DNA from: Panorpa germanica
Lineage: Eukaryota; Arthropoda; Insecta; Mecoptera; Panorpidae
Assembly (NCBI GenBank): GCA_963678705.1
Contig: OY783205.1
Location: forward strand, 9,300,001 to 9,364,000
Direction: 5' to 3'
Length of the DNA: 64,000 bases
A program made the position numbers and the translations under genes. Each line of letters starts with the position of its first letter. Position 1 is the first letter of the stretch. Under the pieces are notes generated by a model. That model searched no databases. It was not told the DNA's origin and saw only the letters and a program-made list of their open reading frames with translations. Below are positions 1 to 64,000 of the stretch, one piece after another.

Positions 1-3000
1 TCGCTAATAAAACGTTGTGGTAAGCACTACTACTTTCTGAATTATTTGCCAAGATGTCACTTCTTATCCAAGTTCAACTTAGGGAAGCAGTGTTGTCAAG
101 TGGAAGAGAAGTGGACTTATAAAAATTACCTCCAGTAGCTATAACTTGCCTTTTAATATTGCCATCATTTATTTGCTTTTGAAAAGGATCCATTCCAAAT
201 ACATCCACGTTAAAGTCTGAAACTGCATGTTCTTGCGGAAATAATTGGTTTGAAATTGGATGACTTATCGTTGAAATTGGATCAACTACAGGCGGAATTT
301 TACCACTCCAATCAACTTGTCTTTTAAATACTGCATCATATTTTGGAAAACGAACAATTAAAGGAGAAGAATCATCTTCTAAATTTGATTGAGATATATT
401 TAAAAGATGACACTTCCTTTTTGTAAGTTTATTTTTTTCTACAATTGGAACTAATGGAGGCATATCTGAAAAACTGTCGACATTCGTGTAATTGATATCA
501 GTTTGCATTGCATATTCTCCATCTTTTCCTTGTTCTTCAAAACAAAAATTTCCATCTACAATCAACTCTGATTGAGTCTTAGTATTTGAGACTTCGTTAC
601 ATTCCAAAATATTGTCGCCAGGATCATTGTTAGCAGATTCAATTTCTCTTTCTATGTTTAGTATTTTAGTAATTTCTTTACTTTCATTTCCTAAAGATTT
701 ATCAGTATTATTTTCCATTTCAATCGTAATTGTTGACGAATTTGATTGATTCCTAATATGCGGTGAAGAAATCTCTGAACTATAGTTCAATTTAACAAAA
801 GACTGTTTATTTTCAACTAATTTCAAACAAGTTTCGTTTTAAATTTCATCGTTTTCTTGAAGATTAGTTACATATTCTACAAGTCCTAAATCTTTGTCGT
901 TTAATATTTCAGTATTAAAATTTCTTTTTGATTTATTACTACCAACTTTTCGAGTGGTATTCCCTTGAGCTTTCGAATATATTTTTGAAGATTGTTGCCC
1001 GATTTTTAGATAAGGTTCACTAATACTTTCTTTCTCATTTGAATTATGTTTAATTTGAAGTATACATTATGCAAGAATTTCAAAATTTAATTAGATTAGC
1101 TTCGATACTGGTCGTTTATAAATGCCATGAGCGGTTTTTAATGTAACAACACGAACATGACCGTCAGGACCTGGATGAGTTTCGTGGACACGTGCCAATG
1201 GCCTTTCGAATAGTGAAATATTATTATCCTTTATCCATACAGGGTCATCCAATTTTAAATTGTCAGAGACGGAGTGCCATTTGTGTCGTTGGTGTAGAGT
1301 ATTGAGATATTGTCGGATCCATCTATTTGCAAAATCCTGTCTAATTTGTTTGATTAATTCCCAACGCTGTAAATGACTTGGGTTTCTATTTAACAGAATT
1401 TCCTCAGGAGGAAGACATAATGACGAACCAATAAGAAAGTGACTAGGAGATAAGGGATGTGGATCATCTGGTGATGCAGGCAAATGTACTAAAAGGCGAC
1501 TGTTCATAATTGCTTCTATTCTGGCAAAAATTGTTGTGAGTTCTTCAAATGTAAGTGGTCGTGTACCAATTACTCGTTGGAGATGATATTTGGCACTTTT
1601 AACTCCACTTTCCTAGAGTCCACCAAAATTTGGACTGTGAGGAGGGTTAAAATGCCATTTAACCCCTCTAATGAAGACTTAATTTACACACATGTTTTGA
1701 CTTCTTTTAAATATCGGTTTGCACCAATGAAAACTGCCGCAATCAGTATAAATATCAGAGCATAGGCCTCGTCGTGATGTAAACCGATCGAATGATGCGA
1801 GAAATGAGTCAGTAGAGTTTCCAGAAGTAACTTCGACGTGAACAGCTTTTGTGGACATACATATAAAAAAACACAAATATGCTTTTGATATATGAGCATT
1901 TCGGATGCGAGATTCTTTAATGAAAAAAGGTCCAGCAAAATCAATACCAACATGTAAAAATGGTCGATGGTATGTGACTCTAGCAGCTGGTAAGTCACCC
2001 ATGACAGGAGTAGATGTAGTTGCTCGTAATTTTGTGCAAATAGTGCATAGTCGTAAGACTTGTCGAATTTTACTTCTGGCGGATATTATCCAGAATTTAG
2101 ATCGTAGAAGATAATGTAACGTATTGAGCTCCACATGTAAATATAGTTTCTGGTAATGTAATATTAGTAAGTTCGTTAAATGATTATGCTTTTTCAATAG
2201 ATATGGGTGTTTTGCTGCAGAGGTTAACTCTGAATTTTCCAGACGTCCGCCGACAACTAATAGCCCATTGCGATCGAGACATGGAGATAGAGAGATTAAA
2301 ATGGTGCGGAATTGACGACCGAGCTTGATATTTCTAATATCATCACTAAAATGATCCTGTTGTGCTAAGCGAATAATAAATATCTCTGCGGCAAGTAATT
2401 CTGAGAACGTTGGTGGACCAACGGCGACGTTAACATCATGACCAGGCATTATTAGTGACCTAAAACGCTTACTGTAAGCTACAATACGAAGTAATTTACA
2501 ATAATTTGACTAGTTTTCTAGTAGAGTTAAGAATACATTTGACACAAGTTTGTCCGTACACAGATTTGAACTGATTTTTACTTGTTTAAGCTCAGGCAAT
2601 GTTAGTTCGGTATTATGTTGTCTAACAAATTTTATGTGGTGGGACCTTCAGCCATGACAACACAACGGAAGAATCAGTAAAGGCGTATACTTGAATATTA
2701 TTCAATTTTATCATTAGAATGTTATGTACATGAAGAAGCAATTTTGTTAAAAAAAACTGCATCAAGAAGTTCTAAAAATATTTGTGGCCCATCGAGTAGA
2801 CGAGATCAGTTCGGCTCCTATATCTATATAATGAAAATACGTTGGTTCTAGGAACAACCTAGCTGACATTTGTAGTCGAGAATTCTTGTCTCGATAAACA
2901 ACTGGCATTACTTGAACGCCTTCAAGATATTTTACATTGACAGCGCCATTATTTTGCAAGGAATTCTCACTAACACCTTGCTTCTCATTAGAAATGGCAT

Positions 3001-3018
3001 TGACAACAGGTTTATTAT
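1..3018 (-). repeat. Array unit 1
   Basis: Length 3018 bp. DUF5641-type region is near 1091-1507, integrase region near 1508-2600, RNase H remnant near 2640-2760, and orphan frame on both sides. The unit is mosaic. Its left third matches units 6 and 7 (the same 250-codon open stretch recurs 15,087 bp downstream), while its integrase half matches unit 9, 24,150 bp downstream. Broken. Confidence 0.9.
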
Positions 3019-6000
3019 TCGCTAATAAAACGTTGTGGTAAGCACTACTACTTTCTGAATTATTTGCCAAGATGTCACTACTTATCCAAGTTCTACTTAG
3101 GGAAACAGTGTTGTCAAGTGGAAGAGATGTGGACTTATAAAAATTACCACCAGTAGATATAACTTGCCTTTTAATATTGCCATCATTTATTTGCTTTTGA
3201 AAAGGATCCATTCCAAATACATCCACGTTAAAGTCTGAAACTGCATGTTCTTGCGGAAATAATTGGTTTGAAATTGGATGACTTATCGTTGAAATTGGAT
3301 CAACTACAGGCGGAGTATTACCACTTAAATCAACTTGTCTTTTAAATACTGCATTATATTTTGGAAAACGAACAATTAAAGGAGAAGAATCATCTTCTAA
3401 ATTTGATTGAGATATATTTAAAAGATGACACTTCCTTTTTGTAAGTTAATTTTTTTCTACAATTGGAACTAATGAAGGCATATCTGAAAAACTGTCGACA
3501 TTCGTGTAATTGATATCAGTTTGCATTGCATATTCTCCATCTTTTCCTTGTTCTTCAAAACAAAAATTTCCATCTACAATCAACTCTGATTGAGTCTTAG
3601 TATTTGAGACTTCGTTACATTCCAAAATATTGTCGCCAGGATCATTGTTAGCAGATTCAATTTCTCTTTCTATGTTTAGTATTTTAGTAATTTCTTTACT
3701 TTCATTTCCTAAAGATTTATCAGTATTATTTTCCATTTCAATCGTAATTGTTGACGAATTTGATTGATTCCTAATATGCGGTGAAGAAATCTCTGAACTA
3801 TAGTTCAATTTAACAAAAGACTGTTCATTTTCAACTAATTTCAAACAAGTTTCGTTTTGAATTTCATCGTTTTCTTGAAAATTAGTTACATATTCTACAA
3901 GTCCTAAATCTTTGTCGTTTAATATTTCAGTATTAAAATTTCTTTTTGATTTATTACTACCAACTTTTCGAGTGGTATTCCCTTGAGCTTTCGAATATAT
4001 TTTTGAAGATTGTTGCCCGATTTTTGGATAAGGTTTACTAATACTTTCTTTCTCATTTGAATTATGTTTAATTTGAAGTATACATTATGCAAGAATTTCA
4101 AAATTTAATTTGATTAGCTTCGATACTGGTCGTTTATAAATGCCATGAGCGGTTTTTAATGTAACAACACGAACATGACCGTCAGGACCTGGATGAGTTT
4201 CGTGGACACGTGCCAATGGCCATTCGAATAGTGAAATATTATTATCCTTTATCCATACAGGGTCATCCAATTTTAAATTGTCAGAGACGGAGTGCCATTT
4301 GTGTCGTTGGTGTAGAGTATTGAGATATTGTCGGATCCATCTATTTGCAAAATCCTGTCTAATTTGTTTGATTAATTCCCAACGCTGTAAATGACTTGGG
4401 TTTCTATTTAACAGAATTTCCTCAGGAGGAAGACATAATGACGAACCAATAAGAAAGTGACTAGGAGATAAGGGATGTGGATCATCTGGTGATGCAGGCA
4501 AATGTACTAAAAGGCGACTGTTCATAATTGCTTCTATTCTGGCAAAAATTGTTGTGAGTTCTTCAAATGTAAGTGGTCGTGTACCAATTACTCGTTGGAG
4601 ATGATATTTGGCACTTTTAACTCCACTTTCCTAGAGTCCACCAAAATTTGGACTGTGAGGAGGGTTAAAATGCCATTTAACCCCTCTAATAAAGACTTAA
4701 TTTACACACATGTTTTGACTTCTTTTAAATATCGGTTTGCACCAATGAAAACTGCCGCAATCAGTATAAATATCAGAGCATAGGCCTCGTCGTGATGTAA
4801 ACCGATCGAATGATGCGAGAAATGAGTCAGTAGAGTTTCCAGAAGTAACTTCGAGGTGAACAGCTTTTGTGGACATACATATAAAAAAACACAAATATGC
4901 TTTTGATATATGAGCATTTCGGATGCGAGGTTCTTTAATGAAAAAAGGTCCAGCAAAATCAATACCAACATGTAAAAATGGTCGATGGTATGTGACTCTA
5001 GCAGCTGGTAAGTCACCCATGACAGGAGTTGATGTAGTTGCTCGTAATTTTGTGCAAATAGTGCATAGTCGTAAGACTTGTCGAATTTTACTTTTGGCGG
5101 ATATTATGCAGAATTTAGATCGTAAAAGATAATGTAACGTATTGAACCCCACAAGTAAATATAGTTTATGGTAATGTAATATTAGTAAGTTCGTTAAATG
5201 GTTATGCTTTGGCAATAGATATGGGTGTTTTGCTGCAGAGGTTAACTCTGAATTTTCGAGACGTCCGCCGACAACTAATAGCCCATTGTGATTGACACAT
5301 GGAGATAGAGAGAATAATATGGTGCGGAATTTACGACCGAGCTTGATATTTCTAATATCATCACTAAAATGATCCTGTTGTGCTAAGCGAATAATAAATA
5401 TCTCTGCGGCAAGTAATTCTGTGAACGTTGGTGGACCAACGGCGACGTTAACATCATGACCAGGCATTATTAGTGACCTAAAACGCTTACTGTAAGCTAC
5501 AATACGAAGTAATTTACAATAATTTGACTGGTTTTCCAGTAGAGTTAAAAATACATTTGACACAAGTTTGTCCGTACACAGATTTGAACTGATTTTTACT
5601 TGTTTAAGCTCAGGCAATGTTAGTTCGGTATTATGTTGTCCAACAAAGCTTATGTGGTGGGACCTTCAGCCATGACAACACAACGGAAGAATCAGTAAAG
5701 GCGTATACTTGAATATTATTCAATTTTGGCATTAGAATGTTATGTACATGAAGAAGCAATTTTGTTAAAAAAACTGCACCAAGAAGTTCTAAAAATATTT
5801 CTGGCCCATCGAGTAGACGAGATCTGTTCGGCTCCTATATCTATACAATGAAAATACGTTGATTCTAGGAACAACCCAGCTCACATTTGTAGTCGAGAAT
5901 TTTTGTCTCGATAAACAACAGGCATTACTTGAACGCCTTCAAGATATTTTACATTGACAGCGCCATTATTTTGCAATGAATTCTCACTAACACCTTGCTT

Positions 6001-6035
6001 CTCATTAGAAATGGCATTGACAACAGGTTTATTAT
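3019..6035 (-). repeat. Array unit 2
   Basis: Length 3017 bp. DUF5641-type region 4085-4525; integrase region 4526-5617. Closest visible relative is unit 10, 24,150 bp downstream, which shares its diagnostic integrase-end and orphan-frame variants. Broken in the orphan frame; the integrase stretch of 306 codons is open. Confidence 0.9.
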
Positions 6036-9000
6036 TCGCTAATAAAACGTTGTGGTAAGCACTACTACTTTTTGAATTATTTGCAAAGATGTCACTACCT
6101 TTCCAAGTTCTACTTAGGGAAGCAGTGTGGTCAAGTGGAAGAGAAGTGGACTTATAAAAATTACCACCAGTAGATATAACTTGCCTTTTAATATTGCCGT
6201 TATTTATTTGCTTTTGAAAAGGATCCATTCCAAATACATCCACGTTAAAGTCTGAAACTGCATGTTCCTGCGGAAATAATTGATTTGAAATTGGATGACT
6301 TATCGTTGAAATTGGATCAACTACAGGCGGAGTATTACCACTCCAATCAACTTGTCTTTTAAATACTGCATCATATTTTGGAAAACGAACAATTAAAGGA
6401 GAAGAATCATCTTCTAAATTTGATTGAGATATATTTAAAAGATGACACTTCCTTTTAGTAAGTTTATTTCTTCCTACAATTGGAACTAATGAAGGCATAT
6501 CTGAAAAACTGTCGCCATTCGTGTAATTGATATCAGTTTGCATTGCATATTCTCCATCTTTTCCTTGTTCTTCAAAACAAAAATTTCCATCTACAATCAA
6601 CTCTGATTAAGTCTTAGTATTTGAGACTTCGTTACATTCCAAAATATTGTCGCCAGGATCATTGTTAGCAGATTCAATTTCTCTTTCTATGTTTAGTATT
6701 TTAGTAATTTCTTTACTTTCATTTCCTAAAGATTTATCAGTATTATTTTCCATTTCAATCGTAATTGTTGACGAATTTGATTGATTCCTAATATGCGGTG
6801 AAGAAATCTCTGAACTATAGTTCAATTTAACAAAAGACTGTTCATTTTCAACTAATTTCAAACAAGTTTCGTTTTGAATTTCATCGTTTTCTTGAAGATT
6901 AGTTACATATTCTACAAGTCCTAAATCTTTGTCGTTTAATATTTCAGTATTAAAATTTCTTTTTGATTTATTACTACCAACTTTTCGAGTGGTATTCCCT
7001 TGAGCTTTCGAATATATTTTTGAAGATTGTTGCCCGATTTTTGGATAAGGTTCACTAATACTTTCTTTCTCATTTGAATTATGTTTAATTTGAAGTATAC
7101 ATTATGCAAGAATTTCAAAATTTAATTTGATTAGCTTCGATACTGGTCGTTTATAAATGCCATGAGCGGTTTTTAATGTAACAACACGAACATGACCGTC
7201 AGGACCTGGATGAGTTTCGTGGACACGTGCCAATGGCCATTCGAATAGTGAAATATTATTATCCTTTATCCATACAGGGTCATCCAATTTTAAATTGTCA
7301 GAGACGGAGTGCCATTTGTGTCGTTGGTGTAGAGTATTGAGATATTGTCGGATCCATCTATTTGCAAAATCCTGTCTAATTTGTTTGATTAATTCCCAAC
7401 GCTGTAAATGATTTGGGTTTCTATTTAACAGAATTTCCTCAGGAGGAAGACATAATGACGAACCAATAAGAGAGTGACTAGGAGATAAGGGATGTGGATC
7501 ATCTGGTGATGCAGGCAAATGTACTAAAAGGCGACTGTTCATAATTGCTTCTATTCTGGCAAAAATTGTTGTGAGTTCTTTAAATGTAAGTGGTCGTGTA
7601 CCAATTACTCGTTGGAGATGATATTTGGCACTTTTAACTCCACTTTCCTAGAGTCCACCAAAATTTGGACTGTGAGGAGGGTTAAAATGCCATTTAACCC
7701 TTCTAATGAAGACTTAATTTACACACATGTTTTGACTTCTTTTAAATATCGGTTTGCAGCAATGAAAACTGCCGCAATCAGTATAAATATCAGAGCATAG
7801 GCCTCGTCGTGATGTAAACCGATCGAATGATGCGAGAAATGAGTCAGTAGAGTTTCCAGAAGTAACTTCGAGGTGAACAGCTTTTGTGGACATACATATA
7901 AAAAAACACAAATATGCTTTTGATATATGAGCATTTCGGATGCGAGGTTCTTTAATGAAAAAAGGTCCAGCAAAATCAATACCAACATGTAAAAATGGTC
8001 GATGGTATGTGACTCTAGCAGCTGGTAAGTCACCCATGACAGGAGTAGATGTAGTTGCTCGTAATTTTGTGCAAATAGTGCATAGTCGTAAGACTTGTCG
8101 AATTTTACTTTTGGCGGATATTATCCAGAATTTAGATCGTAAAAGATAATGTAACGTATTGAGCCCCACATGTAAATATAGTTTATGGTAATGTAATATT
8201 AGTAAGTTCGTTAAATGGTTATGCTTTGGCAATAGATATGGGTGTTTTGCTGCAGAGGTTAACTCTGAATTTTCGAGACGTCCGCCGACAACGTATAGCC
8301 CATTGTAATCGAGACATGGAGATAGAGAGATTAATATGGTGCGGAATTGACGACCGAGCTTGATATTTCTAATATCATCACTAAAATGATCCTGTTGTGC
8401 TAAGCGAATAATAAATATCTCTGCGGCAAGTAATTCTGTGAACGTAGGTGGACCAAAGGCGACGTTAACATCATGACCTGGCATTATTAGTGACCTAAAA
8501 CGCTTACTGTAAGCTACAATACGAAGTAATTTACAATAATTTGACTGGTTTTTTAGTAGAGTTAAGAATACATTTGACACAAGTTTGTCCATACACAGAT
8601 TTGAACTGATTTTTACTTGTTTACGCTCAGGCAATGTTAATTCGGTATTATGTTGTCCAACAAAGTTTATGTGGTGGGACCTTCAGCCATGACAACACAA
8701 CGGAAGAATCAGTAAAGGCGTATACTTGAATATTATTCAATTTTGGCATTAGAATGTTATGTACATGAAGAAGCAATTTTGTTAAAAAAACTGCACCAAG
8801 AAGTTCTAAAAATATTTCTGGCCCATCGAGTAGACGAGATCTGTTCGGCTCCTATATCTATACAATGAAAATACGTTGATTCTAGGAACAACCCAGCTCA
8901 CATTTGTAGTCGAGAATTTTTGTCTCGATAAACAACTGGCATTACTTGAACGCCTTCAAGATATTTTACATTGACAGCGCCATTATTTTGCAAGGAATTC

Positions 9001-9052
9001 TCACTAACACCTTGCTTCTCATTAAAAATGGCATTGACAACAGGTTTATTAT
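6036..9052 (-). repeat. Array unit 3
   Basis: Length 3017 bp. DUF5641-type region 7102-7542; integrase region 7543-8634. The left few hundred bases match unit 11, whereas everything right of about 6.6 kb matches unit 12 at an offset of 27,163 bp. This marks a recombination or block-duplication boundary inside the unit. Broken. Confidence 0.9.
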
Positions 9053-12000
9053 TCGCTAATAAAACGTTGTGGTAAGCACTACTATTTTTTGAATTATTTG
9101 CAAAGATGTCACTACCTCTCCAAGTTCTACTTAGGGAAGCAGTGTGGTCAAGTGGAAGAGAAGTGGACTTATAAAAATTACCAACAGTAGATATAACTTG
9201 CCTTTTAATATTGCCATCATTTATTTGCTTTTGAAAAGGATCCATTCCAAATACATCCACGTTAAAGTCTGAAACTGCATGTTCTTGCGGAAATAATTGG
9301 TTTGAAATTAAATGACTTATCGTTGAAATTGGATTAACTACAGGCAAAGTATTACCACTCCAATCAACTTGTCTTTTAAATACTGCATCATATTTTGGAA
9401 AACGAACAATTAAAGGAGAAGAATCATCTTCTAAATTTGATTGAGATATATTTAAAAGATGACACTTCCTTTTAGTAAGTTTATTTCTTCCTACAATTGG
9501 AACTAATGAAGGCATATCTGAAAAACTGTCGCCATTCGTGTAATTGATATCAGTTTGCATTGCATATTCTCCATCTTTTCCTTGTTCTTCAAAACAAAAA
9601 TTTCCATCTACAATCAACTCTGATGGAGTTTTAGTATTTGAGACTTCGTTACATTCTAAAATATTGTCGCCAGGATCATTGTTAGCAGATTCAATTTCTC
9701 TTTCTATGTTTAGTATTTTAGTAATTTCTTTACTTTCATTTCCTAAAGATTTATCAGTATTATTTTCCATTTCAATCGTAATTGTTGACGAATTTGATTG
9801 ATTCCTAATAAGCGGTGAAGAAATCTCTGAACTATAGTTCAATTTACTAAAAGACTGTTCATTTTCAACTAATTTCAAACAAGTTTCGTTTTAAATTTCA
9901 TCGTTTTCTTGAAGATTAGTTACATATTCTACAAGTCCTGAATCTTTGTCGTTTAATATTTCAGTATTAAGATTTCTTTTTGATTTATTACTACCAACTT
10001 TTCGAGTGGTATTCCCTTGAGCTTTCGAATATATTTTTGAAGATTGTTGCCCGATTTTTGGATAAGGTTCATTAATACTTTCTTTCTCATTTGAATTATG
10101 TTTAATTTGAAGTATACATTATGCAAGAATTTCAAAATTTAATTTGATTAGCTTCGATACTGGTCGTTTATAAATGCCATGAGCGGTTTTTAATGTAACA
10201 ACACGAACATGACCGTCAGGACCTGGATGAGTTTCGTGGACACGTGCCAATGGCCATTCGAATAGTGAAATATTATTATCCTTTATCCATACAGGGTCAT
10301 CCAATTTTAAATTGTCAGAGACGGAGTGCCATTTGTGTCGTTGGTGTAGAGTATTGAGATATTGTCGGATCCATCTATTTGCAAAATCCTGTCTAATTTG
10401 TTTGATTAATTCCCAACGCTGTAAATGACTTGGGTTTCTATTTAACAGAATTTCCTCAGGAGGAAGACATAATGACGAACCAATAAGAAAGTGACTAGGA
10501 GATAAGGGATGTGGATCATCTGGTGATGCAGGCAAATGTACTAAAAGGCGACTGTTCATAATTGCTTCTATTCTGGCAAAAATTGTTGTGAGTTCTTCAA
10601 ATGTAAGTGGTCGTGTACCAATTACTCGTTGGAGATGATATTTGGCACTTTTAACTCCACTTTCCTAGAGTCCACCAAAATTTGGACTGTGAGGAGGGTT
10701 AAAATGCCATTTAACCCCTCTAATGAAGACTTAATTTACACACATGTTTTGACTTCTTTTAAATATCGGTTTGCACCAATGAAAACTGCCGCAATCAGTA
10801 TAAATATCAGAGCATAGGCCTCGTCGTGATGTAAACCGATCGAATGATGCGAGAAATGAGTCAGTAGAGTTTCCAGAAGTAACGTCGAGGTGAACAGCTT
10901 TTGTGGACATACATATAAAAAAACACAAATATGCTTTTGATATATGAGCATTTCGGATGCGAGGTTCTTTAATGAAAAAAGGTCCAGCAAAATCAATACC
11001 AACATGTAAAAATGGTCGATGGTATGTGACTCTAGCAGCTGGTAAGTCACCCATGACAGGAGTATATGTAGTTGCTCGTAATTTTGTGCAAATAGTGCAT
11101 AGTCGTAAGACTTGTCGAATTTTACTTTTGGCGGATATTATCCAGAATTTAGATCGTAAAAGATAATGTAACGTATTGAGCCCCACATGTAAATATAGTT
11201 TATGGTAATGTAATATTAGTAAGTTCGTTAAATGGTTATGCTTTGGCAATAGATATGGGTGTTTTGCTGCAGAGGTTAACTCTGAATTTTCGAGACGTCC
11301 GCCGACAACTAATAGCCCATTGTGATTGACACATGGAGATAGAGAGAATAATATGGTGCGGAATTGACGACCGAGCTTGATATTTCTAATATCATCACTA
11401 AAATGATCCTGTTGTGCTAAGCGAATAATAAATATCTCTGCGGCCAGTAATTCTGTGAACGTTGGTGGACCAAAGCCGACGTTAACAACATGACCTGGCA
11501 TTATTAGTGAAATAAAACGCTTACTGTAAGCTACAATACGAAGTAATTTACAATAATTTGACTGGTTTTCCAATAGAGTTAAGAATACATTTGACACAAG
11601 TTTGTCCGTACACAGATTTGAACTGATTTTTACTTGTTTAAGCTCAGGCAATGTTAGTTCGGTATTATGTTGTCTAACAAATTTTATGTGGTGGGACCTT
11701 CAGCCATGACAACACAACGGAAGAATCAGTAAAGGCGTATACTTGAATATTATTCAATTTTGGCATTAGAATGTTATGTACATGAAGAAGCAATTTTGTT
11801 AAAAAAAACTGCATCAAGAAGTTCTAAAAATATTTGTGGCCCATCGAGTAGACGAGATCTGTTCGGCTCTTATATCTATACAATGAAAATACGTTGATTC
11901 TAGGAACAACCTAGCTGACATTTGTAGTCGAGAATTTTTGTCTCGATAAACAACTGGCATTACTTGAACGCCTTCAAGATATTTTACATTGACAGCGCCA

Positions 12001-12070
12001 TTATTTTGCAAGGAATTCTCACTAACACCTTGCTTCTCATTAGAAATGGCATTGACAACAGGTTTATTAT
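9053..12070 (-). repeat. Array unit 4
   Basis: Length 3018 bp. Orphan frame open over 326 codons at 8898-9878; DUF5641-type region 10119-10559; integrase region 10560-11651. It is a near twin of unit 13 (offset 27,163 bp), sharing several private variants in both the orphan frame and the integrase. Confidence 0.9.
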
Positions 12071-15000
12071 TTGCTAATAAAACGTTGTGGTATGCACTAC
12101 TACATTCTGAATTATTTGCCAAGATGTCACTACTTATCCAAGTTCTACTTAGGGAAGCAGTGTTGTCAAGTGGAAGAGAAGTGGACTTATAAAAATTACC
12201 ACCAGTAGCTATAACTTGCCTTTTAATATTGCCATCATTTATTTGCTTTTGAAAAGGATCCATTCCAAATACATCCACGTTAAAGTCTGAAACTGCATGT
12301 TCTTGCAGAAATAATTGGTTTGAAATTAAATGACTTATCGTTGAAATTGGATCAACTACAGGCAGAGTATTACCACTCCAATCAACTTGTCTTTTAAATA
12401 CTGCATCATATTTTAGAAAACGAACAATTAAAGAAAAAGAATCATCTTCTAAATTTGATTGAGATATATTTAAAAGATAACACTTCCTTTTTGTAAGTTT
12501 ATTTTTTTCTACAATTGGAACTAATGGAGGCATATCTGAAAAACTGTCGACATTCGTGTAATTGATATCAGTTTGCATTGCATATTCTCCATCTTTTCCA
12601 TGTTCTTCAAAACTAAAATTTCCATCTACAATCAACTCTGATTGAGTCTTAGTATTTGAGACTTCGTTATATTAAAAAATATTGTCGTCAGGATCATTGT
12701 TAGCAGATTCAATTTCTCTTTCTATGTTTAGTATTTTAGTAATTTCTTTACTTTCATTTCCTAAAGATTTATCAGTATTATTTTCCATTACAATCATAAT
12801 TGTTGACGAATTTGATTGATTCCTAATATGCGGTGAAGAAATCTCTGAACTATAGTTCAATTTACCAAAAGACTGTTCATTTTCAACTAATTTCAAACAA
12901 GTTTCGTTTTGAATTTCATCGTTTTCTTGAAAATTAGTTACATATTCTACAAGTCCTAAATCTTTGTCGTTTAATATTTCAGTATTAAAATTTCTTTTTG
13001 ATTTATTACTACCAACTTTTCGAGTGGTATTCCCTTGAGCTTTCGAATATATTTTTGAAGATTGTTGCCCGATTTTTGGATAAGGTTCACTAATACTTTC
13101 TTTCTCATTTGAATTATGTTTAATTTGAAGTATACATTATGCAAGAATTTCAAAATTTAATTTGATTAGCTTCGATACTGGTCGTTTATAAATGCCATGA
13201 GCGGTTTTTAATGTAACAACACGAACATGACCGTCAGGACCTGGATGAGTTTCGTGGACACGTGCCAATGGCCATTTGAATAGTGAAATATTATTATCCT
13301 TTATCCATACAGGGTCATCCAATTTTAAATTGTCAGAGACGGAGTGCCATTTGTGTCGTTGGTGTAGAGTATTGAGATATTGTCGGATCCATCTATTTGC
13401 AAAATCCTGTCTAATTTGTTTGATTAATTCCCAACGCTGTAAATGACTTGGGTTTCTATTTAACAGAATTTCCTCAGGAGGAAGACATAATGACGAACCA
13501 ATGAGAAAGTGACTAGGAGATAAGGGATGTGGATCATCTGGTGATGCAGGCAAATGTACTAAAAGGCGACTGTTCATAATTGCTTCTATTCTGGCAAAAA
13601 TTGTTGTGAGTTCTTTAAATGTAAGTGGTCGTGTACCAATTACTCGTTGGAGATGATATTTGGCACTTTTAACTCCACTTTCCTAGAGTCCACCAAAATT
13701 TGGACTGTGAGGAGGGTTAAAATGTCATTTAACCCCTCTAATGAAGACTTAATTTACACACATGTTTTGACTTCTTTTAAATATCGGTTTGCACCAATGA
13801 AAACTGCCGCAATCTGAATAAATATCAGAGCATAGGCCTCGTCGTAAAGTAAACCGATCGAATGATGCGAAAAATGAGTCAGTAGAGTTTCCAGAAGTAA
13901 CTTCGAGGTGAACAGCTTTTGTGGACATACATATAAAAAAACACAAATATGCTTTTGATATATGAGCATTTCGGATGCGAGGTTCTTTAATGAAAAAAGG
14001 TCCAGCAAAATCAATACCAACATGTAAAAATGGTCGATGGTATGTGACTCTAGCAGCTGGTAAGTCACCCATGACAGGAGTAGATGTAGTTGCTCGTAAT
14101 TTTGTGCAAATAGTGCATAGTCGTAAGACTTGTCGAATTTTACTTTTGGCGGATATTATCCAGAATTTAGATCGTAAAAGATAATGTAACGTATTGAGCC
14201 CCACATGTAAATATAGTTTATGGTAATGTAATATTAGTAAGTTCGTTAAATGGTTATGCTTTGGCAATAGATATGGGTGTTTTGCTGCAGAGGTTAACTC
14301 TGAATTTTCGAGACGTCCGCCGACAACTAATAGCCCATTGTGATTAACACATGGAGATAGAGAGAATAATATGGTGCGGAATTGACGACCGAGCTTGATA
14401 TTTCTAATATCATCACTAAAATGATCCTGTTGTGCTAAGCGAATAATAAATATCTCTGCGGCAAGTAATTCTGTGAACGTTGGTGGACCAACGGCGACGT
14501 TAACATCATGACCAGGCATTATTAGTGACCTAAAACGCTTACTGTAAGGTACAATACGAAGTAATTTACAATAATTTGACTGGTTTTCCAGTAGAGTTAA
14601 GAATACATTTGACACAAGTTTGTCCGTACACAGATTTGAACTGATTTTTACTTGTTTAAACTCAGGCAATGTTAGTTCGGTATTATGTTGTCCAACAAAG
14701 CTTATGTGGTGGGACCTTCAGCCATGACAACACAACGGAAGAATCAGTAAAGGCGTATACTTGAATATTATTCAATTTTGGCATTAGAATGTTATGTACA
14801 TGAAGAAGCAGTTTTGTTAAAAAAACTGCACCCATAAGTTCTAAAAATATTTGTGGCCCATCGAGTAGACGAGATCAGTTCGGCTCCTATATCTATACAA
14901 TGAAAATACGTTGATTCTAGGAACAACCTAGCTGACATTTGTAGTCGAGAATTTTTGTCTCGATAAACAACTGGCATTACTTGAACGCCTTCAAGATATT

Positions 15001-15087
15001 TTACATTGACAGCGCCATTATTTTGCAAGGAATTCTCACTAACACCTTGCTTCTCATTAGAAATGGCATTGACAACAGGTTTATTAT
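12071..15087 (-). repeat. Array unit 5
   Basis: Length 3017 bp. DUF5641-type region 13137-13577; integrase region 13578-14669. The orphan-frame half carries the same private variants as unit 14, while the integrase half resembles unit 6, so the unit is a mosaic. Broken in the orphan frame. Confidence 0.9.
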
Positions 15088-18000
15088 TCGCTAATAAAAC
15101 GTTGTGGTAAGCACTACTACTTTCTGAATTATTTGCCAAGATGTCACTTCTTATCCAAGTTCAACTTAGGGAAGCAGTGTTGTCAAGTGGAAGAGAAGTG
15201 GACTTATAAAAATTACCTCCAGTAGCTATAACTTGCCTTTTAATATTGCCATCATTTATTTGCTTTTGAAAAGGATCCATTCCAAATACATCCACGTTAA
15301 AGTCTGAAACTGCATGTTCTTGCGGAAATAATTGGTTTGAAATTGGATGACTTATCGTTGAAATTGGATCAACTACAGGCGGAATTTTACCACTCCAATC
15401 AACTTGTCTTTTAAATACTGCATCATATTTTGGAAAACGAACAATTAAAGGAGAAGAATCATCTTCTAAATTTGATTGAGATATATTTAAAAGATGACAC
15501 TTCCTTTTTGTAAGTTTATTTTTTTCTACAATTGGAACTAATGGAGGCATATCTGAAAAACTGTCGACATTCGTGTAATTGATATCAGTTTGCATTGCAT
15601 ATTCTCCATCTTTTCCTTGTTCTTCAAAACAAAAATTTCCATCTACAATCAACTCTGATTGAGTCTTAGTATTTGAGACTTCGTTACATTCCAAAATATT
15701 GTCGCCAGGATCATTGTTAGCAGATTCAATTTCTCTTTCTATGTTTAGTATTTTAGTAATTTCTTTACTTTCATTTCCTAAAGATTTATCAGTATTATTT
15801 TCCATTTCAATCGTAATTGTTGACGAATTTGATTGATTCCTAATATGCGGTGAAGAAATCTCTGAACTATAGTTCAATTTAACAAAAGACTGTTTATTTT
15901 CAACTAATTTCAAACAAGTTTCGTTTTAAATTTCATCGTTTTCTTGAAGATTAGTTACATATTCTACAAGTCCTAAATCTTTGTCGTTTAATATTTCAGT
16001 ATTAAAATTTCTTTTTGATTTATTACTACCAACTTTTCGAGTGGTATTCCCTTGAGCTTTCGAATATATTTTTGAAGATTGTTGCCCGATTTTTAGATAA
16101 GGTTCACTAATGCTTTCTTTCTCATTTGAATTATGTTTAATTTGAAGTATACATTATGCAAGAATTTCAAAATTTAATTAGATTAGCTTCGATACTGGTC
16201 GTTTATAAATGCCATGAGCGGTTTTTAATGTAACAACACGAACATGACCGTCAGGACCTGGATGAGTTTCGTGGACACGTGCCAATGGCCTTTCGAATAG
16301 TGAAATATTATTATCCTTTATCCATACAGGGTCATCCAATTTTAAATTGTCAGAGACGGAGTGCCATTTGTGTCGTTGGTGTAGAGTATTGAGATATTGT
16401 CGGATCCATCTATTTGCAAAATCCTGTCTAATTTGTTTGATTAATTCCCAACGCTGTAAATGACTTGGGTTTCTATTTAACAGAATTTCCTCAGGAGGAA
16501 GACATAATGACGAACCAATAAGAAAGTGACTAGGAGATAAGGGATGTGGATCATCTGGTGATGCAGGCAAATGTACTAAAAGGCGACTGTTCATAATTGC
16601 TTCTATTCTGGCAAAAATTGTTGTGAGTTCTTTAAATGTAAGTGGTCGTGTACCAATTACTCGTTGGAGATGATATTTGGCACTTTTAACTCCACTTTCC
16701 TAGAGTCCACCAAAATTTGGACTGTGAGGAGTGTTAAAATGCCATTTAACCCCTCTAATGAAGACTTAATTTACACACATGTTTTGACTTCTTTTAAATA
16801 TCGGTTTGCACCAATGAAAACTGCTGCAATCAGTATAAATATCAGAGCATAGGCCTCGTCGTGATGTAAACCGATCGAATGATGCGAGAAATGAGTCAGT
16901 AGAGATTCCAGAAGTATCTTCGAGGTGAACAGCTTTTGTGGACATACATAAAAAAGAACACAAATATGCTTTTGATATATGAGCATTTCGGATGCGAGGT
17001 TCTTTAATGAAAAAAGGTCCAGCAAAATCAATACCAACATGTAAAAATGGTCGATGGTATGTGACTCTAGCAGCTGGTAAGTCACCCATGACAGGAGTAG
17101 ATGTAGTTGCTCGTAATTTTGTGCAAATAGTGCATAGTCGTAAGACTTGTCGAATTTTACTTTTGGCGGATATTATCCAGAATTTAGATCGTAAAAGATA
17201 ATGTAACGTATTGAGCCCCACATGTAAATATAGTTTATGGTAATGTAATATTAGTAAGTTCGTTAAATGGTTATGCTTTGGCAATAGATATGGGTGTTTT
17301 GCTGCAGAGGTTAACTCTGAATTTTCGAGACGTCCGCCGACAACTAATAGCCCATTGTGATTAACACATGGAGATAGAGAGAATAATATGGTGCGGAATT
17401 GACGACCGAGCTTGATATTTCTAATATCATCACTAAAATGATCCTGTTGTGCTAAGCGAATAATAAATATCTCTGCGGCAAGTAATTCTGTGAACGTTGG
17501 TGGACCAACGGCGACGTTAACATCATGACCAGGCATTATTAGTGACCTAAAACGCTTACTGTAAGCTACAATACGAAGTAATTTACAATAATTTGACTGG
17601 TTTTCCAGTAGAGTTAAGAATACATTTGACACAAGTTTGTCCGTACACAGATTTGAACTGATTTTTACTTGTTTAAGCTCAGGCAATGTTAGTTAGATAT
17701 TATGTTGTCCAACAAAGCTTATGTGGTGGGACCTTCAGCCATGACAACACAACGGAAGAATCAGTAAAGGCGTATACTTGAATATTATTCAATTTTGGCA
17801 TTAGAATGTTATGTACATGAAGAAGCAGTTTTGTTAAAAAAACTGCACCCATAAGTTCTAAAAATATTTGTGGCCCATCGAGTAGACGAGATCAGTTCGG
17901 CTCCTATATCTATACAATGAAAATACGTTGATTCTAGGAACAACCTAGCTGACATTTGTAGTCGATAATTTTTGTCTCGATAAACAACTGGCATTACTTG

Positions 18001-18104
18001 AACGCCTTCAAGATATTTTACATTGACAGCGCCATTATTTTGCAAGGAATTCTCACTAACACCTTGCTTCTCATTAGAAATGGCATTGACAACAGGTTTA
18101 TTAT
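15088..18104 (-). repeat. Array unit 6
   Basis: Length 3017 bp. DUF5641-type region 16178-16594; integrase region 16595-17686. Orphan-frame half is indistinguishable at protein level from that of unit 1 and one residue from unit 7, indicating very recent exchange or duplication among these three. Broken. Confidence 0.9.
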
Positions 18105-21100
18105 TCGCTAATAAAACGTTGTGGTAAGCACTACTACTTTCTGAATTATTTGCCAAGATGTCACTTCTTATCCAAGTTCAACTTAGGGAAGCAGTGTTGT
18201 CAAGTGGAAGAGAAGTGGACTTATAAAAATTACCTCCAGTAGCTATAACTTGCCTTTTAATATTGCCATCATTTATTTGCTTTTGAAAAGGATCCATTTC
18301 AAATACATCCACGTTAAAGTCTGAAACTGCATGTTCTTGCGGAAATAATTGGTTTGAAATTGGATGACTTATCGTTGAAATTGGATCAACTACAGGCGGA
18401 ATTTTACCACTCCAATCAACTTGTCTTTTAAATACTGCATCATATTTTGGAAAACGAACAATTAAAGGAGAAGAATCATCTTCTAAATTTGATTGAGATA
18501 TATTTAAAAGATGACACTTCCTTTTTGTAAGTTTATTTTTTTCTACAATTGGAACTAATGGAGGCATATCTGAAAAACTGTCGACATTCGTGTAATTGAT
18601 ATCAGTTTGCATTGCATATTCTCCATCTTTTCCTTGTTCTTCAAAACAAAAATTTCCATCTACAATCAACTCTGATTGAGTCTTAGTATTTGAGACTTCG
18701 TTACATTCCAAAATATTGTCGCCAGGATCATTGTTAGCAGATTCAATTTCTCTTTCTATGTTTAGTATTTTAGTAATTTCTTTACTTTCATTTCCTAAAG
18801 ATTTATCAGTATTATTTTCCATTTCAATCGTAATTGTTGACGAATTTGATTGATTCCTAATATGCGGTGAAGAAATCTCTGAACTATAGTTCAATTTAAC
18901 AAAAGACTGTTTATTTTCAACTAATTTCAAACAAGTTTCGTTTTAAATTTCATCGTTTTCTTGAAGATTAGTTACATATTCTACAAGTCCTAAATCTTTG
19001 TCGTTTAATATTTCAGTATTAAAATTTCTTTTTGATTTATTACTACCAACTTTTCGAGTGGTATTCCCTTGAGCTTTCGAATATATTTTTGAAGATTGTT
19101 GCCCGATTTTTAGATAAGGTTCACTAATACTTTCTTTCTCATTTGAATTATGTTTAATTTGAAGTATACATTATGCAAGAATTTCAAAATTTAATTAGAT
19201 TAGCTTCGATACTGGTCGTTTATAAATGCCATGAGCGGTTTTTAATGTAACAACACGAACATGACCGTCAGGACCTGGATGAGTTTCGTGGACACGTGCC
19301 AATGGCCTTTCGAATAGTGAAATATTATTATCCTTTATCCATACAGGGTCATCCAATTTTAAATTGTCAGAGACGGAGTGCCATTTGTGTCGTTGGTGTA
19401 GAGTATTGAGATATTGTCGGATCCATCTATTTGCAAAATCCTGTCTAATTTGTTTGATTAATTCCCAACGCTGTAAATGACTTGGGTTTCTATTTAACAG
19501 AATTTCCTCAGGAGGAAGATATAATGACGAACCAATAAGAAAGTGACTAGGAGATAAGGGATGTGGATCATCTGGTGATGCAGGCAAATGTACTAAAAGG
19601 CGACTGTTCATAATTGCTTCTATTCTGGCAAAAATTGTTGTGAGTTCTTTAAATGTAAGTGGTCGTGTACCAATTACTCGTTGGAGATGATATTTGGCAC
19701 TTTTAACTCCACTTTCCTAGAGTCCACCAAAATTTGGACTGTGAGGAGTGTTAAAATGCCATTTAACCCCTCTAATGAAGACTTAATTTACACACATGTT
19801 TTGACTTCTTTTAAATATCGGTTTGCACCAATGAAAACTGCCGCAATCAGTATAAATATCAGAGCATAGGCCTCGTCGTGATGTAAACCGATCGAATGAT
19901 GCGAGAAATGAGTCAGTAGAGATTCCAGAAGTAACTTCGAGGTGAACAGCTTTTGTGGACATACATAAAAAAAAACACAAATATGCTTTTGATATATGAG
20001 CATTTCGGATGCGAGGTTCTTTAATGAAAAAAGGTCCAGCAAAATCAATACCAACATGTAAAAATGGTCGATGGTATGTGACTCTAGCAGCTGGTAAGTC
20101 ACCCATGACAGGAGTAGATGTAGTTGCTCGTAATTTTGTGCAAATAGTGCATAGTCGTAAGACTTGTCGAATTTTACTTTTGGCGGATATTATCCAGAAT
20201 TTAGATCGTAAAAGATAATGTAACGTATTGAGCCCCACATGTAAATATAGTTTATGGTAATGTAATATTAGTAAGTTCGTTAAATGGTTATGCTTTGGCA
20301 ATAGATATAGGTGTTTTGCTGCAGAGGTTAACTCTGAATTTTCGAGACGTCCGCCGACAACGTATAGCCCATTGTGATCGAGACATGGAGATAGAGAGAT
20401 TAATATGGTGCGGAATTGACGACCGAGCTTGATATTTCTAATATCATCTAAAATGATCACTAAAATGATCCTGTTGTGCTAAGCGAATAATAAATATCTC
20501 TGCGGCAAGTAATTCTGTGAACGTAGGTGGACCAAAGGCGACGTTAACATCATGACCTGGCATTATTAGTGACCTAAAACGCTTACTGTAAGCTACAATA
20601 CGAAGTAATTTACAATAATTTGACTGGTTTTCCAGTAGAGTTAAGAATACATTTGACACAAGTTTGTCCATACACAGATTTGAACTGATTTTTACTTGCT
20701 TACGCTCAGGCAATGTTAATTCGTTAATTATTATGTTGTCCAACAAAGTTTATGTGGTGGGACCTTCAGCCATGACAACACAACGGAAGAATCAGTAAAG
20801 GCGTATACTTGAATATTATTCAATTTTGGCATTAGAATGTTATGTACATGAAGAAGCAATTTTGTTAAAAAAACTGCACCAAGAAGTTCTAAAAATATTT
20901 CTGGCCCATCGAGTAGACGAGATCTGTTCGGCTCCTATATCTATACAATGAAAATACGTTGATTCTAGGAACAACCCAGCTCACATTTGTAGTCGAGAAT
21001 TTTTGTCTCGATAAACAACAGGCATTACTTGAACGCCTTCAAGATATTTTACATTGACAGCGCCATTATTTTAAAAGGAATTCTCACTAACACCTTGCTT

Positions 21101-21135
21101 CTCATTAGAAATGGCATTGACAACAGGTTTATTAT
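18105..21135 (-). repeat. Array unit 7
   Basis: Length 3031 bp, slightly longer than the norm. DUF5641-type region 19195-19611; integrase region 19612-20746. The left half equals units 1 and 6, while the far integrase end carries the variant set of units 3 and 12. Broken. Confidence 0.9.
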
Positions 21136-24100
21136 TCGCTAATAAAACGTTGTGGTAAGCACTACTACTTTTTGAATTATTTGCAAAGATGTCACTACCT
21201 CTCCAAGTTCTACTTAGGGAAGCAGTGTTGTCAAGTGGAAGAGAAGTGGACTTATAAAAATTACCACCAGTAGATATAACTTGCCTTTTAATATTGCCAT
21301 CATTTATTTGCTTTTGAAAAGGATCCATTCCAAATACATCCACGTTAAAGTCTGAAACTGCATGTTCTTGCGGAAATAATTGGTTTGAAATTGGATGACT
21401 TATCGTTGAAATTGGATCAACTACAGGCGGAGTTTTACCACTCCAATCAACTTGTCTTTTAAATACTGCATCATATTTTGGAAAACGAACAATTAAAGGA
21501 GAAGAATCATCTTCTAAATTTGATTGAGATATATTTAAAAGATGACACTTCCTTTTTGTAAGTTTATTTTTGTCTACAATTGGAACTAATGGAGGCATAT
21601 CTGAAAAACTGTCGACATTCGTGTAATTGATATCAGTTTGCATTGCATATTCTCCATCTTTTTCTTGTTCTTCAAAACAAAAATTTCCATCTATAATAAA
21701 CTCTGATTGAGTCTTAGTATTTGAGACTTCGTTACATTCCAAAATATTGTCGCCAGGATCATTGTTAGCAGATTCAATTTCTCTTTCTATGTTTAGTATT
21801 TTAGTAATTTCTTTACTTTCATTTCCTAAAGATTTATCAGTATTATTTTCCATTTCAATCGTAATTGTTGACGAATTTGATTGATTCCTAATATGCGGTG
21901 AAGAAATCTCTGAACTATAGTTCAATTTAACAAAAGACTGTTCATTTTCAACTAATTTCAAACAAGTTTCGTTTTGAATTTCATCGTTTTCTTGAAGATT
22001 AGTTACATATTCTACAAGTCCTAAATCTTTGTCGTTTAATATTTCAGTATTAAAATTTCTTTTTGATTTATTACTACCAACTTTTCGAGTGGTATTCCCT
22101 TGAGCGAATATATTTTTGAAGATTGTTGCCCGATTTTTGTAAAAGGTTCACTAATACTTTCTTTCTCATTTGAATAATGTTTAATTTGAAGTATACATTA
22201 TGCAAGAATTTCAAAATTTAATTTGATTAGCTTCGATACTGGTCGTTTATAAATGCCATGAGCGGTTTTTAATGTAACAACACGAACATGACCGTCAGGA
22301 CCTGGATGAGTTTCCTGGACACGTGCCAATGGCCATTCGAATGGTGAAATATTATTATACTTTATCCATACAAGGTCATCCAATTTTAAATTGTCAGAGA
22401 CGGAGTGGCATTTGTGTCGTTGGTGTAGAGTATTGAGATATTGTCGGATCCATCTATTTGCAAAAACCTGTCTAAATTGTTTGATTAATTTCCAACGCTG
22501 TAAATGATTTGGGTTTCTATTTAACAGAATTTCCTCAGGAGGAAGACATAATGACGAACCAATAAGAAAGTGACTAGGAGATAAAAGAATTTGGATCATC
22601 TGGTGATGCAGGCAAATGTACTAAAAGGCGACTGTTCATAATTGCTTCTATTCTGGCAAAAATTGTTGTGAGTTCTTTAAATGTAAATGGTCGTGTACCA
22701 ATTACTTGTAGGAGATGATATTTGGCACTTTTAACTCCACTTTCCTAGAGTCCACTAAAATTTGGACTGTGAGGAGGGTTAAAATGCCATTTAACCCCTA
22801 TAATGAAGACTTAATTTGCACACATGTTCGGATTTCTTTTAAATATCGGTTTGCACCAATGAAAACTGCCGCAATCAGTATAAATATCAGAGCATAGGCC
22901 TCGTCGTGATGTAAACCGATCGAATGATGCGAGAAATGAGTCAGTAGAGATTCCAGAAGTAACTTCGAGGTGAACAGCTTTTGTGGACATACATTTAAAA
23001 AGACACAAATATGCTTTTGATATATGAGCATTTAGAATGCGAGGTTCTTTAATGGAAAAGGGTCCAGCAAAATCAATACCAACATGTAAAAATGGTCGAT
23101 GGTATGTGACTCTAGCAGCTGGTAAGTCACCCATGACAGGAGTAGAAGAAGTTGCTCGTAATTTTGTGCAAATAGTGCATAGTCGTAAGACTTGTCGAAT
23201 TTTACTTCTGGCGGATATTATCCAGAATTTAGATCGTAGAAGATAATGTAACGTATTGAGCTCCACATGTAAATATAGTTTCTGGTAATGTAATATTAGT
23301 AAGTTCGTTAAATGATTATGCTTTTTCAATAGATATGGGTGTTTTGCTGCAGAGGTTAACTCTGAATTTTCCAGACGTTTGCCGACAACTAATAGCCCAT
23401 TGCGATCGAGACATGGAGATAGAGAGATTAAAATGGTGCGGAATTGACGACCGAGCTTGATATTTCTAATATCATCACTAAAATGATCCTGTTGTGCTAA
23501 GCGAATAATAAATATCTCTGCGGCAAGTAATTCTGAGAACGTTGGTGGACCAACGGCGACGTTAACATCATGACCAGGCATTATTAGTGACCTAAAACGC
23601 TTACTGTAAGCTACAATACGAAGTAATTTACAATAATTTGACTAGTTTTCCAGTAGAGTTAGGAATACATTTGACACAAGTTTGTCCGTACACAGATTTG
23701 AACTGATTTTTACTTGTTTAAGCTCAGGCAATGTTAGTTCGGTATTATGTTGTCTAACAAATTTTATGTGGTGGGACCTTCAGCCATGACAACACAACGG
23801 AAGAATCAGTAAAGGCGTATACTTGAATATTATTCAATTTTGGCATTAGAATGTTATGTACATGAAGAAGCAATTTTGTTAAAAAAAACTGCATCAAGAA
23901 GTTCTAAAAATATTTGTGGCCCATCGAGTAGACGAGATCAGTTCGGCTCCTATATCTATATAATGAAAATACGTTGGTTCTAGGAACAACCTAGCTGACA
24001 TTTGTAGTCGAGAATTCTTGTCTCGATAAACAACTGGCATTACTTGAACGCCTTCAAGATATTTTACATTGACAGCGCCATTATTTTGCAAGGAATTCTC

Positions 24101-24150
24101 ACTAACACCTTGCTTCTCATTAGAAATGGCATTGACAACAGGTTTATTAT
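21136..24150 (-). repeat. Array unit 8
   Basis: Length 3015 bp. Orphan frame open over 296 codons at 21071-21961; DUF5641-type region near 22198-22640; integrase region 22641-23581. It belongs to a more diverged subfamily shared with unit 11 (offset 9,049 bp) and partly with unit 14. Confidence 0.9.
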
Positions 24151-24976
24151 TCGCTAATAAAACGTTGTGGTAAGCACTACTACTTTCTGAATTATTTGCC
24201 AAGATGTCACTACTTATCCAAGTTCTACTTAGGGAAACAGTGTTGTCAAGTGGAAGAGAAGTGGACTTATAAAAATTACCACCAGTAGATATAACTTGCC
24301 TTTTAATATTGCCATCATTTATTTGCTTTTGAAAAGGATCCATTCCAAATACATCCACGTTAAAGTCTGAAACTGCATGTTCTTGCGGAAATAATTGGTT
24401 TGAAATTGGATGACTTATCGTTGAAATTGGATCAACTACAGGCGGAGTATTACCACTTAAATCAACTTGTCTTTTAAATACTGCATTATATTTTGGAAAA
24501 CGAACAATTAAAGGAGAAGAATCATCTTCTAAATTTGATTGAGATATATTTAAAAGATGACACTTCCTTTTTGTAAGTTTATTTTTTTCTACAATTGGAA
24601 CTAATGGAGGCATATCTGAAAAACTGTCGACATTCGTGTAATTGATATCAGTTTGCATTGCATATTCTCCATCTTTTCCTTGTTCTTCAAAACAAAAATT
24701 TCCATCTACAATCAACTCTGATTGAGTCTTAGTATTTGAGACTTCGTTACATTCCAAAATATTGTCGCCAGGATCATTGTTAGCAGATTCAATTTCTCTT
24801 TCTATGTTTAGTATTTTAGTAATTTCTTTACTTTCATTTCCTAAAGATTTATCAGTATTATTTTCCATTTCAATCGTAATTGTTGACGAATTTGATTGAT
24901 TCCTAATATGCGGTGAAGAAATCTCTGAACTATAGTTCAATTTAACAAAAGACTGTTCATTTTCAACTAATTTCAA
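23894..24976 (-). CDS. Orphan reading frame, unit 8/9 junction copy
   Basis: Another 360-codon open copy, differing from the 26912-27994 copy by very few residues. Two adjacent units keeping the same full length suggests either recent duplication of this pair or selection to stay open; the sequence alone does not separate these. No domain was recognised. Confidence 0.45.
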   Translation of the reverse strand: MKLVENEQSFVKLNYSSEISSPHIRNQSNSSTITIEMENNTDKSLGNESKEITKILNIEREIESANNDPGDNILECNEVSNTKTQSELIVDGNFCFEEQGKDGEYAMQTDINYTNVDSFSDMPPLVPIVEKNKLTKRKCHLLNISQSNLEDDSSPLIVRFPKYNAVFKRQVDLSGNTPPVVDPISTISHPISNQLFPQEHAVSDFNVDVFGMDPFQKQINDGNIKRQVISTGGNFYKSTSLPLDNTVSLSRTWISSDILANNSESSSAYHNVLLANNKPVVNAISNEKQGVSENSLQNNGAVNVKYLEGVQVMPVVYRDKNSRLQMSARLFLEPTYFHYIDIGAELISSTRWATNIFRTS

Positions 24977-27168
24977 ACAAGTTTCGTTTTGAATTTCATC
25001 GTTTTCTTGAAAATTAGTTACATATTCTACAAGTCCTAAATCTTTGTCGTTTAATATTTCAGTATTAAAATTTCTTTTTGATTTATTACTACCAACTTTT
25101 CGAGTGGTATTCCCTTGAGCTTTCGAATATATTTTTGAAGATTGTTGCCCGATTTTTGGATAAGGTTCACTAATACTTTCTTTCTCATTTGAATTATGTT
25201 TAATTTGAAGTATACATTATGCAAGAATTTCAAAATTTAATTTGATTAGCTTCGATACTGGTCGTTTATAAATGCCATGAGCGGTTTTTAATGTAACAAC
25301 ACGAACATGACCGTCAGGACCTGGATGAGTTTCGTGGACACGTGCCAATGGCCATTTGAATAGTGAAATATTATTATCCTTTATCCATACAGGGTCATCC
25401 AATTTTAAATTGTCAGAGACGGAGTGCCATTTGTGTCGTTGGTGGAGAGTATTGAGATATTGTCGGATCCATCTATTTGCAAAATCCTGTCTAATTTGTT
25501 TGATTAATTCCCAACGCTGTAAATGACTTGGGTTTCTATTTAACAGAATTTCCTCAGGAGGAAGACATAATGACGAACCAATAAGAAAGTGACTAGGAGA
25601 TAAGGGATGTGGATCATCTGGTGATGCAGGCAAATGTACTAAAAGGCGACTGTTCATAATTGCTTCTATTCTGGCAAAAATTGTTGTGAGTTCTTCAAAT
25701 GTAAGTGGTCGTGTACCAATTACTCGTTGGAGATGATATTTGGCACTTTTAACTCCACTTTCCTAGAGTCCACCAAAATTTGGACTGTGAGGAGGGTTAA
25801 AATGCCATTTAACCCCTCTAATGAAGACTTAATTTACACACATGTTTTGACTTCTTTTAAATATCGGTTTGCACCAATGAAAACTGCCGCAATCAGTATA
25901 AATATCAGAGCATAGGCCTCGTCGTGATGTAAACCGATCGAATGATGCGAGAAATGAGTCAGTAGAGTTTCCAGAAGTAACTTCGACGTGAACAGCTTTT
26001 GTGGACATACATATAAAAAAACACAAATATGCTTTTGATATATGAGCATTTCGGATGCGAGATTCTTTAATGAAAAAAGGTCCAGCAAAATCAATACCAA
26101 CATGTAAAAATGGTCGATGGTATGTGACTCTAGCAGCTGGTAAGTCACCCATGACAGGAGTAGATGTAGTTGCTCGTAATTTTGTGCAAATAGTGCATAG
26201 TCGTAAGACTTGTCGAATTTTACTTCTGGCGGATATTATCCAGAATTTAGATCGTAGAAGATAATGTAACGTATTGAGCTCCACATGTAAATATAGTTTC
26301 TGGTAATGTAATATTAGTAAGTTCGTTAAATGATTATGCTTTTTTAATAGATATGGGTGTTTTGCTGCAGAGGTTAACTCTGAATTTTCCAGACGTCCGC
26401 CGACAACTAATAGCCCATTGCGATCGAGACATGGAGATAGAGAGATTAAAATGGTGCGGAATTGACGACCGAGCTTGATATTTCTAATATCATCACTAAA
26501 ATGATCCTGTTGTGCTAAGCGAATAATAAATATCTCTGCGGCAAGTAATTCTGAGAACGTTGGTGGACCAACGGCGACGTTAACATCATGACCAGGCATT
26601 ATTAGTGACCTAAAACGCTTACTGTAAGCTACAATACGAAGTAATTTACAATAATTTGACTAGTTTTCCAGTAGAGTTAAGAATACATTTGACACAAGTT
26701 TGTCCGTACACAGATTTGAACTGATTTTTACTTGTTTAAGCTCAGGCAATGTTAGTTCGGTATTATGTTGTCTAACAAATTTTATGTGGTGGGACCTTCA
26801 GCCATGACAACACAACGGAAGAATCAGTAAAGGCGTATACTTGAATATTATTCAATTTTATCATTAGAATGTTATGTACATGAAGAAGCAATTTTGTTAA
26901 AAAAAACTGCATCAAGAAGTTCTAAAAATATTTGTGGCCCATCGAGTAGACGAGATCAGTTCGGCTCCTATATCTATATAATGAAAATACGTTGGTTCTA
27001 GGAACAACCTAGCTGACATTTGTAGTCGAGAATTCTTGTCTCGATAAACAACTGGCATTACTTGAACGCCTTCAAGATATTTTACATTGACAGCGCCATT
27101 ATTTTGCAAGGAATTCTCACTAACACCTTGCTTCTCATTAGAAATGGCATTGACAACAGGTTTATTAT
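24151..27168 (-). repeat. Array unit 9
   Basis: Length 3018 bp. DUF5641-type region 25217-25657; integrase region 25658-26599. The orphan frame entering from the left is fully open (360 codons, 23894-24976). The integrase half is the 24,150 bp partner of unit 1, and the DUF5641 variant is shared with unit 5. Confidence 0.9.
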
Positions 27169-27994
27169 TCGCTAATAAAACGTTGTGGTAAGCACTACTA
27201 CTTTCTGAATTATTTGCCAAGATGTCACTACTTATCCAAGTTCTACTTAGGGAAACAGTGTTGTCAAGTGGAAGAGAAGTGGACTTATAAAAATTACCAC
27301 CAGTAGATATAACTTGCCTTTTAATATTGCCATCATTTATTTGCTTTTGAAAAGGATCCATTCCAAATACATCCACGTTAAAGTCTGAAACTGCATGTTC
27401 TTGCGGAAATAATTGGTTTGAAATTGGATGACTTATCGTTGAAATTGGATCAACTACAGGCGGAGTATTACCACTTAAATCAACTTGTCTTTTAAATACT
27501 GCATTATATTTTGGAAAACGAACAATTAAAGGAGAAGAATCATCTTCTAAATTTGATTGAGATATATTTAAAAGATGACACTTCCTTTTTGTAAGTTTAT
27601 TTTTTTCTACAATTGGAACTAATGAAGGCATATCTGAAAAACTGTCGACATTCGTGTAATTGATATCAGTTTGCATTGCATATTCTCCATCTTTTCCTTG
27701 TTCTTCAAAACAAAAATTTCCATCTACAATCAACTCTGATTGAGTCTTAGTATTTGAGACTTCGTTACATTCCAAAATATTGTCGCCAGGATCATTGTTA
27801 GCAGATTCAATTTCTCTTTCTATGTTTAGTATTTTAGTAATTTCTTTACTTTCATTTCCTAAAGATTTATCAGTATTATTTTCCATTTCAATCGTAATTG
27901 TTGACGAATTTGATTGATTCCTAATATGCGGTGAAGAAATCTCTGAACTATAGTTCAATTTAAAAAAAGACTGTTCATTTTCAACTAATTTCAA
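26912..27994 (-). CDS. Orphan reading frame of the array unit (unit 9/10 junction copy)
   Basis: A 360-codon open stretch of unrecognised function, repeated throughout the array. The predicted product is rich in Ser, Asn, Asp and Glu, has no signal peptide or membrane segment, and looks largely disordered. Its C-terminal ~70 residues approach the RNase H remnant of the BEL/Pao polyprotein. It lies directly downstream of the DUF5641 region of one unit and upstream of the RNase H/integrase of the neighbouring unit, so its place corresponds to where gag, protease and reverse transcriptase would lie in a whole BEL/Pao element. The first Met lies well inside the open stretch, so the start is arbitrary. 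Comparable open copies occur at 8898-9878, 21071-21961, 23894-24976, 29781-31010 and 36061-37041. It could be a highly diverged element region or captured host sequence; I cannot tell which. Confidence 0.5.
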   Translation of the reverse strand: MKLVENEQSFFKLNYSSEISSPHIRNQSNSSTITIEMENNTDKSLGNESKEITKILNIEREIESANNDPGDNILECNEVSNTKTQSELIVDGNFCFEEQGKDGEYAMQTDINYTNVDSFSDMPSLVPIVEKNKLTKRKCHLLNISQSNLEDDSSPLIVRFPKYNAVFKRQVDLSGNTPPVVDPISTISHPISNQLFPQEHAVSDFNVDVFGMDPFQKQINDGNIKRQVISTGGNFYKSTSLPLDNTVSLSRTWISSDILANNSESSSAYHNVLLANNKPVVNAISNEKQGVSENSLQNNGAVNVKYLEGVQVMPVVYRDKNSRLQMSARLFLEPTYFHYIDIGAELISSTRWATNIFRTS

Positions 27995-28234
27995 ACAAGT
28001 TTCGTTTTGAATTTCATCGTTTTCTTGAAAATTAGTTACATATTCTACAAGTCCTAAATCTTTGTCGTTTAATATTTCAGTATTAAAATTTCTTTTTGAT
28101 TTATTACTACCAACTTTTCGAGTGGTATTCCCTTGAGCTTTCGAATATATTTTTGAAGATTGTTGCCCGATTTTTGGATAAGGTTTACTAATACTTTCTT
28201 TCTCATTTGAATTATGTTTAATTTGAAGTATACA

Positions 28235-28675
28235 TTATGCAAGAATTTCAAAATTTAATTTGATTAGCTTCGATACTGGTCGTTTATAAATGCCATGAGC
28301 GGTTTTTAATGTAACAACACGAACATGACCGTCAGGACCTGGATGAGTTTCGTGGACACGTGCCAATGGCCATTCGAATAGTGAAATATTATTATCCTTT
28401 ATCCATACAGGGTCATCCAATTTTAAATTGTCAGAGACGGAGTGCCATTTGTGTCGTTGGTGTAGAGTATTGAGATATTGTCGGATCCATCTATTTGCAA
28501 AATCCTGTCTAATTTGTTTGATTAATTCCCAACGCTGTAAATGACTTGGGTTTCTATTTAACAGAATTTCCTCAGGAGGAAGACATAATGACGAACCAAT
28601 AAGAAAGTGACTAGGAGATAAGGGATGTGGATCATCTGGTGATGCAGGCAAATGTACTAAAAGGCGACTGTTCAT
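28235..28675 (-). pseudogene. BEL/Pao C-terminal DUF5641-type domain, reference copy (unit 10)
   Basis: A 146-codon stretch with the hallmarks of the domain after the integrase core in BEL/Pao polyproteins: a MNSRLL start region, SPSHFLIGSSL, a Trp-rich middle (QRWELIKQ) and the closing WPLARVHETHPGPDG and VVTLKTAHGIYKRP blocks. In complete elements this is the C-terminal part of the polyprotein and helps bind DNA with the integrase. Here it is followed within a few codons by the orphan reading frame rather than by an LTR. Present in all units with few changes; its strong conservation across copies mainly reflects recent amplification. Confidence 0.85.
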
Positions 28676-28846
28676 AATTGCTTCTATTCTGGCAAAAATT
28701 GTTGTGAGTTCTTCAAATGTAAGTGGTCGTGTACCAATTACTCGTTGGAGATGATATTTGGCACTTTTAACTCCACTTTCCTAGAGTCCACCAAAATTTG
28801 GACTGTGAGGAGGGTTAAAATGCCATTTAACCCCTCTAATAAAGAC

Positions 28847-29767
28847 TTAATTTACACACATGTTTTGACTTCTTTTAAATATCGGTTTGCACAAATGAAA
28901 ACTGCCGCAATCAGTATAAATATCAGAGCATAGGCCTCGTCGTGATGTAAACCGATCGAATGATGCGAGAAATGAGTCAGTAGAGTTTCCAGAAGTAACT
29001 TCGAGGTGAACAGCTTTTGTGGACATACATATAAAAAAACACAAATATGCTTTTGATATATGAGCATTTCGGATGCGAGGTTCTTTAATGAAAAAAGGTC
29101 CAGCAAAATCAATACCAACATGTAAAAATGGTCGATGGTATGTGACTCTAGCAGCTGGTAAGTCACCCATGACAGGAGTAGATGTAGTTGCTCGTAATTT
29201 TGTGCAAATAGTGCATAGTCGTAAGACTTGTCGAATTTTACTTTTGGCGGATATTATCCAGAATTTAGATCGTAAAAGATAATGTAACGTATTGAGCCCC
29301 ACAAGTAAATATAGTTTATGGTAATGTAATATTAGTAAGTTCGTTAAATGGTTATGCTTTGGCAATAGATATGGGTGTTTTGCTGCAGAGGTTAACTCTG
29401 AATTTTCGAGACGTCCGCCGACAACTAATAGCCCATTGTGATTGACACATGGAGATAGAGAGAATAATATGGTGCGGAATTGACGACCGAGCTTGATATT
29501 TCTAATATCATCACTAAAATGATCCTGTTGTGCTAAGCGAATAATAAATATCTCTGCGGCAAGTAATTCTGTGAACGTTGGTGGACCAACGGCGACGTTA
29601 ACATCATGACCAGGCATTATTAGTGACCTAAAACGCTTACTGTAAGCTACAATACGAAGTAATTTACAATAATTTGACTGGTTTTCCAGTAGAGTTAAAA
29701 ATACATTTGACACAAGTTTGTCCGTACACAGATTTGAACTGATTTTTACTTGTTTAAGCTCAGGCAA
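28847..29767 (-). pseudogene. BEL/Pao integrase region, reference copy (unit 10)
   Basis: A 306-codon stretch. Residues ~130-190 form an H2C2 integrase zinc-binding domain, with histidines around HYHKLYLH (unit consensus form) and a CTIC pair near residues 185-188. Residues ~213-300 start the DDE core, with Asp near 220 in GIDFAGP and Asp near 286 in TDCGSF. These are BEL/Pao signatures; integrase inserts the cDNA copy into the genome. Upstream residues ~1-120 resemble the linker after RNase H. The region is part of a deleted element that lacks LTRs and reverse transcriptase, so it is a fossil. The equivalent stretch is present in all 14 units, open over about 306 codons in units 2, 3, 4, 5, 6, 10, 12 and 14 and broken or shorter elsewhere. 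Confidence 0.85.
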
Positions 29768-29780
29768 TGTTAGTTCGGTA

Positions 29781-31010
29781 TTATGTTGTCCAACAAAGCT
29801 TATGTGGTGGGACCATCAGCCATGACAACACAACGGAAGAATCAGTAAAGGCGTATACTTGAATATTATTCAATTTTGGCATTAGAATGTTATGTACATG
29901 AAGAAGCAATTTTGTTAAAAAAACTGCACCAAGAAGTTCTAAAAATATTTGTGGCCCATAAATTGACGAGATCTGTTCAACTCCTATATCTATACAATGA
30001 AAATACGTTGATTCTTGGAAGAACCTAGCTGACATTTGTAGTCGAGAATTTTTGTCTCGATAAACAACTGGCATTACTTGAACGCCTTCAAGATATTTTA
30101 CATTGACAGCGCCATTATTTTGCAATGAATTCTCACTAACACCTTGCTTCTCATTAGAAATGGCATTGACAACAGGTTTATTATTCGCTAATAAAACGTT
30201 GTGGTAAGCACTACTACTTTTTGAATTATTTGCAAAGATGTCACTACCTTTCCAAGTTCTACTTAGGGAAGCAGTGTGGTCAAGTGGAAGAGAAGTGGAC
30301 TTATAAAAATTACCACCAGTAGATATAACTTGCCTTTTAATATTGCCGTTATTTATTTGCTTTTGAAAAGGATCCATTCCAAATACATCCACGTTAAAGT
30401 CTGAAACTGCATGTTCCTGCGGAAATAATTGATTTGAAATTGGATGACTTATCGTTGAAATTGGATCAACTACAGGCGGAGTATTACCACTCCAATCAAC
30501 TTGTCTTTTAAATACTGCATCATATTTTGGAAAACGAACAATTAGAGGAGAAGAATCATCTTCTAAATTTGATTGAGATATATTTAAAAGATGACACTTC
30601 CTTTTTGTAAGTTTATTTTTTTCTGCGATTGGAACTAATGGAGGCATATCTGAAAAACTGTCGACATTCGTGTAATTGATATCAGTTTGCATTGCATATT
30701 CTCCATCTTTTCCTTGTTCTTCAAAACAAAAATTTCCATCTATAATCAACTCTGATTGAGTCTTAGTATTTGAGACTTCGTTACATTCCAAAATATTGTC
30801 GCCAGGATCATTGTTAGCAGATTCAATTTCTCTTTCTATGTTTAGTATTTTAGTAATTTCTTTACTTTCATTTCCTAAAGATTTATCAGTATTATTTTCC
30901 ATTTCAATCGTAATTGTTGACGAATTTGATTGATTCCTAATATGCGGTGAAGAAATCTCTGAACTATAGTTCAATTTAACAAAAGACTGTTCATTTTCAA
31001 CTAATTTCAA
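29781..31010 (-). CDS. Longest orphan reading frame, running into an RNase H remnant
   Basis: A 409-codon open stretch. Residues 1 to about 320 are the Ser/Asn-rich unrecognised region; roughly the last 50 residues carry a BEL/Pao RNase H remnant with the motif TDSSVVLSWL, typical of the segment just before the integrase in BEL/Pao polyproteins. This copy therefore shows, without any reconstruction, that the orphan region sits in frame with retrotransposon sequence. The RNase H part is only a fragment of the domain, so no enzyme activity is expected. Confidence 0.5.
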   Translation of the reverse strand: MKLVENEQSFVKLNYSSEISSPHIRNQSNSSTITIEMENNTDKSLGNESKEITKILNIEREIESANNDPGDNILECNEVSNTKTQSELIIDGNFCFEEQGKDGEYAMQTDINYTNVDSFSDMPPLVPIAEKNKLTKRKCHLLNISQSNLEDDSSPLIVRFPKYDAVFKRQVDWSGNTPPVVDPISTISHPISNQLFPQEHAVSDFNVDVFGMDPFQKQINNGNIKRQVISTGGNFYKSTSLPLDHTASLSRTWKGSDIFANNSKSSSAYHNVLLANNKPVVNAISNEKQGVSENSLQNNGAVNVKYLEGVQVMPVVYRDKNSRLQMSARFFQESTYFHCIDIGVEQISSIYGPQIFLELLGAVFLTKLLLHVHNILMPKLNNIQVYAFTDSSVVLSWLMVPPHKLCWTT

Positions 31011-33198
31011 ACAAGTTTCGTTTTGAATTTCATCGTTTTCTTGAAGATTAGTTACATATTCTACAAGTCCTAAATCTTTGTCGTTTAATATTTCAGTATT
31101 AAAATTTGTTTTTGATTTATTTTTACCAACTTTTCGAGTGGTATTCCCTTGAGCGAATATATTTTTGAAGATTGTTGCCCGATTTTTGTAAAAGGTTCAC
31201 TAATACTTTCTTTCTCATTTGAATAATGTTTAATTTGAAGTATACATTATGCAAGAATTTCAAAATTTAATTTGATTAGCTTCGATACTGGTCGTTTATA
31301 AATGCCATGAGCGGTTTTTAATGTAACAACACGAACATGACCGTCAGGACCTGGATGAGCTTCCTGGACACGTGCCAATGGCCATTCGAATGGTGAAATA
31401 TTATTATACTTTATCCATTCAAGGTCATCCAATTTTAAATTGTCAGAGACGGAGTGGCATTTGTGTCGTTGGTGTAGAGTATTGAGATATTGTCGGATCC
31501 ATCTATTTGCAAAAACCTGTCTAAATTGTTTGATTAATTCCCAACGCTGTAAATGATTTGGGTTTCTATTTAACAGAATTTCCTCAGGAGGAAGACATAA
31601 TGACGAACCAATAAGAAAGTGACTAGGAGATAAAAGAATTTGGATCATCTGGTGATGCAGGCAAATGTACTAAAAGGCGACTGTTCATAATTGCTTCTAT
31701 TCTGGCAAAAATTGTTGTGAGTTCTTTAAATGTAAATGGTCGTGTACCAATTACTTGTAGGAGATGATATTTGGCACTTTTAACTCCACTTTCCTAGAGT
31801 CCACCAAAATTTGGACTGTGAGGAGGGTTAAAATGCCATTTAACCCCTATAATGAAGACTTAATTTGCACACATGTTCTGACTTCTTTTAAATATCGGTT
31901 TGCACCAATGAAAACTGCCGCAATCAGTATAAATATCAGAGCATAGGCCTTGTCGTGATGTAAACCGATCGAATGATGCGAGAAATGAGTCAGTAGAGAT
32001 TCCAGAAGTAACTTCGAGGTGAACAGCTTTTGTGGACATACATATAAAAAGACACAAATATGCTTTTGATATATGAGCATTTCGGATGCGAGGTTCTTTA
32101 ATGAAAAAAGGTCCAGCAAAATCAATACCAATATGTAAAAATGGTCGATGGTATGTGACTCTAGCAGCTGGTAAGTCACCCATGACAGGAGTAAATGTAG
32201 TTGCTCGTAATTTTGTGCAAATAGTGCATAGTCGTAAGACTTGTCGAATTTTACTTCAGGCGGATATTATCCAGAATTTAGATCGTAGAAGATAATGTAA
32301 CGTATTGAGCTCCACATGTAAATATAGTTTCTGGTAATGTAATATTAGTAAGTTCGTTAAATGATTATGCTTTTTCAATAGATATGGGTGTTTTGCTGCA
32401 GAGGTTAACTCTGAATTTTCCAGACGTCCGCCGACAACTAATAGCCCATTGCGATCGAGACATGGAGATAGAGAGATTAAAATGGTGCGGAATTGACGAC
32501 CGAGCTTGATATTTCTAATATCATCACTAAAATAATCCTGTTGTGCTAAGCGAATAATAAATATCTCTGCGGCAAGTAATTCTGAGAACGTTGGTGGACC
32601 AACGGCGACGTTAACATCATGACCAGGCATTATTAGTGACCTAAAACGCTTACTGTAAGCTACAATACGAAGTAATTTACAATAATTTGACTAGTTTTCC
32701 AGTAGAGTTAAGAATACATTTGACACAAGTTTGTCCGTACACAGATTTGAACTGATTTTTACTGTTTAAGCTCAGGCAATGTTAGTTCGGTATTATGTTG
32801 TCTAACAAATTTTATGTGGTGGGACCTTCAGCCATGACAACACAACGGAAGAATCAGTAAAGGCGTATACTTGAATATTATTCAATTTTGGCATTAGAAT
32901 GTTATGTACATGAAGAAGCAATTTTGTTAAAAAAAATTGCATCAAGAAGTTTTAAAAATATTTGTGGCCCATCGAGTAGACGAGATCAGTTTGGCTCCTA
33001 TATCTATATAATGAAAATACGTTGGTTCTAGGAACAACCTAGCTGACATTTGTAGTCGAGAATTCTTGTCTCGATAAACAACTGGCATTACTTGAACGCC
33101 TTCAAGATATTTTACATTGACAGCACCATTATTGTGCAAGGAATTCTCACTAACACCTTGCTTCTCATTAGAAATGGCATTGACAACAGGTTTATTAT
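30185..33198 (-). repeat. Array unit 11
   Basis: Length 3014 bp, the shortest whole unit. It holds the right part of the longest open orphan frame (29781-31010, 409 codons). DUF5641-type region near 31247-31690; integrase region 31691-32630. The left part pairs with unit 3 and the right part with unit 8. It is the extra unit that raises the inter-block offset from 24,150 to 27,163 bp. Confidence 0.9.
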
Positions 33199-36100
33199 TC
33201 GCTAATAAAACGTTGTGGTAAGCACTACTACTTTCTGAATTATTTGCCAAGATGTCACTACTTATCCAAGTTCAACTTAGGGAAGCAGTGTTGTCAAGTG
33301 GAAGAGAAGTGGACTTATAAAAATTACCTCCAGTAGCTATAACTTGCCTTTTAATATTGCCATCATTTATTTGCTTTTGAAAAGGATCCATTCCAAATAC
33401 ATCCACGTTAAAGTCTGAAACTGCATGTTCTTGCAAAAAAAATTGGTTTGAAATTGGATGACTTATCGTTGAAATTGGATCAACTACAGGCGGAGTATTA
33501 CCACTCCAATCAACTTGTCTTTTAAATACTGCATCATATTTTGGAAAACGAACAATTAAGGGAGAAGAATCATCTTCTAAATTTAATTGAGATATATTTA
33601 AAAGATGACACTTCCTTTTTGTAAGTTTATTTTTTTCTACAATTGGAACTAATGGAGGCATATCTGAAAAACTGTCGACATTCGTGTAATTGATATCAGT
33701 TTGCATTGCATATTCTCCATCTTTTCCTTGTTCTTCAAAACAAAAATTTCCATCTACAATCAACTCTGATTAAGTCTTAGTATTTGAGACTTCGTTACAT
33801 TCCAAAATATTGTCGCCAGGATCATTGTTAGCAGATTCAATTTCTCTTTCTATGTTTAGTATTTTAGTAATTTCTTTACTTTCATTTCCTAAAGATTTAT
33901 CAGTATTATTTTCCATTTCAATCGTAATTGTTGACGAATTTGATTGATTCCTAATATGCGGTGAAGAAATCTCTGAACTATAGTTCAATTTAACAAAAGA
34001 CTGTTCATTTTCAACTAATTTCAAACAAGTTTCGTTTTGAATTTCATCGTTTTCTTGAAAATTAGTTACATATTCTACAAGTCCTAAATCTTTGTCGTTT
34101 AATATTTCAGTATTAAAATTTCTTTTTGATTTATTACTACCAACTTTTCGAGTGGTATTCCCTTGAGCTTTCGAATATATTTTTGAAGATTGTTGCCCGA
34201 TTTTTGGATAAGGTTCACTAATACTTTCTTTCTCATTTGAATTATGTTTAATTTGAAGTATACATTATGCAAGAATTTCAAAATTTAATTTGATTAGCTT
34301 CGATACTGGTCGTTTATAAATGCCATGAGCGGTTTTTAATGTAACAACACGAACATGACCGTCAGGACCTGGATGAGTTTCGTGGACACGTGCCAATGGC
34401 CATTCGAATAGTGAAATATTATTATCCTTTATCCATACAGGGTCATCCAATTTTAAATTGTCAGAGACGGAGTGCCATTTGTGTCGTTGGTGTAGAGTAT
34501 TGAGATATTGTCGGATCCATCTATTTGCAAAATCCTGTCTAATTTGTTTGATTAATTCCCAACGCTGTAAATGATTTGGGTTTCTATTTAACAGAATTTC
34601 CTCAGGAGGAAGACATAATGACGAACCAATAAGAGAGTGACTAGGAGATAAGGGATGTGGATCATCTGGTGATGCAGGCAAATGTACTAAAAGGCGACTG
34701 TTCATAATTGCTTCTATTCTGGCAAAAATTGTTGTGAGTTCTTCAAATGTAAGTGGTCGTGTACCAATTACTCGTTGGAGATGATATTTGGCACTTTTAA
34801 CTCCACTTTCCTAGAGTCCACCAAAATTTGGACTGTGAGGAGGGTTAAAATGCCATTTAACCCTTCTAATGAAGACTTAATTTACACACATGTTTTGACT
34901 TCTTTTAAATATCGGTTTGCACCAATGAAAACTGCCGCAATCAGTATAAATATCAGAGCATAGGCCTCGTCGTGATGTAAACCGATCGAATGATGCGAGA
35001 AATGAGTCAGTAGAGTTTCCAGAAGTAACTTCGAGGTGAACAGCTTTTGTGGACATACATATAAAAAAACACAAATATGCTTTTGATATATGAGCATTTC
35101 GGATGCGAGGTTCTTTAATGAAAAAAGGTCCAGCAAAATCAATACCAACATGTAAAAATGGTCGATGGTATGTGACTCTAGCAGCTGGTAAGTCACCCAT
35201 GACAGGAGTAGATGTAGTTGCTCGTAATTTTGTGCAAATAGTGCATAGTCGTAAGACTTGTCGAATTTTACTTTTGGCGGATATTATCCAGAATTTAGAT
35301 CGTAAAAGATAATGTAACGTATTGAGCCCCACATGTAAATATAGTTTATGGTAATGTAATATTAGTAAGTTCGTTAAATGGTTATGCTTTGGCAATAGAT
35401 ATGGGTGTTTTGCTGCAGAGGTTAACTCTGAATTTTCGAGACGTCCGCCGACAACGTATAGCCCATTGTAATCGAGACATGGAGATAGAGAGATTAATAT
35501 GGTGCGGAATTGACGACCGAGCTTGATATTTCTAATATCATCACTAAAATGATCCTGTTGTGCTAAGCGAATAATAAATATCTCTGCGGCAAGTAATTCT
35601 GTGAACGTAGGTGGACCAAAGGCGACGTTAACATCATGACCTGGCATTATTAGTGACCTAAAACGCTTACTGTAAGCTACAATACGAAGTAATTTACAAT
35701 AATTTGACTGGTTTTCCAGTAGAGTTAAGAATACATTTGACACAAGTTTGTCCATACACAGATTTGAACTGATTTTTACTTGTTTACGCTCAGGCAATGT
35801 TAATTCGGTATTATGTTGTCCAACAAAGTTTATGTGGTGGGACCTTCAGCCATGACAACACAACGGAAGAATCAGTAAAGGCGTATACTTGAATATTATT
35901 CAATTTTGGCATTAGAATGTTATGTACATGAAGAAGCAATTTTGTTAAAAAAACTGCACCAAGAAGTTCTAAAAATATTTCTGGCCCATCGAGTAGACGA
36001 GATCTGTTCGGCTCCTATATCTATACAATGAAAATACGTTGATTCTAGGAACAACCCAGCTCACATTTGTAGTCGAGAATTTTTGTCTCGATAAACAACT

Positions 36101-36215
36101 GGCATTACTTGAACGCCTTCAAGATATTTTACATTGACAGCGCCATTATTTTGCAAGGAATTCTCACTAACACCTTGCTTCTCATTAAAAATGGCATTGA
36201 CAACAGGTTTATTAT
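33199..36215 (-). repeat. Array unit 12
   Basis: Length 3017 bp. DUF5641-type region 34265-34705; integrase region 34706-35797, open over 306 codons. Partner of unit 3 at 27,163 bp from about 33.77 kb rightward. The orphan frame is broken. Confidence 0.9.
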
Positions 36216-39200
36216 TCGCTAATAAAACGTTGTGGTAAGCACTACTATTTTTTGAATTATTTGCAAAGATGTCACTACCTCTCCAAGTTCTACTTAGGGA
36301 AGCAGTGTGGTCAAGTGGAAGAGAAGTGGACTTATAAAAATTACCAACAGTAGATATAACTTGCCTTTTAATATTGCCATCATTTATTTGCTTTTGAAAA
36401 GGATCCATTCCAAATACATCCACGTTAAAGTCTGAAACTGCATGTTCTTGCGGAAATAATTGGTTTGAAATTAAATGACTTATCGTTGAAATTGGATTAA
36501 CTACAGGCGGAGTATTACCACTCCAATCAACTTGTCTTTTAAATACTGCATCATATTTTGGAAAACGAACAATTAAAGGAGAAGAATCATCTTCTAAATT
36601 TGATTGAGATATATTTAAAAGATGACACTTCCTTTTAGTAAGTTTATTTCTTCCTACAATTGGAACTAATGGAGGCATATCTGAAAAACTGTCGCCATTC
36701 GTGTAATTGATATCAGTTTGCATTGCATATTCTCCATCTTTTCCTTGTTCTTCAAAACCAAATGTTCCATCTACAATCAACTCTGATGGAGTTTTAGTAT
36801 TTGAGACTTCGTTACATTCTAAAATATTGTCGCCAGGATCATTGTTAGCAGATTCAATTTCTCTTTCTATGTTTAGTATTTTAGTAATTTCTTTACTTTC
36901 ATTTCCTAAAGATTTATCAGTATTATTTTCCATTTCAATCGTAATTGTTGACGAATTTGATTGATTCCTAATAAGCGGTGAAGAAATCTCTGAACTATAG
37001 TTCAATTTACTAAAAGACTGTTCATTTTCAACTAATTTCAAACAAGTTTCGTTTTAAATTTCATCGTTTTCTTGAAGATTAGTTACATATTCTACAAGTC
37101 CTGAATCTTTGTCGTTTAATATTTCAGTATTAAGATTTCTTTTTGATTTATTACTACCAACTTTTCGAGTGGTATTCCCTTGAGCTTTCGAATATATTTT
37201 TGAAGATTGTTGCCCGATTTTTGGATAAGGTTCATTAATACTTTCTTTCTCATTTGAATTATGTTTAATTTGAAGTATACATTATGCAAGAATTTCAAAA
37301 TTTAATTTGATTAGCTTCGATACTGGTCGTTTATAAATGCCATGAGCGGTTTTTAATGTAACAACACGAACATGACCGTCAGGACCTGGATGAGTTTCGT
37401 GGACACGTGCCAATGGCCATTCGAATAGTGAAATATTATTATCCTTTATCCATACAGGGTCATCCAATTTTAAATTGTCAGAGACGGAGTGCCATTTGTG
37501 TCGTTGGTGTAGAGTATTGAGATATTGTCGGATCCATCTATTTGCAAAATCCTGTCTAATTTGTTTGATTAATTCCCAACGCTGTAAATGACTTGGGTTT
37601 CTATTTAACAGAATTTCCTCAGGAGGAAGACATAATGACGAACCAATAAGAAAGTGACTAGGAGATAAGGGATGTGGATCATCTGGTGATGCAGGCAATT
37701 GTACTAAAAGGCGACTGTTCATAATTGCTTCTATTCTGGCAAAAATTGTTGTGAGTTCTTCAAATGTAAGTGGTCGTGTACCAATTACTCGTTGGAGATG
37801 ATATTTGGCACTTTTAACTCTACTTTCCTAGAGTCCACCAAAATTTGGACTGTGAGGAGGGTTAAAATGCCATTTAACCCCTCTAATGAAGACTTAATTT
37901 ACACACATGTTTTGACTTCTTTTAAATATCGGTTTGCACCAATGAAAACTGCCGCAATCAGTATAAATATCAGAGCATAGGCCTCGTCGTGATGTAAACC
38001 GATCGAATGATGCGAGAAATGAGTCAGTAGTTTCCAGAAGTAACGTCGAGGTGAACAGCTTTTGTGGACATACATATAAAAAAACACAAATATGCTTTTG
38101 ATATATGAGCATTTCGGATGCGAGGTTCTTTAATGAAAAAAGGTCCAGCAAAATCAATACCAACATGTAAAAATGGTCGATGGTATGTGACTCTAGCAGC
38201 TGGTAAGTCACCCATGACAGGAGTATATGTAGTTGCTCGTAATTTTGTGCAAATAGTGCATAGTCGTAAGACTTGTCGAATTTTACTTTTGGCGGATATT
38301 ATCCAGAATTTAGATCGTAAAAGATAATGTAACGTATTGAGCCCCACATGTAAATATAGTTTATGGTAATGTAATATTAGTAAGTTCGTTAAATGGTTAT
38401 GCTTTGGCAATAGATATGGGTGTTTTGCTGCAGAGGTTAACTCTGAATTTTCGAGACGTCCGCCGACAACTAATAGCCCATTGTGATTGACACATGGAGA
38501 TAGAGAGAATAATATGGTGCGGAATTGACGACCGAGCTTGATATTTCTAATATCATCACTAAAATGATCCTGTTGTGCTAAGCGAATAATAAATATCTCT
38601 GCGGCCAGTAATTCTGTGAACGTTGGTGGACCAAAGCCGACGTTAACAACATGACCTGGCATTATTAGTGAAATAAAACGCTTACTGTAAGCTACAATAC
38701 GAAGTAATTTACAATAATTTGACTGGTTTTCCAATAGAGTTAAGAATACATTTGACACAAGTTTGTCCGTACACAGATTTGAACTGATTTTTACTTGTTT
38801 AAGCTCAGGCAATGTTAGTTCGGTATTATGTTGTCTAACAAATTTTATGTGGTGGGACCTTCAGCCATGACAACACAACGGAAGAATCAGTAAAGGCGTA
38901 TACTTGAATATTATTCAATTTTGGCATTAGAATGTTATGTACATGAAGAAGCAATTTTGTTAAAAAAAACTGCATCAAGAAGTTCTAAAAATATTTTAGA
39001 TAAAAAGATAGAAAGATAAATATTACCCATCGAGTAGACGAGATCTGTTCGGCTCTTATATCTATACAATGAAAATACGTTGATTCTAGGAACAACCTAG
39101 CTGACATTTGTAGTCGAGAATTTTTGTCTCGATAAACAACTGGCATTACTTGAACGCCTTCAAGATATTTTACATTGACAGCGCCATTATTTTGCAAGGA

Positions 39201-39256
39201 ATTCTCACTAACACCTTGCTTCTCATTAGAAATGGCATTGACAACAGGTTTATTAT
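36216..39256 (-). repeat. Array unit 13
   Basis: Length 3041 bp, the longest unit. Orphan frame open over 326 codons (36061-37041); DUF5641-type region 37282-37722; integrase region 37723-38812. Near twin of unit 4. Broken in the integrase. Confidence 0.9.
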
Positions 39257-42200
39257 TTGCTAATAAAACGTTGTGGTATGCACTACTACATTCTGAATTA
39301 TTTGCCAAGATGTCACTACTTATCCAAGTTCTACTTAGGGAAGCAGTGTTGTCAAGTGGAAGAGAAGTGGACTTATAAAAATTACCACCAGTAGCTATAA
39401 CTTGCCTTTTAATATTGCCATCATTTATTTGCTTTTGAAAAGGATCCATTCCAAATACATCCACGTTAAAGTCTGAAACTGCATGTTCTTGCAGAAATAA
39501 TTGGTTTAAAATTGAATGACTTATCGTTGAAATTGGATCAACTACAGGCAGAGTATTACCACTCCAATCAACTTGTCTTTTAAATACTGCATCATATTTT
39601 AGAAAACGAACAATTAAAGAAAAAGAATCATCTTCTAAATTTGATTGAGATATATTTAAAAGATAACACTTCCTTTTTGTAAGTTTATTTTTTTCTACAA
39701 TTGGAACTAATGGAGGCATATCTGAAAAACTGTCGACATTCGTGTAATTGATATCAGTTTGCATTGCATATTCTCCATCTTTTCCATGTTCTTCAAAACT
39801 AAAATTTCCATCTACAATCAACTCTGATTGAGTCTTAGTATTTGAGACTTCGTTATATTAAAAAATATTGTCGTCAGGATCATTGTTAGCAGATTCAATT
39901 TCTCTTTCTATGTTTAGTATTTTAGTAATTTCTTTACTTTCATTTCCTAAAGATTTATCAGTATTATTTTCCATTACAATCATAATTGTTGACGAATTTG
40001 ATTGATTCCTAATATGCGGTGAAGAAATCTCTGAACTATAGTTCAATTTACCAAAAGACTGTTCATTTTCAACTAATTTCAAACAAGTTTCGTTTTGAAT
40101 TTCATCGTTTTCTTGAAGATTAGTTACATATTCTACAAGTCCTGAATCTTTGTCGTTTAATATTTCAGTATTAAGATTTCTTTTTGATTTATTACTACCA
40201 ACTTTTCGAGTGGTATTCCCTTGAGCTTTCGAATATATTTTTGAAGATTGTTGCCCGATTTTTGGATAAGGTTCACTAATACTTCCTTTCTCATTTGAAT
40301 TATGTTTAATTTGAAGTATACATTATGCAAGAATTTCAAAATTTAATTTGATTTGCTTCGATACTGGTCGTTCATAAATACCATGAGCGGTTTTTAATGT
40401 TACAACACGAACATGACCGTCAGGACCTGGATGAGTTTCTTGGACACGTGCCAATGGCCATTCGAATGGTGAAATATTATTATTCTTTATCCATACAAGG
40501 TCATCCAATTTTAAATTGTCAGAGACGGAGTGCCATTTGTGTCGTTGGTGTAGAGTATTGAGATATTGTCGGATCCATCTATTTGCAAAATCCTGTCTAA
40601 TTTGTTTGATTAATTCCCAACGCTGTAAATGATTTGGGTTTCTATTTAACAGAATTTCCTCAGGAGGAAGACATAATGACGAACCAATAAGAAAGTGACT
40701 AGGAGATAAGGGATGTGGATCATCTGGTGATGCAGGCAAATGTACTAAAAGGCGACTGTTCATAATTGCTTCTATTCTGGCAAAAATTGTTGTGAGTTCT
40801 TCAAATGTAAGTGGTCGTGTACCAATTACTCGTTGGAGATGATATTTGGCACTTTTAACTCCACTTTCCTAGAGTCCACCAAAATTTGGACTGTGAGGAG
40901 GGTTAAAATGCCATTTAACGCCTCTAATGAAGACTTAATTTGCACACATGTTCTGACTTCTTTTAAATATCGGTTTGCACCAATGAAAACTGCCGCAATC
41001 AGTATAAATATCAGAGCATAGGCCTCGTCGTGATGTAAACCGATCGAATGATGCGAGAAATGAGTCAGTAGAGATTCCAGAAGTAACTTCGAGGTGAACA
41101 GCTGTAGTGGACATACATATAAAAAGACACAAATATGCTTTTGATATATGAGCATTTCGAATGCGAGGTTGTATAATGGAAAAGGGTCCAGCAAAATCAA
41201 TACCAACATGTAAAAATGGTCGATTGTATGTGACTCTAGCAGCTGGTAAGTCACCGATGACAGGAGTAGATGTAGTTGCTCGTAATTTTGTGCAAATAGT
41301 GCATAGTCGTAAGACTTGTCGAATTTTACTTCTGGCGGATATTATCCAGAATTTAGATCGTAAAAGATAATGTAACGTATTGAGCCCCACATGTAAATAT
41401 AGTTTCTGGTAATGTAATATTAGTAAGTTCGTTAAATGATTATGCTTTTTCAATAGATATGGGTGTTTTGCTGCAGAGGTTAACTCTGATTTTTCGAGAC
41501 GTCCGCCGACAACTAATAGCCCATTGTAAATGACACATGGAGATAGAGAGAATAATATGGTGCGGAATTGACGACCGAGCTTGATATTTCTAATATCATC
41601 ACTAAAATGATCCTGTTGTGCTAAGCGAATAATAAATATCTCTGCGGCAAGTAATTCTGTGAACGTTGGTGGACCAAAGCCGACGTTAACATCATGACCT
41701 GGCATTATTAGTGAAATAAAACGCTTACTGTAAGCTACAATACGAAGTAATTTACAATAATTTGACTGGTTTTCCAATAGAGTTAAGAATACATTTGACA
41801 CAAGTTTGTCCGTACACAGATTTGAACTGATTTTTACTTGTTTAAGCTCAGGCAATGTTAGTTCGGTATTATGTTGTCTAACAAATTTTATGTGGTGGGA
41901 CCTTCAGCCATGACAACACAACGGAAGAATCAGTAAAGGCGTATACTTGAATATTATTCAATTTTGGCATTAGAATGTTATGTACATGAAGAAGCAATTT
42001 TGTTAAAAAAACTGCATCAAGAAGTTCTAAAAATATTTGTGGCCCATCGAGTAGACGAGATCTGTTCGGCTCCTATATCTATACAATGAAAATACGTTGA
42101 TTCTAGGAACAACCTAGCTGACATTTGTAGTCGAGAATTCTTGTCTCGATAAACAACTGGCATTACTTGAACGCCTTCAAGATATTTTACATTGACAGCG

Positions 42201-42273
42201 CCATTATTTTGCAAGGAATTCTCACTAACACCTTGCTTCTCATTAGAAATGGCATTGACAAAAGGTTTATTAT
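39257..42273 (-). repeat. Array unit 14
   Basis: Length 3017 bp. DUF5641-type region 40323-40763; integrase region 40764-41855. The orphan-frame half pairs with unit 5, and the DUF5641/integrase part carries variants of the units 8/11 subfamily plus private ones. Broken in the orphan frame. Confidence 0.9.
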
Positions 42274-42402
42274 TCGCTAATAAAACGTTGTGGTAAGCAC
42301 TACTACTTTCTGAATTATTTGCCAAGATGTCACTACTTATCCAAGTTCTACTTAGGGAAGCAGTGTTGTCAAGTGGAAGAGAAGTGGACTTATAAAAATT
42401 AC
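42274..42402 (-). repeat. Array unit 15, left fragment, cut by Polinton
   Basis: The next unit begins in phase and is interrupted after 129 bp by the Polinton. Its last six bases (AATTAC) are the left target-site copy. The remainder of the same unit resumes at 63635. Confidence 0.95.
42397..42402 (+). repeat. Left Polinton target-site duplication
   Basis: AATTAC, identical to 63635-63640. Other array units contain the hexamer once at this place, so it is a true 6 bp duplication, the length expected for Polintons. Confidence 0.97.
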
Positions 42403-42800
42403 AGTAGTGGTACAAAGCGGGTTCTGGCTTAAATTTGAAGTTGAGTTGGAAATTATTGGGGTGGGGATGCATATAAGTCACGGTATGAAGAAGGGGGCGT
42501 GGCTATACTTGGAAGAATGTAAAAGGGGGTAAGGGTGGGGATGCATATAGGTCATATGTTCAAATGCCATGTATAGGATGTATTGCTATTGGATTAGAAG
42601 ATGATGACGTCATTACAGCTTTTATCTGTTAGTACAGTCTCTTTAATATCCTAGGATATGAGTGAGAAAGCAGTAATATGAAAGAGTGAGATAGCGATAA
42701 TAAGTATTACGTGTGTGTGTTAGTATTGGTGTAGAAGATATGATCGTAATTATTGCATTCTTAGTCAATTTCCGGAAACCAATCGTTTATGTTCGTGTCC
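42403..42800 (+). repeat. Left terminal inverted repeat of the Polinton
   Basis: About 398 bp matching the reverse complement of 63231-63634. The outer ~70 bp are nearly perfect (begins agtagtggtacaaagcggg); further in there are substitutions and short length differences. The terminal AGTAGT is a short tandem repeat of the kind seen at Polinton ends. G-rich tracts follow at ~42460-42540. No gene was seen. Confidence 0.92.
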
Positions 42801-42893
42801 TGAGATATGTGTGAGGAAGCAGTATTGTGAAAGAGTGAAATAGAAATATAAATTTTATTTTAAAACAAGCGCATTCCTTGTTCATCTTATATG

Positions 42894-43079
42894 CACTCGT
42901 AAGACCACAAATTCACCAGAAAAAAAACAATATTTTCCAAACGTTGATAAAAGCAGTAATATGAAAGGTGTGAGAACTTTGGATATAAATTATTCACACT
43001 CGTAAGACCACGAATTCACCAGAAAAAAACAATTGATAAAAGCAGCGCACGTGTTAAACTGTGTGAGAACTTTGGTATA
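42894..43079 (+). repeat. Subterminal direct repeat pair
   Basis: Two copies, 42894-42986 and 42997-43079, both running from cactcgtaagaccac to tgtgagaactttgg. A related short block, like aagcagtaatatgaaag, also occurs at ~42668, ~42817 and 42951. The placement just inside the TIR could mean a replication or transcription control site; that is inference. Confidence 0.7.
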
Positions 43080-43605
43080 CATTTCATGTTTTAGTTAAAT
43101 GTAGGGGGCCGGATTGGGTATTGTTGTATTAGATTATTTATTTAAGTATACTAAAAGTTATAATATACGTACATTATATCATTGATGATTCTCAAAGCAT
43201 ACAGTTATTTTTTTTTTTTTTTTTTCTATGTGTTGTAATAATCATAAAGTCTTATAAGTCAGACAATGGTGTTGTTTTACATATATGAGGTTATAACACC
43301 ACAGTAACTGTTAAAATAGTAGGAGGATATTTTATTATACAAATTTATTAGGCAGCGGTTTGATCCATATGTATGAGGCTATATAGGTTGTGGATAATAG
43401 TAGAATCACAATTAGCTAAACCAAAAGCTCTAACTTAAGTTGAAACAAACTTTTTAAAATAAAACTGCTCGAAGGGTCGGGGCCCTGAGAATTTTATTTA
43501 TTTTAAATGCGCGGGGATGATAGAATTAAGAATTGATAGTCTGATGGTAAATATATTATAGTATTAAATAAGTAAAGTGCTACCCTGTTAAATTTTTATA
43601 TTATA

Positions 43606-43608
<3 letters not shown>

Positions 43609-43670
<62 letters not shown>
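43609..43670. repeat. TA dinucleotide microsatellite
   Basis: About 30 TA units in a row with one TG interruption near the right end, in the gene-free left part of the Polinton. Confidence 0.95.
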
Positions 43671-44002
43671 AGTCTAAGAATATGATTGTGTCACATTAAA
43701 CCAAAAGGATTTTGTGCAGTTTGTGTATTAAAGTGTCTTGCAAAGTCTTGTTCTGAGTTAGTTAATGAATATTAGTTCTTTTTAAATAATTTAGTGGCTA
43801 TTTAGTGCTATTTAAAAACAAACAAAAATTTATCAATAATTTCAGTTTGGAAGTGGATAATTATGTGGTAAGTAAATTTTGTATAAGATTTTGTATGTTT
43901 ACAATAAATTTAATAGTAGTTTTCAAATATTTACAGGTGTCTATAGCGTTTCAACCTAATCTTGAGTTTTTACCGTTTGAACCCTTTTAGACTTTCATAC
44001 TT

Positions 44003-44752
44003 ATGAGCAAACAGTTAGGTAAGTTAATTTTTAATACTTTTTAGATAATTTTAATTTAGTTATAATAATAATAGTTTTAAATGTCAACAGAATATTGCTG
44101 TGCATATCTGTATTCCGATGATACATTGGATTATACGTGTCCAAACATAGTTCATCCTGGAGTACAAGTAAGTTCTACTTCTTTTGCTTTAGTATTTCAA
44201 ATCCTTATTTATTTACATAATATTTATTTATAGTTATGCAATCTTCATATGAAAGAGCGTGCGATTGATTGTAACAACTACCACCTTATAAGGAAATTTT
44301 ATGAATTTGAAAAATTAGGTTATAAAATAAGTGAGGTAGCAAAATTAGAATTAAAATTAAGGAAAGAATTTGAATTTAAATATAATATAAAATCAGATTT
44401 GAAACATGAAAATTTTAAAAATATTCTAAGAGCATTAAGAACGGGCTATTTTGATGATTTATATAACGCATATATATATCATAAAATACGTTTATTTGAT
44501 TTTGGTAATAAAGTTATAAATTTTAATTTAGTTAAATATTTATATATGCTACATCAGTTTAATGAAATTTCTTATTCCAAATTAGAGAAATTAAATGCAA
44601 TTGAAAAGTATCAGTTACATATAGAACTGGAACCTGATAAATTTGATTATTTTGAAAGTGAAGAAAAACAAAATTATTCTAAATCATTATCTTCATTAGA
44701 AGAAGAAGAAAAAGAAATTTTATATTTGGATGCCTTTAGGTTTGATTTCTAA
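44003..44752 (+). CDS. Unrecognised small Polinton gene with candidate spliced leader exons
   Basis: The main exon contains an open frame of 167 codons from 44249, rich in Lys, Glu and Tyr and ending in an acidic stretch (LSSLEEEEKE). Good GT-AG boundaries upstream suggest exons 44003-44018, 44091-44167 and 44234-44752, with introns of 72 and 66 bp. The exon lengths keep one frame, and the added leader contributes several Cys residues and a His, which could bind a metal. Introns are known in some Polinton genes and the lengths suit insects. If splicing does not occur, the gene simply starts at 44249. No family was recognised, and nothing in the sequence reveals its function. It is followed 57 bp downstream by another unrecognised gene on the same strand. 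Confidence 0.55.
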
Positions 44753-44809
44753 GCCAGTTATATATGTTACTTTCATTTTATATATATTTAAATTTCTATC
44801 TCTGGTATA

Positions 44810-45244
44810 ATGTATATTAGAAGTTATAGTCCCCGCTTATTATTTGAATTGAATGAAGGAGATAATATTTTTATTTTACCCAAGTTAATAAATATTAATA
44901 TAAATTTTCGGTCATTTATAGGGTGTTCTGAATTAGTACTAACTGTATTAATTGATAATGTTGATTTAATTTATTTACATGTACTACATATTGCAAATGA
45001 GTTTAGTCTATGTATAAATTTGAAATTAAATTGTGGATTAGAGTCTCATTTAATGTTGGATTTTAATATGTTTGATGAGTTTCAATTTTATGACCGATAC
45101 GTTACACACAAAAGTACTTTTTATAGAGATTTTAGGAACGGTCTATTTTTTAAGCTTGGAGTATCAGATTCCGGCTACGGAAGTATGGATTCCTTAGAAT
45201 GGATAATGGTAGACGAAGAATTAGAAGTTAGTGATAATGAGTAA
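44810..45244 (+). CDS. Unrecognised Polinton protein, 144 residues
   Basis: Intact open frame starting MYIRSYSPRLLFELNEGDN and ending in an acidic tail (VDEELEVSDNE). Hydrophobic beta-like segments alternate through the middle (residues ~20-90); there is no signal peptide or transmembrane helix. It sits between the preceding spliced small gene and the 348-residue gene, all on the plus strand, in the left arm where Polintons carry lineage-specific genes. No family was recognised. Base composition is like its neighbours, so it is probably a real element gene rather than chance. Confidence 0.55.
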   Translation: MYIRSYSPRLLFELNEGDNIFILPKLINININFRSFIGCSELVLTVLIDNVDLIYLHVLHIANEFSLCINLKLNCGLESHLMLDFNMFDEFQFYDRYVTHKSTFYRDFRNGLFFKLGVSDSGYGSMDSLEWIMVDEELEVSDNE

Positions 45245-45427
45245 GGTTGATAGCGCAGAGTAAAAATCGTTGATACTTGATGCTAGACAACTGTGTTTTC
45301 AAGTTCGATTCCTGAACCAGAGCAATACCATAAAAAGTGATAATAACTTTGAAAAGTAATGCATTTAAGGTTGGGTTTTGAAATAAGTTTTAATTTTAAT
45401 AAATATAGTATAGGGAGGGGATTATAG

Positions 45428-45463
45428 TATATAAGCTGTAGATATTTTATATTTTCTTCAGTT
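45428..45463 (+). promoter_or_regulatory. Candidate TATA/initiator core promoter
   Basis: TATATAAG at 45428-45435 lies 32 bases before the A (45460) of TCAGTT, which matches the arthropod initiator consensus TCAGTY. The predicted transcript would start 47 bases before the ATG of the 348-residue gene. Motifs and spacing are as expected for an arthropod RNA polymerase II core promoter; activity is inferred. Confidence 0.55.
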
Positions 45464-45506
45464 ACAAATAAATATTTTAACAAGTTTAACTAAACATTTT
45501 ATAATA

Positions 45507-46553
45507 ATGGCTTATCGTTACAAACCATATCCAATGTTTAATAAAAATAAAAAGTTAAGTTTTGATAGTGATGAATCCGATTCTAAAATAATATATGATG
45601 ATTCTATATATTTATTAAAATCATTATATTATTTAAATAACAGTAAATCAAAACAAGCATTAGTTGGAATTAAAGTAAATAATTTATGTGAAGCCATTTT
45701 GAAAATAGAAAAGGTTAATGGAAATGGCGTTATTATATCAGAGCAGGATTGGAATACCCTGTTAAATAATAAAAACAACATTTCCAATTATTTTGAAGGA
45801 GGTGAATATTTAGATCAGCCTCACATAACCTTATCAAATTACACAATACATTTTCAAACTTTCTATGAAAAGCCAACTATGGTTCTTGAAGAAAATATAC
45901 AATGTTCACAGCAATATTTGAATGAACAAAAACTTAAATCATCTTCTGTTTATTTACAGAAAGAATCTTGGGACAACTTGCTTAATATATCTCATTGTAT
46001 AACAGTGACATTAAAAAATTATAATTTGTGTTCTAAATTAGTGGATAAATCTTTATATCAAGTTCAAAATAATTTGTTTAATGTGTTAAAGGATACTCAA
46101 AGTATAAATTATAAAAATCACAATATTAATTTTTATGAGTGTTTTATTAAAAATAATATAAATAACCATAAAATAGGATTAAATTGTACTAATCAGTTTG
46201 AACCAGAAATTTATATTTACAATAAATACAATTTTGGGCTAAAATTCAGTTTAGGTGATTATTTTGAACTTATAGAGCACATACAGCAATTGATTAATAT
46301 GTTTAATGAACAATTGTTTATATCATCCAATGTTCTAATAGGATCAAATTATAAAATAAATATATTTAATCCAAATAGTATTTCAATTACATCAAATTGT
46401 AAAACTTATATATCCGTGTTTTTAAATATTTATGATTTAATACATATCATGTCTTTAAATTATTATATTAACTTTAGTATTACTCATTTTTCTTGCATGC
46501 AGATTAACTTATTAAATACATATAATCTATTTTTAAATAATATTAAGAAATAA
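45507..46553 (+). CDS. Unrecognised Polinton protein, 348 residues
   Basis: Intact open frame, the largest in the left arm. The N-terminus is basic with an SDESDS patch (residues ~21-26). Two similar segments may be internal repeats: residues ~50-110 (ALVGIKVNNL, ISEQDWNTLLN) and ~145-175 (SSVYLQKESWDNLLN), each carrying a W-x-x-L-L/I motif after an acidic residue. The rest is Asn/Ile/Tyr-rich and beta-like. No transmembrane segment. A good TATA/initiator pair lies directly upstream. I do not recognise the family; the position outside the morphogenesis block and beside other variable genes suggests an accessory role. Confidence 0.55.
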   Translation: MAYRYKPYPMFNKNKKLSFDSDESDSKIIYDDSIYLLKSLYYLNNSKSKQALVGIKVNNLCEAILKIEKVNGNGVIISEQDWNTLLNNKNNISNYFEGGEYLDQPHITLSNYTIHFQTFYEKPTMVLEENIQCSQQYLNEQKLKSSSVYLQKESWDNLLNISHCITVTLKNYNLCSKLVDKSLYQVQNNLFNVLKDTQSINYKNHNINFYECFIKNNINNHKIGLNCTNQFEPEIYIYNKYNFGLKFSLGDYFELIEHIQQLINMFNEQLFISSNVLIGSNYKINIFNPNSISITSNCKTYISVFLNIYDLIHIMSLNYYINFSITHFSCMQINLLNTYNLFLNNIKK

Positions 46554-46696
46554 AAATATTGGTGTTTCCAAAGAGGTTTTAACTGAATTTTTATTTCATG
46601 AATGTCAATAAATAAATTATGATGATATATTATTAAGAATGATCATATTATCAAATATGTCTTATATATTGGATGAAATATCAAAAATATTGTAAT

Positions 46697-47167
46697 TCAA
46701 TCATTTATAATATATAAAAATTTAAAATGTATATTTTTTTTTTTTTTATTTATTAAGGTATAACTATTTCCATTAGAATCATAATATAAATTAAAATTAC
46801 AATCACAACAGTTTCTTATTTGACATGGAGGTCCATCTCTTTGTATTCTTCCTTTGTTATAATGTTTGTAGCATAACCGACGCCCCTGCATATAGTGATC
46901 GTCTTTTAAATGTATTGGAAGCCGGTTCCAGTTTTGTTCAATATCGGTGGAAAACATTATATAATGCAAAAAGAACTCTAATGGTAGTAAATGCAACTCA
47001 TCGTCCGTAAGATTTTCTAGTAAACACTCACTTTCTTTGTATTTTTTTAGAACAGCTCCAACTTTTGAAATCGTTTTCGAAACTTGTTCATGATCATTTA
47101 AAAATTTATAATCCATTATTTGGTTATGAGATGGGTACTCTTTAATGACTTTAAAGATACTAATCAT
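46697..47167 (-). CDS. Unrecognised Cys-rich Polinton protein, 156 residues
   Basis: Open frame whose C-terminal half carries a Cys/His cluster (residues ~113-137: CYKHYNK followed by CQIRNCCDC), likely a zinc-binding site. The N-terminal half is helical and acidic (LENLTDDELHLLPLEFF, a pattern like F-box-type or small docking helices, though I do not claim that family). It ends just before the capsid gene on the same strand, so it may be co-transcribed with the capsid block. No homologous family was recognised. A Lys-rich, A-tract end follows. Confidence 0.45.
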   Translation of the reverse strand: MISIFKVIKEYPSHNQIMDYKFLNDHEQVSKTISKVGAVLKKYKESECLLENLTDDELHLLPLEFFLHYIMFSTDIEQNWNRLPIHLKDDHYMQGRRLCYKHYNKGRIQRDGPPCQIRNCCDCNFNLYYDSNGNSYTLINKKKKNIHFKFLYIIND

Positions 47168-47179
47168 TATTTATAATGG

Positions 47180-48387
47180 TTATGTAATTTTATTAACAAT
47201 TCCAGATAATGGTTTATACTCAACAATCCTGTCATGTAATATTAAACAATAAGCATGAACGTGTAGTCTGCAATATTTTCAGATGTTTCTAATTCAAGCC
47301 TTATATCAACTGGAGCAGGTTTTAGAAATTCTTTCTGTTTTGAACAATCTATTACTATTAAAGGTGCATTTTCTTTAAAATTCTTTAAATTTAAAATGGG
47401 ATTCGGCTCTTTATCATAGTATGATTTTTGGAAATTAGCATACATTTCATATGCTATTGCATACTTATTATTGTCATAATCAAGATTAAGATTATCATAG
47501 GGGTACACATCAGAATTTAAGTATAGTTTTACGTTTCTTAAGGTACAAGTGTGAAATTTACTCATATCCTTTGTAATATCGTCTTTACCTTCTCTTTGTT
47601 ACCCTAATATAACATAACGTGGCTTTTCAAGTGCTGTAGATGTTTTAATAGACCAAGATTGGTTTGTCGTGCGTGGCAACGCTGGATATTCGTACAAGTC
47701 CCAACTTCGAAAGCCAATATACAATGATTTATCGAGTTCTATTGTTTGTAATAATTCTACTTTCTTTTTATCTGATACATTTATATGAGGCATACGCCAT
47801 TGAATCTTTTCAATTGTTATTGATGATGTTATTTCGTCTTTGTTACTTATCCAAATTGCGTTATTATCGTTTTTTGATCGAATTAATATTAATTCATGCT
47901 TTACTGGTAATATAATTTTTTTAAAGTCTTCACAGAACCCAAATATTGTTTTAAGAGGAATACAAACACTAAAATTTCCCTTATTATCTAATAAATTGTT
48001 ACTTGTATCACGCCACCCCAAGTTTTCAAGTTGCAACTCATTGTTATTATATGAAACATATCCTTTCATAGTAGTGGTTATACCAGGATTTTTATTTGAA
48101 TCAATTTCAACCGAATTTATTTCATATTTTATACTTTCAAATAGGTATAAAATACCATTTAATATGAAAACAGGTGTAGATTTTGAAGTGTCTTTTGTTT
48201 TACCTTCAATGTATAAGTAAGATTCCGAGGGTAATGTATATACATTATGTTGATTTATTGGTATACGAATTTCGTCATTATATTCATAGCTGGTTGTGTT
48301 ATATGGACTGTATGAATGTATTTCATATTGGCTTAATGATTCGTCAAAGAGAATTTTATCTTCAATATTAAGCATATGAGCGGTCAT
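47180..48387 (-). pseudogene. PY: Polinton major capsid protein (double jelly-roll type), broken
   Basis: The product would be the main shell protein of a Polinton particle. Recognisable blocks: an N-terminal region with IPINQHNVYTLPSESYLYIEG, then FESIKYEINSVEID and NPGITTTMKGYVSY, a middle WRDTSNNLLDNKG region, KPRYVILG, and a C-terminal block with LYLNSDVYPYDNLNLDYD and YEMYANFQKSYY. This order matches Polinton major capsid proteins and the total length is about right for the family. The gene is broken (about two breaks), so no capsid is expected from this copy. It heads the minus-strand morphogenesis block with the penton-like protein, protease and PLA2-like protein upstream on the same strand. 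Confidence 0.85.
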
Positions 48388-48529
48388 TGTAGAGTATTTA
48401 TTTTAAATCCTAACGACTTAAGAAACTGTTTATTTTTTAATGTTATCCTCTTAAAAGGCTTGGTTGGACTACGCTGAGTTTGATTAAACGACGAATTATA
48501 TATTGTTTTTAAATTATGACATATACCCA

Positions 48530-49177
48530 TTATTGAATCTTTCGTATGTGAAATCTGCAGGAAATATTTTCTTTTCTAAAATTGATAAGTTCACCTTCTT
48601 CATTAACAATTTTTATAGAAATATTATCTATTTTCTGTACAACGATTGGAAGATAAATGATTTGCTTTGGAATTTCTATTATCTTATATCCTGGTGGAAC
48701 AGCAGGTGAAAACTCATGAATTGTGTGTACTAAACGTCCGTTTAGATAGGAACCGGATGTAATATTACATTCAATACGTATGTTATTTACTTTAATAATG
48801 TTTACCGGTAAGTTAGATACATGTAATTTATTAGGTTCTAATACTTGCTTATTAAATCCTAGTAATGAACCAATACAATTTTCTTTCGAAAAATCTATTT
48901 TTTCAGTACATATTATCTCACTTTGAAGGGTATTTGTATTTGCAGTTAAATTTAAAAATACTTCTTTTATTTGCTTATCAGCTTTGTCCTTAAATTCGCT
49001 GTTGTGTTTTATTACTCTAGAATCACCAATGCCTAACCTTAAATATTCCTGAATATCTTCCAATTCATATGAACCCACTGGTATTGAAATAACTTTACCA
49101 TCTCCATAATAAAATTTATTGTTAGTGTCGTCAATGTTTAGTATTGAATTAAATGTCTGAAAGTCGACTATTCCCAA
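48530..49177 (-). CDS. PX: Polinton minor capsid, penton-like (single jelly-roll) protein
   Basis: A 215-residue open frame of about the usual length for the family. Diagnostic blocks: an N-terminal YGDGKVISIPVGSYELEDI, a central NCIGSLLGF, IRIECNITSGSYLNG near residues ~130-145, HTIHEFSPAVPPGYKIIEIP at ~150-170 and INFRKENISCRFHI at the end. I recognise these as the small capsid protein that lies beside the major capsid gene in Polintons and is thought to form the pentameric vertices. Two genes of the capsid block are thus adjacent and co-oriented, 142 bp apart. The assignment of fold and vertex role rests on family knowledge, not on this sequence. Confidence 0.65.
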   Translation of the reverse strand: MGIVDFQTFNSILNIDDTNNKFYYGDGKVISIPVGSYELEDIQEYLRLGIGDSRVIKHNSEFKDKADKQIKEVFLNLTANTNTLQSEIICTEKIDFSKENCIGSLLGFNKQVLEPNKLHVSNLPVNIIKVNNIRIECNITSGSYLNGRLVHTIHEFSPAVPPGYKIIEIPKQIIYLPIVVQKIDNISIKIVNEEGELINFRKENISCRFHIRKIQ

Positions 49178-49354
49178 TTCAAACTATTCATCGTACAAAT
49201 CTATAGGAGGAAAAATATCGGCGCTTAATACGGATTTATTTCTAATAATTGTAAATGTCATAGACATTATTTTTTATTTAAAAATCCTTTCACGATAAGC
49301 TTAGTTATAGTAATAACAAATTAAAAATAAAACTCAGGTATTTATAGCAATATA

Positions 49355-49729
49355 TTATTTATTATAAATATAAGAATTTGAATACAAAAAGTGTAAGCAT
49401 AAATGTCCACAATTTACAGTATTAAATTTTTGAAATCTATCATAGTTATATTGAATAGTATTATTTTTAAAGTATTCAATTGCTTCTATTGGAGGTTGAA
49501 GGTTACCAAAACTATCAAAATATAAAATATTTTTATTTCTTTTTATGTAAGCTACCCAATGTGTTCCTGCTGATGTTTTATCATCTAAATTTATTATACC
49601 ACTTTCATTTATATACATTTTTTTAGGCAAATCATTTCTCATGAATACCCCTCTAAAGTGAGGGATATTAAATTTCTTGGCATATTTTCTTAAATCAACA
49701 TCAGTAAGGGCTCGTTTAGGTAGCTTCAA
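49355..49729 (-). CDS. PRO: Adenovirus-type (C5/Ulp1-like) cysteine protease
   Basis: A 124-residue open frame with the catalytic signature of adenain-like proteases: His57 in GTHWVAY, Asp72 in LYFDSFG and Cys107 in VNCGHLC, in the order and spacing expected. Such proteases cleave capsid precursor proteins during particle maturation. The length is short but usual for Polinton copies. Its start codon overlaps the stop of the upstream PLA2-like gene by four bases (49726-49729), a tight coupling suggesting a shared transcript. All three catalytic residues are present, so this gene looks whole even though the element as a whole is broken. Confidence 0.88.
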   Translation of the reverse strand: MKLPKRALTDVDLRKYAKKFNIPHFRGVFMRNDLPKKMYINESGIINLDDKTSAGTHWVAYIKRNKNILYFDSFGNLQPPIEAIEYFKNNTIQYNYDRFQKFNTVNCGHLCLHFLYSNSYIYNK

Positions 49730-50589
49730 CGAAAGTTTTTTGGATACGGATTAATATATAATCCTAACCCTTTTTTATAAGGTTTTAAATAAATTCCTTT
49801 GCCAGATTTTCCAATAGCAATTTCCTCCATAGTTTGGTTATGTTTTTGAGTTTCTGCTAACATTTTTTTTGCATCCTTTGCCTCATTTATTGCTTTTGCA
49901 ACACCTGCAACACCACCTGCCAATCCGCCTAGTGCTGATAATCCCGCCAATAATGGAATTAGAAATGGTAGAAAACCACCTACTTTTGGTATAGGAATTA
50001 TTCTTAGTTTATTAACTTTAAATTTTGACTTTTTATTAATTGATTGTTTTGCGGCTTGTGATGCAATTTTAATAGCTTTTGACACACTCTTAGGATTATC
50101 AGGGTTAATTAAAGTATTTTTTAGCGCACCACGAGCATTAAGAATAGCTTTCTTTAATGCTGCCATACTATGCTTGACCTTTCCCTTTATTTTCTTCTTT
50201 TTAATTTTTTTATTTCGTTTCAACCCCATTCCAAGTTTGGTTTTTATATTCATGATATTAGCAACAAGTAATGATGCTAAACGTTCACTTAACTTTGAAT
50301 CTTTAGAAAAATATTGCTTCCAAGCTTTCTCAATCAGTATTTTATCAGCTACGTGTCTTTTACTTAAATCTTTATAGCAGTGATATGCAATGTCATGTTC
50401 TTTACAAGCTGAGTCCAATGCATTAACTCCTTGATCTCCTCGGTTTAAACGTTCTATTAAACGTGTTCCAGGACCGCAATAGTTGTATCCAGGCAAGTGC
50501 AACTCAAAAGGTAATTTATTGATTAGTTTATCAATAAGACCATCACCTTTCTTTACTTTTATCATACTGACCAAAGTATGTGCTATCAT
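49726..50589 (-). CDS. Minor capsid protein with phospholipase A2-like and pX-like regions
   Basis: A 287-residue open frame. Residues ~30-75 carry a parvovirus-VP1-type phospholipase A2 domain: a calcium loop YCGPG at 37-41 and the catalytic pair His65-Asp66 in SACKEHDIAYH. In parvoviruses this domain breaches the endosomal membrane during entry. Residues ~123-140 are a Lys/Arg-rich nuclear-localisation-like stretch, and ~203-232 form a long Gly/Ala/Leu hydrophobic segment (FLPFLIPLLAGLSALGGLAG) that resembles membrane-active minor capsid proteins. The C-terminus has repeated short motifs (GKGIYLKPY, GLGLYINPY). It is likely an internal capsid protein cleaved by the neighbouring protease. 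It looks whole. It is divergent from the ATPase gene across a short AT-rich gap at 50590-50691. Confidence 0.8.
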   Translation of the reverse strand: MIAHTLVSMIKVKKGDGLIDKLINKLPFELHLPGYNYCGPGTRLIERLNRGDQGVNALDSACKEHDIAYHCYKDLSKRHVADKILIEKAWKQYFSKDSKLSERLASLLVANIMNIKTKLGMGLKRNKKIKKKKIKGKVKHSMAALKKAILNARGALKNTLINPDNPKSVSKAIKIASQAAKQSINKKSKFKVNKLRIIPIPKVGGFLPFLIPLLAGLSALGGLAGGVAGVAKAINEAKDAKKMLAETQKHNQTMEEIAIGKSGKGIYLKPYKKGLGLYINPYPKNFR

Positions 50590-50691
50590 CCAATTTTATA
50601 CTTTATAATATTTTCATATATGAAGATTAAACATTTAAAATGTATTCTATTAGTTTATAACACATGCCAGGTTAAACAATGAAGTTTGTAA

Positions 50692-51381
50692 AGCAAAAAA
50701 CAAACTCTTTCTGTAAAGAATGTAGATAATCAAAGTAATAATTACACTAATAATTCAAAACATGGATCACTTTTACCAAACGACATTAGATGCATTATTT
50801 GTGGACCTTCAAACTGTGGAAAAACTAATGTTATGTTTAATCTAATTGAACATCCAAATGGGTTGCGATTTAAAAATATATACATTTATTCAAAATCTTT
50901 ATATCAACCAAAATATAAAATATTACAACAAATTATGAAGAATATTAATGGTATGGGATACTATACATACACTGACAATGAAGAGATTATTAGACCTGAA
51001 GATGCTAGCCCAAATTCTATAATTATATTTGATGATGTTGCTTGCGATAAACAAAATAATATTCGAAATTTTTTTAGCATGGGCCGTCATAATTTGATAG
51101 ACTCTTTCTATTTATGTCAGACTTACAGCAAAATTCCAAAGCAATTAATACGGGATAATACTAATTTTATTATATTATTCAAGCAAGATGACTTAAATTT
51201 AAAGCATATATATGATGATCATGTTAACTTTGACTTTCCAAGTTTTCTAGAGTTTAAACAAGTTTGTAATTTATGTTGGGATTCAAATAAATATTCCTTT
51301 ATGGTAATAGATAAAAATAGTGACCTAAATAAAGTGCGATACAGAAAAGGATTTGATATGTTTTTAGATATAACCAAGTAA
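50692..51381 (+). CDS. ATPase: FtsK/HerA-type genome-packaging ATPase
   Basis: The open stretch carries a Walker A motif, GPSNCGKT, at 50803-50826 and a Walker B, SIIIFDDV, about 60 residues further on. It also has a sensor-like segment SFYLCQTYSKIPKQLIRDN. This is the A32-like packaging ATPase found in Polintons, adenovirus-like elements and large DNA viruses, which drives DNA into the capsid. The first in-frame Met (50833) lies just after Walker A, so the true start is unresolved; the frame is open from 50692. The length is close to the family's usual ~200-250 residues. It is followed by a 42 bp minisatellite and the DUF8207-like gene on the same strand. Confidence 0.85.
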   Translation, partial: SKKQTLSVKNVDNQSNNYTNNSKHGSLLPNDIRCIICGPSNCGKTNVMFNLIEHPNGLRFKNIYIYSKSLYQPKYKILQQIMKNINGMGYYTYTDNEEIIRPEDASPNSIIIFDDVACDKQNNIRNFFSMGRHNLIDSFYLCQTYSKIPKQLIRDNTNFIILFKQDDLNLKHIYDDHVNFDFPSFLEFKQVCNLCWDSNKYSFMVIDKNSDLNKVRYRKGFDMFLDITK

Positions 51382-51451
51382 CCTTTACAATAATAATCAG
51401 TGTTGAGGTAACCATCTTCATAATAACATGCATTTATTATCTTAATAAACA

Positions 51452-51645
51452 TTGATTACGTTCAAATTATGTTTAAATTACATTAATTACGTTCCCATTA
51501 CGTTGAATTTACGTTCAAATTACATTGATTACGTTCCCATTACGTTGAATTTACGTTCAAATTACAGTGATTACGTTCCCATTACGTTTAATTTACGTTC
51601 AAATTACGTTCCCATTACGTTGAGTTTACGTTCAAGTTGCATAAA
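51452..51645 (+). repeat. 42 bp minisatellite between ATPase and DUF8207-like genes
   Basis: Nearly four copies of a 42 bp unit built from alternating attacgttccc and tttacgttcaa blocks, ending just 15 bases before the ATG at 51660. Because 42 is a multiple of three it stays open as a 71-codon repetitive frame (51452-51667), probably by chance. It fills the intergenic gap and could hold promoter elements; no function can be shown. Confidence 0.9.
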
Positions 51646-51659
51646 GTTTACATGTAACC

Positions 51660-52835
51660 ATGTTTAAATCAAAGAAGCGTGCAAAAAATACTGTGGTTAA
51701 AATAAAGACTCCTCCTACCAGATTTAAAAAAAGGAATAGTAAACGTAAAATAATAAACAATACGACTAATGATGAAGATAAAAAATTAACACGCGATATT
51801 ATTAAAGCAAGCGATTCTATAAGACAAAAGTATCTCGCATTAAAACTAGAGGAATCTGAGGCACAAAGGTACTTTGACAAACAGCTTGAGCCAATAACTA
51901 CACCACTAAATATACTAGCTAATAAAAGTACTTCCAATATTAAATTAGCGCAACCAATCAAACAAGATATTGATACAAAACCGTATGATTTCAAGGTTTC
52001 AACGCAAGAACCAACAATGGAACTTAGTCAGTTAGATGATGAGGTTTTTGAAACAAATGAACCCTTAGAATATAGTAGAGTACAAGATCCAAACTTATTT
52101 AAGACATCTATAAAACTGTCTGAAGTTGAAGAAAATCTTAAAAAACAAGTTGATAAATACGCCTTTCAATATTTAATTGATTTTAATAGACGAGAAGGTG
52201 ATCCAAGTATATTTGATCATACATTTGGTATAAATTTAGAAGATGGTAATTTAATATTAGGAAAAACACTGGTTACGTTTGATAAAGAGGGTATTATAAT
52301 AGGAAATAAAAAATATAAGTCATCCCCCGGATTATATGAATTGCTTTTTAAAATAGATCCAAGCACAAATATTTATAGTGAGGAAGATTTAGAGGATTAT
52401 AAAACAATTTTAAATGATACTAATGCACATAGAACATTATATTTACCTAGTGGTAAAATTAAATCTAACAAAGGTATAAAATATAAAAAAATTCTATCGC
52501 TATTATTTCCTCCTCAAACAAAATTAAGTGCCCCAGCGTCTTCAACACCATATTCTTCAGAAAGATTACAAAACGTTCGATCAAGACTTTTGCAGCATAC
52601 GTCCTCAGTTGGTTTACAAAATAATAAACATTTTGGCAAAGGTTTCAATAACCTTATTCCAAATTATATGACTTTCAATAAAAATCCAAAAGATTACATT
52701 TATTGGGATAATCCAAACGAATTAGTTGAAAGATTACGACTACTTATTAGTTCAAAAACGGCTGACAATACATCACATGACAATGAAATTATTTCAATAG
52801 TTGAAGAATTAAAAGAAGCTAATATTATTATATAA
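51660..52835 (+). CDS. Conserved Polinton protein with DUF8207-like domain
   Basis: A 391-residue open frame. The N-terminus is strongly basic (residues 1-30, SKKRAKN, RFKKRNSKRK), fitting DNA binding or nuclear entry. The middle (~180-275) holds the block DHTFGINLEDGNLILGKT, then GLYELLFKIDP, then EEDLEDYKTIL, which I recall as the DUF8207-type domain common in arthropod Polinton genes. The C-terminus (~345-391) has the conserved YWDNPNELVERLRLLI and HDNEIISIVEELKEA. It looks whole. Its molecular role is not known; its constant place next to the ATPase and integrase suggests a core replication, packaging or virion function. The DUF number is from memory and should be confirmed by a domain search. 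Confidence 0.7.
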   Translation: MFKSKKRAKNTVVKIKTPPTRFKKRNSKRKIINNTTNDEDKKLTRDIIKASDSIRQKYLALKLEESEAQRYFDKQLEPITTPLNILANKSTSNIKLAQPIKQDIDTKPYDFKVSTQEPTMELSQLDDEVFETNEPLEYSRVQDPNLFKTSIKLSEVEENLKKQVDKYAFQYLIDFNRREGDPSIFDHTFGINLEDGNLILGKTLVTFDKEGIIIGNKKYKSSPGLYELLFKIDPSTNIYSEEDLEDYKTILNDTNAHRTLYLPSGKIKSNKGIKYKKILSLLFPPQTKLSAPASSTPYSSERLQNVRSRLLQHTSSVGLQNNKHFGKGFNNLIPNYMTFNKNPKDYIYWDNPNELVERLRLLISSKTADNTSHDNEIISIVEELKEANIII

Positions 52836-52891
52836 ATACTTAAACACATTCCCTTCTTTTTCATTAATTTATAACTACTCATGTAAGTAAT

Positions 52892-53119
52892 ATGACTATT
52901 AACAAATTTGGAGTACACATACATAAGAAAAAAATTACTCGGCAGGAAACAGTATCAAAAAATGATTTAATTATTATAGATAGACGTTTAAAAGCTGCAG
53001 AGAAAGATATTCATGATGCTTATATTAATAACTTTCAAAATTTTATTGAAGTAAATAAAAAAATTGCAACATTAATTACAGAATTAAAAACAAAACATAG
53101 TTTAGATATTAGTTCTTGA
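52892..53119 (+). CDS. Small coiled-coil Polinton protein, 75 residues
   Basis: Open frame with a predicted helix from about residue 25 to 70 (IIDRRLKAAEKDIHDAYIN, then KKIATLITELKTKH), charged and heptad-like. The N-terminus MTINKFGVHIHKKK is basic. It lies between the DUF8207-like gene (56 bp upstream) and the integrase (22 bp downstream), all plus strand. Similar small frames precede integrase in other arthropod Polintons as I recall, so a real gene is likely, but function is unknown. Confidence 0.5.
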   Translation: MTINKFGVHIHKKKITRQETVSKNDLIIIDRRLKAAEKDIHDAYINNFQNFIEVNKKIATLITELKTKHSLDISS

Positions 53120-53141
53120 TAAATTTTGTGTAATAATAAGT

Positions 53142-54071
53142 ATGAGCAAAACAAAAATAGGTATAATTAATGAGTTACATAAACCTGCACTTAAAAACTA
53201 TAAGCGTAGACATGTAATCATAAAAGGTCTAAATGATTCTTGGCAAGCTGATTTAGTAGAAATGATTCCGTATGCAAAAGAAAACAAAGGTTACAAGTAT
53301 TTACTCACAGTAATTGATATATTTTCTAAATATGCATGGGCAGTTCCAGTAAAATCAAAATCTGCAAAAGACGTTACTGTTGCATTTGAAAATATTTTAT
53401 TAAAAAATAAGAATAAGGTTCCGAAAAACTTACAAACAGATAACGGAAAGGAATTTTATAACACTGAATTTAAAAAAGTTATAGATTCGTATGATATAAA
53501 CCATTATAGTACATTTAGTAATATGAAAGCATCGATTGTTGAAAGATTTAATAGAACTCTAAAAAATGCCATGTGGAAAGATTTTAGTATAAAAGGCAAC
53601 TATAATTGGATTAATAACATTGATGCACTTGTTAAGAAATATAATAATACTCATCATTCAACAATTAATATGAAGCCATCTCAAGTATCAATAAAAAATG
53701 AAAAAAAATTATTAGGAAATGTATACAATAGAATAAAAAGGGTCGGTTTAAGTCGATATAAAGTTGGAGATTATGTTCGTTTAAGCAAAACCAAATCATT
53801 ATTTGCAAAAGGGTATACTCCTAACTGGGGTACCGAAATATTTACTATATCAAAAGTACAACTAACTAATCCAGTCACATATTTACTTAATGATTCTCTT
53901 GGCCAATCAATTGCAGGCGCGTTTTACGAACAAGAACTACAAAAAACAAAATATCCAGATATATATCTAGTTGAGAAAGTTTTACAGAAAAAAGGAAAAA
54001 GAGTTTTTGTAAAGTGGTTAGGTTTAGATAAATCTCATAACAGTTGGATAGATGCTAAAAATATTGTATAA
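53142..54071 (+). CDS. INT: Polinton integrase with C-terminal chromodomain
   Basis: A 309-residue open frame. The retroviral-type DDE core spans ~33-180 with Asp37 (WQADLVE), Asp100 (LQTDNGKEF) and Glu134 (IVERFNRTL), the last two separated by 33 residues. Residues ~200-250 are an SH3-like C-terminal region (YKVGDYVRLSK), and residues ~273-309 form a chromodomain (YLVEKVLQKKGKRVFVKWLG, ending SHNSWIDAKNIV) of the kind that reads histone marks. The enzyme joins element ends to target DNA, producing the 6 bp duplication seen here. All catalytic residues are present and the gene looks whole. It is convergent with the POLB gene, whose end lies 66 bp away. Confidence 0.92.
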   Translation: MSKTKIGIINELHKPALKNYKRRHVIIKGLNDSWQADLVEMIPYAKENKGYKYLLTVIDIFSKYAWAVPVKSKSAKDVTVAFENILLKNKNKVPKNLQTDNGKEFYNTEFKKVIDSYDINHYSTFSNMKASIVERFNRTLKNAMWKDFSIKGNYNWINNIDALVKKYNNTHHSTINMKPSQVSIKNEKKLLGNVYNRIKRVGLSRYKVGDYVRLSKTKSLFAKGYTPNWGTEIFTISKVQLTNPVTYLLNDSLGQSIAGAFYEQELQKTKYPDIYLVEKVLQKKGKRVFVKWLGLDKSHNSWIDAKNIV

Positions 54072-54136
54072 CATTTTAAATAAATAAAACTATTGGTTAT
54101 TATAAATATGTATTTATTTTTACATTAAAAATATAC

Positions 54137-55165
54137 TTATAACAATAAATCGCTCTCACTAAAACTATCAAAACCCCAAGGCAAAGTATCTGTACTGTTT
54201 TTTATAATACACCGTTTATCATCAAAAGGACTTAAAGCAATTTTTGTTTGCTTAATAGAGTACACATTATGCAATTTTGAAACTATTTCTCTTTGAGTAC
54301 AGTTTTTTTCATTTAAAGTTCTTAAACAATTTTCATAATCTTCAAAAGAAATATGGTTTTTCACTACACTTGTCTTTATTCCTTTTATTTTTTTTATAAT
54401 GGCATTATTATTAACTTTTATTGTATACATTTTCGATCTTAGTCCTATAAAGTGAGTCATAATTTTACCGTTATTTTCATCCTTCATTAAACCCAATACC
54501 TTTTTATTTACACGGGGAATATTATATTGATTATTTTCTTTATAATCACTTGTATCAAACTTATTTATATCCCGTTTTATAGTTTCATAAATATCTGATG
54601 TAATAATTTCATATATTAACGAGTCAGTATCAATATATAATAACTTTAAATTATTATTAAAAAATTCTTTTTGCATATAATTGTAATGAAAATCATACAT
54701 TACTGTTTTAGATAAATCTAATATTGAAAAGCCAACATATATAGGTTTATTAAATGTAATATTAGGTTTTAAAAGTTCAATAGCCACAACATTTTTATTA
54801 AAAATTGTTCGGCTATGAAAATTAGGTCGTGCTATTAAACTTTTTACTCCATATCGACCACCCCATTTTGTTTTTAATTTTATATCACGATGTTTTCTAA
54901 CATTTTCCATTGTCTTACCAAATACACTATTATTCATTAATTTATACAAGTTTTTTTCAAAATCATTGGTAGCCATTTTTCTTTTTTCTGTACTTAAATC
55001 GATATAGTTTTTTAGCCACGGTGATTGACTAAATTTTAAAACTCGATGTATTTTTGATACTTGCATTCCTAAATGTATACATTGCTTTAAATTACTATAA
55101 TGAATTATATATTTCTCCTTATCATATAAAGTAGTTAAAAGTTTTTTATGTTTACTTCCTGGTGC
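54137..55165 (-). pseudogene. POLB: DNA polymerase B, C-terminal part (palm/thumb), cut off by Copia
   Basis: The C-terminal ~340 codons of a protein-primed family B polymerase. Visible are the motif B region [15 protein letters not shown] (about 54905-54950) and the motif C catalytic YIDTDSL (about 54618-54640), followed by the thumb. The strand continues, after the nested Copia, into the N-terminal part at 59785-62551; the 5 bp AATAC duplication confirms that the two parts were one gene. The enzyme would copy the linear element using a protein primer. Because of the Copia insertion the gene is disrupted. Confidence 0.93.
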
Positions 55166-55170
55166 AATAC
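55166..55170 (+). repeat. Copia left target-site duplication
   Basis: AATAC immediately before the 5' LTR; it matches 59780-59784. Confidence 0.93.
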
Positions 55171-55381
55171 TGTTGGAATTACAATACATTCATTCTTAAA
55201 TTAAATTACTTAAACTTGTTTTGTTTTTGTTTATATAAAAAAAAAAAAATATATTAAAATTCAATTGTTTTATGTCTATAAGAAATATTGTCTGAGGACT
55301 TTCTGTATAATTTCAGTCTGAGGACTTATTAATTAATAAAATATTTAATATATAACTGTGCATATAATATCTGCTTCAATA
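55171..55381 (+). repeat. Copia 5' LTR
   Basis: 211 bp, starting TGTTGG and, judged from the target duplication, ending TTCAATA rather than the usual CA. It contains a 13-A run at ~55237-55249 and two copies of ctgaggactt (near 55292 and 55318). Confidence 0.93.
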
Positions 55382-55397
55382 GGTTATGGGACCAAGC
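55382..55397 (+). promoter_or_regulatory. Copia primer-binding site
   Basis: ggttatgggaccaagc directly after the 5' LTR. It resembles the copia primer site, which pairs with an internal part of initiator tRNA-Met rather than its 3' end. Confidence 0.7.
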
Positions 55398-55416
55398 TTT
55401 AATTAAAAAAATTAAT

Positions 55417-58400
55417 ATGACGACATCAGTGAGTGCTACAAGATTTGAGCTGTTGAGTAAGGACAATTATGAAGCCTGGAAAATTCATGTTGAGGCGCTA
55501 TTGATCAAAAATGATTTGTGGGAATATGTCAGTGGTGAAAAACCGATTCCTGTTGCTGCGGAAAATAATCAAGAAGAAAGAAATGGATGGATAAAAATTG
55601 ATCGTAAAGCTAAGTCAGAAGTAATATTAGCAATTAGTTCAACGGAATTGCAGCATGTCCGAGGTTGTAATACTTCTCATGAAGTTTGGCAAAAACTTGC
55701 CTCAGTTTATGCTTCCAAAGGACCTGCAAGAAAAGCTTTATTACTTAAGCAACTTATGCTTCACAAGATGTCTGAAGGTGGTGATGTCAGGGATCATGTA
55801 AACAAGTTTTCGGATATAGTTGATCGACTTGGAGCTATGGATATTGAAGTGAATAAAGATTTATTGTCTGTAATGTTATTATATAGTCTACCAGATAGCT
55901 ATGAAGGTTTTAAATGTGCTATGGAATCACGTGATGAACTCTTGGAGGTTGAAGCTCTTAATGTTAAGATACTTGAGAAGAGTGAAATTGGTTCAAATTC
56001 AGTTGTTGAGTTAGCTGGAAATGTAAGGGCTGAAAATCAACCGAGTTACAAAAATATTTTTAAAGGATATTGTTTTAAATGTGGAAAACAAGGACATAAG
56101 TCTCCTGAATGTCCAACTCAATTGAAACCAAATTTCAGAAGAAATAGACCAGATAGACAGAATAGATACACACAAGAAAACCAATGTTCTCAAGCGGATA
56201 ATGATACTTTTGCAGTATTTAATGTTGAATTTGCTGGTAGTGTTCCAAGTTGTCGACCTTGGATTCTTGATAGTGGCTGTACAACACATTTATGTGGTGA
56301 TAAACAATTATTTAAGTCTTTAAATGAAGAAATTAGTGGGAAAATAAATTTGGCTAATCAAGCAAATAGTGAAATCAAAGGAAAAGGTACTGTTAATTTG
56401 TCGATTAGTAATGGTAAACAGCTGAGGTCAGTAGATTTTTCAAACACATTATTTGTACCAGATTTAAGGTCAAATCTAGTATCAGTTGCTAAAATTACTA
56501 ATAAGGATCATGAAATTCTATTTAAAAAAGATTCAGCTGTAATTATGGATATGACTGGAAATGTTAAATTTGTTGCTGAAAGGCGTGGTGATCTCTATTA
56601 TTTACAAGAAGGTAATGAAGAAGCTTGTATTGGAGAAGATAAAGCTAATTCTGAGTTATTGATGTGGCATTGTCGTATGGGTCATTTAAATGCTAAGGAT
56701 TTATTTCGGGTGATTAATCAGAATACTACAAGTAAAGTAACCTCTGAACAATTGAAATGTTTGTCAAGATGTGAAGTGTGTCTACGAGGCAAGATGACAG
56801 GGTTACCGTTTTCAGTAAGTGAACGACAGAGTGAAGAACTTCTTGAAATAGTTCATACAGATATTGTTGGACCGTTTAGGACACAATCAGTGAATGGAGC
56901 AAAATATTTTATTACATTTATTGATGATTATTCTCGATGGTGTGAAGTATACTTTCTTAAACAGAAGAGTGGTGCACTAGAAGCTTTCAAAATGTATCAA
57001 AATCAAGCTGAACGTATGACAGGGAAGAAGATTAAGTATCTTCAAAGTGATAATGGTAAAGAGTATTGTAATACTGAGATGGATTCTTTCCTGCGTAATC
57101 AAGGTATTCAACGTCGATTAAGTGTTGTAAGAACACCTCAGCAAAATGGTGTTGCTGAACGTTTAAATCGAACATTAGTTGAAATGGGACGATGTTTATT
57201 ACTTCAATCAAATTTATCGGATATGTTTTGGACTGATGCTGTAGCTACAGCATGTCATTTGAGAAACAGATGTCCTTCAAGAAGTATTAATGGAGATACT
57301 CCTTATCAGAGATGGTTCAACAGGGATAAAGTTCATTTAAATTATTTACGAGCATTTGGATCAACTGTATATGTCTTAGATAAAGATCCAACAAAAGGCA
57401 AATTATCTGATAGATCAATGAAAGGAATTTTTGTAGGTTATCCACGTGAATCAAAAGGATACAGAATTTGGTTGCCAGAAAAGAGAAAATTTATTGTTGC
57501 TCGTGATGTGAAATTTATTGAAGATAATGTTACTACAGTTTTAAAGAACCAAGAGATTAAACAGCTGATTATTAATGATTTTGAAAACAAGGATAAACCA
57601 TGGATTGAATTGATAACAGGATTTAAAATTAGTAATGAGACAGAAACTTTAGATGGAATTCCAGAAGAAAATTTAGAAGATAATGAAGAAAATGAAAATT
57701 CATCTGGTATTCAATCATCTATTCAAGAAACTCCTAGAAGAAACTCAAGAGAATATACTAGAGAAGAAAGAAGAGGACCAGGAAGACCAAAATTAATTAA
57801 AACAGGTTTGAAAGGACGTCCCAGAAAATTATTTTCAAAAGTTAATAATTGTGAAGTTAAAGAAAGGATTGAATCTGATTCTAATGAAGATGATAATGAT
57901 AATGATAATATATTTGTTGGAGTAGCTGAAGTTAAATTGGAAGATGCTATTAATTCTCAAGAGTGTGCTGAATGGAAGAGAGCAATTAAATCAGAAGTCA
58001 TAAGTTTATTAAAAAATGATACTTGGAATATTGTAAAATTACCTGAAGGTCAAAGTGTTGTGGGAAGTCGAATGATTTTAACAAATAAATTTGGATCAGA
58101 TGGGCTTATTGAAAAAAGAAAAGCTCGTATTGTTGCAAAAGGTTATAGTCAGAAATATGGTATTGATTATGATCAAACTTTTGCTCCAGTTGCAAGAATG
58201 GAATCAATGAGACTTTTAATTGCATTGTCTGTGGAATTAAAACTTGTAATAAGACAATTTGATGTTGTAACTGCCTATTTAAATGGAATATTAGAAGAAA
58301 ATGTTTATATGGAAATACCGGATATGCTACATGAAATTTTGATGTGGATAATTGATGATAGTCAGGTGTCTGAAGAATTAAAAAATAAAGCTACAAAAAT

Positions 58401-59538
58401 GTTAAAATGTATTGAAGAAGGAGGTGATGTTTGTAAATTAAATAAAGCTCTATATGGTCTTAAACAAGCTGCTCGACAATGGAATGAAAAATTATCAAAT
58501 AAGTTGGAAAGTATTGGACTAAAGTCAACAAAAAAGGAGAGTTGTTTGTATTATGCAAAACGTGGTAAAGATATTTTATTATTTCTAGTTTATGTTGATG
58601 ATTTCTTAATTGCATCATCAGATGTTGATTGGATTGATGAAATTAAAATTAAACTACAAGAAGAATTTGAAATTAAGGATCTAGGTCTTGCAAAACAATG
58701 TTTGGGAATAGAAATTAATCAATCAGATCAATATATTTTTATTAATCAATCAAGATATATTATCAATTTACTTAAAAAATATGAAATGAATAATTGCAAT
58801 CCAGTTAAAACGCCAGCAGAATTACAAAAGAAGAAAATATTTTATTCAACTGAAAAAGAAGAAATTAATAGTAAATTTTATAGAGAAGTTATTGGAGCAC
58901 TAATGTATTTAGTGGTTGGAACTCGACCAGATATTGCAAATACTGTTTCAAGATTAGCTCAATTTGTAAACAAACCAAGTAAACAAGATTGGTTGGGAGT
59001 TAAGAGAATATTGAGATATTTAGCTGGTACAATAGAATTAGGAATACTTTATACTAAAGAAACAAAATCTATGATTGGATACTGTGATGCTGATTGGGGA
59101 GGTTGTCTTGAAGATCGAAGATCATATTCTGGATATGTATTTATGTTGGCAGGGGGTGCTGTGAGCTGGAAATCTCAAAAACAAAGAACTGTGGCACTTT
59201 CATCTACTGAATCAGAATATGTTAGTTTATCAGAAGCTGTAAAAGAAGCAATATATTTAAATGATTTATTGACTGAACTAGAGCAAGAAAAATTTTTGAA
59301 AATTAAAATATTAATTGACAATCGTGGAGCTGAACAACTGGCAATGAACTCGATTTATCATGCACGTACAAAACATATAGATATTCGTCATTATTTTGTT
59401 CGTGATGTAGTTGATGAAGGAATTATTAAATTACGTCATGTATCAACTAATGAAATGGTTGCGGATATTTTAACAAAAGCACAGCCAAGAGAGTTACATG
59501 AAAAATTCACTGAAGGATTGGGACTTCAAATTATTTAA
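55417..59538 (+). CDS. Copia gag-pol polyprotein, 1,373 residues
   Basis: One open frame, the usual length for the family. In order: Gag with UBN2-type region (residues ~1-200), a CCHC zinc knuckle CFKCGKQGHKSPEC (~218-231), aspartic protease with DSG at ~285-287, a GAG-pre-integrase HHCC zinc site (~415-455), integrase core with HTDIVGPF, QSDNGKEY and QNGVAERLNRTL (~475-590), an acidic/basic linker, reverse transcriptase with YVDDFLIA near residue 1059, and RNase H with CDADWGG near residue 1221 and SSTESEYVSL further on. All catalytic motifs are visible and the frame is uninterrupted, as expected for such a recent insertion. The ATG lies 35 bases after the 5' LTR. Confidence 0.97.
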   Translation: MTTSVSATRFELLSKDNYEAWKIHVEALLIKNDLWEYVSGEKPIPVAAENNQEERNGWIKIDRKAKSEVILAISSTELQHVRGCNTSHEVWQKLASVYASKGPARKALLLKQLMLHKMSEGGDVRDHVNKFSDIVDRLGAMDIEVNKDLLSVMLLYSLPDSYEGFKCAMESRDELLEVEALNVKILEKSEIGSNSVVELAGNVRAENQPSYKNIFKGYCFKCGKQGHKSPECPTQLKPNFRRNRPDRQNRYTQENQCSQADNDTFAVFNVEFAGSVPSCRPWILDSGCTTHLCGDKQLFKSLNEEISGKINLANQANSEIKGKGTVNLSISNGKQLRSVDFSNTLFVPDLRSNLVSVAKITNKDHEILFKKDSAVIMDMTGNVKFVAERRGDLYYLQEGNEEACIGEDKANSELLMWHCRMGHLNAKDLFRVINQNTTSKVTSEQLKCLSRCEVCLRGKMTGLPFSVSERQSEELLEIVHTDIVGPFRTQSVNGAKYFITFIDDYSRWCEVYFLKQKSGALEAFKMYQNQAERMTGKKIKYLQSDNGKEYCNTEMDSFLRNQGIQRRLSVVRTPQQNGVAERLNRTLVEMGRCLLLQSNLSDMFWTDAVATACHLRNRCPSRSINGDTPYQRWFNRDKVHLNYLRAFGSTVYVLDKDPTKGKLSDRSMKGIFVGYPRESKGYRIWLPEKRKFIVARDVKFIEDNVTTVLKNQEIKQLIINDFENKDKPWIELITGFKISNETETLDGIPEENLEDNEENENSSGIQSSIQETPRRNSREYTREERRGPGRPKLIKTGLKGRPRKLFSKVNNCEVKERIESDSNEDDNDNDNIFVGVAEVKLEDAINSQECAEWKRAIKSEVISLLKNDTWNIVKLPEGQSVVGSRMILTNKFGSDGLIEKRKARIVAKGYSQKYGIDYDQTFAPVARMESMRLLIALSVELKLVIRQFDVVTAYLNGILEENVYMEIPDMLHEILMWIIDDSQVSEELKNKATKMLKCIEEGGDVCKLNKALYGLKQAARQWNEKLSNKLESIGLKSTKKESCLYYAKRGKDILLFLVYVDDFLIASSDVDWIDEIKIKLQEEFEIKDLGLAKQCLGIEINQSDQYIFINQSRYIINLLKKYEMNNCNPVKTPAELQKKKIFYSTEKEEINSKFYREVIGALMYLVVGTRPDIANTVSRLAQFVNKPSKQDWLGVKRILRYLAGTIELGILYTKETKSMIGYCDADWGGCLEDRRSYSGYVFMLAGGAVSWKSQKQRTVALSSTESEYVSLSEAVKEAIYLNDLLTELEQEKFLKIKILIDNRGAEQLAMNSIYHARTKHIDIRHYFVRDVVDEGIIKLRHVSTNEMVADILTKAQPRELHEKFTEGLGLQII

Positions 59539-59558
59539 ATTGTTGAAATGAATGTCTT

Positions 59559-59565
59559 GAGGGGG
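59559..59565 (+). promoter_or_regulatory. Copia polypurine tract
   Basis: gaggggg, two bases before the 3' LTR, the expected place for plus-strand priming. Confidence 0.75.
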
Positions 59566-59567
59566 TG

Positions 59568-59779
59568 TGTTGGAATTACAATACATTCATTCTTAAATTA
59601 AATTACTTAAACTTGTTTTGTTTTTGTTTATATAAAAAAAAAAAAAATATATTAAAATTCAATTGTTTTATGTCTATAAGAAATATTGTCTGAGGACTTT
59701 CTGTATAATTTCAGTCTGAGGACTTATTAATTAATAAAATATTTAATATATAACTGTGCATATAATATCTGCTTCAATA
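59568..59779 (+). repeat. Copia 3' LTR
   Basis: 212 bp, identical to the 5' LTR except for a 14-A run in place of 13. Confidence 0.95.
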
Positions 59780-59784
59780 AATAC
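59780..59784 (+). repeat. Copia right target-site duplication
   Basis: AATAC immediately after the 3' LTR; the POLB frame continues from here. Confidence 0.93.
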
Positions 59785-62551
59785 AATGCTCAGGACAAAG
59801 CGGTAAATCTTTATGGAGATTATGTAAACTTTGAGGATAAGTTAAATCTACTTCTAAAATGTAACCAGTATTGCTAGTTTCTGACAAATTGCATATAATA
59901 TTACTTATTTCCAATATTTCCTGGTTGTTTACCCATTTAAAATTTCCATAAGGTAGGAATTGAGACATTGCATGACCGTATAAGTTATTAACATCCAAAT
60001 ACATTAAATATTTAGAAGGTAATTCAGGTTTATACTTTTCATTCATGTATTTGTTATTGGCCTCTGCATATCTGTTTGAACATTGACTTATACCACCTCT
60101 GATACCCTTCTCTATAAATAGCCACATATTTATATCAGTAAACAATTCAAGTTTAATTTTTGTAATTTTTAACATAGAATCCCATGCTAACCCTGGGGCA
60201 GAAACATAATGCACTGGATCTAATTTATACGTCTCTAAACAATTATCTCGAAAATTTTCAAATATGTCGCAAAGTAATAACACATCGGTTTTTAAGTACA
60301 AATCGGAATATTCACCAAGTGTTTTAATATGAAATGTATTCCATATGTCTTGTGCATGTTTGTAATCTACATCAGATAAGTTACTATCATTTAATAAATT
60401 AAAAAAATTATCCTGAGGTGGTAAAGCTGTCTCATTTAACTTTTCCCAGGAATTTATATAATCATAAGGAAATACACCTTTTTTACTTAACAAACTAAAT
60501 TTTTCGTTGCTTAACATGTTAAATTCTGATTTTAAAATTTTAAGTTTATTATTTGGTAAATATGATGCCAAATTATTTAAAGAACTAGCCATAAATCGAT
60601 ATGAATCAATAAATCGTAATGAAATATTAGTTCCATACACATATTTCGTAAATGAAATATATTTTTCTTTATTAATTGGTAGCACAGAGGTTCTTCCATT
60701 TATTCCGGTAGATAAATCAATTATTATAAAATGTGAATCATAAGATGATAAATTGTGAAAAATGATTGGAATCACATAACTTTCATTATAATTTAAATTA
60801 CATTCATTATGAGCTGGTCCTCTATAATTTCCTGTTAAATGACAATGATCTCGAACACGGTCTTGTTGCAACGGTTTTTCACATATATGACAATTTATTG
60901 CATTTAAATATTCCATCTTTTGTTGAGCCGTCAATGTTTTCATTGGTAATACATTTTTTATTATATCCTCAACATTATAAGCAATCTCTTTTAATTCATT
61001 TACAAACCACTGAACGCAATCTTCACCACGATAACTATTATAATAAGATTTAGAGTCATCATATGAATATTTTACATAATATCCAACGCTATGTGCAATA
61101 TGTGTTTGATATACCCCCTTGGTTTCAATATTTGTCACATTACTATCCAATATACTTTCAAAGTCTGCATAAATAACACATGCATTTCTAATTTTTCTCT
61201 TAAAGTTTTTAAACTCAAGTATATTAGAATTTTCAACTGGCATTATCGGTTTAACTGGTCTCAGTCCTAATCCAACACAGTCTTGTAAATGTTCCTTAAA
61301 CTTGCACTCATCTCTAAAGAAATGTAAACATCGATCACATATAAATTTCTTACAATTTGTTTTTGAAAGTTGATTACTAACAAGTCTTGATAAATTCTTT
61401 ATCCAACAAAAATGAAATTTTATTTTATTGTCACATTCCTCATTATTACTTTCAACAACATCTTCTTCATCCTCTTCTTCTTCTTCTTCTTCATCTTCTA
61501 CTTCATAATCACTTTGAATCATTAATAAATGTATATGTTTACTTTCATATATTTTACTTACATATACAGGAATAGTTACAAATGTTTTCTTGCTCTTTTT
61601 TAAAATATACACATTTATTGTTATATTATTTAGTTTTTCAAATTTTGAAACTTGTGATAACGTCATTGGAAATTTAATACCATTTAAATTAAGACAATTT
61701 ACATATCTCTTATAAGACGATACTTTTTCAGCATTATATTTTGCTGGATAAAGCGCTGATAATACTGCTCATACAAAACATTTATCATCTTCATTCTGAA
61801 CATTTATTACAGCCTTTTTTCGTTTTATTTCAACTGGTAAGTCAATGAATGATGAACCATAAAATGGAACAAATTGATTTATATTTACTATCATATTCAC
61901 TATTTTATATAGAGCCCATCCACTTTGATTTTCTTGAAAAGTTTCTAAATCTTTTAATACAATGTCAATAACATTTTCCTTATACCAATGTTTTAAGTCT
62001 GTTGATACAAAAATTTCATTATTTTTAGTATTAAAATATTTGTATTCAAATATATGTTCCTCTTCTTTAGCTGATGGTAAAACAAATTCACCACAAAATA
62101 TTACGTTAACTTTTAAAGCACTATATTTTTTTAAAGCATTTTTAATTCTAGATGCAAACATATAAAATGCATCGTTCAAAAATTGTAATGGATCAATGTG
62201 ACTTAAATTAATTAACACTCCTGTTCTAACACGTCCTTTAAATGATGAATTTATTTCCTGCCATTTAATCCGATCACTACGTTTTAAACTATTTATAGTT
62301 CCTCCTCCAACTTTTTGTTTATTTTCTAACAATGTTTGAAAATATTTTAAGACACTTATATTGCTTTCAATGCCTCGCTTATATCCAACTGAATAGGTAT
62401 TTTTATTATTTTTTAATAACTTATTTAACAACCTTATATTTATTTTATTATAATCAGACCACTTTTTCCACTGAATACTTAAATAATTTGAACTATTCAA
62501 ATGTTCAATAATTGTTCTCATATGCTTAATAATCTTACAACCGTTATCCAT
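59785..62551 (-). pseudogene. POLB: DNA polymerase B, N-terminal and exonuclease part, broken
   Basis: The N-terminal part of the Polinton polymerase. From the start (62551) come a region typical of Polinton POLB N-termini, an acidic run of Glu/Asp near 61450-61510, a C2H2-like finger (CDRCLHFF, then two further ligands), the 3'-5' exonuclease motif with YADFES near 61.16 kb, a Cys/His cluster starting CHICEKPL near 60.89 kb that resembles the endonuclease-VII-like insert in such polymerases, the second exonuclease motif HNLSSYDSHF, the third YSDLYLKTDVLLL, and polymerase motif A YLDVNNLYGHAM near 59.98 kb. About one break besides the Copia insertion. The total POLB length (~1,240 codons) is normal for the family. 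Confidence 0.9.
61445..61512 (-). repeat. Glu/Asp codon repeat within POLB
   Basis: A ctt/cat-rich trinucleotide run encoding an acidic stretch (EVEDEEEEEEEDEEDVVE) in the N-terminal part of POLB. It is likely a length-variable linker between the N-terminal region and the C2H2-like finger. Confidence 0.85.
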
Positions 62552-62659
62552 TTTAAATTATATATTTCAGTTTCAAAATCAAAATATAAATCACAATTGT
62601 TTTTAAAAGTTCATTTATTTATAGAATTTTACATAAAAAAATATGCATTAATCACTATG

Positions 62660-63016
62660 TTATACTTTTACAATTTCGTCATCAGAGTCTAACACTTCTA
62701 CAATTTCATCGTCAGAGTCTAATATTTCAATAACTTCATTATCATCGTCTAATAATTCTATGATTTCCACATCAGAATCTTCTTCCTGTATTTCAATTTC
62801 TTCGTGACCTATTATTATTTCATCAGCATAACTCTTAATAATTTTCTCGTATGTCTTCTTTTCTTCATCCGTCATATCCTCTGAATCACAGTCATCTATA
62901 TCAAAATCGTCAGTTATATCCTGCACATAATATCTATCTTCACTGTCAATGCCGACGCGTATATCCCCCGAATCCAATAACCATGTTACGCCTGGAATAT
63001 TCTTAAATCCGTTCAT
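62660..63016 (-). CDS. Small acidic Polinton protein with SUMO-interaction-like repeats
   Basis: A 118-residue open frame. Residues 1-30 are a mixed globular-looking segment (MNGFKNIPGVTWLLDSGDIR); the rest is very acidic. The C-terminus repeats a ten-residue block: IIELLDDDNE, VIEILDSDDE and IVEVLDSDDE (residues ~85-114), ending IVKV. Each block is a short run of Val/Ile/Leu followed by Asp/Ser/Glu, the pattern of phospho-regulated SUMO-interacting motifs, and SDDE fits a CK2 site. The gene lies between the POLB start (108 bp away) and the right TIR. No family was recognised; the SUMO link is inference. It could instead be a simple acidic repeat with no such role. Confidence 0.55.
   Translation of the reverse strand: MNGFKNIPGVTWLLDSGDIRVGIDSEDRYYVQDITDDFDIDDCDSEDMTDEEKKTYEKIIKSYADEIIIGHEEIEIQEEDSDVEIIELLDDDNEVIEILDSDDEIVEVLDSDDEIVKV
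62669..62788 (-). repeat. 30 bp coding minisatellite
   Basis: Four degenerate copies of a 30 bp unit (tacaatttcatcgtcagagt followed by ten more bases), producing the ten-residue repeats of the acidic protein. The two outermost copies are the most alike. Confidence 0.85.
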
Positions 63017-63230
63017 ACTATTAAACTTTAGCTTGAACTAAGAAAACATTACTCTGTAATTACAGCTCAACATCATCTCTATTTAAATGACATTTATGCA
63101 TTAATTTACCATCTCTACCACTCCATATTAAATACCACCTCCAACAACAGAATCTCCTTACATATGCATACATACATAAAAATGCATAAGTGGGAATATA
63201 TATTAACGTCATCATCCACAGGCACATCGA

Positions 63231-63634
63231 GGATACGAACATAAACGATTGGCTTCCGGAAATTGACGAAGAATGCAATTATCACGGCCATATCTTCTAC
63301 ACCAATACCAACACATGCATAATTATTAATATCGCTCTTCTACACCAATACCAACACACACATAATACTTATTATCGCTATCTCACTCATATCCTAGGAT
63401 ATTAAAGAGACTGTACCTAGAGATAAAGTCTGTAATGATGTCATCATCTTCTAAACCAATAGCAATACATCCTATACATGGCATTAGATCATATGACCTA
63501 TATGCCCCCCACCCTTACCACCAACATTGTCTAGCCACGCCCCCTTCTTCATACCGTGACCTATATGCATCCCCACCCCAATAATTTCCAACTCAACTTC
63601 AAATTTAAGCCAGAACCCGCTTTGTACCACTACT
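63231..63634 (-). repeat. Right terminal inverted repeat of the Polinton
   Basis: About 404 bp, the inverted partner of 42403-42800. It contains a local duplication absent from the left copy: the 23 bp block beginning tcttctacaccaatacc occurs at 63293-63315 and again at 63336-63358. Confidence 0.92.
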
Positions 63635-63640
63635 AATTAC
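63635..63640 (+). repeat. Right Polinton target-site duplication
   Basis: AATTAC, second copy; array sequence continues in register from here. Confidence 0.97.
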
Positions 63641-64000
63641 CACCAGTAGCTATAACTTGCCTTTTAATATTGCCATCATTTATTTGCTTTTGAAAAGGAT
63701 CCATTCCAAATACATCCACGTTAAAGTCTGAAACTGCATGTTCTTGCGGAAATAATTGGTTTGAAATTGAATGACTTATCGTTGAAATTGCTTCAACTAC
63801 AGGCGGAGTATTACCACTCCAATCAACTTGTCTTTTAAATACTGCATCATATTTTGGAAAACGAACAATTAAAGGAGAAGAATCATCTTCTAAATTTGAT
63901 TGAGATATATTTAAAAGATGACACTTCCTTTTAGTAAGTTTATTTCTTCCTACAATTGGAACTAATGGAGGCATATCTGAAAAACTGTCGACATTCGTGT
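63635..64000 (-). repeat. Array unit 15, right fragment, running off the window
   Basis: It starts with the second AATTAC copy and continues the same unit in register: removing the Polinton and one hexamer restores the sequence seen in the other units. The orphan frame is open on the minus strand from 63974 down to the junction and matches the unit 3/4/12/13 variant family in part. The array continues beyond position 64000. Confidence 0.95.

Follow-up and report, generated by a model that had tools for sequence, protein, structure and literature searches.

The window analysed here is a stretch of 64,000 bp of the Panorpa germanica genome, C2:9300001-9364000 of the 464 Mb in 249 contigs that were searched, in which a tandem array of ~3,017-bp units is interrupted by a Polinton. 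Over positions 1-42402, the leading offsets between shared 24-mers are 3,017 and 3,018 bp, and a BLAST census against the unit at 3019-6035 finds fourteen whole units lying head to tail in positions 1-42273. Thirteen of them are uninterrupted and measure 3,014-3,031 bp, the remaining one (36216-39256) has a local indel, and the window units are 96.6-100% identical to the reference, the upper value being the reference itself. A fifteenth unit is represented by its first 129 bp (42274-42402), after which comes the edge of the Polinton. Tandem Repeats Finder, with a period limit of 500, is blind to a unit of ~3 kb.

1-42402, minus strand: macrosatellite units, fourteen whole and 129 bp of the next, the BEL pol reading on this strand
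3019-6035, minus strand: reference unit for all comparisons, taken from the BLAST census
4069-5792, minus strand: 3' part of BEL/Pao pol (unit 1051-2774), ~190 bp missing relative to the C6 copy
4085-4630, minus strand: DUF5641 open frame of the reference unit, 181 aa
4697-5665, minus strand: open frame of 322 codons with a broken integrase region, a weak Integrase_H2C2 match lying in a sister copy
5777-5897, plus strand: ~120-bp BEL scrap, inverted, 81% identical to L033:1976-2095
26912-28234, minus strand: 440-codon orphan open frame, following the DUF5641 stop immediately and in frame, with no match in L033, Pfam or PDB
63635-64000, minus strand: resumption of the array at unit position 124, AATTAC recurring at 63635-63640

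The original prediction of a ~3,017-bp head-to-tail repeat with fourteen whole units is confirmed by both the k-mer spacing and the census. Its statement that the array leaves the window at both ends holds at positions 1 and 64000, but position 42402, which it took for an end, is the left edge of the Polinton insertion. The label of macrosatellite was well chosen, as the unit is of kilobase size, stands in a long head-to-tail array and has more than 200 sites genome-wide. On the other hand, the interruption by the Polinton and a Copia element, the far larger extent of the array, the amplified insertions and the ~1.19 kb without match to the BEL relative had been overlooked.

Make-up of the unit

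Read on the minus strand, the unit presents in order the end of an RNase H region (placed by means of a BEL/Pao copy on contig C6, locus L033), a broken integrase, DUF5641 with its stop, the 440-codon frame and then the next unit. In sister copies, hmmscan matches DUF5641 with an E-value of 9e-31 (25217-25762) and the Integrase_H2C2 zinc finger weakly, with an E-value of 0.0014 and a score of 19.1 bits where the cut-off is 25.5 (28847-29815). The C6 locus carries RVT_1, Peptidase_A17 (Pao), Integrase_H2C2 and DUF5641, that is, the domains of a BEL/Pao element in BEL/Pao order, and it is 92.7% identical to unit 1051-2633 over 1.6 kb and 90.3% identical to unit 2631-2774. About 190 bp of the C6 copy are absent from the unit between 2631 and 2633, and part of this absent piece sits inverted at unit 2759-2879 (81%). 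The RVT_1 match lies upstream of L033:1843, where the homology begins, so that the unit has no reverse transcriptase. The description of the unit as integrase, DUF5641 and an orphan frame is therefore borne out by the strong DUF5641 match, the zinc finger below cut-off and the domain order of L033, and that of the BEL/Pao element as deleted by the late start of the homology, the missing piece and the inverted scrap. Judged from its sequence, the unit is derived from a BEL/Pao element and is not itself one. As previously stated, no LTR is seen in it, the comparison being made without an LTR sequence of this BEL family, and there is little room for one because the 440-codon frame starts immediately behind the stop of DUF5641. 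Downstream of the C6 copy, L033:4117-6155 holds tandem repeats with a period of 166 bp (~95% alike), followed by others with a period of ~77 bp.

The ~1.19 kb of the unit without match to L033 correspond to positions 2880-3017 and 1-1050. Since L033 comprises the middle and the 3' end of the BEL pol and its flank, without the gag end, this stretch may come from BEL's own 5' part. The orphan frame itself shows no Pfam family at E<=1, a single chance-level match in the PDB (E 0.18) and no pattern match in viral contigs, and a structure model from the single sequence came out with very low confidence for both the local and the overall fold. In the genome, the best 100 of 353 candidate matches to it are filled by array copies. 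Among the 53 of 61 copies that are full-length over 1,063 bp, 28 are without in-frame stop, 19 have one and 6 have two, frameshifts being left uncounted. The pN/pS ratio amounts to 1.42 for the orphan frame (53 of 61 copies), 2.22 for DUF5641 (58 of 59 copies) and 0.99 for the integrase part (45 of 73 matches), values that are rough, as unit copies share history and are not independent. By this measure, there is no sign of purifying selection on any of the three frames.

Interrupting elements and extent of the array

The fifteenth unit stops at unit position 129 (42402); the array continues, still in phase, from unit position 124 (63635), with AATTAC on both sides of the following element.

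42397-42402: unit 124-129, AATTAC, the target-site duplication on the left side of the Polinton
42403-63634: Polinton/Maverick of 21,232 bp with terminal inverted repeats of ~400 bp (84%)
47599-48402, minus strand: Polinton frame with the double-jelly-roll domain (PF21738, E 6e-58)
49726-50595, minus strand: phospholipase A2-like protein of the Polinton (PF08398, E 1e-16)
50692-51381, plus strand: A32-type packaging ATPase of the Polinton (PF04665, E 4e-9)
53106-54071, plus strand: integrase of the Polinton (rve, E 3e-16; sub-cut-off chromodomain, E 7e-5)
55171-59779, plus strand: Copia inside the Polinton, its LTRs at 55171-55381 and 59568-59779 showing 0 mismatches and 1 gap between them
59774-61768, minus strand: Polinton frame with an Endonuclease VII match (E 1e-5)

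Polintons/Mavericks are defined by long terminal inverted repeats starting with AG and by a 6-bp target duplication. The stretch 42403-63634 has such long repeats and a 6-bp duplication, and encodes a retroviral-like integrase, a packaging ATPase and a double-jelly-roll capsid. The Copia is flanked by AATAC (55166-55170 and 59780-59784), and the frames on its two sides, 54137-55189 and 59774-61768, are on account of their motifs taken by us to be, probably, the halves of a polymerase gene split by this Copia, with no Pfam polymerase match in either. A 38-mer from the Polinton end recurs at 91 genome sites with at most three mismatches, the family thus being spread in the genome, and a search of viral contigs for the Polinton integrase gave 12 pattern matches, none of them confirmed. 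A 42-bp short tandem repeat also lies inside the element (51449-51635). Elsewhere, eleven Polinton-end sites of the same variant lie on one strand at C1:10.94-11.38 Mb, the last five spaced by 9,276-10,461 bp, which looks like another tandem array containing a Polinton end.

The Polinton and its nested Copia belong to a block that is duplicated 36,348 bp downstream, an offset that keeps the phase of the units. Substitutions relative to the copy at this offset amount to ~3.3% before the breakpoint and to less than 0.1% after it; dense differences end at 9332132 and the next one is at 9332997, which delimits the following interval.

32133-32996 (9332133-9332996): range within which the 36.3-kb tandem duplication has its left breakpoint

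The second Polinton, placed by its two end sites, occupies 9378750-9399969, and 8 substitutions and 2 gaps separate the two elements in the 15.26 kb compared. The junction between array and Polinton is found at 2 sites genome-wide, both belonging to the duplicated block. Besides, 64 other recurring blocks of at least 5.5 kb, and up to 14.7 kb, are seen at differing offsets.

Beyond the window, the 304 kb of C2:9090001-9394000 were read in one piece and contain 37 uninterrupted full-length units, the reference included, with 96.6-100% identity to it; further out, the array appears as spaced matches from which its continuity is inferred. Unit sites are distributed along C2 from 8.749 to 9.451 Mb, with a block on the opposite strand at C2:7.97-8.23 Mb. 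At no more than three mismatches, a 36-mer from the orphan part has 225 sites genome-wide (160 forward, 65 reverse) and one from the DUF5641 end has 206 (161 forward, 45 reverse), the reversed-pattern controls giving 0 for each. Among the 100 orphan matches listed, 67 are forward at C2:8,749,362-9,074,575, 30 are reverse at C2:7,974,042-8,139,883, one is reverse at C2:6,877,528 and two are reverse on C1. Within the 304-kb stretch lie 58 more forward orphan sites; the main array holds at least 125 of the 160 forward sites, positions being available for all but 35 of these 160 and all but 32 of the 65 reverse ones. The small sets of units are found on C1 (~9.95-9.98 Mb) and at C2:6.877 Mb, where a 2-kb read shows the orphan part and then BEL again, as part of another small array. 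In the same way, the best 150 of 1,540 candidate DUF5641 protein matches run over C2:8,755,987-9,451,219 on the minus strand and 8,028,700-8,234,568 on the plus strand. Their identity is mostly 91-95% at 8.75-8.95 Mb and mostly 93-100% at 9.0-9.4 Mb, a difference which suggests that the array has regional subfamilies. The opposite orientation of the blocks at 7.97-8.23 and 8.75-9.45 Mb resembles an array split by an inversion, or two facing arms. Seven exact repeats of the telomere motifs TTAGG and TCAGG have 0 matches each in the genome.

Long near-identical repeats are a known assembly hazard, and the array was judged from the assembly alone, so that inflation of a short array by misassembly has to be considered. 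Copies of the unit pieces, however, differ by 1.9-2.6% on average and bear differing inserts and indels, and the contig that holds the array reaches 29.1 Mb; such an artefact is thus very unlikely. As for a possible function of the array, be it that of (peri)centromere DNA or that of a mobile-element trap and source of small RNA, its large size, its two oppositely oriented blocks and the several element classes caught in it would be in keeping with it. Against this stand the confinement of all but 2-3 of the 100 matches listed for each 36-mer pattern to the single contig C2 and the drift of the frames without constraint, so that we consider such a job improbable and infer that the array is without cellular role.

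The recurring LTR element and other inserts

An LTR element is present in 14 of the 60 units or part-units of the 304-kb stretch, at the same base and with ATAT on both sides, and its left junction is found at 21 sites genome-wide, all within C2:9005860-9287298. Its Pfam matches are DUF1759 and a retroviral protease, none being to a reverse transcriptase, and from a reverse-transcriptase motif and the 4-bp duplication we take it to be probably Gypsy-like. In 13 of the 14 copies read, the one left out being broken by a PIF1-type helicase insert, the 5' and 3' LTRs of one copy differ by 3.0-3.9% (mean 3.4%), as against 0.48% (5' LTR), 0.65% (3' LTR) and 0.28% (inner part) between copies. As the divergence between the LTRs within a copy exceeds that between copies, the element is therefore one older insertion that was copied later. 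That the recurring inserts would instead be independent insertions of site-preferring elements, rather than co-amplified ones, is consistent with every copy being seen at the same unit position, but this is extremely improbable in view of a within-copy LTR difference of 5-12 times the between-copy difference, and of the linked unit DNA that carriers share, unless new copies could be born with LTRs already diverged.

The co-amplified insertion also allows carrier and plain units to be compared along the unit. Their differentiation is 0.61 beside the insertion and 0.04-0.19 in six far windows (14 carriers and 40-45 plain copies per window). In ten of the 13 windows, 0 of 300 random label shuffles attain the observed differentiation; in three far windows, 17, 3 and 4 of 300 do so. 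Where carrier and plain units are interleaved, the differentiation amounts to 0.66 next to the insertion and to 0.10-0.17 over unit 1-750 and 2501-3000, with an uneven decay in between: 0.46-0.52 flanking the peak over unit 1251-2500, a sharp drop past 2500 and 0.26-0.28 at 751-1250. There, no circular label shift gives a differentiation as high as the observed one in 11 of the 13 windows, and 1 of 30 shifts does so in two far windows. Neither shuffles nor shifts preserve the tree that relates the units, and no more than 27-30 shifts are available per window. The recurring multi-unit blocks and this carrier/plain differentiation are signs of local exchange between copies.

Other inserts include a P-like element with a TNP-like domain, whose junction is found at 3 sites. 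The broken LTR-element copy, at L012:4672-7325 (C2:9264672-9267325), has an insert of ~3.46 kb with a PIF1-type helicase and is Helitron-like.

Growth of the array and related satellites

Very probably, a rearranged, dead BEL/Pao copy became a tandem repeat, which grew by in-register exchange to ~0.7 Mb on a single contig, with an inverted block nearby. The founding unit would have joined the 3' part of a BEL/Pao pol and an inverted scrap to ~1.19 kb of DNA that is untraced and was formerly coding. Growth would then have proceeded by in-register exchange between misaligned units, i.e. unequal crossing-over, possibly with conversion, presumably between sister or homologous chromatids, and would have copied the inserts along with the units: the LTR element (21 carriers), the P-like element (3) and the Polinton carrying Copia (2, in the 36.3-kb block). 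This reading has its support in the recurring single-site inserts, the LTR divergence in excess of copy divergence, the in-phase duplication with its sharp breakpoint, the decay of differentiation and the lack of any sign of purifying selection on the frames. The exchange is placed in register between units because the differentiation of carriers from plain units fades away from the insertion and because the Polinton block was duplicated in phase, the data being compatible alike with crossing-over, gene conversion or break-induced replication.

It might also be considered that growth occurred largely by rolling-circle copying of excised circles followed by reinsertion, or by break-induced replication, a mixture with unequal exchange being conceivable. 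Such routes are proposed for satellites generally in the accessible text of PMC8122249, and the opposite-strand block at C2:7.97-8.23 Mb, together with the small sets on C1 and at C2:6.877 Mb, indicates that units do reach new places. Nevertheless, the differentiation decays to either side of the inserted LTR element, and the 64 multi-unit blocks of at least 5.5 kb, with their varied lengths and offsets, point to exchange between resident units; predominance of rolling-circle or break-induced copying is hence rather unlikely, without being negligible. With clearly less probability, comparable to that of a function for the array, the latter could be a working chromosome domain, flanking the centromere or trapping mobile elements and feeding small RNAs, where any new insertion may give rise to a higher-order repeat that then spreads. 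If true, the array would be a record of the sequence in which elements invaded it, the virus-like Polintons among them.

Regarding known macrosatellites, the human D4Z4 unit holds an open frame, DUX4, and neither D4Z4 nor DXZ4 is known to be retrotransposon-derived. The Panorpa unit likewise contains an open frame, but with no sign of a kept gene. In the available part of PMC8122249, D4Z4 (3.3 kb) and DXZ4 (3 kb) resemble it in unit size and in their long arrays. Retrotransposon parents of satellites are well documented: a 2025 review (PMC12628747, as far as its accessible text goes) counts the LTR, gag or pol parts of LTR retrotransposons among the origins of satellites and lists unequal exchange as one of the ways in which these arise, and plant and animal cases are listed in the corresponding portion of PMC9659126. 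These include the maize CRM1TR and CRM4TR tandem repeats from centromeric retrotransposons (PMC3648361, also PMC9659126, both in excerpt), which, like the Panorpa array, are tandem arrays made from parts of LTR retrotransposons and locally homogenised. For them, the excerpt of PMC3648361 favours gene conversion and leaves unequal exchange possible. CRM, by those same extracts, is a plant Ty3/Gypsy element, whereas here the source is an animal BEL/Pao, part of the unit is untraced to BEL and later elements were amplified inside the array. The composite satellites that stem from 'TE graveyards' in the review excerpt (PMC12628747) are alike in that their monomer consists of joined element remnants, but they assemble short stretches of several TEs, in contrast to the one long BEL piece and untraced stretch of a 3-kb unit. 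Finally, satellites of the Drosophila ananassae subgroup (PMC11917152, in its accessible portion) are comparable through arrays of up to 2 Mb, a higher-order structure and sporadic interruptions by several element classes; their monomers are of 99-411 bp, whereas the longer repeats here were founded by the inserted elements themselves.

A search by word-matched titles and abstract starts, which the slash spelling may escape, found no BEL/Pao-derived macrosatellite among the papers listed. Satellites from retrotransposon pol being already known, the array adds an animal BEL/Pao pol to their parents, and what is unusual in it is the legibility of its growth. Unequal exchange is an old theory of the engine of satellite growth, for which insertions with exact junctions provide welcome markers here: a single insertion now occurs in 21 units, exchange having eroded its linkage within ~1 kb, and a 36-kb duplication that includes a complete virus-like element has a breakpoint that is still fresh.
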